A DNA stretch of 64,000 nucleotides from Amycolatopsis solani. Its GTDB lineage: Bacteria; Actinomycetota; Actinomycetes; Mycobacteriales; Pseudonocardiaceae. The notes beneath the pieces were generated by a model. It saw only the letters and a program-made list of their open reading frames with translations. It did no database searches and had not been told where the DNA came from. The stretch spans positions 496,001-560,000 of the forward strand of contig NZ_JAWQJT010000003.1 in NCBI RefSeq assembly GCF_033441515.1, in the 5' to 3' direction. The stretch's first letter is position 1, and each line of letters starts with the position of its first letter. Positions 1-64,000 of this stretch are shown here, piece after piece. A program made the position numbers and the translations under genes.

Positions 1-471
1 GTACACGCCGCCGAGCGTGCCCCGCGTATCCGCCCAGAACTCCTCGTCCTCGAGGCGTTTCGGCGGCCAGTAGCGGCCGGTGTCGATGCCGGGAACCCGG
101 TCGGCCAATGTTGCGCTGTCCCATTCTTCGTACGGGACACCGAGCTCGTCGAACAGCGGCAACCACGACCCGCGCGGGGCAGCGTCGACGTCCAGCATCA
201 CCAACCCGGACCGGCGGAACGTCGCCAGGTCACCGACGTCGTGCCCGAGGTGCCCGGCCCAGTCCCGCCAGCCGAAGTGCGCCTCCCACGCCATCGCCAC
301 CCCGGCGGCGGTCGAGAAGTTGAACCGCACGACCGCGCTCGACGCCGACGTCGACCCCTGCCCCGCCCCGGGAGCACGGTCCAGCACGACCACCTTCCGC
401 CCCGCCCGGGCCAGCTCGAGCGCGATCGACGACCCGATCACCCCGGCGCCGACCACCACCACGTCCACCAT
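1..471 (-). CDS. FAD-dependent oxidoreductase, DAO family (partial)
   Basis: The N-terminal 157 codons of a flavoprotein that runs off the left edge of the window. It opens with a Rossmann FAD motif (VVVVGAGVIGSS, about residues 4-15) followed by an acidic strand end (VVLDR), the pattern of the D-amino-acid oxidase/sarcosine oxidase fold. An AAGGGGA Shine-Dalgarno-like stretch precedes the ATG. The substrate cannot be told from the N-terminus; the family oxidises amines or amino acids with O2 or a quinone as acceptor. It lies downstream of, and on the same strand as, the CubicO-type hydrolase, 125 nt away. The rest of the gene is outside the window. Confidence 0.85.
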   Translation of the reverse strand, partial: MVDVVVVGAGVIGSSIALELARAGRKVVVLDRAPGAGQGSTSASSAVVRFNFSTAAGVAMAWEAHFGWRDWAGHLGHDVGDLATFRRSGLVMLDVDAAPRGSWLPLFDELGVPYEEWDSATLADRVPGIDTGRYWPPKRLEDEEFWADTRGTLGGVY

Positions 472-596
472 GCGCGTCCCCTTCGCCGAACGGAATCCGT
501 GGCGTCAGTCTCGGGCACGGCGGGCGGGAGCACAGTCGACCGTCGTCGTCGATCCGGCATTTCCGGCGCGACATCTGTAGTCGCCCGGCGGCGGAC

Positions 597-1967
597 TCAG
601 GGTGTCCGCTCGTAAAGCGTCCCCAACCGCACCAGGGTGAAGCGGCCGTCCGGGTCCGGTTCGAAGAACTGCACCGCCACGTGACTCCCGGGGCTGCCGG
701 TGTCCAGGACGAACCGGCTCCGCTCGCCGTCGACACAGGTGATCGGCACGGCCTGGCCACCGCCGGTTCGGCTGCCCATCAGGCGATCCCATTCGGTCAG
801 GCCGGCGTCCGGGAGCAACCGCGCGTGAAGCTGCCCGTCGTGCACCTCGACCGCTACCTGCCCGTCGGAGGCCCGGTAGCGGCCGGCGAACCGTGCACCG
901 TCGACCTCGAAGGGAGATTCAGGTGGAGCGATGGGGGCCGGGCCCTGGACGTCGAAGAACTCGTCGAGGAGCTCCGTGCACAGCGTGGAATGCAGCATCC
1001 CTCCGGTGGAGCTGTTGGTGAGCACCGCCAGCACGACCTTCTGCCCGGGAACGACGTAGAGCGTCGAGTGCATGCCGAGGTTGGCGCCGGAGTGCGTCAG
1101 GACCGGGTCGTCGCCTTCCCGGAAGATCCCCCAGCCGAGCCCGAAGTTCGCGCACCCGGGCAGGCAGCCCCAGAAGTCGTCGTACTGGGGTGTGCGCATC
1201 TGCTCGACGGCCGCCGCCGACAGGAGGGGGTGGCCGTCGAGGTGCATCCGCCCGAAGCGGATCAGGGCTTCGACGTCGAGCCACAAGCGCGAACCGGCCG
1301 GGCCGTACTCGGGCCAGACCCGCAGGCGGGGCACCCGCCTGACCGTCCCGTCCACGACGTGCCCGACGGCGGTCGAGTGGAGCAGCATCTCCTCGGCGTC
1401 CGCCGTCGCGGTCATGCCGAGCGGCTGGAGGATCCGGGAGCGCAAGGCGACGTCGAAGCGTTCGCCCGTGATCACCTCCACCAGGCGTCCGAGGGTGCTC
1501 ATTCCCATGTTGCTGTAGGAAAACCGGCGGCCGGGCTCGCCGGTGACGTTCAGCGTCGCGAGCTCGTCCATCAGCCGTTCGAGCACGTCGTCGCCCGGCG
1601 GGAGGTCCGGCAGGTAGTTGCCGGGCAGGCCGGACGAGTGGGTGAGCAGCATGCGCACGGTGATCGCCGCCGAGCGGTCCGGGTCGGCCGTGGTGAAGCC
1701 GGGGAGGTACGCCGTCACGGGGGCGTCGAGGTCGAGCCGTCCCTCGTCCACCAGGGTCATCGCCAGGGACGCGGTGAGCGTCTTCGTGACGGACCCGGCC
1801 GCGAACAGCGTGCCCGGCAGCACGGGAGCGCCGGTGTCCACGTTGACCGTCCCGGTCTCCGCCCGGACGAGCGTGCCGTCGTGCCACAGCGCGGCCGACG
1901 CACCCGTCACGGTGAACTTCTCCGCCAGCCGGGCCAGCCGCTCGGCGAGTTCGTTCGAGGTGAGCAT
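597..1967 (-). CDS. serine hydrolase, beta-lactamase class C / CubicO family
   Basis: A penicillin-binding-protein-fold hydrolase of about 456 aa. The nucleophile motif SxxK is SVTK (about residues 59-62), the Tyr motif is YSN, and a HSG triad replaces KTG near residue 290. A C-terminal domain of about 110 residues resembles the lipocalin-like tail of many CubicO esterases/peptidases. No signal peptide is obvious, so a cytoplasmic esterase or D-amino-peptidase is as likely as a beta-lactamase. I start at the ATG at 1967, which has AGGA 7 nt upstream. The next in-frame ATG (2018) lies inside the 20-bp palindrome and would give 17 extra residues unlike the family. It is divergent from the amidohydrolase operon. 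Confidence 0.88.
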   Translation of the reverse strand: MLTSNELAERLARLAEKFTVTGASAALWHDGTLVRAETGTVNVDTGAPVLPGTLFAAGSVTKTLTASLAMTLVDEGRLDLDAPVTAYLPGFTTADPDRSAAITVRMLLTHSSGLPGNYLPDLPPGDDVLERLMDELATLNVTGEPGRRFSYSNMGMSTLGRLVEVITGERFDVALRSRILQPLGMTATADAEEMLLHSTAVGHVVDGTVRRVPRLRVWPEYGPAGSRLWLDVEALIRFGRMHLDGHPLLSAAAVEQMRTPQYDDFWGCLPGCANFGLGWGIFREGDDPVLTHSGANLGMHSTLYVVPGQKVVLAVLTNSSTGGMLHSTLCTELLDEFFDVQGPAPIAPPESPFEVDGARFAGRYRASDGQVAVEVHDGQLHARLLPDAGLTEWDRLMGSRTGGGQAVPITCVDGERSRFVLDTGSPGSHVAVQFFEPDPDGRFTLVRLGTLYERTP

Positions 1968-1999
1968 CAGTCGATCCTGCCAGGTGAAAGGCCACAAGG

Positions 2000-2019
2000 G
2001 ATGCGACAGCTGTCGCATC
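2000..2019. promoter_or_regulatory. perfect 20-bp palindrome, probable operator
   Basis: GATGCGACAGCTGTCGCATC is its own reverse complement over all 20 bases. It sits between the divergent CubicO hydrolase (start 1967) and the amidohydrolase operon (start 2113), where a shared repressor or activator site is expected. The PucR-type regulator at the end of the amidohydrolase operon is the nearest candidate protein. Binding is inferred. Confidence 0.6.
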
Positions 2020-2112
2020 GAGAACTACGTCCGCACGACTCCTGTCCATACCTGGGCCAAACCCGGGGCTCTAGCGTGAGGTGACTCGCTGGAGAACGGA
2101 AGGAAGACGACG

Positions 2113-3549
2113 ATGTCACTCCTGCTGACCGGGGCGACCGTCATCGACGGCGTCACCGACAAGGGCGTCGAAGGCCGCGCGGTCCTGATCGAGAACGGCC
2201 GCATCGCGGCGATCGGCCGCCCGGACGAGCTGACCGGCACCGAGACCCTCGACTTCAGCGGGAAGTTCCTCATCCCCGGGCTGATGAACGCCAACGTGCA
2301 CCTCCTCGTCAACGTGCTCTTCGAGACGCTCGTCCGGTACGAGGGGCGCTACGAGGACCTGATCACCGAGGCCGCGCAGGTCGCGCTGGAGAACGGGCTG
2401 ACGACGGTCTTCGACACCTGGGGACCGCGCCGGGCGCTGACGGCGGTCCGCGACCGCATCGACCGCGGCGAGACGCCCGGCAGCCGGATCCGCTGCGCCG
2501 GCAACATCGTCGGGTTCGACGGCCCGTTCTCCGACGACTTCGACAAGCGGATCCCCGGCGTCGGCAGCTCCCGCTTCGTCGACCGGGTGAACGCGGCCTG
2601 GGTCGAAAACGTCGGACGGCACCTGATGTGGCTGACGCCCGAAGAAGTCGGCAAGGAGGTCCGCGCCTACCTCGAACGCGGGGTCGACTTCGTCAAGTAC
2701 GCGTCGAACGAGCACGGCGGGGCTTCGGCCGGCGCCTTCCTCCAGTTCTCGGAACGCACGCAGCGCGTCATCGTCGACGAGGCTCACCGCGCCGGGCTGA
2801 CCGCGCAGTCCCACACCGGGACGGTCGAAGGCCTGCGGATGGCCTTGGAAGCGGGCTGCGACCTCGTGCAGCACTGCAACATGACGGGCCCCACCGAAAT
2901 CCCGCGCGAAACCCTCGAACTCTTCGCCGAGAAGAACTGCGGCGCCGTCATCTTCCCGCTGACGGAAAACGGTATCAAGGTGCTGAGGGAGTCCATTTCG
3001 GACTTCGAGTGGACGCTGTGGAAAGCCTCGGACACCAACGCCCGCAACCTCATCGGCTCGGGAGCGTCGATCCTGCTCGCCAACGACGGCGGCATCTTCG
3101 CCCCGGAGGTCATGAACGAGCCGATGATCAAGGGCACCTGGAACGGCCTGCCCGAAGACGAGGCACTGGGCCGCCTGGCGACCGGGCACTTCGTCTGGCT
3201 GCGCGCGATGGAGGAAAAGGGCATGGCGCCGATGGCGTTGCTGCACGCGGCCACCCGCAACATCGCCGAGGCCTACCACGTCGACGACGACCTCGGGACG
3301 ATCGAGGCCGGCAAGATCGCCGACCTCGTCGTCCTCGACGAGAACCCCTTGCTGGGCGCCAAGAACTACCAGAGCATCCACGCCGTCATCAAGGACGGCG
3401 CCGTGGTGGACCGCGACGCGCTGCCGGAGCAGCCGCTGCTGACCGCGGAACTCGGTCCCGCGCTCGAGGAAGAAGCCCGCTTCAAGAAGGCCATCCACCA
3501 CGGCGCACGTCTGCCCGGGTGCCCCTCCTGCGTGAGCGGAGACCACTGA
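2113..3549 (+). CDS. amidohydrolase family protein
   Basis: A 478-aa metal-dependent hydrolase of the imidazolonepropionase/prolidase-like amidohydrolase group: an N-terminal beta-sandwich (TGATVIDG), a TIM barrel and a C-terminal return to the sandwich (GTIEAGKIADLVVLDENPL). Likely metal residues are the Lys in FVKYASN, His in AQSHTGT, His in LVQHCNM and Asp in LLANDGG. The usual HxH after beta-strand 1 reads NVH (GLMNANVHL), so the first His is Asn, which is unusual. It is the first gene of a five-gene operon with ATGA-type overlaps. It probably hydrolyses an amide, N-acyl amino acid or dipeptide; the substrate is unknown. Confidence 0.88.
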   Translation: MSLLLTGATVIDGVTDKGVEGRAVLIENGRIAAIGRPDELTGTETLDFSGKFLIPGLMNANVHLLVNVLFETLVRYEGRYEDLITEAAQVALENGLTTVFDTWGPRRALTAVRDRIDRGETPGSRIRCAGNIVGFDGPFSDDFDKRIPGVGSSRFVDRVNAAWVENVGRHLMWLTPEEVGKEVRAYLERGVDFVKYASNEHGGASAGAFLQFSERTQRVIVDEAHRAGLTAQSHTGTVEGLRMALEAGCDLVQHCNMTGPTEIPRETLELFAEKNCGAVIFPLTENGIKVLRESISDFEWTLWKASDTNARNLIGSGASILLANDGGIFAPEVMNEPMIKGTWNGLPEDEALGRLATGHFVWLRAMEEKGMAPMALLHAATRNIAEAYHVDDDLGTIEAGKIADLVVLDENPLLGAKNYQSIHAVIKDGAVVDRDALPEQPLLTAELGPALEEEARFKKAIHHGARLPGCPSCVSGDH

Positions 3550-4493
3550 TGCCGGTGTGGGAACAGCACTGCTGCCTTCCGCTCGACCCGGACACCGACG
3601 TCGACGTGCTGTGGCGGTACGCGAAGGCGGGCGCGTCGTTCGTGTCGGTCAACGTCGGCTACGCGCCGCACGACGTCGCGGAGACGATCAAGGTGGTCTC
3701 GGGGTTCCGGCACCAGCTGCTGGCGCGGCCCGACCGCTACGTCCTGGCCCGCACGGCCGGCGACGTGCGCGAGGCCGAGGCCACCGGACGGCTCGCGGTC
3801 GCGTTCGACCTGGAGGACACCCGCCCGCTCGGCGGCCGGACCGACCTGGTGCAGACCTACTACGACCTGGGCGTGCGCACCATGCTGCTGACCTACAACA
3901 AGCGCAACGCCGCCGGCTCGGGCTGCCACGACGAAACCGACCACGGCCTGACGGAGTTCGGCCGGGAGGTGGTGGCCGAGATGAACCGGGTGGGCATGGT
4001 GGTCGACGCCGCGCACTGCTCGTACCGGACGTCGATGGACGTCTTCGCGGCGTCGACGGCACCGGTGGTGGTGTCCCACACGGCGGCGCGGGCGGTGCAC
4101 GACGATCCACGCAACGTCCGGGACGACCAGCTGCTCGCGTGCGCGGCGACCGGGGGCGTCGTCGGGATCAACGGGGTGGGCATGTTCTTGGGGGACAACG
4201 ACGCGAGCACCGAGGCGCTCGTCCGCCACGTCGAGCACGCCGTGGAGCTGGTCGGCTGGGAGCACGTGGGCCTCGGGCTGGACTACTGCTTCGACCAGGT
4301 CGATGACGAGCTGGCCGCCAACCCCGACCTGTTCCCGGCGAGCTACGCGCAGTGGGACCGGCTGGAGTTCATCGAGCCGGAACGCCTGCCCGCCATCACC
4401 GCGGCCCTGCTGGACCGCGGTCACACACCGGAGACAGTGGAGGGGATCATGGGCGGGAACTTCCTGCGCCTGGCGGAAAAGGTGTGGCGATGA
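3549..4493 (+). CDS. membrane dipeptidase family (peptidase M19)
   Basis: A 314-aa homologue of renal dipeptidase. Recognisable zinc-site elements are Glu in AFDLEDT, His in VDAAHCS, His in VVVSHTA and Asp in GLGLDYC; the C-terminus GGNFLRLAEKVW is typical. The N-terminal HxD ligand pair is not in its usual form: the protein opens MPVWEQHCCLPLD. Family members hydrolyse dipeptides, including ones with D-residues, and some act on beta-lactams. The ATG overlaps the preceding stop by one base and its own stop overlaps the next ATG, so the operon is translationally coupled. It may feed amino acids to the following oxidase. Confidence 0.88.
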   Translation: MPVWEQHCCLPLDPDTDVDVLWRYAKAGASFVSVNVGYAPHDVAETIKVVSGFRHQLLARPDRYVLARTAGDVREAEATGRLAVAFDLEDTRPLGGRTDLVQTYYDLGVRTMLLTYNKRNAAGSGCHDETDHGLTEFGREVVAEMNRVGMVVDAAHCSYRTSMDVFAASTAPVVVSHTAARAVHDDPRNVRDDQLLACAATGGVVGINGVGMFLGDNDASTEALVRHVEHAVELVGWEHVGLGLDYCFDQVDDELAANPDLFPASYAQWDRLEFIEPERLPAITAALLDRGHTPETVEGIMGGNFLRLAEKVWR

Positions 4494-5689
4494 CCCGCGT
4501 CGTGGTCGTGGGCGCCGGTGTCGTCGGGCTCTCGTGTGCTTGGTTCCTGCAGGAGCACGGCGCGGACGTCACCGTCCTGGACCGGTCGGGCGTGGCGGCG
4601 GGTGCCTCGTGGGGCAACGCCGGCTACCTCGTGCCGGCCATGGTGGCGCCGCTGGCGGAGCCGGCCTTGCTGCGCGAGGGCGTGCGCAGCCTGCTCAGCC
4701 CGGGCTCGCCGGTCTCGGTGAGCGGGCGGCCGCCCGTGGCGTTCCTGGCCGGGTTCGCCCGGAACGCGACCGCGTCCCGGTGGCAGCGCGGGATGGCCGC
4801 GTTCGGGCCGCTGGCGGCGGACAGCCTCGGCACTTTCGACGAGCTGCTCAAGGGCGGTGTCGCGGCGGAGGTCCACGAGCGAGCCCTCCGGATCGGGTTC
4901 ACCGCCGGCCAGGACACCGCGGGGCTCGAACACGAGCTCGCCGGCGCGTCCTACCGGATCTCGGCGGGCCACGAGGCTCCGTTCTCCGACCGCGTCACGC
5001 AGGTCCTGCACCTGGAGGGGCAGCGGTTCCTCGCGCCGGGCGCGTTCCTCGACGCGCTCGCCGGATCGGTGCGCGAGCGGGGTGGCGAGATCGTCGAAGG
5101 CGCTCACGTGCGGTCGGTCGGCTTCGGGCCGCGGGGGCTGCAGGTGGACACCTGGGCCGGCCCGCCGCACCGGGCTGACGCCGTCGTGCTCGCGACGGGC
5201 GCGTGGCTGCCGGAACTGGGCCGCCGGTTGGGGGTGCGGGTGCCGGTGCAGGCCGGGCGCGGGTATTCGTGCAGTGTCCGGCTCCCCGAACCGCTCGAGG
5301 GTCCGGTCTACCTGCCCAGCGCCCGGGTGACGCTCACGCCGTACGGCGACCGGGTCCGCGTCGCGGGCACCATGGAGATCGCCGACCGGGACGCGCCCTT
5401 CGACGGCCGCCGCCTGGACGCCGTCTTGCGCTCGCTGCGCCCCCTGCTCGACGGCGGCTGGGACGACGTGCGGGAGCCGTGGGTCGGGTCCCGGCCCCTG
5501 ACCCCCGACAGCCTGCCGCTGATCGGGGCGACGAAGGTTCCCGGCGTCCACGTCGCGGGCGGCCTCGGCATGTGGGGTGTGACGCTGGGACCGGTCACCG
5601 GGAAGCTGCTCGCCGCCCAGATCACGGCCGGGACGTCCGTGCCCGAGCTGACTCCGTTCGACCCGCTGCGCCGAGAGAGGCTTCGATGA
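4490..5689 (+). CDS. FAD-dependent D-amino-acid dehydrogenase/oxidase-like
   Basis: A 399-aa flavoprotein of the DAO family. It has an N-terminal FAD motif (VVVVGAGVVGLS), ASWGNAGYLVP as in DadA-type D-amino-acid dehydrogenases, and the C-terminal GGLGMWGVTLGPVTGKLLA FAD-binding strand. It would convert an amino acid to a 2-imino acid with FAD reduction. The position between a dipeptidase and a RidA imine deaminase supports that role. The start overlaps the dipeptidase stop (ATGA) and its stop overlaps the RidA start. D- versus glycine/sarcosine specificity cannot be read from sequence. Confidence 0.9.
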   Translation: MTRVVVVGAGVVGLSCAWFLQEHGADVTVLDRSGVAAGASWGNAGYLVPAMVAPLAEPALLREGVRSLLSPGSPVSVSGRPPVAFLAGFARNATASRWQRGMAAFGPLAADSLGTFDELLKGGVAAEVHERALRIGFTAGQDTAGLEHELAGASYRISAGHEAPFSDRVTQVLHLEGQRFLAPGAFLDALAGSVRERGGEIVEGAHVRSVGFGPRGLQVDTWAGPPHRADAVVLATGAWLPELGRRLGVRVPVQAGRGYSCSVRLPEPLEGPVYLPSARVTLTPYGDRVRVAGTMEIADRDAPFDGRRLDAVLRSLRPLLDGGWDDVREPWVGSRPLTPDSLPLIGATKVPGVHVAGGLGMWGVTLGPVTGKLLAAQITAGTSVPELTPFDPLRRERLR

Positions 5690-6051
5690 GTGCCGACCCG
5701 GTTACCCCGCCGCCCGCACCGGCGTTCCGCCGGCAGGGCGATCTCCTGCTGTTGTCGGGCCAGGTCGGGGTCGACGAGAACTGGCGGCCGGTGGGCGGGT
5801 CGTTCGCCGACGAGGCTCGCGCGGCTTTCGCGAACGTCCGGCGGGTGCTGGCCGAGGCCGGGGCGCAGCCGGACCAGCTGCTCAAGGTCACCGCCTACCT
5901 GGCCGACCTCGAGGACTGGGCGGGCTACAACGAGGTCTGGCTCGAGGAGTTCCCCGGCCGGCGACCCGCCCGGACGACGATCGGCGCGCGGCTGGTACCA
6001 CCCTTCCGTGTCGAGCTCGACGTCGTCGCGTGGCTCGGTGCGACCCCCTGA
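5686..6051 (+). CDS. RidA family (enamine/imine deaminase)
   Basis: A 121-aa YjgF/YER057c/UK114 protein. The catalytic Arg is in RRPARTTIGA, followed by the C-terminal VELDVVAW strand. RidA proteins hydrolyse reactive 2-imino/enamine acids to 2-keto acids plus ammonia. Coupling by ATGA overlap to an amino-acid-oxidising flavoprotein makes that role specific here: it should clear the imine that enzyme makes. Length is normal for the family (about 120-130 aa). Confidence 0.92.
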   Translation: MSADPVTPPPAPAFRRQGDLLLLSGQVGVDENWRPVGGSFADEARAAFANVRRVLAEAGAQPDQLLKVTAYLADLEDWAGYNEVWLEEFPGRRPARTTIGARLVPPFRVELDVVAWLGATP

Positions 6052-6067
6052 AGTTAGATTCGCGGGC

Positions 6068-7273
6068 GTGAGCGAAGGCCTGCAGCGAGTGGTGGACACC
6101 CTGGCCCGGCGGCTGGGCCGGGCGGTCGCGGTCGACGACGTCCACTTCCGGCTGCTCGCCTACAGCGCGCACGCCGGCCCGATCGACGACATGCGGGCGC
6201 GCGTGATCCTGACCCGCGAGGCGCCACCGGAGGGGGTCGCCTGGCTCCGGCGGTTCCGGCTCGCCCGCGCCGACGGCCCGGTCCGCCTTCCCGCCGCCCC
6301 GGAGCTCGGCCTGCTCCCCCGGGTCGCCATCCCGATCCGGTTCCAGGGCGTCCAGTTCGGCTACCTGTGGCTCATCGACGCCGACGATCCGGTGGACGAC
6401 GCCGGGCTCGCGCTCGCCGGGGCCGCGGCCGGCGAAGCCGCGGAGGTGCTGTTCCGCGAGCGGACCCTGGGCGAGCTGCACGACGCCCGCGTCGGGGAGT
6501 TCCTCCGTGATCTGCTGTCGGACGACCCCGCGGCCCGCGCCCTCGCCGCCGACGGACTCGTCGAATCCGATCTCTTCGCGGAGCGCGGTGGTGTCGTCGC
6601 CGTCGTCGTCGCGCCCCTGCCGGTCGCCGGTCAGGAGGTCGACGCGGGTGACCGCCTGGCGCTCGGCGCGGCGCTGCGCGCGGCCGCCGGCGCGTTGCCG
6701 GTGCGCGAGAGCATGGTCCTGGTCCGCCCCCGCCACGGCTTGCTCGTCGTGACGCAGCGCGCGGCGGAGCGGGCCACCCGGGTCGCGGACGAGCTGTGCT
6801 CGTCGGCGGAGCGGCGGCTGGGGCGCCCCGAGCGCTGGCGGGCCGTGGTCGCCGGGGTGGGCGGTCCGGCCGCGCGGCTGGCCGACGCCGCGACGTCGTA
6901 CCGGCAGGCGCTCGACGCGATCCGGGTCGCCGACGTCATCCCCCGGTTCCGGCCCGTCGCGCACCACGACGCGCTGGGGATCTACGCCCTGCTGGCCGCC
7001 CAGCCGCGCGAGCAGCTCCGCGGGATGGGGGTGGCCAGCGCGATCACGGCGCTCGTCGACGCCGACCCCGAACTGCTCGTCACCGCGGAGACCTTCCTGG
7101 ACCGCGCGGGCGACTCCCGCGCGGTCGCCGAGCGCCTCGGCGTGCACCGGGCGACGGTCTACCACCGGCTCCGCCGCATCGAGGAGCTCACCGGCTTCGA
7201 CCTGGGCGACGGCGAACGCCGCCTCGTCCTGCACCTCGGCATCAAGGCGGCGAAGCTCCTCGGCGACATCTGA
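6068..7273 (+). CDS. PucR family transcriptional regulator
   Basis: About 401 aa. The C-terminal HTH_30 domain (AERLGVHRATVYHRLRRIEELTGFDL, about residues 355-380) is diagnostic of PucR/CdaR regulators. The middle carries a GGDEF-like CdaR fold and the N-terminus a ligand-sensing domain. I use the GTG at 6068; no ATG is available in this frame before the conserved start and there is no strong Shine-Dalgarno, so translation may be coupled to ridA 16 nt upstream. PucR proteins usually sense catabolic intermediates such as purines or amino acids. It likely controls this operon, perhaps through the palindrome at 2000-2019. Confidence 0.88.
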   Translation: MSEGLQRVVDTLARRLGRAVAVDDVHFRLLAYSAHAGPIDDMRARVILTREAPPEGVAWLRRFRLARADGPVRLPAAPELGLLPRVAIPIRFQGVQFGYLWLIDADDPVDDAGLALAGAAAGEAAEVLFRERTLGELHDARVGEFLRDLLSDDPAARALAADGLVESDLFAERGGVVAVVVAPLPVAGQEVDAGDRLALGAALRAAAGALPVRESMVLVRPRHGLLVVTQRAAERATRVADELCSSAERRLGRPERWRAVVAGVGGPAARLADAATSYRQALDAIRVADVIPRFRPVAHHDALGIYALLAAQPREQLRGMGVASAITALVDADPELLVTAETFLDRAGDSRAVAERLGVHRATVYHRLRRIEELTGFDLGDGERRLVLHLGIKAAKLLGDI

Positions 7274-7290
7274 GGTGACCGCCGCGCGGC

Positions 7291-8157
7291 TCACCCCTTC
7301 CGGGCCACGCCCCACCGGGATTGGCGGATCGGGTCGTCGACGGCCGGGTCCGGGCCGCGGCCGTAGCGCGCCGTGTAGTCGGCGACCGGAAGTTCCGTGA
7401 CCTCCCAGCCCGCCGCCCGCAGCGCCGCCGCCGAGTCGGGACGGGCGTCGCCGTCGAGCAGGCTCGGCAGGTGGGACCCGATGGCCTCGCCCGTGCCCGC
7501 GTACAGCTCGTGGTCGCGGAACCCGGCCGTTTCCTGGCCGGGCACGATCTCGTAGCCCAGGTGACTGCCGGGGGCGGACAGCCGGTCGACCTGGGCCAGC
7601 ACCCGCTCCTCCACCGGACGCGGCAGGTACGGCAGCACCCCCTCGGCGATCCACGTCGTGGGCCGCTCCGCCGAGAACCCGGCGGCCAGCAGCGCGCCGT
7701 CCCAGCCGTCGGCGAGGTCGACGGCCAGCCGGTCGACGCGCACCCTCGCCCGCGCCCCGGCCGAGTCGAGAACCGCGGTCTTGAAGCCGAGCACGTCCGC
7801 GCGGTCGATCTCGAAGACCCGCTCCGCCGCGGGCAGGTCGAGCCGCAACGCCCGGGTGTCGAGGCCGGCGCCGAGCAGCACGACCTGCGGGGTCGCCGCC
7901 GCCCGCACCACGTCGTCGAAGACCCGGGTGCGCAGGCCGCAGTAGGCGCCCAAGCGACCCCACACCGGGTGCGCGTCGCCCTCCTCGACGTCCTCGATGC
8001 GCGTGGGCATCGCGACTCCGGTCCGGGCGTGGCGGACGAAGTGCTCGGCGTAGCGGTCCCGGACCAGGCCGTCCGGGCGGTGGGTCTCGATGGCCCGGGT
8101 GGCGGCGATCATGAGGGCGGTCGTGCTCACTCCCCCGGCCAGTCCGACGTCGCTCAC
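7291..8157 (-). CDS. class I SAM methyltransferase, leucine carboxyl methyltransferase-type
   Basis: A 288-aa methyltransferase of the LCM/PPM1-like family common in actinomycetes. It shows the SAM-binding loop VVLLGAGLDTRALRL, the acidic VFEIDRADV and the motif WIAEGVLPYL. The GTG start overlaps the P450 stop by 4 nt (GTGA), so both are one transcript. Such P450/O-methyltransferase pairs often tailor secondary metabolites, but no biosynthetic core enzyme is in the window. It meets the PucR gene tail to tail, 17 nt away. Confidence 0.88.
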   Translation of the reverse strand: MSDVGLAGGVSTTALMIAATRAIETHRPDGLVRDRYAEHFVRHARTGVAMPTRIEDVEEGDAHPVWGRLGAYCGLRTRVFDDVVRAAATPQVVLLGAGLDTRALRLDLPAAERVFEIDRADVLGFKTAVLDSAGARARVRVDRLAVDLADGWDGALLAAGFSAERPTTWIAEGVLPYLPRPVEERVLAQVDRLSAPGSHLGYEIVPGQETAGFRDHELYAGTGEAIGSHLPSLLDGDARPDSAAALRAAGWEVTELPVADYTARYGRGPDPAVDDPIRQSRWGVARKG

Positions 8158-9477
8158 GCGGCCCGCCTCCGCGCGACCAGCCGCAGGCCCGCCGGCTGCA
8201 CCGTGACCAAGGGCAGCTCCCGGACCTTCGACCCGGGCGGGTGGATCAGGTGCCACTCCCGCAGGATCGTCGCGAGCGCGACGCCCAGTTCGGCCCAGGC
8301 GAACGTGTCGCCGGGACACCGGTGCCGGCCGACGCCGAACGGCATCATGGCGTCGGCCGCGTACCCGGCGAGGTTCTCGTCGAGCCACCGGTCGGGGTCG
8401 AACGCCAGCGGGACGTCGAACACCTTCGGGTCGCGGTGCAGGGCCGTGAGGCTGAACCCGACCTCGGCGCCGGCGGGGATGCGGTACCCGCCGAGGGTCG
8501 TCGGCCCGGTCGCCCGCCGGGTCAGCAGCCAGTTCGAGGTGTGCAGGCGCAGTGTCTCCTTGATGACCCGGTCGAGGACGGGCAGCCGGGCGAAGTCGCT
8601 GTGCCGCACGGGGGCGTCGCCGAGTTCGGTCGCGAGCTCGCGCACCAGCTGCCGTTCGACGGCCGGGTGGCCCGCGATCTCGTGCAGGGCCCAGGCGAGG
8701 GTGGTGGCGACCGTCTCCGAGCCGGCGATCAGCAGGGTGACGACCTCGTCGCGCAGCAGCTCGCGGTCGAAGCCCGCGCCGTGCGCCTTGACGAGCACGT
8801 CCAGCAGGCTCGCGCCGGCCGAATCGGTGCCGTCGCTGCGCGCGATCACGTCGTCGACGACCTGCCGGACTTCGTCGGACGACTTCCGGTAGCGGCGGTT
8901 CACCTTGATCGGCACCCGCTCGAGCCAGTCGGCCGGGTAGACCGTGTGCGCCATGATCCCGGACACGATCCCGGGGAAGGCGGCCATGATCCGCTCCGCC
9001 GCCCCGTCGGCGAGCTCCGCCTTGAACAGCGTGTGGACCAGAGCGTCCACCGCCATTTCGTGGGTGACGCGCGGGATGTCGAGCACCTCCCCCGGCTGCC
9101 ACCTCGCGCTGCCGCGCTCGACGGCGTCCCGCATTTCCGGGACGTAGGAAGCGATGCGGTGCCTGCCGAAGGCGGGCTGCATCAGCCGGCGTTGCCGGCG
9201 GTGCGCGTCGCCGTCGGCCACGATGACGCCGGCGCCGAAGGTCTTGGTCGCCTTCTCGAAGACGCGGCCGCGGCGGAACACGTCACCGCCGGCGAGCAAC
9301 ACCGACCGCACCAGCCTGGGTGTGGTGATCAGGTGGACCGGCTTCCGTCCGATCAGGACGGTCACGACGTCGCCGGCGTCGGCGAGTGAAACGGTCGCGG
9401 ACGAGTCGCGGCAGGTGGCCCAGTCCGGGCACCCGGCCGGGTGCGACAGCGGGTTCCGCCACCGTGGGTGCGGCCAT
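8154..9477 (-). pseudogene. cytochrome P450 with N-terminal frameshift
   Basis: The body (about 403 aa from a GTG at 9365) has all P450 signatures: I-helix AGSETVA, ExxR in KETLRL, and haem loop FGVGRHRCPG. The missing N-terminus is in another frame immediately upstream: from an ATG at 9477, preceded by GGAG at 9 nt spacing, it reads MAAPTVAEPAVAPGRVPGLG and on to a VRDRF motif. The frame jumps near 9387; skipping one base (or restoring two) joins VRDRF to LADAGDVVTVLIG, as expected for a P450 N-terminus. So this is either a real frameshift, giving a gene of doubtful function, or a sequence error. Full length would be about 440 aa. Confidence 0.8.
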
Positions 9478-9529
9478 GGTCATGAGCTCCGTTCAGAGAA
9501 GGCTTTCCGCGTACCCCGCGCCGCCGGTG

Positions 9530-10000
9530 TCACTCGACTCCCCCGCACCGGCGGGGAGCCGGGGTGGCGGCACTTCCGTTGAACCTGGCCAGCAGCTCGG
9601 CGAACGTGTCGACGTCCTCCTCGGCCCACGAGCCGAGCAGCTTGTCCAGCCGCCGCCGTCGAGCCACCCCGACCTCTTCGACCCGGCGATGCCCGATGTC
9701 CGTCAACCGCACCAGGTACGCGCGCCCGTCGTCGGGTGCCCCGACCCGCTCGATCAACCCGAGCTCCTCCAGGTGCTGGAGCTGGCGCGAGATCGTCGGC
9801 GACGTCACGCCGACGTGGCACGCGAGTTCGGTCGGACGGCGGGGGCCGCGCTCGGCGAGGTGGGCCAGGAGGCGGTACGCCGCGACCTTGAGGTCCGGGT
9901 GCACCTCCCGGCCGAGCCGGCCCAGCGCCGCCCGGTCTTGGCGGACGAAGACGGCGAACTCGCGTTCGAGGCCGGTGATCGTTTCTTCGTCCAGTGTCAT
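9530..10000 (-). CDS. MarR family regulator
   Basis: A 156-aa winged-helix repressor. The recognition region is LACHVGVTSPTISRQLQHLEELGLIER and the wing is APDDGRAYLVRLT. Its ATG overlaps the stop of the drug-type MFS gene, so it is the last gene of a three-gene operon (secreted hydrolase, MFS, MarR) and is likely to autoregulate it in response to an exported compound. Confidence 0.9.
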   Translation of the reverse strand: MTLDEETITGLEREFAVFVRQDRAALGRLGREVHPDLKVAAYRLLAHLAERGPRRPTELACHVGVTSPTISRQLQHLEELGLIERVGAPDDGRAYLVRLTDIGHRRVEEVGVARRRRLDKLLGSWAEEDVDTFAELLARFNGSAATPAPRRCGGVE

Positions 10001-11526
10001 CGCGCATCCCCGGGCACGGCGTTGGTGGTCCGGAGCGGCACTTCCCGGATGAACAGCACGCACACCAGCGCGACCAGCGCCAGCGGCACCGCGTACTGGA
10101 AGAGGGTGCCGGTCGCCTGCCCGTAGGCGTCCTCGACGACGGCCCGGACCGCCGGCGGCAGCTCGGCCGGCCGGGACAGGGAACCGCCGGTGGCGGCGGA
10201 GCCCAGCTTTTCCGCGATGTGGTGCCCGACCTGGCCGGCCAGCACGGCGCCGAGTGCGGACACCCCGATGGTGCCGCCGAGCGTGCGGAAGAACGACACC
10301 GACGAGGTCGCCGCGCCGAGTTCGCGCGGGTTCACCTGGTTCTGGACCGCCAGGACGAGGTTCTGCAGCGTGCTGCCCAGCCCCAGGCCGAGCAGGGTCA
10401 TCGCGACGGCCAGTTGCCAGTAGGGCGTGTCGCGGTCGGTGAAGCCGAGCAGCGTCAGCCCGGCGGTGATCAGCACGGCGCCGGTGACCAGGATCGGCTT
10501 CCAGCGGCCGGTGGCGGTGATGATCCGGCCGGCGACGGTGGACGCCAAGGCGAGGCTGAGGATCTGCGGGAGCGCGAGCAGCCCCGCCACCGTGGGCGAC
10601 TTGCCTTCGGCCAGCTGGAAGTACTGGCTCAGGTAGGTCGTCGCGGAGTAGAGGGCGACCCCGATCGCGAGGCCCGCCGTGATGGCCAGCAGCACGGTCC
10701 GGGTGCGGAACAGCCACAGCGGCAGCACCGGGGCCGCGGCCCGCCGTTCGACGGCGACGAACGCCAGTGTCAGCAGCAGGGTGCCGCCGAGCAGGACGGC
10801 GGTCTGCCAGGACAGCCAGGCGTAGCGGTCGCCGGCGAGCGTCACCCAGATCAGCAGGACCGACGCCGCGGCCGTCAGCAGCGCGGAGCCGGCCCAGTCG
10901 ACCTTCACCGAGCCCTTCACGACCGGCAGGTTCAGCGTCTTCTGCAGCATGATCAGCGCGACGACGGCGAACGGCGCGCCGACGAAGAAGCACCAGCGCC
11001 AGCCCAGCCAGTCCGTGTCGACGATGAGGCCGCCGATCAGCGGCCCGGCGCTGGTCCCGACCGCGAACACCGCGCCGAAGTAGCCGGAGTACCGCCCGAG
11101 TTCCCGTGGCGGGATCATCGTCGCGATGATCACCTGGATGAGCGCCATCAGCCCGCCCGCGCCGATCCCCTGCACGACGCGGGCCGCGATGAGCAGGCCG
11201 GCGTCGGCGGACAGGCCCGACAGCACCGAGCCCACCGTGAAGATGGTCAGGCTGGCCTGCACGAGCAGCTTCTTGCTGACCAGGTCGGCCAGTTTGCCCC
11301 AGACCGGGCTCGACACCGTCGTGGAGAGCAGCGTCGCGGTGATCACCCAGGTGTAGACGCTCTGGCCGGCGTGCAGGTCGGCGACGATCGTCGGCAGTGC
11401 GTTGGTCACGACGGTCGAGGACAGGATGGCCACGAAGATCCCCAGGTACAGCCCGGACAGGGCCTGCAGGATCTGCTTGTGGGTCATCGGCGCGGGAACG
11501 GCGCGCGGGAGGGTCTCGGCGGTCAT
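9997..11526 (-). CDS. MFS transporter, DHA2 (EmrB/QacA) family
   Basis: A 509-aa integral membrane protein with about 14 transmembrane segments, as in DHA2 drug:H+ antiporters. Motif A is GKLADLVSKK, and motif C-like GAVFAVGTSAGPLIGG follows TM5. It ends in an Arg-poor cytoplasmic tail. Start and stop overlap the neighbours by 4 nt. It probably exports a drug or metabolite; the adjacent MarR gene and secreted hydrolase suggest a resistance module. A similar hydrolase plus DHA2 pairing occurs at 38.4-40.8 kb. Confidence 0.9.
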   Translation of the reverse strand: MTAETLPRAVPAPMTHKQILQALSGLYLGIFVAILSSTVVTNALPTIVADLHAGQSVYTWVITATLLSTTVSSPVWGKLADLVSKKLLVQASLTIFTVGSVLSGLSADAGLLIAARVVQGIGAGGLMALIQVIIATMIPPRELGRYSGYFGAVFAVGTSAGPLIGGLIVDTDWLGWRWCFFVGAPFAVVALIMLQKTLNLPVVKGSVKVDWAGSALLTAAASVLLIWVTLAGDRYAWLSWQTAVLLGGTLLLTLAFVAVERRAAAPVLPLWLFRTRTVLLAITAGLAIGVALYSATTYLSQYFQLAEGKSPTVAGLLALPQILSLALASTVAGRIITATGRWKPILVTGAVLITAGLTLLGFTDRDTPYWQLAVAMTLLGLGLGSTLQNLVLAVQNQVNPRELGAATSSVSFFRTLGGTIGVSALGAVLAGQVGHHIAEKLGSAATGGSLSRPAELPPAVRAVVEDAYGQATGTLFQYAVPLALVALVCVLFIREVPLRTTNAVPGDAR

Positions 11527-12296
11527 CGCGCGGCTTGTTCGATGAGCTTGGTGACGACGTCGGGCCGGCTGAGCAGGACGGCGTGGGAGCCGTCCACCTC
11601 GGTGGTGCGGGCGCCGGCCCGGCCGGTCATGAAGCGCTGCACGTCGGGGCTGATCGCGCGGTCCTGGCGCGGGATGAGCGCCCAGGACGGGATGGTGCGG
11701 AACCCTTCGGCGACGCTGGCGTCGGTGACGGCCTTGGTGTTGGCGGGCCGCTGCGTGGTGGCCAGGTCGGCCGCGGTGGTGCGGTCGAGGTCGCCGGCGA
11801 AGGCCGCGGGGAACTGCGCCGGGTCGATGACGACTTCGGTGCCGGCCGGGACCTGGGTGGCGATCAGCGGCAGCGGCGTCGACGACTTCGCGGCAAGCTC
11901 GCCGATGGTCTCGCCGGCGACCGGGATGAACCCGGCGATGTAGACGAGCGACTTGACGCCGGTGACCTTCGTGGCGGCGTTGGTGATCACCGCGCCGCCG
12001 TAGGAGTGGCCGACCAGCACCTTCGGGCCGTCTATTGTGGACAGGTAGCTGGTGACGTAGGCGGTGTCACTCGTCAGGCCCTGCAACGGGTCGGCGATGG
12101 CGCGGACGGGGTAGCCGTCCCGGCGCAGCCGCTCGATGACGGGGGCCCAGCTCGAGGAGTCGGCCCACGCGCCGTGCACGAGGACGATGGTCGGCTTCGG
12201 GCCGCCGGTGGCGGTGGCCGTGGCCGGTGCGGAAGCGGCGAACAGGGCGAGGGCCGCGACGCCGGCGACGGCGAGGCGGGAGAAGCGGAAACGCAT
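11523..12296 (-). CDS. secreted alpha/beta hydrolase
   Basis: A 257-aa alpha/beta hydrolase with an N-terminal signal peptide (MRFRFSRLAVAGVAALALFA, then an Ala-rich cleavage region near residue 28). The oxyanion motif is VLVHGAWADSSSW, the nucleophile elbow GHSYGG and the catalytic His lies in VDGSHAVLLSRP. It is a paralogue of the secreted hydrolase at 38388-39185. It is the first gene of an operon with MFS and MarR genes, and an AAAGGGG-type ribosome site precedes the start. It is probably an esterase acting outside the membrane. Confidence 0.88.
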   Translation of the reverse strand: MRFRFSRLAVAGVAALALFAASAPATATATGGPKPTIVLVHGAWADSSSWAPVIERLRRDGYPVRAIADPLQGLTSDTAYVTSYLSTIDGPKVLVGHSYGGAVITNAATKVTGVKSLVYIAGFIPVAGETIGELAAKSSTPLPLIATQVPAGTEVVIDPAQFPAAFAGDLDRTTAADLATTQRPANTKAVTDASVAEGFRTIPSWALIPRQDRAISPDVQRFMTGRAGARTTEVDGSHAVLLSRPDVVTKLIEQAAR

Positions 12297-12328
12297 GGCG
12301 AAACCCCTTTCGGGGAAAGGAAGGCGTG

Positions 12329-12372
12329 CCGGTGCCCCGCCCCGCCGGATCGCGGCGGGGCCGGGGCACCGG
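12329..12372 (-). terminator. strong GC hairpin, probable terminator
   Basis: A near-perfect inverted repeat with GGTGCCCCG...CGGGGCACC arms and an inner CCCCGCC/GGCGGGG stem, about 16-17 bp, with one bulge. It lies just after the stop of the disulfide oxidoreductase gene and before the secreted hydrolase start. No T-run follows, as is common in actinomycetes. Confidence 0.65.
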
Positions 12373-12381
12373 CCGGGTGGG

Positions 12382-13788
12382 TCAGCGGCCGTAGGCTTCG
12401 AGCAGCCGCAGCCACACCTCGCTGACGGTGGGAAAAGCCGGGACCGCGTGCCAGAGCCGGTCGATCGGCACTTCGCCGGCGATCGCGATGGTCGCCGCGT
12501 GGATCATCTCCGCGACGTCCGGGCCGACGAGGGTGAAGCCGACGAGCACCTTGCGGTCCTCGTCGACGACCATCCGGGCATGCCCGCGGTAGCCCTCGGC
12601 GTGCACGGCGGATCCCGCCGTGGCGGCCAGGTCGTAGTCGACGACGCGGGTGCGCAGCCCGGCGGCCTCGGCCTTGGCCGCGGTCAGGCCCACCGACGCG
12701 ACTTCCGGCTCGGTGAAGACGACCTGCGGCACCGCGCGCTCGTCGGCGGTGGCCGCGTGCCGGCCCCAGGGAGCGTCGTCGACCGGCTCCCCCTTGGCGC
12801 GGGCCACGATGACGTCGCCCACCGCGCGGGCCTGGTACTTGCCTTGGTGCGTAAGCAAAACACGGCGATTCACGTCACCGGCCGCGTACAGCCAGTCGTT
12901 GACCCGCATCGTGTCGTCGACCGTCAGCCAGGACCCCGGCTTCAGGCCGATGTTCTCCAGGCCGAGGTCCTGGGTGTTCGGCGTGCGGCCGATCGCGACG
13001 AGCAGTTCGTCGGCTTCGATCTGCTCGCCGTCGGTGAGCGTGATCGACACCGTGCCGTCGTCGTTGCGCTTGACGGACCCGGCCTCGGCGCCGATGCGGA
13101 CCGAAACCCCCTTGTCCTGCAACGAAGCCGCCACCTGCTCGCCGACGAACGGCTCGTTCAGGTGCAGCACGCCGTCGCGGGCCAGCATCGTCACCGACGA
13201 CCCCAGCTGGCTGAACGCGGTCGCCATCTCGGAGGCGACCACGCCGCCGCCGATGACGGCGAGCCGGGCCGGAACCTCCTTCGCCGCAACGGTTTCACGG
13301 CTCGTCCACGGCTTCGCGTCGCGGAGGCCCTCGATGTCCGGGACCAGCGCGCCGCTGCCGGTGGCGACGACGACCGCGTGGCGCGCGGTCAGCGTCGTGG
13401 TGGTGCCGTCGGCGGCGGTCACCTCGACGATCCGGTCGCCGGCGATCCGGCCGTGTCCGCGCAGCAGCGGGACGCCGACCGAGTCGAGCCAGGACACCTG
13501 GCCCTCGTCGTTCCAGTGGGACGCGAAGTCGTCGCGACGGCGGAGGACGGCGGCCACGTCGAGCTCGCCGGTGACGGCTTCCCGCGCGCCGGGCACCTGC
13601 CGGGCGGCGCGGAGGGCCGCACCGCTGCGCAGCAGGGCCTTGGTGGGCATGCAGGCCCAGTAGGAGCACTCGCCCCCGACCAGTTCCCGCTCGACGATCG
13701 CGGCGGTCAGGCCGCCCTGCACCAGCCGGTCGGCCACGTTTTCCCCGACCGGGCCGGCCCCGATGACGATGACGTCGTAGTCGCTCAC
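12382..13788 (-). CDS. pyridine nucleotide-disulfide oxidoreductase
   Basis: A 468-aa FAD/NAD(P) enzyme of the dihydrolipoamide dehydrogenase/mercuric reductase superfamily. It has an FAD motif (VIVIGAGPVGEN), redox-active Cys pair CSYWAC in GGECSYWACMPTK, NAD(P) motif (LAVIGGGVVASE) and second FAD motif (YAAGDV). The C-terminal catalytic HPTxSE reads FPTVSE, so the usual active-site His is Phe. True lipoamide or mercuric reductase activity is therefore unlikely; it may reduce quinones or another electrophile. GTG start. It lies 1 nt after the stop of the small membrane protein gene, sharing its type-A-controlled promoter. Confidence 0.88.
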   Translation of the reverse strand: MSDYDVIVIGAGPVGENVADRLVQGGLTAAIVERELVGGECSYWACMPTKALLRSGAALRAARQVPGAREAVTGELDVAAVLRRRDDFASHWNDEGQVSWLDSVGVPLLRGHGRIAGDRIVEVTAADGTTTTLTARHAVVVATGSGALVPDIEGLRDAKPWTSRETVAAKEVPARLAVIGGGVVASEMATAFSQLGSSVTMLARDGVLHLNEPFVGEQVAASLQDKGVSVRIGAEAGSVKRNDDGTVSITLTDGEQIEADELLVAIGRTPNTQDLGLENIGLKPGSWLTVDDTMRVNDWLYAAGDVNRRVLLTHQGKYQARAVGDVIVARAKGEPVDDAPWGRHAATADERAVPQVVFTEPEVASVGLTAAKAEAAGLRTRVVDYDLAATAGSAVHAEGYRGHARMVVDEDRKVLVGFTLVGPDVAEMIHAATIAIAGEVPIDRLWHAVPAFPTVSEVWLRLLEAYGR

Positions 13789-13789
13789 G

Positions 13790-14353
13790 TCAGTTCCCCT
13801 TCGCGGCGCGGCCGAGCCGGATCGCCGAGACGAGGAAGAAGATGCCGCCGAGGACGGCGTAACCGGCCACCCCGGACAGCGCCGGGTTCGCCGCGGAGGC
13901 GCTGATGACGAAGTTGGCGCCGGCCAGCACGGAGATGCCGCCGCTGAGGATCATCGGCCACTGGCCGCCCATCTTGCGGCGGGAGATGCCGACGACCAGC
14001 TGGACCAGACCGGCCACGATCGCCCAGGCGCCCCACACCCGCAGCACCGCCGGGATGCCCGACGCGGCGGCGACGCCGATGCCGATGGTGGCGAGCAGGC
14101 TGATCGCCATGTTCACGTACAGCCCGGTGACCGAACCGTTCCCCTTCGCCGACCGGGCGTCCACGATGGCCGACCCGACGTCGAACAGCGGGTAGACGAC
14201 GACCAGGGCGACGCTGACCGCCCCCAGGCCCGACTTGGTGGTCAGGAACACCAAGACCGCCCACACGATGGCGAACGCGAACCGCACGAAGTACAACCGG
14301 CGTAGCGCCGGAGCGAACCCACCTACGGCGGGCGAGTCGACAGTAGTCACCAT
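13790..14353 (-). CDS. DUF308/HdeD-like membrane protein (copy 1)
   Basis: A 187-aa protein with about six hydrophobic helices and conserved blocks LRRLYFVRFAFAIVW, YPLFDVGSAIVDARSAK and GGQWPMILSG. It is closely similar to the protein at 27674-28240, including YPLFDV.AIVDAR.AK and the ISRR..GGQWPMILSG block. Function is unknown; HdeD-like proteins are stress-associated inner-membrane proteins. Its promoter carries two type A operators (14365-14435), the same arrangement as the ohr promoter at 33.5 kb, so an electrophile or peroxide stress role is plausible but inferred. Confidence 0.85.
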   Translation of the reverse strand: MVTTVDSPAVGGFAPALRRLYFVRFAFAIVWAVLVFLTTKSGLGAVSVALVVVYPLFDVGSAIVDARSAKGNGSVTGLYVNMAISLLATIGIGVAAASGIPAVLRVWGAWAIVAGLVQLVVGISRRKMGGQWPMILSGGISVLAGANFVISASAANPALSGVAGYAVLGGIFFLVSAIRLGRAAKGN

Positions 14354-14362
14354 GATCCCTTT

Positions 14363-14436
14363 CGCAAGACCGAACGTTCTATCTCATCTCAGCATGGCCG
14401 CTGGGCCGCCCAGTGTCAAGACCGAACGTTCTATCC
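14363..14436 (-). promoter_or_regulatory. promoter with two type A operators 52 bp apart
   Basis: Two copies of AGACCGAACGTTCTATC. The GAACGTTC cores are 14372-14379 and 14424-14431, with centres exactly 52 bp apart. Between them, reading toward the membrane-protein gene, lies TTGACA (14419-14414), a 17-bp spacer, then CATGCT (14396-14391). One operator overlaps the -35 and the other lies just past the start point. This suits a repressor, most likely the TetR protein encoded at 28375-28968. Confidence 0.7.
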
Positions 14437-14447
14437 GAAGTCTTACG

Positions 14448-16736
14448 TCAGGCCCAGCGCCGGTAATCGTCGGCCGGCAGCGGGTGGTCCACCGGCACCA
14501 CGCGCGAGTTGACCGCGGTCAGGCACCCCGGGCAGAACAGCTGGCGGAACACGACTTCCGCGTCGACGTACTCGAGCGGGTCGTGCCAGATGTGCGGCCC
14601 CGCTTCGGTCGGCGCCGCGTCCCGGCGGGCCAGCGAAGCCACGTACGCGCCCCCTTCCAGGGGCCCGATCTCCGTTCCACAGTGGACGCACGCCACCGTT
14701 CCGCTCGCCAGGACCACCAGGTTGTCGTCGAGCCGGCGCACCTCCGCCAGGTCCGGGGTGCCGATCGGCTCGAGAGCGACACCCGGCGAACGACGGCGTC
14801 GCAGCTTCTCGCGCACCTCGCCGGTCGCGGTCACGTCCACCTCGCCGGCGCGGAGCACGACGCCGTAGACGTCCCGAGCGGCCTCGGCCGACACCCGTAC
14901 CTGCGCCACGTCGTCGCGGACGCTCTCCGGCGAACGCAGCAGCGGGTCGCCGTAGCCACCCCCGGCCTGCCAGTGCAGGTACAGCGCGTCACCCGGCCCG
15001 AGGTGCGACTCGCCCTCGCAGGGCAGCACCTCGATCTGCCCGCCCAGCTCGCCCAGGTCGGCGGGGATGGTGACGGCCTGGGCGAGCTGGGGTTCTCGGA
15101 CCCCGCGGACGACGAGGTCGAGCTGGGAGTTGCCGGGATAGCCCCCGGCCAGGCCGACGTTCTGGTTCGCGACCTTGCCGGTCCCGGAGACGACCAGCGA
15201 CAGGGTCCCCGTCTGGTCGGGGTGCTGGACGTAGCAGACCGAGCCGCTCATCCCGCCCCGCTGCCGCCCCGGCCCGCCGGAGTCGATCTGCTCACGGCGC
15301 CACAGGGCGACGAGCGGGTAGAGGTACTCGGTCATCTCGACGTCCGGCGCCCGCGCGGCGGGGATGATCAACCGGCCGCCGGTGTCGACGCCGTCGTGGT
15401 ACACCTGCGCGCCGTAGCCGCCCGCCATGACGTCGAAGATGGGCGACACGAACCCTTTGCCGCCCCCGCCGCGAACGTCCACACCGGACACCACGCAGAG
15501 GTCGGTGGTGCCGTTGCAGATGGATTGCACGTCGGTGCGGTGGTCCGGCTCGGCGTCCAGCATCTTGGCCAGCACCTCGGCGACGAGGTTGCCCGAACCC
15601 CAGGCCGGGCCGAAGGGTCCCTTGCCCACGGCGGCCGGGAAGGACGCGTTGGTGATGGTGTCCTCGTCGGTGATGATCTCGAAGCAGCGCATCAGCCCGC
15701 CCGCCGCCCACGGGATGTCCCCCGCCAGCAACGGAAGCATCGTGAACACGATCCCGGCCCGCAGCCCCGGATAAGGGCAGTTGATGATGCCGGTTTGCCC
15801 GGCGGTGCCGCGGAAGTCGAAGACGAGCTTGTCGGCTTCCTTCGTCATCGCGACCTTGATGGCGTGCAGGCCGCGGTCGCCGGTCTGCGACTGCTCCTGG
15901 TAGCCGACCGCGCTCCACGTCCCGTCAGGCAACGTCTCGAGCTTGGCGCGCAGCCGGCGTTCGGCGTCGTCCATCATCCGGCGCATCACGGACTTCACCG
16001 TGTCGGCGCCGTACTTGGTGATGAGCCGCAGGATCTGCTCGGCGGCGTTCTTGTTGGCGGCGATCTTGGCGCGCAGGTCGAGGCCCACCAGGTGCGGCAA
16101 CCGCGAGCGGCGGACCCAGGCTTCGGCGACGTCGCGCTGCAGCACACCGCCGCGGACGACCTTCATCGGCGGCGTCGGGACGGCCTCGCCGAAGACGTCC
16201 TGCGCGGACGGGCTGAACGAGCCCGGCCGCGGCCCGCCGAGGTCGACCTGGTGCGCGATCGCCGTCGTCCAGCCGAACAGCCGGCCGTCGTGGAAGATCG
16301 GCGCCAGGATCGCGGCGTCGTTCTGGTGCAGCCCGCCGCCGATCCACGGGTCGTTGCACAGGAACATGTCGCCCTCGGCGATGCCGGGGTTGTCGCTGCG
16401 GTTGCGCAACGTCCACGTGATGGCCAGGTCCATCGAGCCGATCAGGCCGATGTTGTACGTGCCGACCTGGACCTGCTCGCCGAGCTCGTCGCAGATGGAG
16501 AAGTTGAAGTCGTTGGACTCGGTGACGACGTGCGAGCCGGACATCCGCCTCAGCGTCTCCCCCATCTCCTGGGTGATCGCCCACAGCCGGTGCCGGACGA
16601 CCTCGTAGGTCAGCGCGTCGACGTCGGCGTCGCCGTTCTGTTGCAGGGGCAGGGAAGGCGAGATCTGCCGCAGCAGTTCTTCGCGCGGCATGGGGCGGCT
16701 GGTGAACTCGTCCGCGCCGGGGATTTTCGAAGTCAT
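14448..16736 (-). CDS. HyuB-type subunit with fused acetone carboxylase gamma-like zinc domain
   Basis: A 762-aa protein. Residues about 25-640 are the hydantoinase B/oxoprolinase domain (YEVVRHRLWAITQEMGETLRRMS, FLCNDPWIGGGLHQND, GGGGKGF, GGYPGN). The last 110 residues carry two CxxC motifs, CVHC and CPGC, in a DPLEYVDAEVVFRQLFCPGC context like the zinc-binding gamma subunit of acetone carboxylase. Plain HyuB proteins lack this tail. That argues for an ATP-dependent carboxylase of a ketone or aromatic ketone, as in acetone and acetophenone carboxylases, rather than a hydantoinase. GAGGAAACC precedes the ATG, 7 nt after hyuA. Confidence 0.88.
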   Translation of the reverse strand: MTSKIPGADEFTSRPMPREELLRQISPSLPLQQNGDADVDALTYEVVRHRLWAITQEMGETLRRMSGSHVVTESNDFNFSICDELGEQVQVGTYNIGLIGSMDLAITWTLRNRSDNPGIAEGDMFLCNDPWIGGGLHQNDAAILAPIFHDGRLFGWTTAIAHQVDLGGPRPGSFSPSAQDVFGEAVPTPPMKVVRGGVLQRDVAEAWVRRSRLPHLVGLDLRAKIAANKNAAEQILRLITKYGADTVKSVMRRMMDDAERRLRAKLETLPDGTWSAVGYQEQSQTGDRGLHAIKVAMTKEADKLVFDFRGTAGQTGIINCPYPGLRAGIVFTMLPLLAGDIPWAAGGLMRCFEIITDEDTITNASFPAAVGKGPFGPAWGSGNLVAEVLAKMLDAEPDHRTDVQSICNGTTDLCVVSGVDVRGGGGKGFVSPIFDVMAGGYGAQVYHDGVDTGGRLIIPAARAPDVEMTEYLYPLVALWRREQIDSGGPGRQRGGMSGSVCYVQHPDQTGTLSLVVSGTGKVANQNVGLAGGYPGNSQLDLVVRGVREPQLAQAVTIPADLGELGGQIEVLPCEGESHLGPGDALYLHWQAGGGYGDPLLRSPESVRDDVAQVRVSAEAARDVYGVVLRAGEVDVTATGEVREKLRRRRSPGVALEPIGTPDLAEVRRLDDNLVVLASGTVACVHCGTEIGPLEGGAYVASLARRDAAPTEAGPHIWHDPLEYVDAEVVFRQLFCPGCLTAVNSRVVPVDHPLPADDYRRWA

Positions 16737-16743
16737 GGTTTCC

Positions 16744-18846
16744 TCACTGGTAGCGCAGCACGAGGTTGCCGAGGTGGTCGACGCGGCCGGTGACCCCGGC
16801 CGGGACCACGACCACCGTGGTCGGGACGTCCACAATGGCCGGTCCGACGAGTTCGTGGCCCGCGCGCAGCCGCGCGTAGTCGTAGACGGGAGTCAGCACG
16901 TAGCCGGTCTGCGAGTCGAGGCAGACCGAGCGTTCGCCGAGCAGGGCCTCCCGCGGATCGGGGCCGTCGGCGGGCGGGACCTCCGGCAGCGCGATCGGGA
17001 AGCCGAGACCGGCCTTGGCCCGCATGCGGTAGGTGATCGCCTGCACGCCGGCTTCGCGGTAACCGGCGCCACTGCCGTTGATGCGCTCGTACTGCTCCTC
17101 GAAGCGCTCGAGGATCTCGTCGCCGGTGCGCTCGGTGAACTGCGCGTCGGGGACGGCCGTGGCGAGCTCGGTGACCTGCATCGAGTACCGCAGGTCGATC
17201 TCGCGGTGCAGCGACACGTCGTGGAACTTCACCTTCTGCCGGTCGAGCGCGCGCTGCAGGTCGGCTTCCAGCCGGGCGAAGTGGGACTCGAGCACGCTGT
17301 GGTCGACCGGGAACGACGACGGGTCGGACAGTTCCGCGCTCAGCGCGACGTCGGAGGCCGCGAGCCCGTACGCCGAGAAGGCGGAGGCGACCGGCCCGAG
17401 CGGCACGACGACCTCGCTGACGCCGAGGTCCTGGCAGTACCCGGCGCAGTGCGCGGGTCCCGCTCCCCCGAAGGCGTAGGCGACGAAGTCCCGTGGGTCG
17501 TAGCCGGCCTGCACGACCGACCGGCGCAGGAGGTCGCCCGCCTGCGCGTTCTGCACCTCGTGGATGGCGATGGCGGCTTCCTCGACGGTGAGGCCGAGCG
17601 GTTCGGCGACGTGCTCGCGGATCGCCTCCCGCGCCAGGTCCAGCCGCAGCGGCTTGCGGCCGCCGAGCAGCCCGCGTTCGCTGAGGATGCCGAGCACGAG
17701 GTTGGCGTCGGTGTTGGTCGGCCGGGTCCCGCCGTTGCCGTAGCAGGCCGGGCCGGGGACGGCTTCGGCGCTCTGCGGGCCGAGCCGCAGGTTGCCGCCT
17801 TCGTCGACGGACGCGAGCGCACCGCCGCCGGAGCCGATGGTGTGCACGCGGATCGTCGCCGCGTTGATCGGGAACTGGTTCACGATCGAGCCGGGCGCCA
17901 TCACCGGCTCGCCGTCGACGATCAGCCCCGCGAGGAACGTCGTCCCGCCGACGTCGGTGGTGATCACGTTGCGGTGCCCCAGTTGTTCGGCCAGGCGCAT
18001 CCCGCCGATCACCCCGCCGGACAGCACGGACCCCACCGTGGTGATGGCGTGCTCGGGGGCCCGGTCGGCGGTGATGGTGCCGCCTTCGCTCTGCATGACC
18101 AGCAGCGGCCCCTTGAGCCCGCCCTCCTCCAGCTGCTTCTGCAGCGGCACCAGGTAAGTGCGCAGCCGCGGACCGACCTGGGCGTTCATGATCGTCGTGG
18201 ACGTCCGCGCGAATTCGCGGATGCGCGGACTGACCTCCGAGGACAGCGTGACGTACATGTCGGGCGCGATCTCGTGGATCAGCTCGCGGACGCGCTGCTC
18301 GTGGCCACCGTTCTTGAACGACCACAGCAGGCAGACGGCGATCGCCTCGACGCCTTGGTCCACAAGAGACTGAGCGACCCGGCGCACCTCGTCTTCGTCG
18401 AGGGGCACCAGGACCTTCCCGGCGTGGTCGATGCGCTCGGTGACTTCGAGGGCCCGGTACTTCGGGATCAGCGGCGCGGGCTTGCGCTGCCGGAGTGTGT
18501 CCTGGATTTCGTGGGCCGAGCGGCCGAGGGTGCGGCCTTCGGCGTTCATGATGTAGATCGCGTCCCGGTGCCCCTTGGTGGCGATCAGCCCGACGTCGGC
18601 GACCTGGCCCTGCACCAGTGCGTTGATCGACGCGGTCGTGCCGTGGGCGATGTAGTCGGTCTGCGAGAGCAGCTCGCCGACGCCGATGCCGAGTTCGGCG
18701 GCGAGGTCCTCGATCGCGCGCATGACCCCGACCTCGCGGTTCGGCGGGGTCGTCGGCGTCTTGGCCGACACGATCCGCCCGGCGCCGTCGGAGGCGACCG
18801 CGTCGGTGAACGTGCCGCCGACGTCGATGCCCAGTGCGTATGGCAT
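16744..18846 (-). CDS. HyuA-type (hydantoinase A/oxoprolinase/acetone carboxylase beta-like) subunit
   Basis: A 700-aa protein of the ASKHA ATPase fold. The N-terminal phosphate loop is GIDVGGTFTDAV; the C-terminal domain has TTDVGGTTFLAG, IGSGGGALA and AYAFGGAGPAH. With HyuB it forms the ATP-using half of 5-oxoprolinase, N-methylhydantoinase and acetone/acetophenone carboxylase complexes. AGGAGAAACGCA precedes the ATG. It lies 20 nt downstream of the FAD hydroxylase in the 22.6-14.4 kb operon, which also holds a transporter and a meta-cleavage-type hydrolase, so it should act on an aromatic or aromatic-derived substrate (inferred). Confidence 0.9.
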   Translation of the reverse strand: MPYALGIDVGGTFTDAVASDGAGRIVSAKTPTTPPNREVGVMRAIEDLAAELGIGVGELLSQTDYIAHGTTASINALVQGQVADVGLIATKGHRDAIYIMNAEGRTLGRSAHEIQDTLRQRKPAPLIPKYRALEVTERIDHAGKVLVPLDEDEVRRVAQSLVDQGVEAIAVCLLWSFKNGGHEQRVRELIHEIAPDMYVTLSSEVSPRIREFARTSTTIMNAQVGPRLRTYLVPLQKQLEEGGLKGPLLVMQSEGGTITADRAPEHAITTVGSVLSGGVIGGMRLAEQLGHRNVITTDVGGTTFLAGLIVDGEPVMAPGSIVNQFPINAATIRVHTIGSGGGALASVDEGGNLRLGPQSAEAVPGPACYGNGGTRPTNTDANLVLGILSERGLLGGRKPLRLDLAREAIREHVAEPLGLTVEEAAIAIHEVQNAQAGDLLRRSVVQAGYDPRDFVAYAFGGAGPAHCAGYCQDLGVSEVVVPLGPVASAFSAYGLAASDVALSAELSDPSSFPVDHSVLESHFARLEADLQRALDRQKVKFHDVSLHREIDLRYSMQVTELATAVPDAQFTERTGDEILERFEEQYERINGSGAGYREAGVQAITYRMRAKAGLGFPIALPEVPPADGPDPREALLGERSVCLDSQTGYVLTPVYDYARLRAGHELVGPAIVDVPTTVVVVPAGVTGRVDHLGNLVLRYQ

Positions 18847-18866
18847 TGCGTTTCTCCTGGTGGTGG

Positions 18867-20444
18867 TTACCGGCGGCGGGCGGTCACGGTGCTGAGGAGC
18901 TCGCCGGGGTGGTCGTCGGCGCCGCCCATCCAGGCGACGTGCTGGTCCGGGCGCACGAGCAGCAGCTCGGCGGGGTAGCGGCCGGGCAGGTCGACGACGG
19001 TGAGCGGGATCCCGAGGTCGCGGGCGGCGAGGGTCCACGGCGTGATGGCGACGCCCGGGTCCGTGCGCAGCAGGGTAAAGCCGGAGCCGAGCACGTCGAA
19101 CACCGGCCGGCCGTCGTCGAGCCGGACGTGCGGCAGCCGGAACCCGGGCCGCGCGCGATCCTGGTAGCCGCCCATGGTGATGTCGACGCCGTCTTCGCCC
19201 CCGACGACCAGCGGCGAGCCCGCGTAGTGGTAGCCGAAGCTGAAGCCGTCGGGCGAATAGCGCCGCGGCTCGGTTTCGGCCAGCCGCGCGGCGAACTCCG
19301 CCCGGGCCCGCTCGCCTTCGGGCCCGGCCAGGTGGATGTCCGGGGAGACGTCCGCGAACGACGTCCGGGCCTGCGCCCCCACGGCGGCGGCGAACTGCTC
19401 GCCGACCGGCTTGCGCTCGAGTTCGTAGGCGTCCAGCAGCTCCGGGGGCGCCCAGCCGTGGTGGACGGCGGCCAGCATCCAGCTCAGCGTGGCCGCGTCC
19501 TGGATGCCCGCGTTCATCCCGAACCCGCCGACCGGGATCCAGATGTGGGCGGCGTCGCCGGCCAGGAACACGCGACCGGCGCGGTACCGCTGGGCGACCA
19601 GCCGGCGCCCGGTCCAGCGCACCACGCCGAGCACCTCGTGCTCGACCGGACGGCCCACCGACTCCCGCAGCAGCTGTTCCGGGTCCTCGCCCTCGGTGTC
19701 GTGGTCCGGCGGGAAGGCGACGTGGTTGAGCCACAGTTCCTGGCCGTCGATGGCGATCAGCGACGCGATCCGGCGGCCGTAGGTCCAGTACGTCCAGGCC
19801 CGGTCCTTCGCGGCGAGCCGGCCCAGCTCGGGCGAGCGGACGAAGGTGGACACGAACCGCTGGATCGCGTCGACGCCTTCGTACCGGATGCCCAGCTGCC
19901 GCCGGACGGTGCTGTGGGCGCCGTCGCAGCCGACGACGTAGGCGTACCGCAGGGTGCGCATCTCCCCGCCGGACTCCACGACCGCCTCGACGTGGTCGTC
20001 GTGCTGCCGCAGTTCCACCAGCCGCGTGCCGCGTTCGAAGGTCAGCCCGGGCAGCTTGCGCGCGTGGTTCTCCAGGATGGGCTCGAGGTACAACTGCGAG
20101 ACCCGGTGCTGCGGCTCCGGCGTGGGCCAGCCGTCCTGGCCGACGCCGGCCAGGACGTCGTGCGTGGACGGCAGGTCGATGCGGTAGATCTCCTCGCCGT
20201 CCAGCGTCGTCCGGTACTGGATCGACGTCGGGTAGTCCTCGGGCAGCCCGGCCCGGCGGATCTCGTCGGCCAGCCCGAGCCGCCGGAAGATCTCCATCGA
20301 CCGCGCGGACGTCGTGTTGCACCGCGGGTTCACGGGCCGCTCGTCGGTGGCCTCGACGACGTGACAGGGCACGCCGCGCTGCGCGAGGTCGATGGCGAGG
20401 GTCAGGCCGGCGGGGCCGGCGCCGACGATCAGGATTCCGGTCAT
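18867..20444 (-). CDS. FAD-dependent aromatic hydroxylase (MhpA-like)
   Basis: A 525-aa class A flavoprotein monooxygenase. It has the N-terminal GxGxxG (LIVGAGPAGLT), the DG motif region VVGCDGAHSTVRR and the second FAD motif RVFLAGDAAHIWIPVGGFGMNAG. The length and C-terminal thioredoxin-like domain resemble 3-(3-hydroxyphenyl)propionate and related ring hydroxylases. It would insert one oxygen ortho or para to a phenolic OH using NAD(P)H. ATGA overlap with the upstream hydrolase. It is probably the ring-activating step before the extradiol dioxygenase at 30.5 kb, which shares the same type B operator. Confidence 0.88.
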   Translation of the reverse strand: MTGILIVGAGPAGLTLAIDLAQRGVPCHVVEATDERPVNPRCNTTSARSMEIFRRLGLADEIRRAGLPEDYPTSIQYRTTLDGEEIYRIDLPSTHDVLAGVGQDGWPTPEPQHRVSQLYLEPILENHARKLPGLTFERGTRLVELRQHDDHVEAVVESGGEMRTLRYAYVVGCDGAHSTVRRQLGIRYEGVDAIQRFVSTFVRSPELGRLAAKDRAWTYWTYGRRIASLIAIDGQELWLNHVAFPPDHDTEGEDPEQLLRESVGRPVEHEVLGVVRWTGRRLVAQRYRAGRVFLAGDAAHIWIPVGGFGMNAGIQDAATLSWMLAAVHHGWAPPELLDAYELERKPVGEQFAAAVGAQARTSFADVSPDIHLAGPEGERARAEFAARLAETEPRRYSPDGFSFGYHYAGSPLVVGGEDGVDITMGGYQDRARPGFRLPHVRLDDGRPVFDVLGSGFTLLRTDPGVAITPWTLAARDLGIPLTVVDLPGRYPAELLLVRPDQHVAWMGGADDHPGELLSTVTARRR

Positions 20445-21184
20445 GCGCTCAGGAACTCCCCTACCAGCTTGGTGAACTCGTCCGGCCGGTCGACGTGGAT
20501 CCAGTGCCCGGCGCCCGCCACCACGTGCAGGCGCCCGTGGGGCAGCGATTCGGCCAGGCGCTCGGAGACCTCGACCGGCTGGACCCGGTCGCACTCGCCG
20601 TGCAGAGCGAGCACCGGGTTGGTGATCTTGGCCGGGTCGACCGGCGGCGGTCCGCCCACGACGTCGGCGAACATCGACCGGAACGCCGCCTCCGCGCCCG
20701 GGCGGACCGCCTGCTTCAGCCGGAGCTCGGCCAGTTCGTCCAGGAGTCCTTCTTGGACACCCTCGTCGGCGACCAGCCGGCCGAGCGTCGCCCGCATGGA
20801 CCTCCGGGTCGGGTTGTCGTAGAAGGGAACCGTTGCCGGCAGCCCTCCCGTGCCCGCGCCGCCCATGACGACCGCGCGGTCGACCCGATCGGGGGCCACG
20901 GACAGCAGCGCGAGTGCCGCGGCACCGCCGGCGGCGGAGTTGCCGACGAGGTGCACGCGGTCCAGCCCGTGGCGGTCGAGGAGATCGAGGACCTGCCGGG
21001 CGCGGGCGAGTGCCCACGCCCGCGGCCCCTTGAGCCCGCCCGTCCCGGCGATCTGGGTGCCGAAGCCGAGCAGATCGGGGGCCAGGCAGCGGAACTCACC
21101 GTCGAACCCGGCCCGCACGCTCGCCCAGTTGCTCGCGGCGTCCACGCCGGGCCCGCCGCCGTGCAGCAACAGCAGGGCAGGCAC
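20441..21184 (-). CDS. alpha/beta hydrolase, meta-cleavage product hydrolase-like
   Basis: A 247-aa protein resembling MhpC/BphD C-C bond hydrolases: LLLLHGGGPGVDAASNW, nucleophile elbow GNSAAGG, Asp in HGECDRVQ and His in AGAGHWIHVDRP. I choose the GTG at 21184 because a full AAAGGAGG lies 6 nt upstream (21198-21191). A longer reading from a GTG at 21226 overlaps the MFS stop and adds 14 residues without a better ribosome site. It would cleave a ring-fission product in the pathway of its operon; ester hydrolysis is the alternative. Confidence 0.82.
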   Translation of the reverse strand: MPALLLLHGGGPGVDAASNWASVRAGFDGEFRCLAPDLLGFGTQIAGTGGLKGPRAWALARARQVLDLLDRHGLDRVHLVGNSAAGGAAALALLSVAPDRVDRAVVMGGAGTGGLPATVPFYDNPTRRSMRATLGRLVADEGVQEGLLDELAELRLKQAVRPGAEAAFRSMFADVVGGPPPVDPAKITNPVLALHGECDRVQPVEVSERLAESLPHGRLHVVAGAGHWIHVDRPDEFTKLVGEFLSA

Positions 21185-21190
21185 GTCCGT

Positions 21191-21198
21191 CCTCCTTT
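21191..21198 (-). promoter_or_regulatory. full-consensus ribosome binding site deciding the hydrolase start
   Basis: AAAGGAGG on the minus strand, 6 nt before the GTG at 21184. It is among the best Shine-Dalgarno matches in the window and favours the shorter hydrolase over the GTG at 21226. Confidence 0.6.
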
Positions 21199-21222
21199 GT
21201 GGATCGTACGTCGGATCGCCGG

Positions 21223-22563
21223 TCACGGCAGCCGCGCGACGACTGGGGTGGCTTCGTTCTCACGCACCCGCCCGAACCGGGCGAGCAGGAGCGTCGCGAC
21301 GGCACCGACGACACCGGGGATCGCGAAGAAGCGGAACATCGAGGCCGGCGCCCAGCCCGCCTGCAGCAGGAACCCGGCGAGCAGCGGGGCCAGGACGGCA
21401 CCGAGCCGGCTCACCGCGACCGCCATGCCGAGGGCGGTCGCGCGGGCTTCGGCCGGGTACAGGCTCGGCACGATGACGTTGATCCCGGTCACCGTCCCGT
21501 TGAGGAACAACCCGACCAGCACGGCCACGACCAGGGCGATCGCCAGCATCCCGAGCGAGAAGGAGAACAGGATGAGCGCGAGGGCGCCGATGCCGAAGTA
21601 GGCCGCCGTCAGCCGGCGCGGGCCGAACTTGGAGACCAGCAGTCCCAGCAGGACCGCGCCCGTCACGCCGCCGAGGCTCAGCAGGACTCCGCCGCTGATG
21701 CCCTGTCCGCTGGACATCCCGGCCTTCAGCAGCAGGCTGGGCGTCCACGAACTGGCGAAGTAGAACATCAGCTGCGCCGACACGAAAGCGACCCAGACCA
21801 GCACGGTCCGCACCGCGTTGCTCCCGCGGAACAGCGAGTCGAGGACCACCTTGCGCGTCGTCGCCGCCGACGGTGCCGCGGGCAGCTCCTCGACCGGGGT
21901 GCGGCCTATCGAGACGAGGATCCGGTTGAGCTTCTCCAGTGCCCGGGACGGACGGCGGGCGACGAGGAAGTCCATCGACTCCGGCAGGAACCGCAGCGCC
22001 ACGGCGAAGAGGAGAGCCGTGACGACGGCGCCGAACACGAAGACCGAACGCCAGCCGAACGCGCCCAGCAGCACGCTCGACGCGATTCCCGCGATCACCG
22101 ACCCCAGGCCGTAGCCGGTGGTGATCAGCGCGACCACCAGCCCCCGGCGCCGGTGGTTCGCGTACTCGGAGGTGAGCACCGGCAGGCTGGCCGCCATCGC
22201 GCCGACGGCCGCTCCCGTCACCACGCGGCAGGCGAGCAGCTGGCCGAAGTCCTGCGCCGCGGCGGCGGCGAGCATGCCCAGCGACGCCAGGGCGAGGCAG
22301 GCGAGGGTCAGCGAGCGGCGTCCGACGCGGTCGGCCAGCGGGGCGAGGAAGAGCCCGCCGACGGCCATGCCGGCCAGCCCGCCGCTGAGCAGCACGCCCA
22401 CCGACGACGGGGACAAGCTCCACTGCCGGGTGATCGACGGCCCGACGTAGGAGGTGACCAGGAGGTCGAACCCGTCGACCAGGTTGATCACGAGGCACAG
22501 CGCGACCGCTCTCACCTGCGCGCGGCTCATCGGTGAGTTCTTCACCTGTTCAAGGACGTTCAA
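21223..22563 (-). CDS. MFS transporter, aromatic acid:H+ symporter (AAHS) type
   Basis: A 446-aa, 12-TM transporter. The DGFDL motif in TM1 (LVINLVDGFDLLVTSYV) and PLADRVGRR between TM2 and TM3 match benzoate/hydroxybenzoate/3-hydroxyphenylpropionate permeases. It likely imports the substrate of the operon it opens. The TTG at 22563 has CGAGG 6 nt upstream; a downstream GTG (residue 7) or ATG (residue 12) is possible. Its promoter overlaps a type B operator (22614-22637). Confidence 0.87.
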   Translation of the reverse strand: MNVLEQVKNSPMSRAQVRAVALCLVINLVDGFDLLVTSYVGPSITRQWSLSPSSVGVLLSGGLAGMAVGGLFLAPLADRVGRRSLTLACLALASLGMLAAAAAQDFGQLLACRVVTGAAVGAMAASLPVLTSEYANHRRRGLVVALITTGYGLGSVIAGIASSVLLGAFGWRSVFVFGAVVTALLFAVALRFLPESMDFLVARRPSRALEKLNRILVSIGRTPVEELPAAPSAATTRKVVLDSLFRGSNAVRTVLVWVAFVSAQLMFYFASSWTPSLLLKAGMSSGQGISGGVLLSLGGVTGAVLLGLLVSKFGPRRLTAAYFGIGALALILFSFSLGMLAIALVVAVLVGLFLNGTVTGINVIVPSLYPAEARATALGMAVAVSRLGAVLAPLLAGFLLQAGWAPASMFRFFAIPGVVGAVATLLLARFGRVRENEATPVVARLP

Positions 22564-22613
22564 GGGAAACCTCGCTTCGTTGCGGCGGCCGGTTACGTCC
22601 CCCCGGGGAAGCT

Positions 22614-22637
22614 CTGTATGTAGCGCTCACTCTACAA
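22614..22637 (-). promoter_or_regulatory. type B operator over the MFS-HyuAB operon promoter
   Basis: A pseudo-palindrome with inner sequence ATGTAGCGCTCACTCT, matching the 32217 site at 22 of 24 positions. On the gene strand it contains TAGAGT (22634-22629) as a likely -10, with TGGTCA 17 bp upstream. A bound repressor would cover the -10 and start point. The probable ligand-responsive protein is one of the two TetR regulators at 28.4 or 32.3 kb. Confidence 0.65.
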
Positions 22638-22705
22638 CTTCGGACACGGGTTGACCAGCACTCGACCGGGGACGATCCGTCTCGTTCGGGGAGACCCGGA
22701 GGAAA

Positions 22706-23518
22706 TCAGCTCGGCGAGCCGAGGCTCTTGGCCAGCACCACGTCCATGGCCCGGCCCGGCAGTACCCGGCCCAGCGCCAGCAGCAAGTGCGCGTCGGCAC
22801 CGACCTGGTAACGCGACCGCGGGCGCTTCGCCGTGAGCGCGCGTTCGACGACCGCGGCGACCCGTTCCGGCGCTCCGGCTCCCGCCTCCACCTTCCTGCT
22901 GAACTCCAGGTACGTGTCCGTCGCGGAACCGTACTGACGCTCCGCGGTCTCGCCCATCGTCACGCGGTCGGCCGCCGCCGCGGCCTCGGTGCTCGCCCGG
23001 TTCCGCGACTGGAAACTGCCGGGCTCGACGACCACCACGGGCACGTTCCACGGCCGCAGTTCCTGGCGCAACGAGTCCGAAAGCGCCTCGACGGCGAACT
23101 TCGAGGCGCTGTAAGCACCGAGGAGCGGGATCGCGACCCGGCCGCTCGAGGAGCTGATCATCACGACCCGCCCCCGTCCGGCGCGGACCGCCGGCAGGAA
23201 AGCCTGGCACACGGCCACGACTCCGACCACGTTGACCTCGAACTGCGCCCGCAACCGGTCGAGCGGAATGTGCTCCACCGGAGCGGAAACCGTGACTCCG
23301 GCGTTGTTGACCAGTCCGCTCAACGGGCCGATGTCCTTCGCCACCGCGGCCAGCTGCGCCGCGTCGGTCACATCGAGCTCCACCGGCCGGATGCGGGGAT
23401 GTGCCGGAGCGTCGGCGATCTTCCGCACCCCGGCCACCACGTCGTGTCCGCGCTCGGCGAGCCGGACGGCGATCGCCCGCCCGATCCCGCTGGACGTCCC
23501 GGTCACCAGAAAAGTCAT
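22706..23518 (-). CDS. SDR family oxidoreductase
   Basis: A 270-aa classical short-chain dehydrogenase: TGTSSGIGRA cofactor motif, NNAG, catalytic Ser in MISSSSGRV and YSASK. It begins 22 nt after eccC with no obvious promoter of its own, so it may be read from the eccC transcript or from a promoter in the eccC 3' end. Downstream lies the type B operator of the MFS operon. Substrate unknown. Confidence 0.87.
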   Translation of the reverse strand: MTFLVTGTSSGIGRAIAVRLAERGHDVVAGVRKIADAPAHPRIRPVELDVTDAAQLAAVAKDIGPLSGLVNNAGVTVSAPVEHIPLDRLRAQFEVNVVGVVAVCQAFLPAVRAGRGRVVMISSSSGRVAIPLLGAYSASKFAVEALSDSLRQELRPWNVPVVVVEPGSFQSRNRASTEAAAAADRVTMGETAERQYGSATDTYLEFSRKVEAGAGAPERVAAVVERALTAKRPRSRYQVGADAHLLLALGRVLPGRAMDVVLAKSLGSPS

Positions 23519-23540
23519 GGATGTCTCCTGAATTCGAAAT

Positions 23541-26500
23541 CTAGTCGGGCTGGATCCACGACACCTGGATCAACTGCTTGCCGTTCTTCCGGGTCAGCAG
23601 ATTCCCCCGCCCCGGCGGCATCGCCGACGGCTTGATGTTGCCGACCAGCGCACCCTCATCACGCGAACCGTTCATCACCATGCCCGGCGCCGCGATCTCC
23701 TTCAACTTCCCGATGATCGGGTCATACATCGCCTTGCTCGCACCACCCGTGCGGCGCACCACCACCAGGTGCAGACCCACATCCTTGGCCTGCGGGAGGA
23801 AGTCGGAGATCTTCCGCAGCGGGTTGGCCGTCGAGGTGGCGACCAGGTCGTAGTCATCGACCAGGATGAACAACTCCGGGCCCTTCCACCACGACCGCGT
23901 CTTCAACTGCTCCTGCGTCACATCCGGACCCGGCAACCGCCGCGTCATCGAATTGAAGACGTCCCCGACCATGCTCTCCAGCTGGTTCGCCGACACCGCA
24001 TACCCCAACAGCGCGTCACCTTGGACGAAACCGAGCATCGTGCGCCGGTAGTCCACCAGCAGGATCAACGCCTCCGAGGAGGTGTAGCGCTCCGAAATAC
24101 CGCGGGCGATCTGCCGCAGCAGGTTCGTCTTGCCGGATTCGCCGTCGGCGAAGGCGTAGAAGTGCGGCTCGGCGTTGAAGTCCAGGTAGATCGGCTGCAG
24201 GTCTTCCTCGTTGACTCCGATCGGGACCAGCTTCGACTCCCGCGCCGTGTCGAGCTTGAGGACCTCCTCGTAGGTGATCATCTCCGGCAGCAGCCGCACC
24301 TGCGGCGCCACCCGGCCCCGCCACGCACCCTTGATCTTGCCCACCGCGTCCGCCACCCCGGCGGCGATGGTTTCGGGGTCGCTGGAGCCGTCGATGCGCG
24401 GGAGACCGCCGAGCATGTGCAGCTTCTCCCGGGTCAGGCCGCGGCCTGGGCGTCCGGCCGGGATGTTCACCGCGACCCGGCGGTCGATGTCGGACTCGGT
24501 CGGGTCACCGAGGCGCAGTTCGAACCGGGTGCCCAGCATGTCCTTGATCGCCGGGCGGATGTCGGCCCACCGGTTCGCCGCCACGATCACGTGCACGCCG
24601 TAGGAGAGGCCCTGGGTGGCCAGGCGGGTGATCGTGGTTTCCAGCTCTTCGAAGTCATCGCGCAGGGCGCGCCAGTTGTCCACGACCAGGAACGCGTCGC
24701 CGAACGGGTCCTGGTCCGGGCGGATCTCCCCGCGGCGTTTGCGGTTGCGGAACTCGGTCATCGAGTCGATGCCCATCGCCCCGAACCGGCCCTCCCGCTC
24801 GGTCAGCAGCGTGGTCAGCTCGGCCACGATCCGGCGGGCCTTGTCCGGCTCCCGCCGGGCGACGGCGACGCCGCCGACGTGGGGCAGGTCGGCGAGGCCG
24901 GTCAGGGTGCCGCCACCGAGGTCCAGGCAGTAGAACTGCGCCTCCTCCGGCGTGTGGGTCAGGGCCATCGACATGATCAGCGTCCGCAGCATCGTCGACT
25001 TCCCCGACTGCGGACCCCCCACGATCACCCCGTGCCCGGACGCCCCGGAAAAGTCCGCCCAGAGCGGGTCACGGCGCTGCTCGTATGGCCGGTCGATGAT
25101 GCCGAGGGGCACCTGCAGGCGGCCGTTGCCGAAAAACCCGACCGGGGACAGACCCCGGTCGTCGGTGGGGTTGAGGTTGGGCAGCAGCGTGTCCAGGGAG
25201 TTGGGGTCCTTCAGCGGCGGCAGCCACACCTCGTGCGCCGGCGGGCCTTGGCCCACCAGCCGCGACACGATCACATCCAGCTCCGAAGGCTCCACCGCCT
25301 CCTCCGACTGCGGCGCCGCCGCGACCGGGGTTTCGATCAGCTCCGGCTCCTTCGGCAGCTCCACGAAGTCCGGCACGAACAACTGCGGGCGTTTGTCCGC
25401 CCGCACCACCGTCGCCGCCGGCCCGGCCGCTTTCAGCCCGGCCGGGCGGTACGGGCCCGACACATAGGAAGCCTTGAACCGCACCAACGTGGACGTGTCG
25501 AACTTCAAATACCCACCCCCGGGCACCGACGGGAGTTCGAACGCGTCCGGCACCCCGATCGCCGCCCGCGACTCCGCCGCCGAGAACGTCTTCAACCCGA
25601 TGCGGTAGGACAGGTGCGAGTCCAGACCACGCAGCTTGCCTTCCTCCAGCCGCTGGGAGGCCAGCAGCATGTGCATCTGCAGCGACCGGCCCAGCCGGCC
25701 GATCGCGACGAACAGGTCGATGAAGTCCGGTTTCGCCGAGAGCAGCTCGGAAAACTCGTCACACACGATGAACAACGCGGGCAGCGGGTCGAGATCAGCG
25801 CCGTTCTCGCGGGCTTTCTCGTACTCCCAGACGTTTTTGAAGTTGCCGCCGTTCTTCAACGCTTCCTGACGGCGGTTCATCTCCCCCGCCAGCGCGTCCT
25901 TCATCCGGTCGACCAGCGTGACCTCATCGGCGAGGTTGGTGATCACCGCCGACACGTGCGGAGCCTTGTCCAAACCGAGGAACGTCGCACCACCCTTGAA
26001 GTCCACCAGAACGAAATTCAACGTGCTGGAGGAGTGCGTGGCCAGCATGCCGAGCACCAGGGTGCGCAGGAACTCCGACTTACCCGACCCGGTCGCGCCG
26101 ATGCACAGCCCGTGCGGGCCCATGCCTTCGGCGGCGGCTTCCTTGATGTCCAGCTCGACCGGCTGGCCGTATTCCCCGACACCGAAGGGGACGCGGTAGC
26201 GGTCACGGATCGGGCGGGGCCGCCACGCCTGCTGCACGTCGAAGGTCATCGGGTCACCCGGGATGCCCAGCAGCTCCAGCAACGACGGGTTGGACAACAG
26301 CGGCTCTTCCTCGCCGACGTCCTGGCCACCTGAACCACCCAGGCGATACGGGGAAATCCGCCGGGCCAGCGTTTCCGCTTCCACGACGCTCAACGTGTCC
26401 GGGCGGCCGAACCACTCGACGCCGCCGGCGCTGCGCGCCCCCATCCGATCCGCCTCGACCACCAGCCGGAGGCCGCGCCGGGAAGCCAGGTTGCCGATCG

Positions 26501-27545
26501 ACTCCGACAGGTCGATCAGCGTCACCCCGACCAGTCCCTCTTCGAGGATGATCTGCTCTTCGCGGGTGACCTCGGCGTCGTCGAGGACGATCACCACGTG
26601 CGGCTCATCCTGCGCCGGGGTGGCGTTGCGGGAGAAGCGCTGCCGGTCACGGAGTTCTTCGTCGAGCCAATCCTCGATCTGCGCCAAGGAACCGGCCATC
26701 ATCCGCATCGGCCCGATACCGTCGGCCAACGTCGGGTGCTGGGCGTGCGGCAGCCACTTCGCCCACTCCCACTCCCCCTTGGCGCGCCCGGCGGTCGCCA
26801 CCGCGATCAGCACGTCTTCCGGGCTGTGGAAGGAAACGATCTGCGCGAGCATCGCGCGGGTCAGGCCCCGAGTCAGTTCCAGGTCCCCTTGCAGGCACAC
26901 CGCGGCGAAGCCCCGCAACGCGATCTGGGTGGGAAGGTCGGGCACGATCGAGTGCGCCTGGACGAACCGGCGCAACGCCAGGGTCGAGATCGGCTCCAGC
27001 TCGTCCACCGGGCCCGTCTGCGGCGGCACGAGCCGCGTGGCCAGCCGGTGCGAACTCCGTCCCACGCGCAGGTGCAGGAAGTCCTGGTCGTTCTGGCGGC
27101 GCTCCCACATCCGGCGGCTGGCCGCGAGCGACCACAGCGACTGCGGATCCGGATGCACCCACTCCAGGGCAGCGCGCTGGTCGACCATCGCCTCACGCGC
27201 GCGGTCACGCATCTGCCCGAGGTAGCGCAGGTAGTCCTTGCGGTCTTCGTCCATCTCGGCGCGCTTGGCCCCGCCGCCCTTGCCGCCGCCGCTCGCCATC
27301 ATCCCGAGGGTGCCGAGGACCGTGGTGGCGCCCAGGGCGATCGTCAGCGGGTTGCGCTGGCTCGACTGGAACAAGAACACCAGCAACCCCAGCGACGCCA
27401 CGATCATCACGACCGGCAGCGCTTTCAGCACGATGTTCCCGGGAATGACCCGCGGCACCTCCGGCGGCGGCTCGAGGTGGACTTCACCACCCGGCGGCCG
27501 CGGCGCCGCCAATCGGGGCGACCGCTTGAACTGGAGAGTGCTCAT
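23541..27545 (-). CDS. eccC: type VII secretion FtsK/SpoIIIE ATPase EccC (fused)
   Basis: A 1334-aa protein equal to mycobacterial EccCa plus EccCb in one chain. Two N-terminal TM helices (about residues 39-61 and 66-84) precede three FtsK-like ATPase domains with P-loops GATGSGKS (about 483), GGPQSGKST (about 845) and ADGESGKTN (about 1133). ATPase 1 has Walker B FIVCDEFSE; ATPase 2 has VVDNW, which looks degenerate. It powers export of WXG100 substrates through an ESX membrane complex. No eccB, eccD, eccE, mycP or WXG100 gene is in the window, so it is an orphan here. The ATG overlaps the stop of an ohr remnant. Confidence 0.93.
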   Translation of the reverse strand: MSTLQFKRSPRLAAPRPPGGEVHLEPPPEVPRVIPGNIVLKALPVVMIVASLGLLVFLFQSSQRNPLTIALGATTVLGTLGMMASGGGKGGGAKRAEMDEDRKDYLRYLGQMRDRAREAMVDQRAALEWVHPDPQSLWSLAASRRMWERRQNDQDFLHLRVGRSSHRLATRLVPPQTGPVDELEPISTLALRRFVQAHSIVPDLPTQIALRGFAAVCLQGDLELTRGLTRAMLAQIVSFHSPEDVLIAVATAGRAKGEWEWAKWLPHAQHPTLADGIGPMRMMAGSLAQIEDWLDEELRDRQRFSRNATPAQDEPHVVIVLDDAEVTREEQIILEEGLVGVTLIDLSESIGNLASRRGLRLVVEADRMGARSAGGVEWFGRPDTLSVVEAETLARRISPYRLGGSGGQDVGEEEPLLSNPSLLELLGIPGDPMTFDVQQAWRPRPIRDRYRVPFGVGEYGQPVELDIKEAAAEGMGPHGLCIGATGSGKSEFLRTLVLGMLATHSSSTLNFVLVDFKGGATFLGLDKAPHVSAVITNLADEVTLVDRMKDALAGEMNRRQEALKNGGNFKNVWEYEKARENGADLDPLPALFIVCDEFSELLSAKPDFIDLFVAIGRLGRSLQMHMLLASQRLEEGKLRGLDSHLSYRIGLKTFSAAESRAAIGVPDAFELPSVPGGGYLKFDTSTLVRFKASYVSGPYRPAGLKAAGPAATVVRADKRPQLFVPDFVELPKEPELIETPVAAAPQSEEAVEPSELDVIVSRLVGQGPPAHEVWLPPLKDPNSLDTLLPNLNPTDDRGLSPVGFFGNGRLQVPLGIIDRPYEQRRDPLWADFSGASGHGVIVGGPQSGKSTMLRTLIMSMALTHTPEEAQFYCLDLGGGTLTGLADLPHVGGVAVARREPDKARRIVAELTTLLTEREGRFGAMGIDSMTEFRNRKRRGEIRPDQDPFGDAFLVVDNWRALRDDFEELETTITRLATQGLSYGVHVIVAANRWADIRPAIKDMLGTRFELRLGDPTESDIDRRVAVNIPAGRPGRGLTREKLHMLGGLPRIDGSSDPETIAAGVADAVGKIKGAWRGRVAPQVRLLPEMITYEEVLKLDTARESKLVPIGVNEEDLQPIYLDFNAEPHFYAFADGESGKTNLLRQIARGISERYTSSEALILLVDYRRTMLGFVQGDALLGYAVSANQLESMVGDVFNSMTRRLPGPDVTQEQLKTRSWWKGPELFILVDDYDLVATSTANPLRKISDFLPQAKDVGLHLVVVRRTGGASKAMYDPIIGKLKEIAAPGMVMNGSRDEGALVGNIKPSAMPPGRGNLLTRKNGKQLIQVSWIQPD

Positions 27546-27655
27546 CGAAACCTTTCACCGACCCGGACGGTGACCGACACAGGGACGTTGCCGCGCGTCG
27601 CGACGGAACAGGGGCAGGTGGCATGGGCCGCCATCGCCGGCTCTTCGGCGCGGCC
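27542..27655 (-). pseudogene. 3' remnant of an ohr/OsmC gene
   Basis: Between the small membrane protein gene and eccC an open frame ends in AHATCPCSVATRGNVPVSV. It matches the C-terminus of the intact Ohr at 33010-33438 (AHAICPYSNATRGNIPVTV) at 14 of 19 residues, including the second catalytic Cys region. Only about 37 codons remain; there is no start and no N-terminal half with the first Cys. The DNA also matches (GTTGCCGCGCGTCGCG in both). It is a decayed duplicate left beside the duplicated membrane-protein gene. Confidence 0.72.
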
Positions 27656-27673
27656 CGCGGTCCGGCCGTCGCG

Positions 27674-28240
27674 TCAGACGGTTCCGGCGCTGAGGCCGGC
27701 CTTCCTCGCGGCAGTGCCGAGCCGAAGGGCCGAAACGAGGAAGAAGATGCCACCGAGCACGGCGTAGCCGCCGATGGTGACGAGCGAAGCCCCGTCGCGC
27801 CCGGCCTGCAGGATGAACGACGTCCCGGCGACGACCGAAAGGGCGCCGCTGAGGATCATCGGCCACTGGCCGCCGAGCCCGCGGCGGCTGATCCCGACCG
27901 CGAGCTGCACCAGGCCCGAGACGACGGCCCAGCTCCCCCACACGCGGAGGACGCCGGGGATGCCGGACGCCGCCGCGACGGCCACCCCGGCCGCGGCCAG
28001 CAAGCTGACCGCCACGTTGACGTACAGCGCCAGCACCGAGCCGGTCGCCTTGGCCGCCCGCGCGTCGACGATCGCCGCGGCGACGTCGAACAGCGGGTAG
28101 AGCACCAGCAGCGTGACCGCCGCCGGGCCGAGGTCCGACGCGGTGGCGATCAGCAGCGCGGCCCAGACGAGGGCGAAGGCGAAACGGGTGAAGTACAGCC
28201 GCCGCAGCGACGGTGCGAGGGCACTGGGGGCGGTACTCAC
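27674..28240 (-). CDS. DUF308/HdeD-like membrane protein (copy 2)
   Basis: A 188-aa multi-pass protein (LRRLYFTRFAFALVW, YPLFDVAAAIVDARAAK, GGQWPMILSG), paralogue of the 13790-14353 product. I start at the GTG at 28240, which has AAGGAG 7 nt upstream and gives the same length as its paralogue; longer readings would run into the operator. The promoter has one type A and one type B operator. Function is unknown; shared control with Ohr and catabolic genes suggests membrane stress linked to the pathway substrate. Confidence 0.85.
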   Translation of the reverse strand: MSTAPSALAPSLRRLYFTRFAFALVWAALLIATASDLGPAAVTLLVLYPLFDVAAAIVDARAAKATGSVLALYVNVAVSLLAAAGVAVAAASGIPGVLRVWGSWAVVSGLVQLAVGISRRGLGGQWPMILSGALSVVAGTSFILQAGRDGASLVTIGGYAVLGGIFFLVSALRLGTAARKAGLSAGTV

Positions 28241-28291
28241 GGAGGTCTCCTTCGGTGGACGGGGCCGCCGACGCGGAACCCGGGTCACTCC

Positions 28292-28363
28292 TTGTATGGA
28301 GCGATCAGTACACAACCCACCGTAGCCAAGAGTGCGGCTCTCGTCAAGACCGAACGTTCTACC
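28292..28363 (-). promoter_or_regulatory. promoter with one type A and one type B operator, 52 bp apart
   Basis: Type A core GAACGTTC at 28352-28359 (AGACCGAACGTTCTACC) and a type B site at 28292-28315 (inner ATGGAGCGATCAGTAC). Their centres are 28355.5 and 28303.5, again 52 bp apart. Between them on the minus strand are TTGACG (28347-28342), a 17-bp spacer and TACGGT (28324-28319). The B site covers the start point, where the 14.4 and 33.5 kb promoters have a second A site. Confidence 0.7.
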
Positions 28364-28374
28364 TCAGAGCGAGG

Positions 28375-28968
28375 TCACTTCCCCGCGGCGGCGAGGCGGT
28401 GTTCCAGGATCCCGTCGACGCCCTGGCGGAACGTGTCGCAGACTTCGGCGGGCTCCGACAGGCAGCCCGCCGCCATCGCGCCGTCGCGCAGCATCACGAA
28501 GTGCCGCCCCGCGGGTTCCGCCGGAGTGTCACCCACCTGCGCGAGCAGCTCGGTGACCGTGCGGAGGAACCACTCGCGATGCGAGAGGACGGCCTGATGC
28601 ACGGGATGGGCGGGGTCCGGGTACTCCGCCACCGCGTTGAGGAAGGCGCAGCCCCGGAAGTGGGCCGACCCGATGCCGTCGGCGATCGACTTGGCGATCG
28701 CCCGCAGGCCGTCGGCCGCCGGCAGACCACCGGCGACGACCTTGTCGATCCCTTCGCGCTCCATCTCGTGGACACCCTCGAGGTAGGCGACGACGAGGTC
28801 GTCCTTGCTGGGGAAGTGCCGGTACAGCGTGGCGCGGGTGACCTTGGCCTCCGCGACGATCCGGTCGATCCCCACGGAGTGCAGACCCTCGGCGTAGAAG
28901 ATCCGCGTGGCCGTCGCGAGCAGCCTCGACCGCGCTTCCGACACCTGACCTCGAGCGTTGAGCACCAT
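28375..28968 (-). CDS. TetR family regulator (candidate type A repressor)
   Basis: A 197-aa TetR protein: N-terminal HTH (VGIDRIVAEAKVTRATLYRHFPSKDDLV, residues about 32-59) and a ligand domain with the FRGCAFLNAVAEYPDP block seen in a common actinobacterial TetR subgroup. A type A site lies about 17 nt upstream of its start (28983-29002) and others flank it on both sides, so autoregulation and control of the type A set is the simplest model. No clear Shine-Dalgarno precedes the ATG; the mRNA may be leaderless. Ligand unknown. Confidence 0.9.
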   Translation of the reverse strand: MVLNARGQVSEARSRLLATATRIFYAEGLHSVGIDRIVAEAKVTRATLYRHFPSKDDLVVAYLEGVHEMEREGIDKVVAGGLPAADGLRAIAKSIADGIGSAHFRGCAFLNAVAEYPDPAHPVHQAVLSHREWFLRTVTELLAQVGDTPAEPAGRHFVMLRDGAMAAGCLSEPAEVCDTFRQGVDGILEHRLAAAGK

Positions 28969-28982
28969 GGTGCAAGTTTAGC

Positions 28983-29002
28983 AGATAGAACGATCGGTAT
29001 CA
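28983..29002 (-). promoter_or_regulatory. type A operator upstream of tetR
   Basis: GATAGAACGATCGGTATC, a type A site with one core change (GAACGATC, 28988-28995). It lies immediately upstream of the TetR gene and 80 bp centre-to-centre from the next A site at 29068-29075. It fits autoregulation of that gene. Confidence 0.6.
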
Positions 29003-29037
29003 CTACACCAAGTCACCCTGACACTCGATCGAACGCG

Positions 29038-29080
29038 CGTTAGAGTGAACGCTACATTCAAAGAGGAGAACGTTCGGTAC
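29038..29080 (+). promoter_or_regulatory. adjacent type B and type A operators before the FAD oxidase
   Basis: A type B site at 29038-29061 (on the minus strand, inner ATGTAGCGTTCACTCT) abuts a type A site whose core GAACGTTC is 29068-29075. Within B, TAGAGT (29041-29046) with CTGACA 17 bp upstream is a plausible promoter for the FAD oxidase at 29106. The A site then lies in the early transcribed region. Confidence 0.65.
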
Positions 29081-29105
29081 TCCCCTGCCTCGACGAAGGA
29101 CACCC

Positions 29106-30467
29106 ATGCCCCACACCCGCGACCACGCCCGTTCCCTCGCCGACGCCCACCGCGCACTGCGCACCGCCGTGCCGGACGGCCAAGTGCACTCGGCCGGCCC
29201 GGGATACGCCGACAGCATCGCCTTGTGGAACGGCGCCGTGGAACACCGGCCCGCCCTCGTGCTGACCTGCACCACCACCGCCGACGTCGTGCTCGGGGTG
29301 CGGACCGCCCGCGAGTTCGGCCTGCCGCTCTCCGTCCGCTCCCGCGGCCACGACTGGGCCGGGCGCGCACTGACCGACGGGGGCCTGACCCTGGACGTGC
29401 GGCCCTTGAACAGCGTCCGGGTCGACCCCGCCACCCGGTCCGCCGAGGTCGGCGGCGGCGCGTCCGCCAACCACCTGCTGGCCGCGGCCGGCGAGCACGG
29501 CCTCGTGGGCGCGACCGGCACCATCGGCACGGTCGGGGTCGCCGGGCTCACCCTGGGCGGCGGCTACGGACCGCTGGCCGGGCGGATCGGCCTCGCCGCC
29601 GACAACCTGCTGGCCGCCGAAGTCGTCACGGCCGACGGCTCGGTCGTGCACACGGACGCCCGGCACGACCCGGACCTGCTGTGGGCCCTGCGCGGCGGCG
29701 GGGGCAACTTCGGCGTCGTCACATCGATGACCGTCCGCCTGCACGCCGTGCCGGCGGTGGTGACCGGACTCGTGCTCTACCCCTGGCACCAGGCCGGGCC
29801 GGTGCTGGCGCGGGTGTGCGAGGCGCAGCACGAGGCGCCCGACGACCTGACGATCCAGACCGGCGTGATCGCCGCACCGGACGGTTCGCCCGCGCTGCTC
29901 GTGCTGCCGACCTGGGCCGGCGACGTCGTCACCGGCGAAGACCCGTCGGGGCCGGTGACGGCGCTGACCCGCCTCGGCGACCCCCTGCTCGCCCAGCTGG
30001 ACACCGTTCCCCTCGCGACCGCGATCGCCGGGCGCGACGCGATGTTCCCCGACGGCAGGCACGTCACCATCCGGACCCGCTCGGTGCCCGGGCTCGACGA
30101 GGGCGTCACCGACGTCGTCGAGCGGTTCGGCGGCCGGCTCCCGACGCCGCAGTCCGGGATCAGCCTGCACCACTTCCACGGCGCCGCGGCGCGGGTCGCC
30201 GCCGCCGACACCGCGTTCGGCCTCCGCCGGCCGCACCTGATGGCCGAGATCCTCGGCATCGGGCAGGACACCGGCGGCTGGGCGGACGAGGCGTCTGCCG
30301 CACTGGCCGGGCACGCTTTCCCCGGCGGGTACGCCAACCTGCTCGGCCCGGACGCGACCGACCAGATCCCTCACGCTTACGGCGACAACCTGCCGCGGCT
30401 GCGGCGCGTCAAGGCCACTGTCGACCCCGACGGCGTCTTCTCCGCGACGCCGTTGCCGATGAGCTGA
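29106..30467 (+). CDS. FAD-linked oxidase, berberine-bridge-enzyme-like
   Basis: A 453-aa flavoprotein with FAD_binding_4 (PCMH) and a C-terminal BBE motif. RSRGHDWAGRAL contains the His that is covalently linked to FAD in this family, and GTVGVAGLTLGGGYG replaces the motif that would hold a second Cys link, so monocovalent FAD is expected. The C-terminus YGDNLPRLRRVKATVDPDGVF is the BBE signature. It oxidises alcohols, sugars or phenolic ring systems with O2. No signal peptide. GAAGGA precedes the ATG. Its promoter carries both operator types, tying it to the aromatic genes. Confidence 0.9.
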   Translation: MPHTRDHARSLADAHRALRTAVPDGQVHSAGPGYADSIALWNGAVEHRPALVLTCTTTADVVLGVRTAREFGLPLSVRSRGHDWAGRALTDGGLTLDVRPLNSVRVDPATRSAEVGGGASANHLLAAAGEHGLVGATGTIGTVGVAGLTLGGGYGPLAGRIGLAADNLLAAEVVTADGSVVHTDARHDPDLLWALRGGGGNFGVVTSMTVRLHAVPAVVTGLVLYPWHQAGPVLARVCEAQHEAPDDLTIQTGVIAAPDGSPALLVLPTWAGDVVTGEDPSGPVTALTRLGDPLLAQLDTVPLATAIAGRDAMFPDGRHVTIRTRSVPGLDEGVTDVVERFGGRLPTPQSGISLHHFHGAAARVAAADTAFGLRRPHLMAEILGIGQDTGGWADEASAALAGHAFPGGYANLLGPDATDQIPHAYGDNLPRLRRVKATVDPDGVFSATPLPMS

Positions 30468-30472
30468 CCGCA

Positions 30473-30506
30473 CCTGGTCAGGAGGCGCTCCAGCCTCCTG
30501 ACCAGG
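30473..30506. terminator. bidirectional terminator hairpin
   Basis: A perfect 14-bp stem, CCTGGTCAGGAGGC / GCCTCCTGACCAGG, with a 6-nt loop between the convergent FAD oxidase and dioxygenase genes. Confidence 0.8.
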
Positions 30507-30512
30507 ACCGGC

Positions 30513-31388
30513 TCACGACTTCGGCGCGGCGAACGGGTTGGCGTCCGCGTGGTGGTGCCCCCACTCGTCCGAGCGCCCGAAGTCGTGCGGCACCCAGTCG
30601 TCGCCGACGTCGATGCCGCCGCAGCCGATCTCCAGGTGGAAGCCGCTGGGGTTGCGGACGTAGAAGGAGATCGCCTTGTCGTTCATGTGCCGGCCGAGGC
30701 TGATCGAGATCGGCACGGCGTTGGCCTGGGCCCGGTCGTAGGCCCGCCCGACGTCGTCGATCGAGCCGTGTTCGAGCTCCAGGTGGTGGATCGACGCGGT
30801 TTCGGCGTTCGCGAGCGCGATGCTGTGGTGGGTCCGGTTGCAGCGGAAGAAGAACAGGCCGGGCGCGCGGTAGTCGGTCAGCTTGAATTCGAGCACCGAC
30901 TCGTAGAGTTCGCGCAGTTCCTCGAGCTTGGGGCTGGCGAGCACGAAGTGCCCCAAGCCCGTGATACCGGACCCGCCCGCCGGCCGCTCGGCGCCGAGGC
31001 GCACCTTGGCTTCGCCGACCGCCAGCTCCACGCGGTAGCCGACCGGGTCGGTGAACCAGCGCAGCTGCGTGGCACCGCGCAGTTCCCTCTCCTCGGCTGT
31101 GCCCTCCGCGACGGCGAACCCGGCGTCGGTGAGCCGCCGGGTCAGCCGGTCGAGCTCGCGGGATGAGTCGACGATCCAGCCCAGCTCGCGCGGACGGTCC
31201 TCAGTGGACGGATGAAGGGCGAGGCGGTACTTGAACTCGTCGAGCTCGGCGAGGACGATCTCGTCCGTGCCGGACTTGGCGTGGGTGACGCCGACGCCCA
31301 GCGTGCGCACGAGCAGGTCGGTCCACGCGTCGACGTCGGTGACGTCGAGACCGACGTACCCCAGCTTCCTGATTCCCACGGGTGTCAT
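30513..31388 (-). CDS. extradiol ring-cleavage dioxygenase (type I, VOC fold)
   Basis: A 291-aa two-domain vicinal oxygen chelate protein like BphC/HsaC 2,3-dihydroxybiphenyl dioxygenases. Predicted Fe(II) ligands are His in GLGHFVLAS, His in SIHHLELE and Glu in FHLEIGCGG; the block GRHMNDKAISFYVRNPSG is typical. It cleaves a catechol next to its hydroxyls. The ATG overlaps the stop of the upstream meta-cleavage hydrolase gene, so the two consecutive reactions are co-translated. The real substrate is probably produced by the FAD hydroxylase encoded at 18.9-20.4 kb. Confidence 0.92.
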   Translation of the reverse strand: MTPVGIRKLGYVGLDVTDVDAWTDLLVRTLGVGVTHAKSGTDEIVLAELDEFKYRLALHPSTEDRPRELGWIVDSSRELDRLTRRLTDAGFAVAEGTAEERELRGATQLRWFTDPVGYRVELAVGEAKVRLGAERPAGGSGITGLGHFVLASPKLEELRELYESVLEFKLTDYRAPGLFFFRCNRTHHSIALANAETASIHHLELEHGSIDDVGRAYDRAQANAVPISISLGRHMNDKAISFYVRNPSGFHLEIGCGGIDVGDDWVPHDFGRSDEWGHHHADANPFAAPKS

Positions 31389-32200
31389 CCCTCCGCCGCG
31401 GCGGCCGCGCCGCCCTGCAGGAACTCGCGGACGATGTGGTTGAACTCGGGCGCGCGCTCGTACTGGACCCAGTGCCGGCAGTGCGGCAGCACCCGCAGTT
31501 CGGCGTTCGGGATGCCGTCGAGGATCTTGGCCGCCCAGGCCAGCGGCACGGTCTGGTCCTCCCGGCCCCACACGAGCAGCGTGGGGGCGGCGATGCGGCC
31601 CAGGTCGGGGGTCAGGTCGCCGAAGTTCGGCGGGATCGGCAGCTCGGGGTGCGCGCGCAGGCTCGACTCGTAGCGCTCGTCGATGAGGGCCTCGGTCGCC
31701 AGCGACTCGTCGTAGACCATCAGGCGCACGAACTCGGCCATCGCTTCGCGCGACGGCTTTTCCGCGGCCATGTAACCGAAAAGGTGTTCGAGGCCGGCGG
31801 GCCAGGGCGGCGCGTCGGCCGGCAGGACCCCGCCCGGCGCCATGAGCACGAGCCGGTCCACGCGATCCGGGTACCGCATGGCGATCCGCATGGCCACGGC
31901 GCCGCCGTAGGAGTTGCCGACCAGGTGGGCCCGCTCGATCCCGAGCGCCGTCATCGCGCGGCACACGCGCTCGGCGGCGTGGAAGATCAGCGGCTCGTCC
32001 GCCTCGGGCCGCGGGGACGCACCCCAGCCCGGCAGGTCGACCACGATGTTGCGGTGGTCGGCGAAGGCGGGCAGGTTGCCGCCGAAGTTGCTCATCCCGG
32101 TGGCGCCCGGCCCCGATCCGTGCAGCCACACGACCGGGCTGCCCGAACCGGCCTCGGTGTAGGCCAGGCGCGCGTCACCGACATCCAGAGTGCTCGTCAC
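31385..32200 (-). CDS. alpha/beta hydrolase, meta-cleavage product hydrolase
   Basis: A 271-aa MhpC/BphD/HsaD-like C-C hydrolase: WLHGSGPGATGMSNF oxyanion region, nucleophile elbow GNSYGG, Asp in GREDQTVPL and His in HCRHWVQYERAPEF. It would hydrolyse the 2-hydroxy-6-oxo-dienoate made by the dioxygenase it is coupled to. GTG start about 25 nt from the predicted transcription start; the promoter contains the best type B operator in the window. A second hydrolase of this kind is encoded at 20441. Confidence 0.9.
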   Translation of the reverse strand: MTSTLDVGDARLAYTEAGSGSPVVWLHGSGPGATGMSNFGGNLPAFADHRNIVVDLPGWGASPRPEADEPLIFHAAERVCRAMTALGIERAHLVGNSYGGAVAMRIAMRYPDRVDRLVLMAPGGVLPADAPPWPAGLEHLFGYMAAEKPSREAMAEFVRLMVYDESLATEALIDERYESSLRAHPELPIPPNFGDLTPDLGRIAAPTLLVWGREDQTVPLAWAAKILDGIPNAELRVLPHCRHWVQYERAPEFNHIVREFLQGGAAAAAEG

Positions 32201-32216
32201 TGTGCCACCCTATTCG

Positions 32217-32259
32217 TTGTATGTAGCGCTCACTATACAACGGGCAGCGGTGTTATCAA
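32217..32259 (-). promoter_or_regulatory. best type B operator with embedded promoter
   Basis: The 24-bp site at 32217-32240 has half sites TTGTATGTAGCG and CTCACTATACAA. On the gene strand TTGATA (32259-32254) lies 16 bp before TATAGT (32237-32232), the latter inside the operator. This is the clearest promoter-operator overlap of the set and controls the hydrolase/dioxygenase pair. Confidence 0.72.
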
Positions 32260-32287
32260 GGCCGTCCGGACGTCGATCGGCCCGCGG

Positions 32288-32926
32288 TCAGCGCTTGCGC
32301 TTCGGCGCCCGCTGCTCCGCCAGGCCCCGGATCAGGGCGACGAACGGGGCGACCTGCGAGCGGTAGCTCATGCCGTCGAAGCTGTTGGTCACCGAAAGCC
32401 CGTCCGTCAAAGCCCGCCCGAGGACGGCGAGCTCCTGGACGAGGGCTTCGTTGTTCTTGCCACCGTTCGGGGCGAAGATCGGGGTGAGCGCGGCGACCCA
32501 GGAAGCGTGCGCGTAGTCGCGGATGCGGCGCACGGTCGCCCGCACCGCCTCGGCGTCCTTCTGCGGGCCGACGCTGATGGCGACGAGCAGCTGCAGGTAG
32601 TCCGGGCGGCGGTCGAGGGAATCACAGGCCGCGGAGAACCACGCTTCGAGGCGGTCGAGCGGCGCCCGTTCGTCGAAGGACGACGGGTTCGGGAACAACG
32701 CGTGCAGCTCGTCGAAAGTCCGCTCCAGCAGCGCCGCCAGGACGCCGAGCTTGTTGCCGAAGTGGTAGTAGATCGAGCTCGGCGGCAGCCCGGATTGGGC
32801 ACTCAGGTCCGAAATCGCCATGCCGTCGTAGCCTTTTTCCCCGACGAGGGCGCGAGCCGCGTCGAGGATGACCTCCTGGCTGCTCAAGCCGGCGGCCGTC
32901 GGTACGGAGCTGGAATCCCTCGCCAT
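32288..32926 (-). CDS. TetR family regulator (candidate type B repressor)
   Basis: A 212-aa TetR protein with HTH MAISDLSAQSGLPPSSIYYHFGNKLGVL (about residues 38-65) and a C-terminal ligand domain (DGLSVTNSFDG). It lies directly upstream of the dioxygenase operon on the same strand, with a type B operator in the gap, so regulation of the type B set is the simplest guess. No type B site is seen in its own upstream region. I start at the ATG at 32926; longer upstream readings are not TetR-like. Confidence 0.88.
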   Translation of the reverse strand: MARDSSSVPTAAGLSSQEVILDAARALVGEKGYDGMAISDLSAQSGLPPSSIYYHFGNKLGVLAALLERTFDELHALFPNPSSFDERAPLDRLEAWFSAACDSLDRRPDYLQLLVAISVGPQKDAEAVRATVRRIRDYAHASWVAALTPIFAPNGGKNNEALVQELAVLGRALTDGLSVTNSFDGMSYRSQVAPFVALIRGLAEQRAPKRKR

Positions 32927-33009
32927 GCGGCCATGATAGGTCCGCACCGGGGCCGCTCCCCACCGGGCGCGCCGGGCCGGGGAGTCTTCGCCGGCCCGGC
33001 CGCCCCGGC

Positions 33010-33438
33010 TCAGGCGACGGTCGCGTCGACGGTCACCGGGATGTTGCCGCGCGTCGCGTTCGAGTACGGGCAGATCGCGTGGGCGCCTTCGACGAGCTGG
33101 TCGGCGGTCGCCTGGTCCACACCGGACAGTTCGGCGTGCAGCGCCGCGCTGAGGGTGAAGCCGCCTTCGTCCGTCGAGTGCACCTGCACCTCCGCGACGA
33201 CGGCGGAGTCGGTGACCCTCACCTTCCGCTGCGCCGCGACGGCCTTCAGCGCCGAGTGGAAGCACGACGCCCAGCCGGCCGCGAACAGCTGCTCCGGGTT
33301 GGTCGCACCGCCGGGGCCGCCCATCTCCTTGGGGATGGCCAGGGAGAGGTCGAGCAGGCCGTCGTCGGTCCGCGCCTGGCCCCCCGCGCGCCCGTCGCCG
33401 GTCGAGGTGGCGATGCCGAGGTACAGAGGCTTGGTCAT
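33010..33438 (-). CDS. ohr: organic hydroperoxide resistance protein, Ohr/OsmC family
   Basis: A 142-aa Ohr-type peroxidase. The two catalytic Cys are in GWASCFHSAL (about residue 60) and AHAICPYSNATRGN (about residue 124); the Arg/Glu partners fit LG-P-TNPEQLFAAG. It reduces organic and fatty-acid hydroperoxides with lipoyl-dependent or other thiols. GAAGGGA precedes the ATG. It is controlled by two type A operators in the same 52-bp layout as the copy-1 membrane protein. Many Ohr genes use OhrR (MarR); none is adjacent, so TetR control would be unusual. Confidence 0.93.
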   Translation of the reverse strand: MTKPLYLGIATSTGDGRAGGQARTDDGLLDLSLAIPKEMGGPGGATNPEQLFAAGWASCFHSALKAVAAQRKVRVTDSAVVAEVQVHSTDEGGFTLSAALHAELSGVDQATADQLVEGAHAICPYSNATRGNIPVTVDATVA

Positions 33439-33470
33439 GGCGGGAATCCCTTCACGATCGCGGACCAGTC

Positions 33471-33541
33471 CGCGATACCGAACGTTCTATCCTGTTCACT
33501 ATGGACCGCCGGGTCGCGCCAAGTCAAGACCGAACGTTCTA
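33471..33541 (-). promoter_or_regulatory. ohr promoter with two type A operators 52 bp apart
   Basis: GAACGTTC cores at 33480-33487 and 33532-33539, centres exactly 52 bp apart. Minus-strand TTGACT (33527-33522) and CCATAG (33504-33499) lie between with a 17-bp spacer. This is the same geometry as at 14.4 kb. The distal A site also lies immediately upstream of the divergent SDR promoter. Confidence 0.72.
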
Positions 33542-33549
33542 TCTTACTG

Positions 33550-33573
33550 TGCTATAGTGATCGTTACATACAG
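33550..33573 (+). promoter_or_regulatory. type B operator over the SDR/chorismate mutase promoter
   Basis: On the minus strand the site has inner sequence ATGTAACGATCACTAT. It includes TATAGT (33553-33558) as a possible -10 for the SDR that starts at 33589. Its centre is 26 bp from the neighbouring A site, so both regulators could act on the divergent ohr/SDR region. Confidence 0.65.
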
Positions 33574-33588
33574 TCGGAAGGGGCACCC

Positions 33589-34539
33589 GTGACACGGCAC
33601 CGCTGGTCCTTCGAGGACATCCCCGTCCAGCACGGCCGGACCGCCCTCGTCACCGGCGCCAGCACCGGGCTGGGCTTCGCGATCGCGGACGCGCTCGCCC
33701 GCCGGGGCGCCGACGTCGTCCTGGCCTGCCGCGACGCCGGCCGGGCGGCCGCGGCGGCCGACCGGATCTGGGCCGGCTCTCCCGGCGCCGTCGTCCGCAC
33801 CCTGCTGGTGGACTTCGCCTCGCTCGCGTCGGTCCGCGCCGCCGCGCGCCGGCTGCACGACGAGTACGACCACCTCGATCTGCTCGTGAACAACGTCGGC
33901 GGCTTCCGCGTGCGGTACGCGGTCACCGAAGACGGCTTCGAGTCGACCATGGCCGTGAACCACCTCGGCCCCTTCGCGTTCACCGGCCTGGTGCTGGACC
34001 TGCTCACCCGCACCGCCGGGTCGCGCGTGGTGACGATGGGCAGCAATGGGCACCGCCAGGGCACCATCGACCCGGCCGACCTCGACCCCGAGCCCGGTCC
34101 CGCCTACCGGTTCATGGCGGCCTACAACCGGGCCAAGCTGGCGAACCTGCTGTTCGCCCACGAACTCGACCGCCGCCTGCGGGCCGCCGGGAGCCCGGCG
34201 ATCGCGGTGGCCGGGCACCCGGGCCTCGCCCGGACCGAGGGTGGGCGCGAAATGAACTCGCTGATCAGGGCCGCGCTCAACCCCAAGGTCAACCCGCTCG
34301 CGCTCGCCCTGTCCCAGAGCGCGGCGAAGGGCGCACTCGGGCCGCTGCGCGCCGCCACCGACCCGAACGCCCGGGGCGGCGACTACTTCGGCCCGCGCGG
34401 GCGCACCGGCTACCCCGAGCTGGTCACCTCCAGCACGCTGTCCCACGACGACCGCCTGCGGCGGCGGTTGTGGGAGGCGTCCGAGCACCTCACCGACGTC
34501 ACCTACCTCCCCATCCACGAAAGCGAGGCAAGCAGTTGA
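33589..34539 (+). CDS. SDR family oxidoreductase, retinol dehydrogenase-like
   Basis: A 316-aa short-chain dehydrogenase: TGASTGLGFA, NNVGG in place of NNAG, catalytic Ser in VVTMGSNG and YNRAK. The substrate side resembles the WWOX/retinol-dehydrogenase-like group. The GTG start has GGAAGGGG 6 nt upstream. It is the first gene of a unit with the secreted chorismate mutase (TTGA overlap) and is under type A and B operators. Confidence 0.88.
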   Translation: MTRHRWSFEDIPVQHGRTALVTGASTGLGFAIADALARRGADVVLACRDAGRAAAAADRIWAGSPGAVVRTLLVDFASLASVRAAARRLHDEYDHLDLLVNNVGGFRVRYAVTEDGFESTMAVNHLGPFAFTGLVLDLLTRTAGSRVVTMGSNGHRQGTIDPADLDPEPGPAYRFMAAYNRAKLANLLFAHELDRRLRAAGSPAIAVAGHPGLARTEGGREMNSLIRAALNPKVNPLALALSQSAAKGALGPLRAATDPNARGGDYFGPRGRTGYPELVTSSTLSHDDRLRRRLWEASEHLTDVTYLPIHESEASS

Positions 34540-35156
34540 GGACGAGCACGAAGGTGGCCCGCGGCATCGCCGCCACGGCACTCACGGTCGCCGGCACGAT
34601 GACGCTGACCGTCCCCGCGGCCACGGCCGCCGAAGTTCCCGCCGGGGCCGAACTCACGGCGAACGGCTCGCTCGGCAGGCTCGGCCCGCTGACCGACCTC
34701 GTCGTCGAACGCCTGCGCGTCGGCGACGACGTGGCGGCGGCCAAGTTCGGCACCGACTCACCGATCGACGACCCCGCCCGCGAGGAGCAGGTGCTGAACC
34801 AGGTGCGCGCCCAGGCCGCGGCCATCGGCCTGGACCCGGACGCGGCGGCGGCGTTCTTCCGCGACCAGATCACCGCCAGCAAGGTGGTGCAGCGCGGGCT
34901 GTTCGCCCGCTGGACGGCGCACCCGGACGAGGCCCCCACCACCCGCCCGGACCTGGCCCAGATCCGCACGCGGCTCGACCGGCTCACCACGGACCTGCTC
35001 GCGGGGCTGGCGTCCACTGTGGACATCCGCGCCGAGCGGATCCGGTGCACCGTGCAGCTGGCCTTGGCGACCGGTTCGGCGGTGGTCCTGGACCGGCTGG
35101 ACGCGCTGCACCGCCAGGCGCTCGGCACCGCCGTGCGTTCCGTGTGCGCGGCGTGA
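34536..35156 (+). CDS. secreted chorismate mutase, AroQ gamma-type
   Basis: A 206-aa exported protein. The signal peptide (LRTSTKVARGIAATALTVAG, hydrophobic to about residue 28) is followed by a helical chorismate mutase domain like M. tuberculosis Rv1885c: LVVERLRVGDDVAAAKFG, DPAREEQVL, FFRDQITASKVVQRGLFARW. These hold the Arg/Lys/Gln active-site residues of the AroQ gamma class. Two Cys late in the chain may form the disulfide known in that class. The TTG start overlaps the SDR stop, with GAGG 7 nt upstream. Why a periplasmic or secreted prephenate-forming enzyme sits in this regulon is unknown. Confidence 0.88.
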   Translation: MRTSTKVARGIAATALTVAGTMTLTVPAATAAEVPAGAELTANGSLGRLGPLTDLVVERLRVGDDVAAAKFGTDSPIDDPAREEQVLNQVRAQAAAIGLDPDAAAAFFRDQITASKVVQRGLFARWTAHPDEAPTTRPDLAQIRTRLDRLTTDLLAGLASTVDIRAERIRCTVQLALATGSAVVLDRLDALHRQALGTAVRSVCAA

Positions 35157-35177
35157 CCGACCTGCCCTGAACTCGAA

Positions 35178-35215
35178 GCCGCCGGCCTGAGGCGTACCCC
35201 GCTCAGGCCGGCGGC
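35178..35215. terminator. bidirectional terminator hairpin
   Basis: A 14-bp perfect stem (GCCGCCGGCCTGAG / CTCAGGCCGGCGGC) with a 10-nt loop, between the convergent chorismate mutase and MarR genes. Confidence 0.75.
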
Positions 35216-35294
35216 CAGTTCCGCGAATCGAGGCGCCGAGGTCCGGCAGCTCGCTTTCGACCGGCCGGGCCCGCGGCACCACCGGCCGGCACGG

Positions 35295-35729
35295 TCACCG
35301 CGGCCCGGCGGCTTTGATCAGGAGTTCGTGCAGGACCGCCTGCTCGGCCTCGGTCAGCGTGCCGACGGTCTCGGCCAGGACGGATTCCAGGACGGACGAT
35401 CCAGCCTCGAAGGCGCGCTCGCCTTCGCCGGTCAGGCGGTGGCGGGTGGCCCGGCCGGGGCCCTCGACCCGCTTCAGCAAGCCCCGCTCGATCATGCGCT
35501 TGGCGAGGGCGCCCATCGACTGGTCGGTCTGGAAGGTCAGATCCGCCAGGGTGTGCAGCGTGGCGTCCGGCTGCTGGTGCAGGTGACGGAGAACGTCCCA
35601 CTGCACCAGGGAAAGCCCGTGTTCGGCCAGCCGGCGGTTGGCTTCGCGGTGGTGACTCCACTGAAGCCGCTTCACAGCGAGCCCGATCTCCTGAAGCGAC
35701 GGTGACACCAACGCAGCGTAACCCACCAT
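35295..35729 (-). CDS. MarR family regulator
   Basis: A 144-aa winged-helix protein: LADLTFQTDQSMGALAKRMIERGLLKR recognition region and a GPGRATRHRLT wing. I start at the ATG at 35729, which has GGAGGG 6 nt upstream, rather than the GTG at 35744. It is divergent from the hydrolase/MBL/IclR genes across an AT-rich 79-nt gap with repeats, which it probably binds. Confidence 0.88.
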   Translation of the reverse strand: MVGYAALVSPSLQEIGLAVKRLQWSHHREANRRLAEHGLSLVQWDVLRHLHQQPDATLHTLADLTFQTDQSMGALAKRMIERGLLKRVEGPGRATRHRLTGEGERAFEAGSSVLESVLAETVGTLTEAEQAVLHELLIKAAGPR

Positions 35730-35754
35730 CCGCGACCCTCCCACTTGCCAAACT

Positions 35755-35779
35755 AAGTATGTTTATATAAGGTTGTTTA
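35755..35779. promoter_or_regulatory. AT-rich direct repeats, probable MarR site
   Basis: AAGTATGTTTA (35755-35765) and AAGGTTGTTTA (35769-35779) match at 9 of 11 positions, 14 bp apart, in an AT-rich island between divergent genes. TATGT and ACATA ends also form a wide inverted repeat. It is the likely operator-promoter region for both directions. Confidence 0.5.
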
Positions 35780-35808
35780 CATAGCCTACCCCACCAAGGA
35801 GAGATCGC

Positions 35809-36591
35809 ATGAGCACCACAGTCCCCGCCGGGAGCCTCCGGCCCACCCGCACCCTCGACGTGCCGGCCGCCGGCGGCGTGGTCACCGTCGAAGACCGCGA
35901 CCACACCCGGCCCTTCCTCCTCCTGCACGGCGGAGGTGGCCCGGCGACGGTGACCGGCTTCGCCGACCTGCTCGCCCATCGCACGCACTCCCGGGTGCTG
36001 ACCCCGACCCACCCCGGCTTCGCGGGCACCCCGCGGGTACCGGGCGTGGATTCGACCCGCGCCCTCGCGGCCGCCTACGTCGGCCTGCTCGACGAGCTCG
36101 GCCTCAGCGACGTCACGGTGATCGGCAACTCGTTCGGCGGCTGGCTGGCCGCCGAGATCGCGCTCCTGGGCAGCCCCCGGGTCGGCGGCGCGGTGATCGT
36201 CGACGGCATCGGGATCGAGGTCGAAGGGCACCCCGTGACCAGCGTCGCCGGCCTCACGCCCGCCGACCTGAGCAAACTGTCCTTCCACGACCCGAGCAAG
36301 GCACCGACGCCGCCCGCGGCCGGCGGCACCGGGCCGGGCCCGGACGTCCAGGCGCTGCTCTCCTACACCGGGCCGACCATGTCCGACCCGACGCTGCTGG
36401 ACCGGCTCCGCGCGCTCGACCTGCCCGTCCACGTCATCTGGGGCGAGAGCGACGGGATCGTCAGCGCCGAGTACGGCAAGGCCTACGCCGCGGCCATCCC
36501 GATGGCGAAGTTCACCGTGCTGCCCCGGTCCGGCCACCTGCCGCAGGTCGAGACCCCCGAAGAACTGCTCGGCGCCATCACCGACCTCTGA
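35809..36591 (+). CDS. alpha/beta hydrolase
   Basis: A 260-aa cytoplasmic alpha/beta hydrolase: LLLHGGGGPATV, nucleophile elbow GNSFGG, Asp in GESDGIV and His in RSGHLPQVETP. Substrate unknown. AAGGAGAG precedes the ATG. It is the first gene of a unit with a metallo-beta-lactamase-fold hydrolase and an IclR regulator, divergent from the MarR gene. Confidence 0.88.
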   Translation: MSTTVPAGSLRPTRTLDVPAAGGVVTVEDRDHTRPFLLLHGGGGPATVTGFADLLAHRTHSRVLTPTHPGFAGTPRVPGVDSTRALAAAYVGLLDELGLSDVTVIGNSFGGWLAAEIALLGSPRVGGAVIVDGIGIEVEGHPVTSVAGLTPADLSKLSFHDPSKAPTPPAAGGTGPGPDVQALLSYTGPTMSDPTLLDRLRALDLPVHVIWGESDGIVSAEYGKAYAAAIPMAKFTVLPRSGHLPQVETPEELLGAITDL

Positions 36592-36617
36592 TCATTCCCG
36601 GAAAGGAACACCACGAC

Positions 36618-37373
36618 ATGAGCACCTCCCTCGCGGTCACCCGGATCGCCCACGCGTGCCAGCTGATCGAACTCGGCGACCTGCGGATCCTCACCGACCC
36701 GTGGTTCACCGAGAAAGCCACGTACCACCAAGGCGAACGGGTCGCGGTGCCCGTGTCCGCACTGGGCCGGCTCGACGCGGTCGTGATCAGCCACGAGCAC
36801 TACGACCACTGCGACCTCGACGCCCTCCTCGCCGGCGGACTGGACCCGGCCACCCCGCTCGTCGGGCCGGGCACCGTGACCGCCATCGCGAAGGCCAAGG
36901 GGTTCACCACCCTGCACACCGTCGAGGCGTGGGAGTCCGCCCGGGTCGGCGACCTCACGGTCACCGCCACCCCGGGCCAGCACGGCGTCCACGAGGTGAC
37001 GTTCGTGCTCCAGGCAGGCGGCCGGACCCTGTTCTTCGGCGGCGACTCGCTGCGGGTGCCCGAACTCGACCAGATCCCCGATCGCCTCGGGCCGGTCGAC
37101 CTGACGATCCTGCCCACCAACGGCCTCTGCATCCGGCCGGCGAACCTGGCCCAGGTGGTGATGAACGCCGAACAAGCGGCCGAGCTGACCGCCGTGCTGC
37201 GGCCGACGCTCGCGATCCCCCACCACTACGCGTTCCACAGCGGCTACCTCGGCGACCGCCTGATCACCAAGGGCGACCAGGATCCGCGTCACTACGCCGA
37301 CGCCGTGGCCCGCCTCGCGCCGGACGTCGAGGTGCGCATCGCACTGCCCGGCGTCCGGGTGGTCGTCCCGTAG
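36618..37373 (+). CDS. MBL-fold metallohydrolase, UlaG-like
   Basis: A 251-aa metallo-beta-lactamase-fold protein. The metal motif HxHxDH is HEHYDH (about residues 59-64), with His in GQHGVHE and Asp in GGDSLRV. It resembles the UlaG/L-ascorbate-6-phosphate lactonase-like group, so lactone or phosphodiester hydrolysis is possible. GGAAAGGAAC precedes the ATG 26 nt after the hydrolase stop. Confidence 0.87.
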   Translation: MSTSLAVTRIAHACQLIELGDLRILTDPWFTEKATYHQGERVAVPVSALGRLDAVVISHEHYDHCDLDALLAGGLDPATPLVGPGTVTAIAKAKGFTTLHTVEAWESARVGDLTVTATPGQHGVHEVTFVLQAGGRTLFFGGDSLRVPELDQIPDRLGPVDLTILPTNGLCIRPANLAQVVMNAEQAAELTAVLRPTLAIPHHYAFHSGYLGDRLITKGDQDPRHYADAVARLAPDVEVRIALPGVRVVVP

Positions 37374-37438
37374 CCGGCCCGCGTCCCCCGGCGTCAGCAC
37401 GTCCGCCGCACACTCCCTCGCACGGAAAGGAAGCACCA

Positions 37439-38242
37439 GTGGCCGAGGACGGGCACATCCGCGCGCTCCGGATCCTCGAGACGCTCGCCGCCCTGCACCA
37501 GCCGGCCGCGTTGAAAACGATCGCCGAGCGCGCGGGCCTGCCCTCGACCAAGGCCTACCGCGTGCTGCGGGACCTGCAGGACCACGGGTACGTCGACCAC
37601 ATCGGACGTCGCGGCTACCGGGTGGGCGCTCGTGCGGTCGCCCTGGCCTCGCTCGTCGGGCCACGCCCGGCCCTTCTGCGCCGGGCACGCCCGGCGCTCG
37701 TCCGGCTCGCCGCCGAGACGAGCGAGACGGCGAGCCTGCAGCTCCGCAGCGGCGCCCACCGCGTCATGGTGCTCAGCGCCGACCCTCCCGGCACCGCCGC
37801 CCACCCGATCGCGCACATCGGCGAGCGCTCGCCGCTGACCTCGGGGTGCGCGGGGACGGCGATCCTCGCGTTCCTCCCCGCCCACCAGGTCGACGACGTC
37901 CTCCTCGCCCAGCCGAGCCAGGCCGCGCGAACCGATGTGCCCGAGCAGCTCGCCGAGATCCGCCGCCGGCGCTACGCCCTCTCGCGGTCGGTCAACCACC
38001 GGGCGCTCAACGGCATCGCGGCACCGGTGCTCGACCCCGATTCGGGCCACGCCTTGGGATCGGTCGCCATCGCCGGCCACGCCTCCCGGCTGTCCGACCC
38101 GGTCCTGCACCGTCTCGCGACACCGCTGCTCGCCGCCTGCGCGGAACTCGGTGCCCACCTCGCCACGGTCCTCGGACCGAGCTCGTCGGTACGGCTCGAA
38201 TCGCTCGACGTGACGATTCAGGACGTGCTCGACGTCGAATGA
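37439..38242 (+). CDS. IclR family regulator
   Basis: A 267-aa protein with an N-terminal winged helix (LKTIAERAGLPSTKAYRVLRDLQDHGYV) and a C-terminal IclR effector domain (SVNHRALNGIAAPVLD, a GAF-like fold). Start at GTG 37439 with GGAAAGG upstream. IclR proteins often regulate aromatic or short-chain acid catabolism; its position after two hydrolases suggests it senses their product. No operator was identified. Confidence 0.87.
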   Translation: MAEDGHIRALRILETLAALHQPAALKTIAERAGLPSTKAYRVLRDLQDHGYVDHIGRRGYRVGARAVALASLVGPRPALLRRARPALVRLAAETSETASLQLRSGAHRVMVLSADPPGTAAHPIAHIGERSPLTSGCAGTAILAFLPAHQVDDVLLAQPSQAARTDVPEQLAEIRRRRYALSRSVNHRALNGIAAPVLDPDSGHALGSVAIAGHASRLSDPVLHRLATPLLAACAELGAHLATVLGPSSSVRLESLDVTIQDVLDVE

Positions 38243-38270
38243 CGGCTCGGATATTCCCGTGATCGGCCAT

Positions 38271-38287
38271 GACGAAGGTCATTCGTC
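38271..38287. promoter_or_regulatory. short inverted repeat before secreted hydrolase
   Basis: GACGAA-GGTCA-TTCGTC, 6-bp arms with a 5-nt spacer, about 100 bp upstream of the secreted hydrolase start and just after the IclR gene. It may be an operator or part of a weak terminator. The rest of the 145-nt gap holds a less GC-rich promoter region (TTGCAC near 38297). Confidence 0.35.
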
Positions 38288-38387
38288 GTTATTTGCACAT
38301 CCTGCACTTTGCGTTGGCTCGGGTGGTGGCCACGGCCGACGATGGTTCTCGAGCTGAACGATCACTGAGCAGAAAGACAGCCAGACA

Positions 38388-39185
38388 ATGAAAAAGATTC
38401 TTCCCGCGGTCACCCTGGGGCTGGCCGGCATCGTGGCGACGGCGATCCTGGGCTCGCCGGTGAGTGCCGGTGCCACCGCGGCGCCGGTCCAGGTCGAGAA
38501 CACGAAGCCCAAGGTCCACAACGTCGTCCTGGTGCACGGCGCGTTCGCCGACGGCTCGGGCTGGCGGGCGGTGCACGACCGCCTGGTGGCGAAGGGCTAC
38601 CACGTCAGCATCGTCCAGGAACCCGAAACGAGCCTGGCCGACGACGTCGCGGCGACGCGCCGCGTCATCGCCATGCAGGACGGGCCCGTCGTGCTCGTCG
38701 GCCACAGCTACGGCGGCGAGGTCATCACCCAGGCCGGCGACGATCCCAAGGTGACGGCGCTGGTCTACGCCGCGGCGTCCGTACCCGACGCGGGCGAGAC
38801 CCTCGGCGAACTCCTGCAGAAAATCCCCTCACCGACCAATGACATCAAGCCCGCCGGTGATGGCTTCCTCATGCTCGACCCGCAGAAGTTCCCCGCCGAT
38901 TTCGCCGCCGATCTCCCCGCCCGGCAGGCCGATTTCATGGCCCGATCGCAGGTCTTCGTCTCCGCGAGCATCCTCGAGGAGAAGGTGACGACGGCCGCCT
39001 GGAAGACCAAGCCGAGCTACGGCATCGTCGCCGGAGCCGACATGGTTTCCCACCCGGACCTCGAGCGCTGGATGTACCAGCGCGCGCACGCGAAGATCAC
39101 CGAGGTCCCCGGGTCCAGCCACGTCGTCTACATCTCGCACCCGGACAAGGTCACCGCGGTCATCGAAGAGGCCGCCGGCCGCTAG
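38388..39185 (+). CDS. secreted alpha/beta hydrolase (paralogue)
   Basis: A 265-aa exported hydrolase: signal peptide MKKILPAVTLGLAGIVATAI with Ala-rich cleavage near residue 28, oxyanion VLVHGAFADGSGW, nucleophile elbow GHSYGG and His in GSSHVVYISHP. It is similar along its length to the protein at 11523-12296 (GETLGELLQK against GETIGELAAK) and, like it, sits beside a DHA2-type MFS gene. The likely role is ester hydrolysis outside the cell membrane. Confidence 0.88.
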   Translation: MKKILPAVTLGLAGIVATAILGSPVSAGATAAPVQVENTKPKVHNVVLVHGAFADGSGWRAVHDRLVAKGYHVSIVQEPETSLADDVAATRRVIAMQDGPVVLVGHSYGGEVITQAGDDPKVTALVYAAASVPDAGETLGELLQKIPSPTNDIKPAGDGFLMLDPQKFPADFAADLPARQADFMARSQVFVSASILEEKVTTAAWKTKPSYGIVAGADMVSHPDLERWMYQRAHAKITEVPGSSHVVYISHPDKVTAVIEEAAGR

Positions 39186-39196
39186 GACGTCCCCGA

Positions 39197-39235
39197 GAGG
39201 TGTGCGCCACCGCATTCAGCGGCGGCGCACACCTC
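39197..39235. terminator. terminator hairpin
   Basis: A 12-bp perfect stem (GAGGTGTGCGCC / GGCGCACACCTC) with a 15-nt loop, followed by T-rich sequence, 11 nt after the secreted hydrolase stop. It can serve the convergent MFS gene as well. Confidence 0.75.
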
Positions 39236-39308
39236 TTCGGCGTTTCCTCAACGGCCGACCCGGGTCGCGACGCCCGACCGGCGGTCCACAAAGGAGTGGG
39301 AGAAGCGA

Positions 39309-40754
39309 CTACCTCGGCACCCTTCCCGCGTGCTCCTCCCGCACCGGGTGCTCCCGTGCTTCCGAGGGCGCATCCAAAGACGGAACGCGTTCGGCGCGCA
39401 GCGACAGCAAGGAGGCGGCGAACAGGAGCGCGGCGATGAGGATCGAGACCGTGGTGATGGCCCGGGCCGACCCGTACGCGCCGGCGGTCGCGTAGAAGAT
39501 GCCGCCGATGATCGCGACCGACAGGGCCGCGCTGATCTGCAGGGTCGCGTTGACCAGACCGCTGGCCAGCCCGGCGAACGCGCGCGGGATGTGGGTGACC
39601 GTGATGCGGATCAGCGACGGCAGGGCGAGCCCCTGCCCGAAGCCGATGAGCGCCAGCGGTGCGGCCGTCCACGCCGTGTGGTCCGAGGCGACCAGTCCGG
39701 CGAACGCGAGGAACCCGACGGTCTCCAGGAACAGGCCGAGCGCGGCGATCCGGCGTGGCATGACCCGCATGAGGTGCGGCACGGTCAGCGGACCGATCAG
39801 GAATCCGATGCCCAGCGGCAGGATGTCCAGGCTCGCCTGCAGCGGAGTGCGGCCGACGGCCTGCTCGTGTTCGGAGAAGACGAGGAAGAACGCGGCGATC
39901 GAGTAGAACAGGGCGACCGACACGAGCGCGAGCCGCACTCCGGGCGCGGTGACCGCCCGGGGCGGCACCAGGGGCACGACGCGGTCGCCGCCGAGGGCGG
40001 ATTCGTAGCGCCAGAACCGGTACAGCACGCCCGCGGCGGCGACGAGCACGACGAAGGACCACCAGGGCCAGTCCAGGGCGCGCCCTTCGACCAGGGGGAT
40101 GACGATCCCGGCAAGACCCGTGAAGAGCAGGAGCGCACCGATCCCATCGAGCTTCTCCGCGCTCCGGGTGTGCGGGTCGCGCAGGAACAGGCTGCCCAGC
40201 AGGGCCAAGGCCGCGACGGGCAGGTTGAGGAGGAAGATCACCCGCCAGCCCAGCCCCCAGACGTCGGCGGTGACGAGCAGGCCGCCCAAGGACTGGCCGA
40301 TGACAGCGGCGAGGCCGAGGGTCGCACCGTGGAAGCCGAGGGCGACCGTCTGGTCACGGCCGTCGAGGCTCGCGCGGATGAGGGCCAGCGACTGCGGCGC
40401 CATCAGCGCGGCCGTCAGACCTTGCAGGACGCGCCCGACGAGAAGCAGCCAGGGTTCGCCGGCCGAGCCGCACAGCAGCGAGGCGAGGGCGAACCCGACG
40501 AGGCCGATGAGGAAGGTCCGCCGCCGCCCGTACAGGTCGCCGAGCCGGCCACCGAGGGTCAGCGTCACCGCGTAGGTGGCGGCGTAGCTCGCCACGATCT
40601 GCTGGCCCAGGATGTCGCCGCCGCCGAGATCGTCCTGAATGGAGGGAATGGCGAGGTTGACGATGAAGAAATCCAAGGGCGGCAGGAGCGTGCCGGCCAG
40701 CAGGGTGACCACGCCGACCCACGTCCGGGCCGGCGTTTTCGATGTCGGAGTCAT
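39309..40754 (-). CDS. MFS transporter, DHA2 family
   Basis: A 481-aa, 14-TM exporter: LPPLDFFIVNLAIPSIQDDL in TM1, GGRLGDLYGRR motif A, and a motif C-like stretch GATLGLAAVIGQSLGG. Its ATG overlaps the stop of the upstream alpha/beta hydrolase gene. It probably exports a drug or metabolite. It forms a hydrolase/MFS pair like the 9.9-12.3 kb unit. Confidence 0.9.
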   Translation of the reverse strand: MTPTSKTPARTWVGVVTLLAGTLLPPLDFFIVNLAIPSIQDDLGGGDILGQQIVASYAATYAVTLTLGGRLGDLYGRRRTFLIGLVGFALASLLCGSAGEPWLLLVGRVLQGLTAALMAPQSLALIRASLDGRDQTVALGFHGATLGLAAVIGQSLGGLLVTADVWGLGWRVIFLLNLPVAALALLGSLFLRDPHTRSAEKLDGIGALLLFTGLAGIVIPLVEGRALDWPWWSFVVLVAAAGVLYRFWRYESALGGDRVVPLVPPRAVTAPGVRLALVSVALFYSIAAFFLVFSEHEQAVGRTPLQASLDILPLGIGFLIGPLTVPHLMRVMPRRIAALGLFLETVGFLAFAGLVASDHTAWTAAPLALIGFGQGLALPSLIRITVTHIPRAFAGLASGLVNATLQISAALSVAIIGGIFYATAGAYGSARAITTVSILIAALLFAASLLSLRAERVPSLDAPSEAREHPVREEHAGRVPR

Positions 40755-41545
40755 TGCTTGGTCCCGCTTTCGGTTACGGCAAGCCGGTTCACGAAGTCCA
40801 GCAGCAGAGCGCAGAAGGCTTCGGGTTGTTCCAGCGGAGCGAGGTGTCCGGCATCGGCGAGGACGGCGACCTTTCCGGACCCGAGCTGGTCGCTCAGGGC
40901 GGCTGCGCCTTCGAAGAAGTCGGGCATGTCGAGTTCACCGACGCCGACCAGTGCCGGCCCGGTCAAGGTGCGCAGGGCATCCGCGTTCTGGTTCAGCGGG
41001 TCCGCCGCCACTTCCGGTTCGCCGTGGGTGAGGCGCGCGATCAGCTGGTTGCGCATCATGACGGCGGCCTGGGCGCGTACGGCGTCGGACGCCTTGGGTG
41101 ACGTCCAGGCCGCCACGCCGGCGCGCACGGCGGCTTCGACGTCACCGGCTTCCAGCGCGGCTCGCTCCCGGTCCCACGCGGTCCGCAAGCGGGCGGAGGG
41201 CGGCAGGTCGTGCGGCCGGTAACCGATGGACACGAGGCCCTGCACGCGCAGCGGCGCGGTGACGGCGATTTGGAGCGCCACCAGAGCACCGAGCGAGTTC
41301 CCGGCCACGGTGAACCGGTCGGCACCGAGGTGGTCGAGGGTGTCCAGCACGTCGGCCCAGGGGGTCACCTCGGCACGCCGGGCAGCGGCGACGTCGCCAT
41401 GGCCGGGCAGATCCAGGGCGATGGCGCGGACACCCGCCTCGGCGAGCAGCGGAAGGTGCGCCCGCCACATCGTGCGGTCGGCGGGCCGGGCGTGCAGCAG
41501 GACGATCGGCCGGCCTCGGCCGGCTTCGTCGAACGGGAGTATCAC
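40751..41545 (-). CDS. alpha/beta hydrolase
   Basis: A 264-aa hydrolase similar to 3-oxoadipate enol-lactonase-like proteins: nucleophile elbow GNSLGA, Asp in GELDMPD, His in DAGHLAPLEQP. HARPADRTMW replaces the usual HG oxyanion motif. I use the GTG at 41545 with GAGGAG upstream; an N-terminal extension from 41581 looks non-native. Co-translated with the DHA2 exporter. Confidence 0.85.
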   Translation of the reverse strand: MILPFDEAGRGRPIVLLHARPADRTMWRAHLPLLAEAGVRAIALDLPGHGDVAAARRAEVTPWADVLDTLDHLGADRFTVAGNSLGALVALQIAVTAPLRVQGLVSIGYRPHDLPPSARLRTAWDRERAALEAGDVEAAVRAGVAAWTSPKASDAVRAQAAVMMRNQLIARLTHGEPEVAADPLNQNADALRTLTGPALVGVGELDMPDFFEGAAALSDQLGSGKVAVLADAGHLAPLEQPEAFCALLLDFVNRLAVTESGTKQ

Positions 41546-41632
41546 GATTGCTCGGCTCCTCGAATACAGGGAAACGCACACGGGCGTGCTCGTGCCCGCG
41601 GCAGGGGTCGAAGTTCTGCGGACGAGCGGCGG

Positions 41633-42532
41633 TTACGCGGCCGCGGTGAGTTCCGCCAGCTCCGCTTCGGTGAGGTGGAGCCGGGCCGCGGCCAGGTTCT
41701 CTTCCAGGTGAGCGACCTTCGACGTGCCGGGGATGGGCAGGACGACGTCGGATCGGTGCAGCAGCCACGAAAGCGCCACAGTGGACGGAGTGCAGCCATG
41801 CGCCGCGGCGATGTGGTCGACCGGCCCGCCGCGGCGAGCCAGCTCCCCCGCGGCCACCGGCGCCCACGGGATGAACCCGATGCCATGCCGGGTGCAGTAG
41901 TCCAAGACGTCGGCGGAGCTGCGATCCGCGACGTTGTACCGGTTCTGGACGGTGGCGATGTCGGCGATCCGCCGAGCCTGCTCGATCTGGGAGACCGTGA
42001 CCTGCGACAGTCCGATCGCGACGACCTTGCCCTCGTCCTGGAGGTTTTTCAACTCCCCGACCTGGTCCTCGAGCGGAACCGCGGGGTCGACGCGGTGGAG
42101 CTGGAACAGGTCGATGGCCTCGAGGCCGAGGCGGCGCAGGCTCAGCAACGCTTGCTGGCGAAGGTATTCGGGGCGGCCGACCGGGGGCCAGGCCCGGGGT
42201 CCGAGGCGCACCAGCTCGCCGCCCCGCCGGACGACGTCCGGGCCGTTGCGCGTCAGGCCCGCCTTGGTCGCGATGAGGACGTCGTCCGGGTAGGGGTGGA
42301 TCGCCTCCCGGATGATCTCCTCACTGACGTGCGGCCCGTACGAGTCCGCGGTGTCGATGAGCTGCACGCCGAGTTCGACGGCCCGCCGCACGACGCGCAC
42401 GCACTCGGCGCGGTCCTCGGGCTCGCCCCACACCCCGAGCCCGGTCAGCCGCATGGCCCCGAAACCCAGGCGGGCGAACTTCTTCCCGGCGATCTCAAAG
42501 GTGCCCACGCTGTCCGCGAGGGAGACGTTCAT
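41633..42532 (-). CDS. aldo/keto reductase
   Basis: A 299-aa TIM-barrel NADPH oxidoreductase with the complete tetrad: Asp and Tyr in IDTADSYGP, Lys in LIATKAGL and His in LFQLHRVD. The NADP site is seen in [14 protein letters not shown]. Substrate unknown. The ATG overlaps the stop of the XRE-type regulator gene, which probably controls it. Confidence 0.9.
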
Positions 42533-43398
42533 GATCGGGTGTCACCTTTCTCGAGAGCCTCGGCGTCGTCGGCGGCCGTGGCCGCTTGCTCGGCCAGCCG
42601 TCGGAGGAGGACCAAACCGTCGTGACTGGCGCTGCCGGGTTCGGCGCTGTAGACGGACAGGTGCTGCCCGGGCGCGCTGGCGACGGCGAACGTCTCGAAG
42701 TGCAGCCGCAGCTCCCCCACCCGCGGGTGCACGAAGTGCTTCAGCTCGCTGGTCCGCGGACGCACCTCGTAGCGGGCCCACAGGTTCGCGAACGCCGGGC
42801 TGCGCAAGCTCAGTTCCCCGACGACCCGCTCGATGCGCTCGTCCGCGGGAAACTGCGAAGACGACGCCCGCAGGTTGCTCACCGCGAGCCGCGACGCGGC
42901 GTCCCAGTCAGCGTAGAACGACCTCGCGTACGGATCCAGGAAGATCATCCGCAGCAGGTTGTCGTACCGGGCGAACCCGCGGTAGAGCTCCCGCGCCAGC
43001 GCGTTCGCGCCCAGGATGTCCTGTGCCGCACCGACCAGGAAGGCGGGTACTTCCGGCATGCCGTCCATCAGCCGCACCAACTCGGGAGCGACGGTGAGCG
43101 AGGTGGCCGCCCGCGCCCCGAACAGCGGCAGCGCGAGCCGGAACAGGTGCGCCGCGGCGTCGTCGTCCAGCTGCAGCGCGCCGGCGATCGATCGCAGCAC
43201 CTGATCGGACGGGTGCCGTTCCCGGCCCTGCTCCAGCCGCACGTAGTAGTCCGTGCTCACTCCCGCGAGCATTGCCACCTCGTCGCGCCGGAGCCCCGGC
43301 ACCCGCCGCGGGCCGTCGTCGGGCAGACCGACGTCCTGCACCCGGACCAGCGCCCGTCGCGCTCGCAGGTAGTCACCAAGCTCGTTGTCACTGTCCAC
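42529..43398 (-). CDS. XRE-type regulator with MmyB-like ligand domain
   Basis: A 289-aa protein: N-terminal helix-turn-helix ([32 protein letters not shown]) and the MmyB-like PAS-related domain ([23 protein letters not shown]) that binds fatty acids in relatives. GTG start at 43398. It is the first gene of a two-gene unit with the aldo/keto reductase, so it is likely a local autoregulator. This regulator type is very abundant in actinomycetes next to a single SDR or AKR gene. Confidence 0.88.
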
Positions 43399-43432
43399 AC
43401 CGTCGACACTAATGCGGACCGGCGCCCGGGGG

Positions 43433-43453
43433 CGTGGGTGCAGCGCACCCACG
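43433..43453 (-). terminator. GC hairpin between SDR and XRE genes
   Basis: CGTGGGTGC-AGC-GCACCCACG, a perfect 9-bp stem with a 3-nt loop, 33 nt after the SDR stop and 35 nt before the regulator start. It is either the SDR terminator or an operator for the regulator. Confidence 0.5.
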
Positions 43454-43485
43454 TTGGCCGAGCCGGCGCTCCGGCGTCACGGCGC

Positions 43486-44268
43486 TCAATCCTGCTGCTC
43501 CGTCGGCCGGACCAGGACCTCGTTCACGGCGACGTGGCGTGGCCTGGTGACGATGAAGGTGATGGTGTCCGCCACGTCCGCGGGACGCAGTCGCTCCATT
43601 GTGGAGTATCGCTCGTACATCCGCTCCCGGACGTCGGGGCGGTTCTGGAGGGGCAGCTCGGTCTCCACCGCACCGGGCTCGACGAGCGAAACGCGCACAT
43701 GGCGTCGGGTGACTTCGCGGCGGAGGGCTTCACCGAACGCGGTCACGGCGTACTTGCTCGCGTTGTAGACACCGCCGCCGCCGCGGACCACCCGGCCCGC
43801 GGTGCTGCTGACCAGGACGAGATCGGCCACCCGGCGGGGACCGTCGGCCGCTGCCTCGAGCAGGTGCGGGGCGGCCGCGTGCGCGGTGTACATGAGCCCG
43901 AGCGTGTTGAGCTCGAGCATCCGGCGCCAGTCGGTCGTATCGGCGCCGGTGATCGGCCCGAGAATCATGACGCCCGCGTTGGCCACCACGGTGTCGAGGC
44001 GGCCGTAGGCCTCGACGGCACGGGCGACGGCGGAATGAGCTTGCTCCTCGTCCGTGATGTCGGCGCTCACGGCGAGAGCGTGGCCACCGGTGCTCGTGAT
44101 TTTTTCGACGAGTACGTCGAGACGGTCCGCTCGACGGGCGACCACGGTCACCCGTGCGCCGAGCGCGGCCAGCGCCAGCGCGGTGCCTTCGCCGATGCCG
44201 CTGCTGGCTCCGGTCACCAGGGCCGCTGTGCCGGCGAGAGGACCGTCGGCCTGAGGTTGACTGATCAT
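43486..44268 (-). CDS. SDR family oxidoreductase
   Basis: A 260-aa classical SDR: TGASSGIGEG, NAG in VVANAGV, Ser in LVSSTAG and YNASK. The ATG at 44268 is used; longer readings pass through non-coding-like sequence and a likely promoter. It lies 65 nt after the LysR gene on the same strand. Substrate unknown. Confidence 0.88.
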   Translation of the reverse strand: MISQPQADGPLAGTAALVTGASSGIGEGTALALAALGARVTVVARRADRLDVLVEKITSTGGHALAVSADITDEEQAHSAVARAVEAYGRLDTVVANAGVMILGPITGADTTDWRRMLELNTLGLMYTAHAAAPHLLEAAADGPRRVADLVLVSSTAGRVVRGGGGVYNASKYAVTAFGEALRREVTRRHVRVSLVEPGAVETELPLQNRPDVRERMYERYSTMERLRPADVADTITFIVTRPRHVAVNEVLVRPTEQQD

Positions 44269-44333
44269 GAGCTCGACGGTACGAGCGCTTCGGCCGGTGT
44301 GGGAGGGAGTGGTACCCCCACCCGCAGGGTCCA

Positions 44334-45215
44334 CTATGGACGGTGGGAGGCAGCCTCGTCGCGGAAGGCCGCCACCGCGCACTCGGCCGCGCTGTTCGCC
44401 GTGTCCGGGGCGACGACGACGCTGCCGTCGATCGTGATCGCCGGCTCGAGCGGGATCGCGCGGACGCGGGTCGAGCGGATCTCGGCGACCTGGTCGGCCG
44501 GCAACACCGTCCAGCTCCGCGGTTCCGAGCCGACTTCGACGATCGTCTCCTGCAGCGTGCCCGTCGGGCGGCCGGCCGCCAGGTGCCACCCGGTTTCGCT
44601 CAGCGCGAGAGCCACGGCGTCGTGCAGCGGCGGGTCGTGCTCGCGGGCGGGCAGGCGCAGCGTGCCGCCGGCCAGTTCGGTGCGGCCGACGGCACCCCGG
44701 TCCGCTGCCGGGTGCCGCCGGGACACCACCGCGTACAGGCGTTCGGTCCAGGCCGGCAGCACCTCGAGCCCGGGTGCGGAACGCACCCCGCGAGTCAGCG
44801 CCAGGTCGAGGTCACCCTGGCGGAGAGCGTTGAGCCGGGCCTCGACCGGCAGATCGGCCAGCACGACGTCGAACTCCGGCGCCCGCTCGCGGAAGGCGTC
44901 GATGCCGCGTTCCAGCCGGGCGGTCATGCCGGGGGCGGTGCCGATGCGCACGAGCGGCACGACCTGCTGGGCCGCGATCTGCACCTGACCGGCCGCGGCG
45001 AGCGTGCCGCGTGCCGCTTCGAGCACGCGTTGCCCGGCCGCGGTGAGCCGGACCCGCCGGGGCGACCGGTCGAGCAGCCGGACCCCGAGCTCCCGCTCCA
45101 GCCGGGCGATCTGCTGGCTGACGGCCGGTTGCGCGACGTGCAGCCGCTCGGCCGCCCGGCCGAAGTGCAGCTCGTCCGCGACGGCGACGAAGTAACGCAG
45201 CGCCCGCAGCTCCAC
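44334..45215 (-). CDS. LysR family regulator
   Basis: A 293-aa LysR protein: HTH FGRAAERLHVAQPAVSQQIARLERELG (residues about 18-44) and a periplasmic-binding-protein-like effector domain. GTG start at 45215. It is divergent from the luciferase-like oxidoreductase gene, with a good LysR-type palindrome (45239-45257) between them. Confidence 0.9.
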   Translation of the reverse strand: MELRALRYFVAVADELHFGRAAERLHVAQPAVSQQIARLERELGVRLLDRSPRRVRLTAAGQRVLEAARGTLAAAGQVQIAAQQVVPLVRIGTAPGMTARLERGIDAFRERAPEFDVVLADLPVEARLNALRQGDLDLALTRGVRSAPGLEVLPAWTERLYAVVSRRHPAADRGAVGRTELAGGTLRLPAREHDPPLHDAVALALSETGWHLAAGRPTGTLQETIVEVGSEPRSWTVLPADQVAEIRSTRVRAIPLEPAITIDGSVVVAPDTANSAAECAVAAFRDEAASHRP

Positions 45216-45238
45216 AGTCCCACCCTGATTGACCTCGA

Positions 45239-45257
45239 CGATAAGGAAAGCTTATCG
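45239..45257. promoter_or_regulatory. LysR-type operator
   Basis: CGATAAG-GAAAG-CTTATCG, perfect 7-bp arms with a 5-nt spacer, in the 92-nt gap between the divergent LysR and luciferase-like genes. It contains the T-N11-A pattern (ATAAG/CTTAT) typical for LysR proteins. Confidence 0.65.
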
Positions 45258-45307
45258 CAGCACGTGCCGATTGCCGCTGGTTCGCGCCACCATCCGGTGC
45301 TGAAGTC

Positions 45308-46156
45308 GTGATCATGACCATCGAACTGGGACCGCTCGGCGCTTACCTGACCGCCGCCGAGGCCACCGCGGCGGACGCCGTCGCGCTGGAAGAAGCCGGC
45401 TACGACGCGATCTGGCTGGCCGCGTCACCGGCCGCGGACCTCCGCTCGGCGGAGCGGCTGCTCGACGCCACGCACCGGATCGTGGTCGGCACCAGCGTGC
45501 TCAACGTGTGGCAGTCCGAGGCGGGCACGGTCGCGGAGTCCTACCACCGGATCGTGGCGAAGCACGCCGGCCGGCTCATCGTCGGCATCGGCGCCGGCCA
45601 CCGGGAAGTCGACGCCGGCTACGCGTCCCCGGTGGCCAAGATCGCGAGCTACCTGGACGCGCTGACCGCGGCCGGCGTCCCCGCCGACCGGGTGCTGCTG
45701 GCCGCACTCGGGCCGAAGATGCTCCGGCTGGCGGCCGACCGCGCGGCGGGCACCCTCACGCTGCAGGTGACGCCCGAACACACCCGCCTCGCCCGGCAGG
45801 CCCTCGGCGCGGGCAAGCTGGTGGTGCCCGGGCACGGCGTGCTGCTGGACGCCGACGCCGAACGCGCCCGCGAGACCGGCCGGGCCGCCGTCCGCCCCAT
45901 GCTGGGCATCGCCAACTACGCCAACAACCTCCGGCGGATCGGCTACACCGACCAGGACCTCACCGACCCGTTCAGCGACCGCCTGGTCGACGCCCTCGTG
46001 CTGCACGGCGACGCACCGGCCATCGCGGCCGGCATCAGGGCCGAGCTGGCGGCGGGGGCGAACCACGTCGGCCTGCACGCGATCGCCGAAGACCCGATCG
46101 GCGTCCTGCGCGCGGTCGCCGAGGCGACCCGCGCGGTGGCGGCGCAGCGAGCGTAG
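45308..46156 (+). CDS. luciferase-like (LLM) oxidoreductase, probably F420-dependent
   Basis: A 282-aa TIM-barrel protein of the LLM class, nearest in style to the TIGR03620-type F420 group: LGPLGAYLTAAEATAADAVALEE, GYDAIWLA, VGIGAGHRE and ALGPKMLRLAADRAAGTL. Actinomycetes make F420, so a hydride transfer with F420 is likely; FMN is the alternative. GTG at 45308 or ATG at 45314. Control by the divergent LysR is likely. Confidence 0.85.
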   Translation: MIMTIELGPLGAYLTAAEATAADAVALEEAGYDAIWLAASPAADLRSAERLLDATHRIVVGTSVLNVWQSEAGTVAESYHRIVAKHAGRLIVGIGAGHREVDAGYASPVAKIASYLDALTAAGVPADRVLLAALGPKMLRLAADRAAGTLTLQVTPEHTRLARQALGAGKLVVPGHGVLLDADAERARETGRAAVRPMLGIANYANNLRRIGYTDQDLTDPFSDRLVDALVLHGDAPAIAAGIRAELAAGANHVGLHAIAEDPIGVLRAVAEATRAVAAQRA

Positions 46157-46164
46157 GCCGAGAG

Positions 46165-46959
46165 TCAGGACGCGGAAACCGCGCGGCTCCTTGCCGGATC
46201 CGGCAGCGCCGCCCAGAAGTTCGTCAGGGCCGCGGCGACCGGTGCCGGCGTCTCCTCGGGCCACCAGTGGCCCACGCCCTCGAGGTGCGCCATCGTCGCG
46301 CCTGATTGCCGCGCGGCCCAATCGTGCTGCGCCAGCGTCCCGGACGCTCGCTCGAAGTCGTCGACGGCGATGAGGGCGAGCCCCGGGCGGTGCGCGGCGC
46401 TCGGCAGCTGCCGTCCCGCTTCGGCCATCGCCGACTGCCGTGCCGACCGCAGCAGCTTGAGGACGGCGCGGCCCATCTCGGGATCCATGCCGGCCGCGAC
46501 CCGCTCCGCCAGGCGCCCGGTCATCCCGAGAGCCGACGTCACGGCGAGCCGCTGGGCCAGATCGCCGCCCCACAGCTCCCGCACCGACTCCTCCCCCGGG
46601 CCCTCCTGCTGCCACACCTGGGCCCGCGGATGCCAGTCGTAGTCGGGCGCGAACACGCCGAGTGCGTCGGAAGCCCAGCTGCGCACCAGATCCGGACGGC
46701 TCATGACCAGCGTCGCGACGTGGATCCCGCCCCAGTCGTGCCCCACCAGGTCGACCGGGGCGCGGAACAGCTCCAGCTGGGACGCCAGCCAGTCCCGATA
46801 GGCCGTCATCGACGAGTCGAAGCCGCGGGGCGCGGGGACGCCGAACCCCGGCGGGGACAGGACGACCGCGTCGGCGCGACCGAGCTCGCCGATGAGCGGT
46901 CCCCAGATCGCCGCCGATTCGGGGTTGCCGTGGACGAGGACGAGCGGAGTGTGCGACAC
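46165..46959 (-). CDS. alpha/beta hydrolase, epoxide hydrolase/dehalogenase-like
   Basis: A 264-aa protein with HGNPESAAIW (oxyanion) and nucleophile motif GHDWGG. The nucleophile is Asp, as in epoxide hydrolases and haloalkane dehalogenases, not Ser. The catalytic His is in GVGHWWPEETP. GTG start with AAAGGTGG upstream. It lies next to a small gene of unknown function and is convergent with the LLM gene, 8 nt apart. Confidence 0.85.
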   Translation of the reverse strand: MSHTPLVLVHGNPESAAIWGPLIGELGRADAVVLSPPGFGVPAPRGFDSSMTAYRDWLASQLELFRAPVDLVGHDWGGIHVATLVMSRPDLVRSWASDALGVFAPDYDWHPRAQVWQQEGPGEESVRELWGGDLAQRLAVTSALGMTGRLAERVAAGMDPEMGRAVLKLLRSARQSAMAEAGRQLPSAAHRPGLALIAVDDFERASGTLAQHDWAARQSGATMAHLEGVGHWWPEETPAPVAAALTNFWAALPDPARSRAVSAS

Positions 46960-46985
46960 GAGGCCACCTTTCGAGTAGTTGTGGT

Positions 46986-47219
46986 TCAGCCGATCGCCAC
47001 CACGCAGCGGCAAGCACCGGCCGCGTGGCTGAGCTGGACTGGATCCGCCGGCGAAAACTCCCTGAGGCCCTCGCCCTCGAGATCCACCTTGACGACGCCG
47101 GGCGAAGGCGGTTCGTGCACCGTCCCGCGCCGGACCCGCCGGGTGCCCTTCGCCGGATCGAGCTCCTCGAAGACCAGCACCCGGTCGCCCGCGGCGAAAT
47201 GGTTCCCGTTGCCGATCAT
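46986..47219 (-). CDS. small protein of unknown function, SH3/DUF1918-like
   Basis: A 77-aa protein. The N-terminus GDRVLVFEELDPAKGTRRVRRGTVHEPP... resembles short KOW/SH3-like barrels of the DUF1918 kind, but I do not recognise it firmly. GGGAAGG lies 8 nt before the ATG, which supports expression. It shares a divergent promoter region with the TetR gene at 47313 and lies just upstream of the epoxide-hydrolase-like gene. Confidence 0.65.
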   Translation of the reverse strand: MIGNGNHFAAGDRVLVFEELDPAKGTRRVRRGTVHEPPSPGVVKVDLEGEGLREFSPADPVQLSHAAGACRCVVAIG

Positions 47220-47269
47220 CGTGGAACCTTCCCGGAGCCAGAGCCTGCTGTGCCGCCCACTCTACACAT

Positions 47270-47315
47270 ACTTGTTGGTTGACACGCAAGTTTGTTTGCT
47301 AGACTCCGCTGCATG
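47270..47315. promoter_or_regulatory. TetR operator and probable leaderless promoter
   Basis: ACTTG (47270-47274) and CAAGT (47287-47291) form a 22-bp interrupted palindrome in an AT-richer gap. TTGACA (47279-47284) and TAGACT (47300-47305) look like a promoter with a short 15-bp spacer. The tetR ATG at 47313 lies only 8 nt after the -10, so the mRNA is probably leaderless. Confidence 0.55.
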
Positions 47316-47918
47316 ACCACCACGCAACGCCGCACCCAGCAGGAACGCCGGGACCAGGCCGAAGCCGCGCTGCTGGCGGCCGCCGCCGAACTGGTCGTCG
47401 AGCAGGGGGTGCGCTCGCTGACGCTGGCGCGGGTCGGCGAACGTGCCGGCTACAGCCGCGGGATCGTCACGCACCACTTCGGCGGCAAGCAGGCACTGGT
47501 GGAGCGGCTCGCCCGGGCGACGCAGGCCGGGTTCGTGCCGGGCCTCGGCGATCTGCCGCCGGGCCCGGACCGCCTGGTGCGCCTGATCGACGGCTACCTC
47601 GGCCGGCTCGCGCGCCTCGACGTGTTCAACCGGGCCTTCCTCCTGCTGTGGGCCGAAGCCGCCACCCAGCCGGACCTGGCCCCGATCTTCCGCGAGCGAG
47701 ACGACGCCTTCCGCGCCGACCTGCGCGAAGACATCGAGGCCGGCATCGCGGACGGCGCCGTCGACCCCGGCCTGAAGCCCGACGACGCCGCGATCGCCAT
47801 CGTCGGACAGCTACGCGGCATCGCCCTGCAAATGCTCGTGGACCCGGGTGGCGTGGACGTCGATCAGGTGCGTCGCAGCGTCACCGGCTACTGGCGCCGG
47901 GTGCTCGCTCCGGAATGA
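47313..47918 (+). CDS. TetR family regulator
   Basis: A 201-aa TetR protein: HTH LTLARVGERAGYSRGIVTHHFGGKQALV (about residues 32-59) and a C-terminal domain typical of the BetI-like subgroup. I use the ATG at 47313, just after a TAGACT -10, rather than upstream codons inside the promoter. It probably controls the divergent small gene and epoxide-hydrolase-like gene. Confidence 0.9.
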   Translation: MTTTQRRTQQERRDQAEAALLAAAAELVVEQGVRSLTLARVGERAGYSRGIVTHHFGGKQALVERLARATQAGFVPGLGDLPPGPDRLVRLIDGYLGRLARLDVFNRAFLLLWAEAATQPDLAPIFRERDDAFRADLREDIEAGIADGAVDPGLKPDDAAIAIVGQLRGIALQMLVDPGGVDVDQVRRSVTGYWRRVLAPE

Positions 47919-47924
47919 GGCCTT

Positions 47925-48368
47925 TCACTCCCCGAACGGCGTGGGCGCCCCACCGGGCATGACGGCCCGGTCGTAGTACTCCCGGCACGAAACGATCTTG
48001 AGTGCCCGGTCCAGCACCAGCACGGCGGCCGAACGACCGCTGAACGGCTTGCCGGTGGCCTTCATCTTCCCGCCGCCGAGGTCGTCGCCGGAGAAGGTGC
48101 CCCGCCCGGTCACCTCCACGGTCACGAACCCGTCGCCGGCGTGGACGTCCTCGACCGACATCACGAAGTCCGGGACGGCGGCCCGCCAGAGACGGTGGTG
48201 GGCGGCGATCAGGTCGTGCCCCCGGCGCCGCACCCCGAAGGTCACGTCGAAGTATTCGCCGTCCTCGGCGTAGAGGCCGACGAAATCTTCCGGAGTCGGC
48301 GCGCTCCAGGCGTCCGCCCACTGCCGGGCGATATCGGTCGGGGTGGTGGTCGTGCTGATGGCAGGCAA
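47925..48368 (-). CDS. SnoaL-like/NTF2-fold protein
   Basis: A 147-aa protein with the NTF2-like cone fold pattern (DIARQWADAWSAPTPEDFVGLYAEDGEYFD...VSCREYYD). Such proteins are polyketide cyclases, isomerases or binding proteins; the catalytic residues do not decide. It is followed upstream, on the same strand, by a tautomerase-like gene and a HxlR regulator, suggesting one small locus. Confidence 0.8.
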   Translation of the reverse strand: MPAISTTTTPTDIARQWADAWSAPTPEDFVGLYAEDGEYFDVTFGVRRRGHDLIAAHHRLWRAAVPDFVMSVEDVHAGDGFVTVEVTGRGTFSGDDLGGGKMKATGKPFSGRSAAVLVLDRALKIVSCREYYDRAVMPGGAPTPFGE

Positions 48369-48409
48369 AAGTGTTCTCCCTGATTCCGTGCGTTCGGGAT
48401 TCGCGCCGG

Positions 48410-48799
48410 TCAGTGGACGGCGCCGGGCTCCTCGGTGATTTCGGGCAGGATCACGCCGTTTTCCAGCGCGTTGGCACCGGGGATTTCTTCGAGGAAAATC
48501 GCCAGGCTTTCCTTGGCGTCTCCGGTGACTTCGGACCAGGCGTCGGCGATTCCGTCAATGAGTTTCGCCCGCACTTCCCGCGAGCGGCCCGCGCGGATCA
48601 GCCCGACCATTCGCGGCGCGTCGATCGCCTCGCCGACCACGAAGAGGCTGCCGCGCGGGACTTCGACGAACGAGCAGTACACGTACGCCCCTGGTGCGCC
48701 CGTCACCTCGCAGTGCACCCTCGTCGCCGCCGCCGCGACCTCCGCCTTGTGCCGCAACGTCGCGCCGCCGGCCGGGACCGTGAACTGGTAGTAGGGCAC
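48410..48799 (-). CDS. tautomerase superfamily protein
   Basis: A 129-aa protein that begins Met-Pro-Tyr-Tyr (GTG start), so Pro1 would be exposed after Met removal, as in 4-oxalocrotonate tautomerase, MSAD and cis-CaaD relatives. The length fits a fused two-domain unit. GGAGGTCACCCC sits just before the GTG and fixes the start. It is divergent from the HxlR regulator gene across an operator-rich gap. Probably an isomerase or dehalogenase of an unsaturated acid. Confidence 0.8.
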   Translation of the reverse strand: MPYYQFTVPAGGATLRHKAEVAAAATRVHCEVTGAPGAYVYCSFVEVPRGSLFVVGEAIDAPRMVGLIRAGRSREVRAKLIDGIADAWSEVTGDAKESLAIFLEEIPGANALENGVILPEITEEPGAVH

Positions 48800-48828
48800 G
48801 GGGTGACCTCCACGGGACCGCCGAGTGG

Positions 48829-48929
48829 GACTCGAATCGAGTCGGACTCTAACCCACCTCACTTGAGCTCGCAACCAGCTAAGACTCAAAGAAGGTCTGA
48901 CGGTGGCTATCAGACTCAAAAGAAGTCCT
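48829..48929. promoter_or_regulatory. HxlR-type operator cluster
   Basis: Three related sites in the gap between the divergent tautomerase and HxlR genes: a palindrome GACTCGAATCGAGTC (48829-48843) and two copies of AGACTCAAAGAAGGTCT-like sequence at 48882-48898 and 48912-48929, 30 bp apart. Each is an imperfect inverted repeat with AGACT/AGTCT ends. This is the expected binding region for the HxlR protein. Confidence 0.6.
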
Positions 48930-48940
48930 ACACTGGTGCC

Positions 48941-49387
48941 GTGAAGCACGACGACCTGCAGGAGCTCTACTGCTCCGTCGCCCGCACCTGGTCGGTGATC
49001 GGCGAGCGCTGGACGATGATGATCCTGCGCGAGTGCTTCCGCGGCGAACGCCGCTACGACCACTTCCGCGCCAAGCTGGGCCTAGGGAGCAACGTCCTCA
49101 ACGACCGGCTCCGGGTCCTGGTGGACGAGGGCATCCTGGACCGCGTCCGGTACCAGGACCACCCTCCGCGGTACGAGTACCGGATCACCGGCAAGGGCGC
49201 CGATCTGTACCCGGTGCTCGTCGCCCTGATGTCCTGGGGGGACAAGTACAAGAACGACGTTCCGCCGGTGCGGCTGATCCACCGTGCGTGCGGCCACGAA
49301 GCCGACCCGCAATTGACCTGCGCGCACTGCGCGAAGCCGGTGTCGTGGCGGGAAATGACCGCCGAGTTCGAACCGGACGCCTGGTGA
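48941..49387 (+). CDS. HxlR family regulator
   Basis: A 148-aa winged-helix protein of the HxlR/DUF24 group: CSVARTWSVIGERWTMMILRECFRGERRYDHFRAKLGLGSNVLNDRLRVLVDEGIL, with a conserved Cys near the N-terminus and further Cys (CGHEADPQLTCAHC) forming a CxxC at the C-terminus. HxlR proteins often sense electrophiles or aldehydes through Cys. GTG start 12 nt after the second operator repeat. Confidence 0.88.
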   Translation: MKHDDLQELYCSVARTWSVIGERWTMMILRECFRGERRYDHFRAKLGLGSNVLNDRLRVLVDEGILDRVRYQDHPPRYEYRITGKGADLYPVLVALMSWGDKYKNDVPPVRLIHRACGHEADPQLTCAHCAKPVSWREMTAEFEPDAW

Positions 49388-49405
49388 CGGTCCGCGGCTG
49401 GCGGT

Positions 49406-49427
49406 AGTGCGGCCGTCCGGCCGCACT
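49406..49427. terminator. bidirectional terminator hairpin
   Basis: AGTGCGGCC-GTCC-GGCCGCACT, a perfect 9-bp stem with a tetraloop, between the convergent HxlR and FAD monooxygenase genes. Confidence 0.7.
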
Positions 49428-49435
49428 GGAACGCC

Positions 49436-50617
49436 TCAGGTCACCACGAGGTGCGGCAACGGGCGCTCGGTGGCCGCAACGCTGGTCACCTTCGCGACGA
49501 CCGGGGCGAACGGCCGCGAAGTGAGGACCTTGTCGGCCACGCGGCGCAGCCCCAGCCCCCACCGGGTTCGCGGGTACGCGAACGGCACGATCCAGCGCGG
49601 AAGCGCCTGGACGTCCTCGACCAGCGGCCGCATCCACTCCTCGTAGGCGGTGAGCGCCGGCTCGAGGCTGTCGGTGGCCAGGGAGGCGGCGAGGACGTAC
49701 CCGCTGACGAGCGCGAGTGACGCACCGCCGCCCCCCATCGGGGTGACGCACCAGGCCGCGTCCCCGGCCAGGCACACCCGCCCGCGATGCCAGACCGGCA
49801 GGCGGATCTGGGTGAGGTTGTCGATGTAGACGTCCTCGGCGGTGTCGAAGGCGTCCAGCACACGCGGTGCTTCCCAGCCGACGCCGGCGAAGCGGGCATG
49901 GACACGGCTCAGCGCGTCGGCGCGATCCAGGCGCGTCAGGTCTTCGGCGCGCGAGAAGGAGAGGATGGCTCGCGTGGTGCCGTGGTTGTCCGGCCGCAGG
50001 TGCACCTGGCGGCCGCCCGCGGCGGTGTACCAGCGCCAGCGGTCGTCGTCGCCGTCGACCCGCGGGATCGTGCCGAACACCATGGCGATCCCGAGGTCCC
50101 GGCGCTCGACGCGGTCACCGAAGAGCCGGTCGCGGGTCGAGGAGCGGACCCCTTCGGCGACGACCAGGAGGTCGGCGTGCAGTACTCGGCCCGACGCGGT
50201 GGTCACGGCGACCGCGGTGGCGTCTTCGGCGACCTCGGTGATCGAGTCGCCGTAGCCGATCTCGACGCCGTCGGGCAGGTGCTCGAGAATCGTCCTGGCG
50301 AAATCACCGCGCAGGACCTCGAGCTCGGCGGTCGCGCCGTCCGGCCCGCCGGAAGGCAGTTCGCCGAGCACCCGCCCGGCCGCGTCGACGAAGACCGTCC
50401 CGGTTTCGGTCGTGTTCTGCGCCTTGACCGCGTCGGTCAGGCCCATGCGTGCCAGGACTTCGCGGCCGACTCCCCGGACGTCCACGTTCTGCCCGCCGTC
50501 GCGGAACGCCGCGGCCCGTTCCAGCACGGTGACCTCCCACCCGGTCCGCCGCAGCCAGAAGGCAGCCGAAAGACCGGCGATGCTCGCCCCGGAGATCACC
50601 GCGTGTCGTGTAGTCAT
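49436..50617 (-). CDS. FAD-dependent monooxygenase
   Basis: A 393-aa class A flavoprotein: FAD motif ISGASIAGLSAAFWL (with Ser in place of the first Gly), LVVAEGVRSSTRDRL (DG region with Glu) and RVCLAGDAAWCVTPMGGGGASLA. It is similar to TetX-like and small-molecule hydroxylases. I start at the ATG at 50617, since the 5 extra codons from the TTG at 50632 overlap the operator. It is divergent from a MarR gene and probably repressed by it. It could inactivate a drug or hydroxylate a phenol. Confidence 0.88.
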   Translation of the reverse strand: MTTRHAVISGASIAGLSAAFWLRRTGWEVTVLERAAAFRDGGQNVDVRGVGREVLARMGLTDAVKAQNTTETGTVFVDAAGRVLGELPSGGPDGATAELEVLRGDFARTILEHLPDGVEIGYGDSITEVAEDATAVAVTTASGRVLHADLLVVAEGVRSSTRDRLFGDRVERRDLGIAMVFGTIPRVDGDDDRWRWYTAAGGRQVHLRPDNHGTTRAILSFSRAEDLTRLDRADALSRVHARFAGVGWEAPRVLDAFDTAEDVYIDNLTQIRLPVWHRGRVCLAGDAAWCVTPMGGGGASLALVSGYVLAASLATDSLEPALTAYEEWMRPLVEDVQALPRWIVPFAYPRTRWGLGLRRVADKVLTSRPFAPVVAKVTSVAATERPLPHLVVT

Positions 50618-50634
50618 CCCACTCCCGTCCAAGA

Positions 50635-50666
50635 TAGCTTCACCATGAAGCTACTTCATGATGAAG
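50635..50666. promoter_or_regulatory. two overlapping MarR-type palindromes
   Basis: TAGCTTCA-CCA-TGAAGCTA (50635-50653), perfect 8-bp arms, and CTTCA-TGA-TGAAG (50654-50666), perfect 5-bp arms, directly abutting. They span the divergent start region of the FAD monooxygenase and the MarR gene. An ATG inside the first palindrome is unlikely to be the marR start. Confidence 0.72.
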
Positions 50667-50674
50667 GGATCTGC

Positions 50675-51208
50675 ATGGCCACGCCGGATCCGCTGACTAC
50701 CGACTGGACACCGGCCCAGATCGAGGTGATGCACTCGCTGCGGGACTGGGCGGTCGGCTTCGCCGAGCTCAACCAGCACCTCGCGGCCTGGATGGGACTG
50801 CCGGGATCCGACGCCAACGCCCTGGGCCAGATCACCTGGGCCGCCGAAACCGGCGCCCCGCTGTCCCCGGTCCAGCTGTCCCGGCGCATCGGCCTGTCGA
50901 CCGGCGCGACAACGGCGCTGGTGAACCGGCTCGAGTCGGCCGGGCACCTCCGGCGCAGCCGCGAAAGCACCGATCGCCGCCGGGTCACCTTGCGCCCCAC
51001 CCCCGCCGCGCGTGAGCGTGCCCGCGAGTTCCTCGCCCTAGCGGGCGTCGAGGTCGCGGCCACGCTGCAGGCCGCGGACCCCGCCGAGCTCCGGATCGTC
51101 ACCGCGTTCCTGGCCCGGATGACGACGGCTTCGGCTCAAGCGAGCCGTCGCCTGGGTGGCTCGCCAGGGCAGCGCCGGACGACGCGGTCCGCAGCGTCGT
51201 CGTCCTGA
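50675..51208 (+). CDS. MarR family regulator
   Basis: A 177-aa winged-helix protein: PVQLSRRIGLSTGATTALVNRLESAGHLRR recognition region and a STDRRRVTLRPT wing. Start at the ATG at 50675, with AAGGG upstream; an in-frame ATG at 50645 lies inside the operator. It likely represses the divergent monooxygenase and itself. Confidence 0.88.
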   Translation: MATPDPLTTDWTPAQIEVMHSLRDWAVGFAELNQHLAAWMGLPGSDANALGQITWAAETGAPLSPVQLSRRIGLSTGATTALVNRLESAGHLRRSRESTDRRRVTLRPTPAARERAREFLALAGVEVAATLQAADPAELRIVTAFLARMTTASAQASRRLGGSPGQRRTTRSAASSS

Positions 51209-51327
51209 CCATCACCTCCCGCCCGGCTTCCGCCCGAGTTCGGTGCGGCCCAGCCCGGGAAACCCGGCGAGGACGACGAGAGCGGCGGGTCCCGCTGAGA
51301 CTGATCCCGGCCGCGACCGCCGCGCCG

Positions 51328-51344
51328 GGTCCGGTGACCGGACC
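51328..51344. promoter_or_regulatory. inverted repeat upstream of the broken SDR
   Basis: GGTCCGG-TGA-CCGGACC, perfect 7-bp arms, 43 bp before the SDR start in a 178-nt intergenic gap. It could be an operator or a short hairpin terminating the MarR gene. Confidence 0.35.
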
Positions 51345-51386
51345 ACCCGCGTTGGCGTCGTCCCGCACCTTCCGCATGCTCGGCCG

Positions 51387-52153
51387 ATGAGCTCCCGCCG
51401 GCACACCGAAGAAGCCACCCACGACGGGCCCGTCCTCGTCACCGGCGGCACCAGCGGAATCGGCCTCGCCATCGCGGAGGCCGTCGCCCGCACCGGACGC
51501 CCCGTGGTGGTCACCGGACGCTCCGAAGCCCGCTGCCACACGGCGGACCAGCAGCTCCACACCATCGCCGGCGAGCGCCGGCTGGCGCTGGTCGCGGACA
51601 CCACCGACCCCGACGCGCTGGCCGCGGCCGTGAGCCGGGCGGCCGAACGCTGGGGCCCCGTCACCGGCCTGGTCACCGCCGCCGGCCGGCTGGCGCGCGG
51701 CTCGGTGCTCGACCTCACGCCCGGTGACTTCCGCGCCGCCCTCGACACCACGTCATCGGCACGTGGCTGGCGATGCGCGCCGTCCTGCCCGGCATGCTCG
51801 AGGCGGGGCACGGCCGCATCGTCACGATCGGCTCCGTGCTCGGCTCGACCGGCGCCCCCGAACGGTCCGGTTACGCCGCCACCAAGGGCGCGGTCGCCGC
51901 GCTCACCCGGTCGGCGGCGCTGGAGGTCGCCGGGAGCGGCGTCACCGTGAACTGCGTCGCGCCCGGCCCCGTTCGCACCCCGATGAACGAAAACGACACC
52001 GCTGCCGACGCCGCCTTCACCGCCAAGGTGCCGCTCGGCCGCTGGGGCAGGCCCGAGGACATCGCGCACGCGGTGCTCCCGCTGCTCGCCGCCGGCTCGT
52101 CCTTCACCACCGGCGCGGTGCTGCACGCCGACGGCGGCTACACCGCGCAGTGA
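51387..52153 (+). pseudogene. SDR family oxidoreductase, interrupted by a 1-nt frameshift
   Basis: The first 118 codons (VLVTGGTSGIGLA, LVTAAGRLA) and the last 130 (IGSVLGSTGAPERSGYAATKGAV with YAATK, NCVAPGPVRTPM, GAVLHADGGYTA) are one SDR in two frames. The break lies at about 51750: CTCGACACCACGTCATC would read LDTNVIGTW, the usual SDR motif, if one A were restored to give ACCAACGTC. With that base the protein is 255 aa with all catalytic residues. It is either a real single-base deletion or a sequence error. It is followed by an ADH gene. Confidence 0.82.
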
Positions 52154-52226
52154 AGCACGCATCGGCACGCCCACGGTTATGGGGCAAGGGCCCGGGTACG
52201 CACCCGGACAACCTTGAGGAGGCGCC

Positions 52227-53366
52227 GTGCGTGCGATGGTGTATCGCGGACCGTACAAGATCCGTGTCGAAGAGAAGGACGTCCCACCGATCGAACACCC
52301 GAACGACGCGATCGTCCGGGTCACCAGGGCCGCGATCTGCGGCTCCGACCTGCACCTCTACCACGGGATGATGCCGGACACGCGGGTCGGCATGACCTTC
52401 GGTCACGAGTTCATCGGCGTGGTCGAAGCAGTGGGCTCCGGCGTGCAGAAGCTCAAGCCCGGCGACCGCGTCATGGTGCCGTTCAACGTCTACTGCGGGA
52501 CGTGCTGGTTCTGCGCGCGCGGCCTGTTCTCCAACTGCCACAACGTCAACCCCAACGCCACCGCCGTCGGCGGCATCTACGGCTACTCCCACACCTGCGG
52601 CGGCTACGACGGGGGCCAAGCGGAGTTCGTCCGTGTCCCCTTCGCCGACGTAGGCCCTTCGGTGATCCCGGACTGGCTGGAGGACGAAGACGCCGTCCTG
52701 CTCACCGACGCGCTGGCGACCGGCTACTTCGGCGCGCAGCTGGGAGACATCGTCGAGGGTGACGTCGTCGTGGTCTTCGGTGCCGGCCCGGTCGGGCTCT
52801 TCGCCGCGAAGTCGGCCTGGCTGATGGGCGCGGGCCGGGTGATCGTGATCGACCACCTCGAGTACCGGCTGGAGAAGGCGCGGACCTTCGCCCACGCGGA
52901 GACCTACAACTTCACCGAGTACGACGACATCGTGGTGCACCTGAAGAAAATCACCGACCACCTCGGCGCCGACGTCGCGATCGACGCGGTCGGCGCCGAG
53001 GCCGACGGCAACTTCACCCAGCACGTCACCTCGGCCAAGCTGAAACTGCAGGGCGGCTCACCGGTCGCGCTCAACTGGGCCATCGACGGCGTCCGCAAGG
53101 GCGCCACGATCTCGGTGGTGGGTGCCTACGGCCCGCTGTTCAGCGCCGTCAAGTTCGGTGACGCGATGAACAAGGGCCTGACGCTGCGGATGAACCAGTG
53201 CCCGGTCAAGCGCCAGTGGCCGCGGCTGTTCGAGCACGTCCGCAACGGCTACCTCAAGCCCAGCGACATCGTCACCCACCGGATCCCGCTCGAGCACATC
53301 GCCGAGGGCTACCACATCTTCTCCGCCAAGCTGGACGGCTGCATCAAGCCGCTCATCGTCGTCTGA
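52227..53366 (+). CDS. zinc-dependent alcohol dehydrogenase, formaldehyde dehydrogenase-like
   Basis: A 379-aa medium-chain dehydrogenase. The catalytic zinc site is CGSDLHLYHG with GHEFIGVV; the structural zinc region is CGTCWFCARGLFSNC. The NAD motif VVVFGAGPVGLFAAKSAWLMGAGRVIVID and the long insertion are like glutathione-independent formaldehyde dehydrogenase/FdhA. GAGGAGG precedes the GTG by 5 nt. The next gene is often found beside this type of ADH. Substrate unknown. Confidence 0.9.
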   Translation: MRAMVYRGPYKIRVEEKDVPPIEHPNDAIVRVTRAAICGSDLHLYHGMMPDTRVGMTFGHEFIGVVEAVGSGVQKLKPGDRVMVPFNVYCGTCWFCARGLFSNCHNVNPNATAVGGIYGYSHTCGGYDGGQAEFVRVPFADVGPSVIPDWLEDEDAVLLTDALATGYFGAQLGDIVEGDVVVVFGAGPVGLFAAKSAWLMGAGRVIVIDHLEYRLEKARTFAHAETYNFTEYDDIVVHLKKITDHLGADVAIDAVGAEADGNFTQHVTSAKLKLQGGSPVALNWAIDGVRKGATISVVGAYGPLFSAVKFGDAMNKGLTLRMNQCPVKRQWPRLFEHVRNGYLKPSDIVTHRIPLEHIAEGYHIFSAKLDGCIKPLIVV

Positions 53367-53380
53367 GGAAGGCCACGACC

Positions 53381-53953
53381 ATGACCTACACATCGGAGCG
53401 GCCGCCGATCGCCGAATCGAGTGACGCGCTGCGCGAGCGGATCCCCGGCTGGGGCGCCGACCTGGACCCGAAGGACCGGCCGTCGGTGCCCAAGCTGCAG
53501 TGGCAGGAGGACCGCTCGGGCGCCCACTGGGAGTTCCCCGAACGGCAGCCGGAGAAGTGGCCGCGGGAACGCTCGATCGAGCACAAGTTCCTCACCCCCG
53601 TCTTCGGCACCTCGTGCCCGCCGCGCGGGGTTTCCGGGGCGCTGCGCAAGCTGTCCTACCGGAAGTACAGCGAAGGACGGGCCGCGCACTGGCTCCTGCT
53701 GCTGGCCGCCGACCGGGTGGACGCGTGGGAAAACCACCTGCGCTCGTTCGGCACGCCGCACCCGGACAACCCGATCACCGAGACCGGCGTGCTGAGCGAG
53801 TTCCGCCGGCACGGGCTCTCCTCGCGGCTCGGGAAGAAGCGCGCGGACGTCAAGCACCAGGTGCTCGACCCGATCGTCGTGGCGGGACCGTGGGTGCTGG
53901 CCGGTGGCCTCGCCTTCTCCGCCGTCCGGAAGCTGCTGCGCGGCCGGCGGTGA
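53381..53953 (+). CDS. protein of unknown function, C-terminal membrane anchor
   Basis: A 190-aa protein that I do not recognise. Residues about 1-150 are hydrophilic with many Trp/Arg/Glu (HWEFPERQPEKWPRERSIEHKFLTP, SYRKYSEGRAAHWLLLLAADR). A short hydrophobic helix near the C-terminus (VVAGPWVLAGGLAFSAV) ends in Arg-rich residues, suggesting a tail anchor. GAGGAAGGCC precedes the ATG. It lies 14 nt after the ADH gene and is probably co-transcribed with it; a terminator follows. Confidence 0.75.
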   Translation: MTYTSERPPIAESSDALRERIPGWGADLDPKDRPSVPKLQWQEDRSGAHWEFPERQPEKWPRERSIEHKFLTPVFGTSCPPRGVSGALRKLSYRKYSEGRAAHWLLLLAADRVDAWENHLRSFGTPHPDNPITETGVLSEFRRHGLSSRLGKKRADVKHQVLDPIVVAGPWVLAGGLAFSAVRKLLRGRR

Positions 53954-53957
53954 CGAC

Positions 53958-53995
53958 GGGTCCGGCGCGGCCGCGCCCCCGGCCGCGCCGGACCC
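53958..53995 (+). terminator. strong terminator hairpin
   Basis: A perfect 16-bp stem (GGGTCCGGCGCGGCCG / CGGCCGCGCCGGACCC) with a 6-nt loop, directly after the gene ending at 53953. It is one of the strongest hairpins in the window. Confidence 0.8.
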
Positions 53996-54440
53996 GATCC
54001 GGCGTCCGCGCTCGTCCTCGACGTGCGGGGCCGTCGGTGGCGTCCTCTTCGACCGGGCCGCCCGGTACACCCGCTCGGCCCGGACTTCGAGGACAGAGGT
54101 CCCGATGCCATCCCCCTGGCTTCCGACAGCGCCCCACGACTGGGTGAACGCGGTGCCCACCGAAACCGGACCGGTTCGCTACCGCCCGACCGGCGCCCGG
54201 CCGCGCCGGCGACGAGTGAGGTGGCCGCCGGGAAGACCCTCGGGATCACCGTGAACGGCCGGATCGCCACGACGGCGGACGTGCGGGTCCGACACCCGGC
54301 ACGGCTGATTCCGGAACCGTCACCGCGATCGCGGGTGGTCGGGGACGAGCGCGGGTGCCGCGGGCCGGTCACCGGCCGAAGGCAGTGAAGCGACGTCCCG
54401 GTTCCCGGTTGAGCGGAGTCGCCCGGGGTACCTCGGCCGG
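53996..54440. other. gene-free stretch of about 445 nt
   Basis: I see no gene I can support here. A 49-codon plus-strand frame (54105-54254) has a weak AGAGGT before its ATG but matches nothing I recognise and is Arg/Pro-rich, as chance frames in such DNA are. The end probably holds the promoter of the gene starting at 54441; no clear -35/-10 or repeat was found. Confidence 0.4.
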
Positions 54441-54926
54441 ATGACCGACAACCGAGATCCCGCACCGCCGCCGGGCGTGTCCGTCCGGCAGTTCACCGAC
54501 GAACTGCTCCACGCCGCCACGGCGGGCGCTTACGAGGAGGTGGCCGAAGCGCTGGACGTCCTCGCCCGCGCGGATTCGGCGCAGGTCGCCGCTTCCGTCG
54601 TCGGCGAGCTGGTCGTCCGGTGCACCGCCACGATCCGCGACCACGAGCGCGCCGACGCCGGCACCGTCTTCACCGTCGTCATCGAGGACCAGGGCGGGGA
54701 GCCCGCCGAGGTGGAACGGCTGCCACCCGGACCGAGGTCGGCGCTGCGCGCCCTCCTCGCCGCCCTCAACCACGATGCCGCGAGCCGCGACATCCACGTC
54801 GACCTCGCCACCCGCGGCAGCCCGGCGGACGTCGTCGCGGTCCTCACCCACCTGCTGGTGTGGATCGCGGAACTGTCGGACCCCTCCGGGGCACCCCTCC
54901 CCGTGTTGAGCTGCTTCACCGAGTGA
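54441..54926 (+). CDS. hypothetical protein
   Basis: A 161-aa acidic, mostly helical protein with no motif I can name (SVRQFTDELLHAATAGAYEEVAEALDVLA, LRALLAALNHDAASRDIHVDLATRG). No signal peptide or TM segment. Codon bias is like its neighbours, with G/C third positions throughout. It is convergent with a small membrane protein gene, 28 nt away. Confidence 0.6.
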   Translation: MTDNRDPAPPPGVSVRQFTDELLHAATAGAYEEVAEALDVLARADSAQVAASVVGELVVRCTATIRDHERADAGTVFTVVIEDQGGEPAEVERLPPGPRSALRALLAALNHDAASRDIHVDLATRGSPADVVAVLTHLLVWIAELSDPSGAPLPVLSCFTE

Positions 54927-54954
54927 GCGATCGGCTCAACCCGGCACGCGGTGC

Positions 54955-55221
54955 TCAGGGACGAGATCGTCGTCGGCACCGAAGGCGGCTCAGTCCGGTC
55001 AGCTCGTCCCGCAGGATCGCGTCGACCTGGTGCTCGGCCCGGCGCAGCGTCGCGGCCGCGGGTCCGGCCATGGCGATCACCGCGGTGCCGGCGATCCCGG
55101 CGGCCGCCGAGTGCGACCAAGCCACCAGCACGGCCCCGAGCGTGGCCAGCAGCACGGGCGCCGCGAACGGCCGGGACCACACGCGACCGGGCCAGGCGTG
55201 GTCGAGCGGAAACGAGCCCAT
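54955..55221 (-). CDS. small membrane protein of unknown function
   Basis: An 88-aa protein with two adjacent hydrophobic helices (FAAPVLLATLGAVLVAW and AGIAGTAVIAMAGPAAATL) and a basic C-terminal tail (RLRCRRRSRP). I start at the ATG at 55221, with AAGGTGG 6 nt upstream. It lies about 100 nt downstream of the kinase gene, same strand. No function can be given. Confidence 0.6.
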   Translation of the reverse strand: MGSFPLDHAWPGRVWSRPFAAPVLLATLGAVLVAWSHSAAAGIAGTAVIAMAGPAAATLRRAEHQVDAILRDELTGLSRLRCRRRSRP

Positions 55222-55323
55222 CGGCAACCACCTTCGAACGAGCACGGCATGCCGCTCAAACCGCGCTACCAGCACAATCGCGGACGCTCTCCGTGCCGTT
55301 ACCGCATTGGGCCTGCACGAATG

Positions 55324-56517
55324 TCAGGAACCGTGCCGTCCCTTGCCTTTTCCTTTGTCCTTGCCCTTGGCCTTGCTGCTGGTGTACGCGCTTCCGGAGG
55401 TGGCCGGGGGCGCCGCCGCGAGGCGCGGTGGTTGCGCGGCTTCGCTGTGCGTAGAACCGGCGATGACGGCCGAGGCAGGCGGCCTCGCGGGCACCGGCGC
55501 CGGGGACGTGGACCTGGTCGGGGCGGCCGAGCCGGGCGCGGGCCGGCCGCTCGGCGTGGCATCGGGCCACGCGAGCAGCACGGCGAGCACCCCGGCCATG
55601 ACGGTCGCGACCCCACCGGCGGCGACGAGCTTGCCCCGACGACGAGCCGGCGCCGCGACCGCTTCGGCGGCGGCTGGTTGCCGCAGCAGCTTGAGGACCT
55701 CTTCCGCGGTGGGACGCAGTCCGGGCTCACGGGCGGTCATCCGCTCGAGGGGCCGGGCCAGCGGGCCGTCCGGGACACGGGGCGTCCGGTTCAGGCGGGC
55801 CACGGCCGACTCCGCGAGCGTGCCGGGGTACTCCCGCTCGCCGGTCAGGCACTCCAGCAGGATCAGGCCGAGAGCGTAGACGTCGGCGGCCGGGCCGGCG
55901 TGGTCGCCCACGACCTGCTCGGGTGCCAGGTAGGCCGCGGTGCCGGTGACCAGGCCGGTGCCGGTGACGTGGGTGGCGTCCAGCTCGTGCGCGATCCCGA
56001 AGTCGGTGATCAGCGGACCGCCGGCGCCGAGCAGGACGTTCGCGGGCTTGAGATCGCGGTGCACCACGCGCTGGGCGTGGACGTGGGCCAGCGCCCCGGC
56101 CAGCTGCGTGGCCAGGTCCCGCACCTGTTCGGCCGGCAGCGGGCCGGCCAGCAGCCGCTGGGCGAGGTTCTCCCCGTCGACGAGCTGCATCACCAGGTAG
56201 GGCCGGTCGCCGTCGGTGCCGCTGTCCAGCAGCGCCACGACGCGCGGGTGGTCGATGCCGGCCTGGATGGTCTTCTCCCGGACCCGGCGCAGCTGCTCGA
56301 CGGGCATCGCGCCCCGCTCGTAGAGCTTGATCGCGACGTCACGGCCCAGCCGCCGGTCGAAGGCCTGGTAGACCCGCGCGGTGGCACCGCTGCCGATCAG
56401 GCCCGCCACCTCGTAGCGCCCGGCGATCACGTCCGGATCGTCCCTTCGCCACGGCGTGACGTCCAGCGTGAACCGGGGCGACGTCCGTTCGCCGTCGGCG
56501 GCCCGCTCACCGAGCAT
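55324..56517 (-). CDS. Ser/Thr protein kinase, PknB-type
   Basis: About 397 aa. The kinase domain (about residues 33-290) has Gly-rich loop IGSGATARVY, Lys in VAIKLYE, HRDLKPANV, DFG in ITDFGIAH and APEQ. A single TM helix (GKLVAAGGVATVMAGVLAVLL, about 300-320) leads to an extracytoplasmic Pro/Ala/Ser-rich tail with no PASTA domain and a final Lys/Gly run (KAKGKDKGKGKGRHGS). The start is uncertain: the ATG at 56517 has no good ribosome site and the frame is open to 56709. Next to it is an anti-sigma remnant. Confidence 0.87.
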   Translation of the reverse strand: MLGERAADGERTSPRFTLDVTPWRRDDPDVIAGRYEVAGLIGSGATARVYQAFDRRLGRDVAIKLYERGAMPVEQLRRVREKTIQAGIDHPRVVALLDSGTDGDRPYLVMQLVDGENLAQRLLAGPLPAEQVRDLATQLAGALAHVHAQRVVHRDLKPANVLLGAGGPLITDFGIAHELDATHVTGTGLVTGTAAYLAPEQVVGDHAGPAADVYALGLILLECLTGEREYPGTLAESAVARLNRTPRVPDGPLARPLERMTAREPGLRPTAEEVLKLLRQPAAAEAVAAPARRRGKLVAAGGVATVMAGVLAVLLAWPDATPSGRPAPGSAAPTRSTSPAPVPARPPASAVIAGSTHSEAAQPPRLAAAPPATSGSAYTSSKAKGKDKGKGKGRHGS

Positions 56518-56705
56518 GGGCCGGTCCGGTTCCTCGGTGCGGGCGTCGGGTGACGAGGAAAAGTGGCGGCTGTGGCCGGCGCATGAGGATCGACCTCCGC
56601 AGACGGAGCACGAACACCGGCCGCGAACGTCGCCGCGGCCGAGGACTACGGCTGCTGGTTGAACCGCGCGTTGCGAGATCACCGTACGCGCCGCGTCGCT
56701 GGGCA

Positions 56706-56895
56706 TCACTCACCGGACCGGCGCGCCCAGGTCATGGCGACGGTGGTGCCCGCGGCGCTCGAATCGAAAACGGCCTCGGTGGCGAAGCCGTGGATCAGCG
56801 GCAGGCCGCGGCCGTGCAGGGGCCCGGGGCGAGGCGCCGGCCGCCAGTGGCCCTGATCGGTGACGGTGCCGGTGATCGCTTCGAGGTGGCAGGGC
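56706..56895 (-). pseudogene. 3' remnant of an RsbW-like anti-sigma/HATPase gene
   Basis: A short frame reads GPLALHTPCHLEAITGTVTD, then Gln-Gly-His-Trp-Arg-Pro, and later GRGLPLIHGFATEAVFDSS, then GTTVAMTW, ending at a stop. This is the G-box half (D-x-G, GRGL, GT-V-M) of an anti-sigma-regulatory ATPase of the RsbW/SpoIIAB type. The N-box half (E-x-x-x-N) cannot be found upstream in any frame and there is no start codon, so it looks truncated. An undetected frameshift is the alternative. Confidence 0.5.
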
Positions 56896-57089
56896 GTGTG
56901 CAGGGCGAGCGGGCCTCGGCGTCGTGCTCGGCCAGGCCGGTGCGGCCGACCCGACGGCTCCGGTCCCGGGCCGTCGCTCGGAGGGGTGAAACCTCGTCCT
57001 GTTCGTCGAGGTCACGCGCCCCCGGCCGGCCTTGGCAGAAAATCTATGGTGGCTGGGGTAGACATTCGACGGCAGGCGTGGGTAATCTT
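56896..57089. other. gene-free stretch upstream of the structured RNA region
   Basis: About 190 nt with no supported gene. The composition drops in GC toward 57,030-57,090 (AAAATCTATGGTGG, GGGTAATCTTCTCC), where promoter-like hexamers TTGGCA, TAGACA and TAATCT occur, but no pair has ideal spacing. It is likely the promoter region for a transcript running toward the terminator at 57506. Confidence 0.35.
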
Positions 57090-57543
57090 CTCCTCGTAGC
57101 GAGAGAGACAACGTCAAGCGAACGCGGGAGAGGACGTAACTACCCGCGAGGCGAGAGAGAACCGGTCAGGTGGCCGGAGCCGATCGGTGAACGGGGCTCC
57201 GGGCAGTGACCAGCGGCGTCGGCGTGCTGGGACCGATCAGGGAAAGGGTTCCGGCAGTGGCGCTCGCGGCAGGTGAAGGTGCAGTACCGAGTAAGTGGAA
57301 AGTAACGGAGAGAAGGGAACGGGAACATCACTGGATCGCCCGCGGCGGCCGGATAGTGCCGCGCGGGTGCCGTAGTCCCATCGAGTTCGGAGGTGGTGCT
57401 CGGTTACGAATGAGCGATCCCCGCGCAGGCTGGTTTCCGGCCGGACGCGGGTGCAGAACGCCGGCGGTCGCGCCGGTTGGCAATGGTGAAGATCCCTACC
57501 CTTGAGGACCCCGGGTGCCGCGGTGGCACCCGGGGTCCTTTGT
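57090..57543 (+). ncRNA. candidate structured non-coding RNA
   Basis: About 450 nt lack a credible protein and have lower GC with purine-rich stretches (GAGTAAGTGGAAAGTAACGG). Stems can be drawn: CCGGAGCC/GGCTCCGG (57174-57202), CCCGCGGC/GCCGCG-GGG (57339-57367), CCGGCG/CGCCGG (57461-57476), and a perfect 14-bp terminator with TTTGT at 57506-57543. The terminator ends just before the ribosome site of the MerR-like gene. It could be a stand-alone sRNA (Ms1, the actinobacterial RNAP-binding RNA, is one class to test) or a terminating leader. It is not RNase P RNA or tmRNA by motif. Confidence 0.45.
57506..57543 (+). terminator. perfect intrinsic terminator
   Basis: GGACCCCGGGTGCC-GCGGT-GGCACCCGGGGTCC-TTTGT: a 14-bp perfect stem, 5-nt loop and T-tract. 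No coding gene ends just before it, so it must terminate an untranslated transcript. It lies 14 nt before the MerR-like ATG. Confidence 0.85.
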
Positions 57544-57557
57544 GATGCGGAGGTGGA

Positions 57558-57890
57558 ATGATTCCTGACCCACAAGGACCGGCCACGCCCAGCGCGGCCG
57601 ACAAGTTCGACGACGAGCACTACCCGGCCTACACGATGGGCCGGGCCGCCGAGATACTCGGGGCCACGCAAGGCTTTCTGCGCAGCCTCGACGAAGCCGG
57701 GCTGATCGCGCCGCAACGGTCCGCCGGCGGGCACCGGCGCTATTCCCGCCACCAGCTGCGGATCGCCGCGCGCGTGCGGGAGCTGGTCGACCAGGGCACC
57801 GCCATCGACGCCGCCTGCCGCATCGTGTCCCTCGAGGACCAGCTGCACGAAGCCCGGCAACAGAATTCCCGTCCCCAGCACGCGGACTGA
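57558..57890 (+). CDS. MerR-like DNA-binding protein
   Basis: A 110-aa protein with a MerR-type winged HTH (YTMGRAAEILGATQGFLRSLDEAGLIAPQRSAGGHRRYSRHQLRIA) and a short C-terminal helix (LEDQLHEARQQ), so likely a minimal MerR without a ligand domain. GCGGAGGTGG precedes the ATG. Its 5' region is the structured stretch that ends in a terminator, so expression may depend on read-through or a separate promoter. Confidence 0.85.
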   Translation: MIPDPQGPATPSAADKFDDEHYPAYTMGRAAEILGATQGFLRSLDEAGLIAPQRSAGGHRRYSRHQLRIAARVRELVDQGTAIDAACRIVSLEDQLHEARQQNSRPQHAD

Positions 57891-57956
57891 CGCCGTGGGT
57901 GTGCCGCCCTCACCGGCGGTACACCCGTGAACGGTGTCCGGACGGACCCGGCCGCG

Positions 57957-58118
57957 TCATCGGCGAGCGTTCAAGGCACCGCGCTTCACGATCCCGATCA
58001 CGCCCGTCGCGACGAACAGGACGGCACCCACGACGATCAGCCAGAACAGTCCCTTGATCACCATTCCGAGCACGATCAGGACCGCCCAGACGATCAGCAG
58101 TCCGACGAGCAAACCCAT
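57957..58118 (-). CDS. small hydrophobic protein
   Basis: A 53-aa membrane peptide with two TM helices (MGLLVGLLIVWAVLIVLGMV and LFWLIVVGAVLFVATGVIGIV) and a basic tail (KRGALNARR). Similar short hydrophobic proteins are common in actinomycetes and have no known role. GGGAG lies 6 nt before the ATG; longer upstream readings are not membrane-like. Confidence 0.7.
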   Translation of the reverse strand: MGLLVGLLIVWAVLIVLGMVIKGLFWLIVVGAVLFVATGVIGIVKRGALNARR

Positions 58119-58242
58119 GACCACTCCCTTCAACGCCGACTTCGGACGACACGTCGAATACCCGCCGTCCCGGCGCATCATGCTCGGCAGGTCGGATGCG
58201 TTCTCAGCGTTCTCACAGCTCGTCAAGGCTGCCCCACTGGCG

Positions 58243-58530
58243 TCAGCCGCTGTGGGCGTGCTCGATCGCTTCCGGCCCGTGGCTCTCGAACCCGTCCACG
58301 CCGAATCCGTGCACCGCGCCCACGACGATCGCCCCGGCGATCAGGAGTCCGATGAGGACGGTCAGGACGAGCACCAACCGGCGACGGCCGCGCACCGCCG
58401 CGGCTTCGGCCGCGAGCGCCGCGAGGATCTGCCGCCAGCCCTGGGGCGAACTCGGCTTCCCCGCCGCGGCGTAGAGGGCGGAGCGGACCTGCTCACGTTC
58501 CGCGTCCGAGCAGCGGATCCCTTCGGGCAT
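58243..58530 (-). CDS. small DUF1707-like membrane protein
   Basis: A 95-aa protein: N-terminal GIRCSDAEREQVRSAL, weakly like the DUF1707 start found in actinobacterial membrane proteins, then one TM helix (LVLVLTVLIGLLIAGAIVVGAV) and a short His/Gly tail. It is divergent from the MprA-like response regulator and may be part of that envelope-stress regulon. The DUF1707 match is partial, so the family call is tentative. Confidence 0.6.
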   Translation of the reverse strand: MPEGIRCSDAEREQVRSALYAAAGKPSSPQGWRQILAALAAEAAAVRGRRRLVLVLTVLIGLLIAGAIVVGAVHGFGVDGFESHGPEAIEHAHSG

Positions 58531-58574
58531 CGTCGTACCCGGCGCTTTTTCGTGCCCGCGAACGTTAATCTTCG

Positions 58575-58585
58575 ATGAGAGTTCG
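58575..58585 (+). promoter_or_regulatory. ATGAGAGTTCG motif upstream of response regulator
   Basis: An 11-mer just upstream of the response regulator promoter (-10 near TCTACAGT, leaderless GTG at 58620). The same 11-mer is repeated in reverse at 60720-60730, before the DUF998 gene that follows the kinase. It is a candidate binding site of the response regulator. Confidence 0.45.
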
Positions 58586-58619
58586 GCGCCCGGGCGAGAA
58601 CCTCCTCTACAGTTGCCGG

Positions 58620-59315
58620 GTGCACTTGGTGATCGTCGACGACGAGACGGCCGTGCAGGACTCGCTGTCGCGCACGCTGCGGTTCGAGGGCTACACCGTT
58701 TCCGTCGCGGGCGACGGCGCCGCCGGGCTCACCTCGATCCGAGACGAGAACCCCGACGGCGTGCTGCTCGACGTCACGATGCCGGTGCTCGGCGGGCTCG
58801 AGGTGTGCCGGGTGCTGCGGGCCGAAGGCAACACCGTGCCGGTCCTCATGCTGACCGCGCGCACCGCCGTCACCGACCGGGTCGCCGGCCTCGACGCGGG
58901 GGCCGACGACTACCTGGTCAAGCCCTTCGCGTTGCAGGAGCTGCTGGCCCGGGTGCGCGCGCTGCTGCGCCGCACCGAATACAACGTCGCGCCCGCCCAG
59001 GTCACGCCCGCGGTGCTGCGGTTCGCCGACGTGACCCTCGATCCGGCGACGCGGGAGGTCTTCCGCCGCGACCGCGCCCTGCACCTGACCCGCACCGAGT
59101 TCGCGATGCTCGAGACGTTCCTGCGCCACCCCCGGATCGTCCTCACCCGCTCGGTGATGTTCGAGCACGTGTGGGGCTACGACTTCGGGGCCGCGTCCAA
59201 CGGGCTCGACGTCTACGTCAGTTACCTGCGCCGCAAGCTGGAAGCGGACGGCGGGCCGCGGCTGCTGCACACCGTGCGGGGCGTCGGGTACGTGCTGCGC
59301 GAGGAACCGCTGTGA
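58620..59315 (+). CDS. mprA: OmpR-family response regulator, MprA-like
   Basis: A 231-aa regulator: receiver domain with Asp pocket (IVDDE), phospho-Asp in VLLDVTMP, KPFALQELLAR, and a winged HTH (LTRTEFAMLETFLRHPRIVLTRSVMFEHVWGYDF...RRKLEADGGPRLLHTVRGVGYVLRE) very like mycobacterial MprA. I start at GTG 58620, where a TACAGT-like -10 suggests a leaderless mRNA; the frame is open upstream. Its stop overlaps the kinase start. MprA regulates envelope stress and sigma factor genes in mycobacteria; the same role here is inferred. Confidence 0.85.
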   Translation: MHLVIVDDETAVQDSLSRTLRFEGYTVSVAGDGAAGLTSIRDENPDGVLLDVTMPVLGGLEVCRVLRAEGNTVPVLMLTARTAVTDRVAGLDAGADDYLVKPFALQELLARVRALLRRTEYNVAPAQVTPAVLRFADVTLDPATREVFRRDRALHLTRTEFAMLETFLRHPRIVLTRSVMFEHVWGYDFGAASNGLDVYVSYLRRKLEADGGPRLLHTVRGVGYVLREEPL

Positions 59316-60697
59316 AACGGCTTCGCCGGCGGAAGCTGTCGCTGCGGGCACGGCTCGGCGTCCTCGTCGCCACCGCCGTCGCACTCACCGTGGTGACGGT
59401 CTCGGCGATCTCCTGGGGCATCACGCGGGCCGACCTCTTCGACCAGTTCGACGCCCGCCTGCAGTCCTACGCCGAGCTCGCCGCGAAAGCCTCCTCGCCG
59501 GAGGAAGCACTCTCGACCCTGAGCTTCACCACAGCGGAGCCCGGCTCCCGCCGGAACAACGGCCTCACCGTCCAGTTCCGCTCGCCCACCGGCGCCGTCA
59601 CCGGGACCGCGGGGGCGCTCCCGAAACTCCCGCCCCCGCCGCCCAAAGCGCCGTTCTCGGTCAGCCGGGCGTCCACCGTCGACCGCGGCGACCAGGACGA
59701 CTTCCGCATGTGGACCGCCTCGCGCTCCGACGGCGGGACCGTTCAGGTCGCCCAGGACTCCGAAGACGTCGAGGACGCGCTGGGCCGGCTGGGTTCCTGG
59801 CTGCTCGTCGTGTCCGCCGCCGGGGTGCTCGGCGCCACGGTGGTCGGCCGGGCGATCGCCCGCTCGGCGCTCCAGCCCGTCGACGACCTCTCCTCCGCCG
59901 CCGAAAAGGTGGCCCGCACCCAGGAACTGTCGACGGCGATCGACGTCACCGCGTCCGGGGAGATCGGGCGGCTGGCCACGTCGTTCAACGCGATGCTCTC
60001 CGCGCTGAGCCGCTCCCGCGACGAGCAGCGACGGCTGGTCGAAGACGCCGGCCACGAGCTGCGGACGCCGTTGACCAGCCTGCGCACCAACATCGAGCTC
60101 CTGATCCACGCCGACGCCAACCCCGGCCGGCAACTCCCGGCCGAAGACCGGGCCCGGCTGCTCGCCGACCTCGACGCCCAAGCCGTCGAGCTGACGGCCC
60201 TGATCGGCGAGCTGGTCGACCTGTCCACCGGGGAACGGCCGAGCGAAGCCGAAGAGCGGCTCGCACTGGCCGACGTCGTCACCTCGGCCGTCGAACGCAC
60301 CCGGTCGCGGTGGCCGAACGTCACGTTCGACGCCGAGCTGACCGACGCCGACGTGCTCGTCCGCCCCGCGGCCGTCGAGCGGGCGGTGCTCAACGTGCTC
60401 GACAACGCCGCCAAGTGGTCGCCCCCGGGCGGCCGGGTGCGGGTCAGCATGTCGACCGGCGGCGGCACGGTGCGCGTCCGGGTCGACGACGAAGGCCCGG
60501 GCATCCCCGAGGCGGACCTACCCCACGTGTTCGAGCGGTTCTACCGGGCCGACGCCGCGCGGGCACTGCCGGGTTCCGGGCTCGGGCTGGCCATCGTCGA
60601 GCAGGTCCTCACCCAGCACGGCGGGCGGGCCACGGCCGCCCGCGCCGGCGACGGGGGCGCCCGGTTCGACCTCGTCTTCCCGCTGGCCGCTTCTTAA
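59312..60697 (+). CDS. mprB: sensor histidine kinase, MprB-like
   Basis: A 461-aa kinase: TM1 (LGVLVATAVALTVVTVSAISW), an extracytoplasmic domain with a proline run (LPPPPPKAP), TM2 (WLLVVSAAGVLGATVVG), HAMP, dimerisation H-box (VEDAGHELRTPLTSLRTN) and HATPase (NVLDNAAKWSPPG, DEGPGIP, GSGLGLAIV). GTG start overlapping the response regulator stop (GTGA). It phosphorylates the cognate regulator in response to an envelope signal. Confidence 0.88.
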   Translation: MKRLRRRKLSLRARLGVLVATAVALTVVTVSAISWGITRADLFDQFDARLQSYAELAAKASSPEEALSTLSFTTAEPGSRRNNGLTVQFRSPTGAVTGTAGALPKLPPPPPKAPFSVSRASTVDRGDQDDFRMWTASRSDGGTVQVAQDSEDVEDALGRLGSWLLVVSAAGVLGATVVGRAIARSALQPVDDLSSAAEKVARTQELSTAIDVTASGEIGRLATSFNAMLSALSRSRDEQRRLVEDAGHELRTPLTSLRTNIELLIHADANPGRQLPAEDRARLLADLDAQAVELTALIGELVDLSTGERPSEAEERLALADVVTSAVERTRSRWPNVTFDAELTDADVLVRPAAVERAVLNVLDNAAKWSPPGGRVRVSMSTGGGTVRVRVDDEGPGIPEADLPHVFERFYRADAARALPGSGLGLAIVEQVLTQHGGRATAARAGDGGARFDLVFPLAAS

Positions 60698-60719
60698 GGA
60701 AACCCAGCGCGATCTTCAT

Positions 60720-60730
60720 CGAACTCTCAT
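60720..60730 (-). promoter_or_regulatory. reverse copy of the ATGAGAGTTCG motif
   Basis: CGAACTCTCAT on the plus strand, an exact reverse complement of 58575-58585, in the 56-nt gap between the kinase and the DUF998 gene. A shared site would place the DUF998 gene in the regulon. Confidence 0.45.
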
Positions 60731-60753
60731 GCCCGGCCAGCACCGTCTGAAGG

Positions 60754-61455
60754 GTGACTCCACGGATCGCGCTTTCGCCGGCCCCACTGGCGACGCTGAC
60801 GCTGGTCATGGCCGCCGTCGCCCAGGCGATCATCGCCGGGCTGACGCTGGGGCTCGCCGGCCGCGTAAGCCCTTGGCTGGACCCGGTCAGCGACTACGCC
60901 TGGCACCGCGGCGGCCAACTGCTGTTCACCGTCGCCATCCTGCTGCTGCTCGCGTGCGCGGCGGCGCTGGCGATCGCCGCCCGGCTGGCCGCCCTGCCCC
61001 GTGATCCTTTGGTGAGCACGCTTTTCCTGCTCTGGACGGCCGGGCTCACGGTGGTTCTCTTCTGCCGCAGCAACTTCAGCGCGGCGAACCCCACGCTGTC
61101 CGGCGAGATCCACCGCGCCGGCGGAGCGGTGCTGTTCGCCAGCCTGCCGCTCGCGGCCTGGACGTTGAGCGCCCGGCTGCGAACCGAGCCCCGCTGGCTC
61201 ACCGCGGCCCCGGCTCTCCGGCGCGGCGCGATCGCCGGCACCGTGACCGCGGCCGCGTTCGGCGCGGCCCAGGTGCTCCGCTGGCTCCCGGCCGGCTTGC
61301 TCGAACGCGCCGCACTGCTGGCCGAATTCCTGATCGTCGCCACACTGGCGCTAATGCTGCGGCGTGCCTCCCGCTCGGCAACCGCCACCGAGCCGTCGAC
61401 GACGTCCGGGACGGCCGGCTCGGCGGGCACCGAACTCCGGCGAGCCGCCCGATGA
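60754..61455 (+). CDS. DUF998 membrane protein
   Basis: A 233-aa protein with six TM helices and the DUF998 mark DPVSDYAWH (usually P-x-SDYA) after TM1. Function unknown. GTG start with no clear Shine-Dalgarno; an upstream TCTCAT motif shared with the mprA region suggests a regulated, perhaps leaderless, transcript. Its stop overlaps the next gene by 4 nt. Confidence 0.8.
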   Translation: MTPRIALSPAPLATLTLVMAAVAQAIIAGLTLGLAGRVSPWLDPVSDYAWHRGGQLLFTVAILLLLACAAALAIAARLAALPRDPLVSTLFLLWTAGLTVVLFCRSNFSAANPTLSGEIHRAGGAVLFASLPLAAWTLSARLRTEPRWLTAAPALRRGAIAGTVTAAAFGAAQVLRWLPAGLLERAALLAEFLIVATLALMLRRASRSATATEPSTTSGTAGSAGTELRRAAR

Positions 61456-63434
61456 CCCTCCTCGCCATCACCTGCGCACTGGCCGCCGCCGCGTTGTTCG
61501 CGGTCGCCGCAACCCGTCAGCACACCGAAGTCACCAACCTGGCCGTGACGGGAACACCCGGACTGCGCACCCTCGCCCGGCTGCTGCGTTCTCCCGGGTG
61601 GTGGGTGGGCACGGGACTGGCGACCGGCGCCGGCCTGCTCCACGTCGTCGCGCTGGCGCTGGCTCCGCTCCCGGTGGTCCAGCCGCTCGGGGTGTTCAGC
61701 CTGGTGCTGACCGTCCTCTTCGGACGGCGTGCCCGCAGCCGCCGGGTGGTGACCGCGGTCGTGCTCGTCGTCGCCGGTGTCGCCGGGTTCGTGGCCTTCG
61801 CGGCCTCGGCGGCACCGGCCGCGGCGATCAGCGCGGGCACGGCCGAGGGCGTGGCCGTCGCCGGATTCGCGGTCGCGGTGGTCAGCTGGTTCGCCCGGGC
61901 CGGTTGTGCCGTGCTGGCCGCCGCGGCCGCTGTCCTTTTCGGACTCGGGTCGGCGGTCGTGCACGCGGCCGCGTCCCAGTCGCCGTTCACGGCGGTGCTC
62001 CTCACCGGCCAAGCCCTGCTGTTGCTCGGCGCGGGCGGCGTGATCCTGCACCGCGCGTACGCCGCGGGGTCCACCGCGGTCGTCGTCGGTACCGCGACCG
62101 TGCTCGACCCCTTGACCGCCGTCGCCGTGGCCGCCGTGGCCTACGGCGAAGTTCCCCAGCCCGCGGCCGCGCTCGCCGCGGCCGTCGCTCTCGCCGGTGT
62201 GCGCGTGCTCGCCGGTGCCGTTCCGCATGCCCCATCGAAATCCGAGGAGAACCCCGTGCACCCGACCGGCCTTCGCGTCCTGATCGGCGCCGACACGTTC
62301 CCGCCCAACGTCAACGGCGCGGCGTTCTTCGCCGAGCGCCTGGCCCGTGGTCTCGCCGGCCGCGGCCACGACGTCCACGTCGTCTGCCCCTCCGACGACG
62401 GCCCGGCCCGCACCGAACAGCGCGACGGCTGCACGATCCACCGGATCCGCTCGCGCGCCATCCCGTTCCACGGCGACTACCGGTTCTGCACCCCCGGCCG
62501 CGCCCGGGCGGCCGCCGCCGGGATCCTGGACCGGGTCCGCCCGGACGTCGTCCACGTCCAGGCGCACTTCGGCGTCGGCCGTGCCCTGCTCGCCACCGCC
62601 GCCGCGCGCGACGTCCCCGGCATGGCCACCAACCACTTCATGCCGGACAACCTCCTTGGCTACACCCCCTTCCCGCGCCGGCTGAAGGACGCGATCGCCC
62701 GCCGGGCGTGGCAGGACCTCGTGCGCGTCTACCGCGACGCCCGCATCGTCACCACGCCGACCCCGCGCGCGGCCGAGGTCCTCGCGGGGATCGGCCTCGG
62801 CCGGCCGGCGCAGGTCGTGTCCTGCGGCATCGACCTCGCCCACTACGCCGCACCGGTCCGTCCGGCCGGCCGCACGGCGTCGGTCCTGTTCGTGGGACGG
62901 CTCGACGCGGAGAAGAACATCGACCAGCTGCTGCGCGCACTGGCCCCGCTGCCGCACGTCCGCGCGGACCTCGTCGGCGACGGCACCCGCCGCCAGGAGC
63001 TCGAAGACCTCGCGACCGAGCTGGGCATCGCCGATCGCGTCACCTTCCACGGGTTCGTCTCCGACGCCGAACTCGTGCACCGCTACGCCGAAGCCGACGT
63101 GTTCTGCATGCCCGGCACCGCCGAGCTGCAGAGCCTGGCCACCATGGAGGCGATGGCGGCGGGTCTCCCGATCGTCGCCGCCGACGCCCTCGCCCTGCCC
63201 CACCTCGTCCACCACGGCGAAAACGGGTACCTGTTCGAGCCGGGCGCGATCACCGCGATCTCGGGCTGGATCGCCGGCCTGGCCGCCGATCCGGACGCCC
63301 GCGCCCGCATGGGTGAGGCGTCCCGGGCTATCGTCGCGCAGCACGACATCGACGACGCGCTCGCCGCTTTCGAGGCGCAGTACCGGATTCTGCTGGGGGT
63401 GCCCGCGCCGGCCATGGTCGAGCAGGCCGCCTGA
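61452..63434 (+). CDS. fusion of EamA-like membrane domain and GT4 glycosyltransferase
   Basis: One 660-aa frame. Residues about 1-260 are eight to nine hydrophobic helices in a DMT/EamA-like pattern. Residues about 270-655 are a GT-B fold GT4 glycosyltransferase (RVLIGADTFPPNVNGAAFFAERLARGLAGRG, LFVGRLDAEKNIDQLL, and an EX7E motif in AELQSLATMEAMAAGLPIV), like PimB/MgtA mannosyltransferases. The join (PSKSEENPVHPTG) hides a GAGGAG ribosome site and GTG at 62256, so the glycosyltransferase may also be made alone. Such fusions may couple lipid-linked substrate flipping with glycosylation. Confidence 0.82.
   Translation: MTLLAITCALAAAALFAVAATRQHTEVTNLAVTGTPGLRTLARLLRSPGWWVGTGLATGAGLLHVVALALAPLPVVQPLGVFSLVLTVLFGRRARSRRVVTAVVLVVAGVAGFVAFAASAAPAAAISAGTAEGVAVAGFAVAVVSWFARAGCAVLAAAAAVLFGLGSAVVHAAASQSPFTAVLLTGQALLLLGAGGVILHRAYAAGSTAVVVGTATVLDPLTAVAVAAVAYGEVPQPAAALAAAVALAGVRVLAGAVPHAPSKSEENPVHPTGLRVLIGADTFPPNVNGAAFFAERLARGLAGRGHDVHVVCPSDDGPARTEQRDGCTIHRIRSRAIPFHGDYRFCTPGRARAAAAGILDRVRPDVVHVQAHFGVGRALLATAAARDVPGMATNHFMPDNLLGYTPFPRRLKDAIARRAWQDLVRVYRDARIVTTPTPRAAEVLAGIGLGRPAQVVSCGIDLAHYAAPVRPAGRTASVLFVGRLDAEKNIDQLLRALAPLPHVRADLVGDGTRRQELEDLATELGIADRVTFHGFVSDAELVHRYAEADVFCMPGTAELQSLATMEAMAAGLPIVAADALALPHLVHHGENGYLFEPGAITAISGWIAGLAADPDARARMGEASRAIVAQHDIDDALAAFEAQYRILLGVPAPAMVEQAA
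62244..62258 (+). promoter_or_regulatory. internal ribosome binding site and GTG before the glycosyltransferase domain
   Basis: GAGGAG (62244-62249) lies 6 nt before GTG (62256-62258), which starts HPTGLRVLIGADTFPP, the normal N-terminus of GT4 enzymes. It lies in frame inside the fused gene and suggests two former genes whose stop was lost, or dual translation. Confidence 0.55.
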
Positions 63435-63449
63435 CCGGGCTCCGGAGAG

Positions 63450-64000
63450 TCAGCCGCGGAGCGTGCCTTGGACCATGCTGGTGCCGTGTTCCTGCTGGCC
63501 GAGCTGCTGGGCGGACACGTCGACCACGGGGAACGCCTGCAGGGTCAGGTTCGGCGGGATGGCGACGTCCGCTTCGGTGCCGACGGTGACGCCGAGCGGG
63601 ATCATCGTCGTCTTGCCGTCGTAGAGCCAGATCTCGTAGAGGCCCGCGGGGGCCGGCATGCCGGTCAGCTCGAGCTTGAGCCGCAGCGAGCCGGAGCCGC
63701 TGTCGACGATCCGGACCCGACCGGACGCGCCGTCGGGCGCCGACGGCTGCCGGTTCAGCTGCGCTTGCGCGACCACGCGTTCCTCGTCCTGGCCGGTGAC
63801 CACCAGCGTTCCGGCGATCGCGACGGCCGCCGCGGCCGCCGCCACGACGCCGTAGCGCGCGACCCGGGGGAAACCACGCCGGCGGGGCGCGACGGGCGAC
63901 GGCTGACCGGTCTCGGCCGCGATCCGGTCCCACACCGACTCGGACACCGGCGGCAACGCCGTCTCGGCCGCGGCCTCACGGCCGAGACCGGCGACCGCGC
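63450..64000 (-). CDS. anti-sigma factor, RskA-like (partial)
   Basis: The C-terminal 183 codons of an RskA/anti-sigma-K protein that runs off the right edge. One TM helix (YGVVAAAAAAVAIAGTLVV) divides a cytoplasmic part (VSESVWDRIAAETGQP) from an extracytoplasmic RskA domain (GLYEIWLYDGKTTMIPLGVTV). It should bind an ECF sigma factor of the SigK type, released by proteolysis. The N-terminal zinc-binding domain and the sigma gene would lie beyond 64000. It is convergent with the glycosyltransferase gene. Confidence 0.82.
   Translation of the reverse strand, partial: AVAGLGREAAAETALPPVSESVWDRIAAETGQPSPVAPRRRGFPRVARYGVVAAAAAAVAIAGTLVVTGQDEERVVAQAQLNRQPSAPDGASGRVRIVDSGSGSLRLKLELTGMPAPAGLYEIWLYDGKTTMIPLGVTVGTEADVAIPPNLTLQAFPVVDVSAQQLGQQEHGTSMVQGTLRG

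What the first reader, a model, noticed from the sequence alone, without database searches (positions are those of the whole stretch)
14363..33541. Three promoters share two operators spaced exactly 52 bp apart
The GAACGTTC-core sites at 14375.5/14427.5 (small membrane protein) and 33483.5/33535.5 (ohr) are both 52 bp apart, five helical turns, flanking a -35 with a near-17-bp spacer to the -10. At 28.3 kb the partners are a type A and a type B site, again 52 bp apart. Identical spacing at unlinked promoters suggests cooperative dimer-dimer binding or a repression loop by a TetR protein.
Basis: partly seen in the sequence, partly recalled or inferred. Interest (0 to 1): 0.85.

Follow-up and report, generated by a model that had tools for sequence, protein, structure and literature searches.

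The report
Twin repressor sites bracket stress promoters
A repressor protein of soil actinobacteria probably shuts its target genes by sitting on two DNA sites, one at each end of the promoter, and the near-constant distance between the sites follows from the size of the promoter rather than from a DNA loop.

Summary
The motif is real and specific: ACCGAACGTTCTA occurs exactly five times in the 10.3-Mb genome, all in this window. Two promoters (a DUF308-like membrane-protein gene beside a disulfide-reductase gene; ohr) carry two sites exactly 52 bp apart. The third pair is 53 bp apart by matched centres, and its partner is a different motif.

The local TetR (28375-28968) is very probably the binder. 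By one rule, a site lies just upstream in 79 of 80 orthologs from many actinobacterial genera and 25 of 30 from the genus set, against 24 of 2959 background stretches by a slightly stricter rule.

Over 101 twin promoters the spacing runs 47-62 bp, with 52 the mode (35 of 101). One site abuts a -35-like box (TTGAC in 96 of 101); the other starts 6-8 bp after the -10 in 70 of 101. Spacing tracks that gap (r = 0.98), with no compensation by the spacer; half-turn-off spacings (10) outnumber full-turn-off ones (1). So 52 bp most likely reflects promoter geometry and occlusion at both ends, not a loop or helical phasing; cooperativity is untested. Two cysteines invariant in 80 of 80 orthologs, with targets such as ohr, suggest thiol-stress sensing, which is inferred.

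The parts
14368..14383 (-). Downstream operator (op2) of the DUF308-like/reductase promoter, GATAGAACGTTCGGTC
   Evidence: exact consensus
14391..14396 (-). -10 box CATGCT, 17-bp spacer to the -35 and 7 bp before op2
   Evidence: sequence; assignment by script
14414..14419 (-). -35 box TTGACA, directly abutting op1
   Evidence: sequence
14420..14435 (-). Upstream operator (op1), GATAGAACGTTCGGTC
   Evidence: exact consensus
13790..14353 (-). DUF308-like hydrophobic membrane protein, 187 aa (target)
   Evidence: Pfam DUF308 22 bits, below its 25-bit cutoff; hydropathy
12382..13788 (-). Pyridine nucleotide-disulfide oxidoreductase, 468 aa, abutting the DUF308-like gene (same operon inferred)
   Evidence: Pfam Pyr_redox_2 and Pyr_redox_dim; close same-strand follower of a DUF308-like gene in 17 of the 18 relative loci in which it was found (of 80 searched)
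28293..28312 (-). Type B palindrome in the op2 position of the second DUF308-like promoter (A-B spacing 53)
28319..28324 (-). -10 box TACGGT of the second DUF308-like promoter
   Evidence: sequence, assigned by eye
28342..28347 (-). -35 box TTGACG abutting op1
   Evidence: sequence, assigned by eye
28348..28363 (-). op1 of the second DUF308-like promoter, GGTAGAACGTTCGGTC
   Evidence: 1 mismatch
27674..28240 (-). Second DUF308-like membrane protein (paralog of 13790-14353)
   Evidence: 64% identity by tblastn; Pfam DUF308 17 bits, below cutoff
28375..28968 (-). TetR-family repressor, 197 aa; Cys107 and Cys169 invariant in 80 of 80 orthologs
   Evidence: Pfam TetR_N 2.4e-15; PDB 3g7r E=6.5e-77; Cys counts
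28984..28999 (+). Operator in the TetR gene's own promoter region, GATAGAACGATCGGTA
   Evidence: 2 mismatches; sites at similar positions in most orthologs
29064..29079 (+). Operator AGGAGAACGTTCGGTA upstream of the FAD/BBE oxidase gene
   Evidence: 4 mismatches, intact GAACGTTC core
29106..30467 (+). FAD-binding (BBE) oxidase gene, divergent from TetR (candidate target)
   Evidence: Pfam FAD_binding_4, BBE
33476..33491 (-). op2 of the ohr promoter, GATAGAACGTTCGGTA
   Evidence: 1 mismatch
33498..33503 (-). -10 box CATAGT of ohr, 18-bp spacer to the -35 and 6 bp before op2
33522..33527 (-). -35 box TTGACT of ohr abutting op1
33528..33543 (-). op1 of the ohr promoter, GATAGAACGTTCGGTC; also lies upstream of the divergent SDR gene
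   Evidence: exact consensus
33010..33438 (-). Ohr-family peroxiredoxin (target)
   Evidence: NCBIfam TIGR03561 166.2 bits, above its 88.85 cutoff
33589..34539 (+). SDR oxidoreductase divergent from ohr (possible shared target)
   Evidence: NCBIfam NF004846 (PRK06197.1) 332.8 bits, above its 268 cutoff

Best explanation
The GAACGTTC sites are operators of the local TetR repressor. At its main targets two dimers sit at the two ends of one promoter: op1 abuts the -35 box, and op2 starts about 7 bp after the -10, at the expected transcription start. Either dimer can block RNA polymerase, and together they give tight repression by occlusion. The 52-bp spacing is the length of a -35/17-18 bp/-10 promoter plus these two offsets; it is conserved because promoter geometry is conserved. 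Signal release is most likely through modification of the invariant Cys107/Cys169, or a ligand, during thiol, peroxide or electrophile stress, which turns on the DUF308-like protein, the disulfide reductase and Ohr. Shown here by sequence: motif specificity, TetR linkage, bracketing and the spacing distribution. Inferred: binding, repression, occlusion and the signal.
For: The exact 13-mer is confined to this window in the genome. A site lies upstream of the TetR in 79 of 80 named loci and 25 of 30 genus loci; background stretches 24 of 2959, and 78 pairs spaced 45-62 bp against 0 in the reversed-sequence control. In the 60 genus genomes, ten match the strict pair pattern, nine of them with operator-type pairs, and all nine hold a TetR ortholog of 75% identity or more. 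Of 103 pairs spaced 45-62 bp, 101 have a -35-like box directly abutting an operator (TTGAC in 96); the gap from -10 to op2 is 7 bp in 44 and 6-8 bp in 70 of 101. First genes after the 101: 79 DUF308-like, 6 ohr, 2 disulfide reductase, 2 TetR (both with a box on either side, so direction ambiguous), 12 unclassified. Spacing-gap correlation 0.98, spacer-gap correlation 0.17. Cys107 and Cys169 in 80 of 80.
Against: No binding, footprint or transcription data. Five of the 30 genus TetR loci (L055, L056, L057, L059, L062) and one of the 80 named ones (L151) lack a site upstream of the TetR itself by this rule; four of the five have sites on the other side of the gene, and L057 has none in its 3.6 kb, although its genome has a pair elsewhere. 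The 80 named loci are the best 80 of more than 500, so they favour close orthologs. Of the 18 genomes with an ortholog of 75% or more, nine gave no strict pair; looser rules find 47-, 51- or 53-bp pairs in several. A related TetR family (45% identical in this genome) has similar sites upstream in all 15 loci fetched from other genomes, so cross-binding is possible. At 2 mismatches the 16-mer is found in 79 of 80 genus genomes, many hits unrelated to this TetR (list cut off). In the close clade 19 of 29 spacings are exactly 52, and four 18-bp-spacer promoters have a 6-bp gap, a hint of compensation that is not significant (Fisher P = 0.19). The -10 caller allowed only 16-19 bp spacers, so the 17/18 result is partly built in. 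Orthologous promoters are not independent.
Confidence: 0.78

Rival explanations
1. Cooperative binding of two TetR dimers, aligned on one DNA face five helical turns apart, selects the 52-bp spacing.
For: 52 is the mode (35 of 101); in the close clade 19 of 29 are exactly 52, and 17+7 and 18+6 layouts both give 52.
Against: Spacings of 47, 55, 56, 57 and 58 are used before DUF308-like genes in relatives. Ten half-turn-off against one full-turn-off. No spacer-gap compensation overall. At 52 bp centre to centre, two dimers on 16-18 bp sites leave about 35 bp of DNA between them, so direct contact needs bending or a linker (inference).
Confidence: 0.15
2. A repression loop between the two operators.
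For: Two near-identical sites around one promoter.
Against: 52 bp is a very stiff segment to close into a loop, and a TetR dimer has one DNA-binding face (general knowledge). No sign of phasing.
Confidence: 0.03
3. The sites belong to another, related regulator (the 45% identical TetR elsewhere in this genome), or are shared by both.
For: All 15 paralog loci fetched from other genomes have at least one site within 4 mismatches of the same consensus, and the recognition-helix segment TRATxYRH is almost the same (T44 in 14 of 15).
Against: The exact sites cluster beside this TetR, and the nine genus genomes with operator-type pairs all hold its close ortholog. Paralog sites have a GAACGATC or GAACGGTC core in 14 of 15 loci, GAACGTTC in one.
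Confidence: 0.12

Closest known systems
TetR/tetA of tetracycline resistance
   Same: Dimeric repressor, two palindromic operators in a control region, repression of the target and of its own gene (PMC3511530, passages seen).
   Different: Here the twin operators bracket a single promoter about 52 bp apart, the controlled gene is usually a DUF308-like membrane protein, and the regulon extends to other promoters kilobases away.
SCO7222 and other streptomycete TetR repressors of divergent genes
   Same: Several operators per intergenic region; SCO7222 has three perfect TGGAACGNCGTTCCA repeats (PMC3511530, passages seen).
   Different: Different operator and target; bracketing geometry is not described in the passages seen.
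NemR, AltR and DitR, thiol-sensing TetR repressors
   Same: TetR repressors whose repression is relieved through cysteine residues and that control stress genes (PMC13178969 and PMC9342713, passages seen).
   Different: Operators differ (for AltR, CAATCTAC-N6-GTAGATTG); redox sensing by this protein is untested; its TetR_C_13 match is below cutoff (24.1 against 27). I made no sequence comparison with NemR, AltR or DitR.
PDB 3g7r, putative transcriptional regulator
   Same: Solved relative covering residues 9-189, E=6.5e-77, with the FRGC and AAGC cysteines kept.
   Different: No function given in the entry name; that it is the S. coelicolor protein SCO4454 is recalled, not from a call.

Membership tests
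TetR-family repressor | TetR_N helix-turn-helix domain | tested here: met
   PF00440, 56.5 bits against cutoff 24
TetR-family repressor | Palindromic operator overlapping its own and target promoters | tested here: met
   Site upstream in 79 of 80 and 25 of 30 loci; 101 bracketed promoters; by sequence only
TetR-family repressor | Represses transcription, released by ligand or modification | not testable with these tools
   no binding or expression data
NemR-type thiol-switch TetR | Conserved reactive cysteine(s) in the ligand domain | tested here: inconclusive
   Cys107 and Cys169 in 80 of 80 orthologs; paralogs keep Cys107 (15 of 15) but not Cys169 (0 of 15). Conservation is not reactivity
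NemR-type thiol-switch TetR | C-terminal domain of a described TetR family | tested here: inconclusive
   TetR_C_13 24.1 bits, below its cutoff of 27; that NemR belongs to this Pfam family was not checked
Helically phased cooperative operator pair | Spacing restricted to whole helical turns | tested here: not met
   47-62 bp, unimodal, half-turn-off 10, full-turn-off 1 of 101
DUF308 (HdeD-type) protein | PF03729 above gathering score | tested here: inconclusive
   22 bits (13790-14353) and 17 bits (27674-28240) against 25; one of four relatives scanned reaches 25.2
Ohr peroxiredoxin | TIGR03561 above cutoff | tested here: met
   166.2 bits against 88.85

The most novel reading that the evidence does not exclude
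This is an uncharacterised, actinobacteria-wide thiol-stress regulon. A TetR repressor with two invariant cysteines (a possible intramolecular or mycothiol switch) clamps both ends of each promoter, and its ancestral target is a DUF308-like membrane protein, often with an adjacent disulfide reductase. In some Amycolatopsis the same twin-operator clamp was placed on ohr, and in this aromatic-type gene cluster it is interleaved with a second regulator's sites.
Probability: 0.35. Interest if true: 0.6.

Novelty: new member of a known kind. Interest (0 to 1): 0.42.

Why it matters
It assigns an operator, a regulator and a core target to a TetR subfamily, found in many actinobacterial genera, that has a solved but functionally unnamed relative. 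It also gives a DUF308-like membrane protein of unknown function a testable stress role. The set of 101 aligned promoters shows how to tell promoter-set spacing from true operator phasing, a common over-reading of equal spacings. I found no description in one open-access library: GAACGTTC with TetR (10 papers, 7 listed, unrelated by title), SCO4454 (none), DUF308 with TetR (11 listed, unrelated by title), 3G7R with TetR (none), Ohr/HdeD/TetR in actinobacteria (166 papers, 12 listed; passages of one, PMC5430705, seen without such a link). Papers outside that library, or below the listed rows, were not seen.

Tried and rejected
Helical phasing or a loop as the cause of 52 bp: rejected on the spacing distribution. 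Spacer-gap compensation: not significant (close clade P = 0.19; rest P = 0.09, opposite direction). Common origin of the ohr and DUF308-like promoters by duplication: the sequence between the fixed elements matches at 13 of 31 positions, shuffle P = 0.064, so undecided. A phylum-wide strict pattern found only 3 of 396 genomes (the own genome and two others), so it added little. The own-genome site C4:253552 (GGTAGAACGTTCTGTC, 2 mismatches) is a single site just after a -10, before an ORF, and gives no pair. C1:1106776 was read only as raw sequence and left. Pairs outside 45-62 bp (7 of 110: six at 33-41, one at 67) were left out of the promoter analysis, and two of the remaining 103 had no abutting box by the rule used (TTGAC, TTGAT, TTGCG or TTGCA). 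Two of the 101 were dropped where only well-scored -10 boxes were counted. One search's list was cut off after part of the 80 genomes, so it was used only for individual sites.
Full report
WHAT IS THERE. The window lies in a 10.28-Mb genome in 4 contigs. Its genus is Amycolatopsis: the same-genus genome G046 has a contig of 10,665,068 bases, the length of NZ_CP127173.1 of Amycolatopsis sp. 2-2, and the best named TetR match (93%) is Amycolatopsis eburnea. The GAACGTTC core occurs six times against 0.83 expected, and the 17-mer with up to 3 mismatches six times against 0.08. In the whole genome ACCGAACGTTCTA occurs exactly five times, all here; with 2 mismatches the 61 hits are hardly more than the reversed control's 50. 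Read on the minus strand, the DUF308-like promoter is op1-TTGACA-17-CATGCT-7-op2 and the ohr promoter is op1-TTGACT-18-CATAGT-6-op2; both have centres 52 bp apart. The second DUF308-like promoter at 28.3 kb has op1-TTGACG-17-TACGGT and a different palindrome (type B) in the op2 position, 53 bp away, as in the two orthologous promoters compared. The TetR/oxidase intergenic region holds two sites 80 bp apart, one near each gene.

WHOSE OPERATORS. The TetR at 28375-28968 (PF00440; PDB 3g7r relative, E=6.5e-77) was followed into 80 named loci of 63-93% identity, the best 80 of 519 confirmed candidates. 79 of 80 carry a site from 300 bp upstream to 20 bp inside the start (core within 1 mismatch, whole within 4, or 5 if close). 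The same rule on the 30 genus loci finds 25 of 30; L055, L056, L057, L059 and L062 have none there, although all but L057 have a site on the far side of the gene. The two sets share some genomes. At 4 mismatches, 24 of 2959 stretches away from the TetR have a site (true second sites included), and the 80 loci hold 78 pairs spaced 45-62 bp against 0 in the reversed control. In 60 genus genomes the strict pair pattern hit 10; nine have operator-type pairs, and all nine hold a TetR ortholog of at least 75% identity, while the tenth (G024) and one of G038's two hits lack the motif flanks. Nine further genomes with such an ortholog had no strict pair. A paralog family (45% in this genome) has related sites upstream in 15 of 15 loci fetched from other genomes, 14 with GAACGATC/GAACGGTC cores and one with GAACGTTC, so cross-talk is possible.

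WHY 52. The loci held at that point gave 110 distinct pairs 30-75 bp apart: six at 33-41 bp, 103 at 47-62 bp, one at 67 bp. Of the 103, 101 have a -35-like box abutting one operator; in 96 it begins TTGAC, in 5 TTGC; three have a box on both sides. Spacing of the 101 is unimodal: 47 (2), 50 (3), 51 (10), 52 (35), 53 (18), 54 (12), 55 (5), 56 (6), 57 (6), 58 (2), 59 (1), 62 (1). The gap from -10 to op2 is 7 bp in 44, 6 in 15, 8 in 11, with tails to 2 and 16. Spacing follows this gap (r = 0.98), while spacer and gap do not compensate (r = 0.17). Half-turn-off spacings (10) outnumber full-turn-off ones (1). So the constraint is on the position of each operator relative to the promoter, not on operator-to-operator phase. 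Caveats: the -10 caller allowed 16-19 bp spacers with a mild preference near 17.5; orthologous promoters are not independent; in the close clade 19 of 29 are exactly 52, so a weak preference for 52 is not excluded.

TARGETS AND LIKELY ROLE. First genes after the 101 twin promoters: DUF308-like 79, ohr 6 (spacings 52, 51, 52, 52, 52, 52), disulfide reductase 2, TetR 2 (direction ambiguous), unclassified 12. In the 80 named loci a DUF308-like gene was found in 70 and the reductase in 18, in 17 of which it closely follows a DUF308-like gene on the same strand; ohr was found in 6. Cys107 and Cys169 are invariant in 80 of 80 orthologs; the paralogs keep the first (15 of 15) but not the second (0 of 15). 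With Ohr and a disulfide reductase in the regulon, a thiol, peroxide or electrophile signal is the likeliest, by analogy to NemR, AltR and DitR (passages of PMC13178969 and PMC9342713). This is inference only.

THE TYPE B SITE. TATAGTGAGCGCTACATACA-like sites occur four times in the genome within 3 mismatches, all in this window, and a fifth, more divergent copy lies at 28295. They lie before an MFS transporter gene (22617), the hydrolase gene (32220), the oxidase (29044), the SDR (33556) and the second DUF308-like gene. Of 13 relative loci scanned, five have type B sites (L138, L140, L141, L080, L082; L140 and L082 are the same genome). Four of these five also hold the second TetR (32288-32926) and the hydrolase; L080 shows neither within its 19 kb at the thresholds used. 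Of the eight without type B, three were checked (L143, L145, L147) and hold neither gene. The second TetR is the best candidate for type B, untested. If so, three control regions here combine two regulators.

VERDICT. A real, well-conserved operator system of a known kind, with a new member and an interesting regulon; the exact-spacing argument for looping or phased cooperativity is not borne out.

Noticed in passing
window 22617, 28295, 29044, 32220, 33556: A second palindrome (type B, TATAGTGAGCGCTACATACA-like) is confined to this window in the genome at 3 mismatches and marks an aromatic-type gene cluster (MFS transporter, hydrolase, oxidase, SDR); the TetR at 32288-32926 is its likely binder.
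   Followed up: partly
L140 about 10606-10700; window 23541-27545: In Amycolatopsis sp. 2-2 a type A site and a weaker hybrid site (54 bp apart) sit directly before a 1336-aa ORF whose start matches the large ORF at 23541-27545 (looks like a type VII secretion EccC ATPase, by eye only); here a DUF308-like gene lies between.
   Followed up: no
G000:C2:2225965-2226492 and L226-L240: A paralogous TetR family with its own conserved sites, mostly GAACGATC/GAACGGTC, 77 bp apart in 10 of the 15 fetched loci, lacking Cys169.
   Followed up: partly
G000:C4:253552-253567: A single good operator just after a TTGACC-17-TACCTT promoter-like stretch before an ORF that resembles an acyl-CoA dehydrogenase-type flavoenzyme by eye.
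   Followed up: no
L170 about 9372: In Streptomyces plumbidurans a single operator lies upstream of an ohr gene (61% identical) next to the TetR, a possibly independent recruitment of ohr.
   Followed up: no
L055, L056, L057, L059, L062: Five genus orthologs of the TetR (75-80% identity) have no consensus operator at their own start, so autoregulation may have been lost or changed in some lineages.
   Followed up: no
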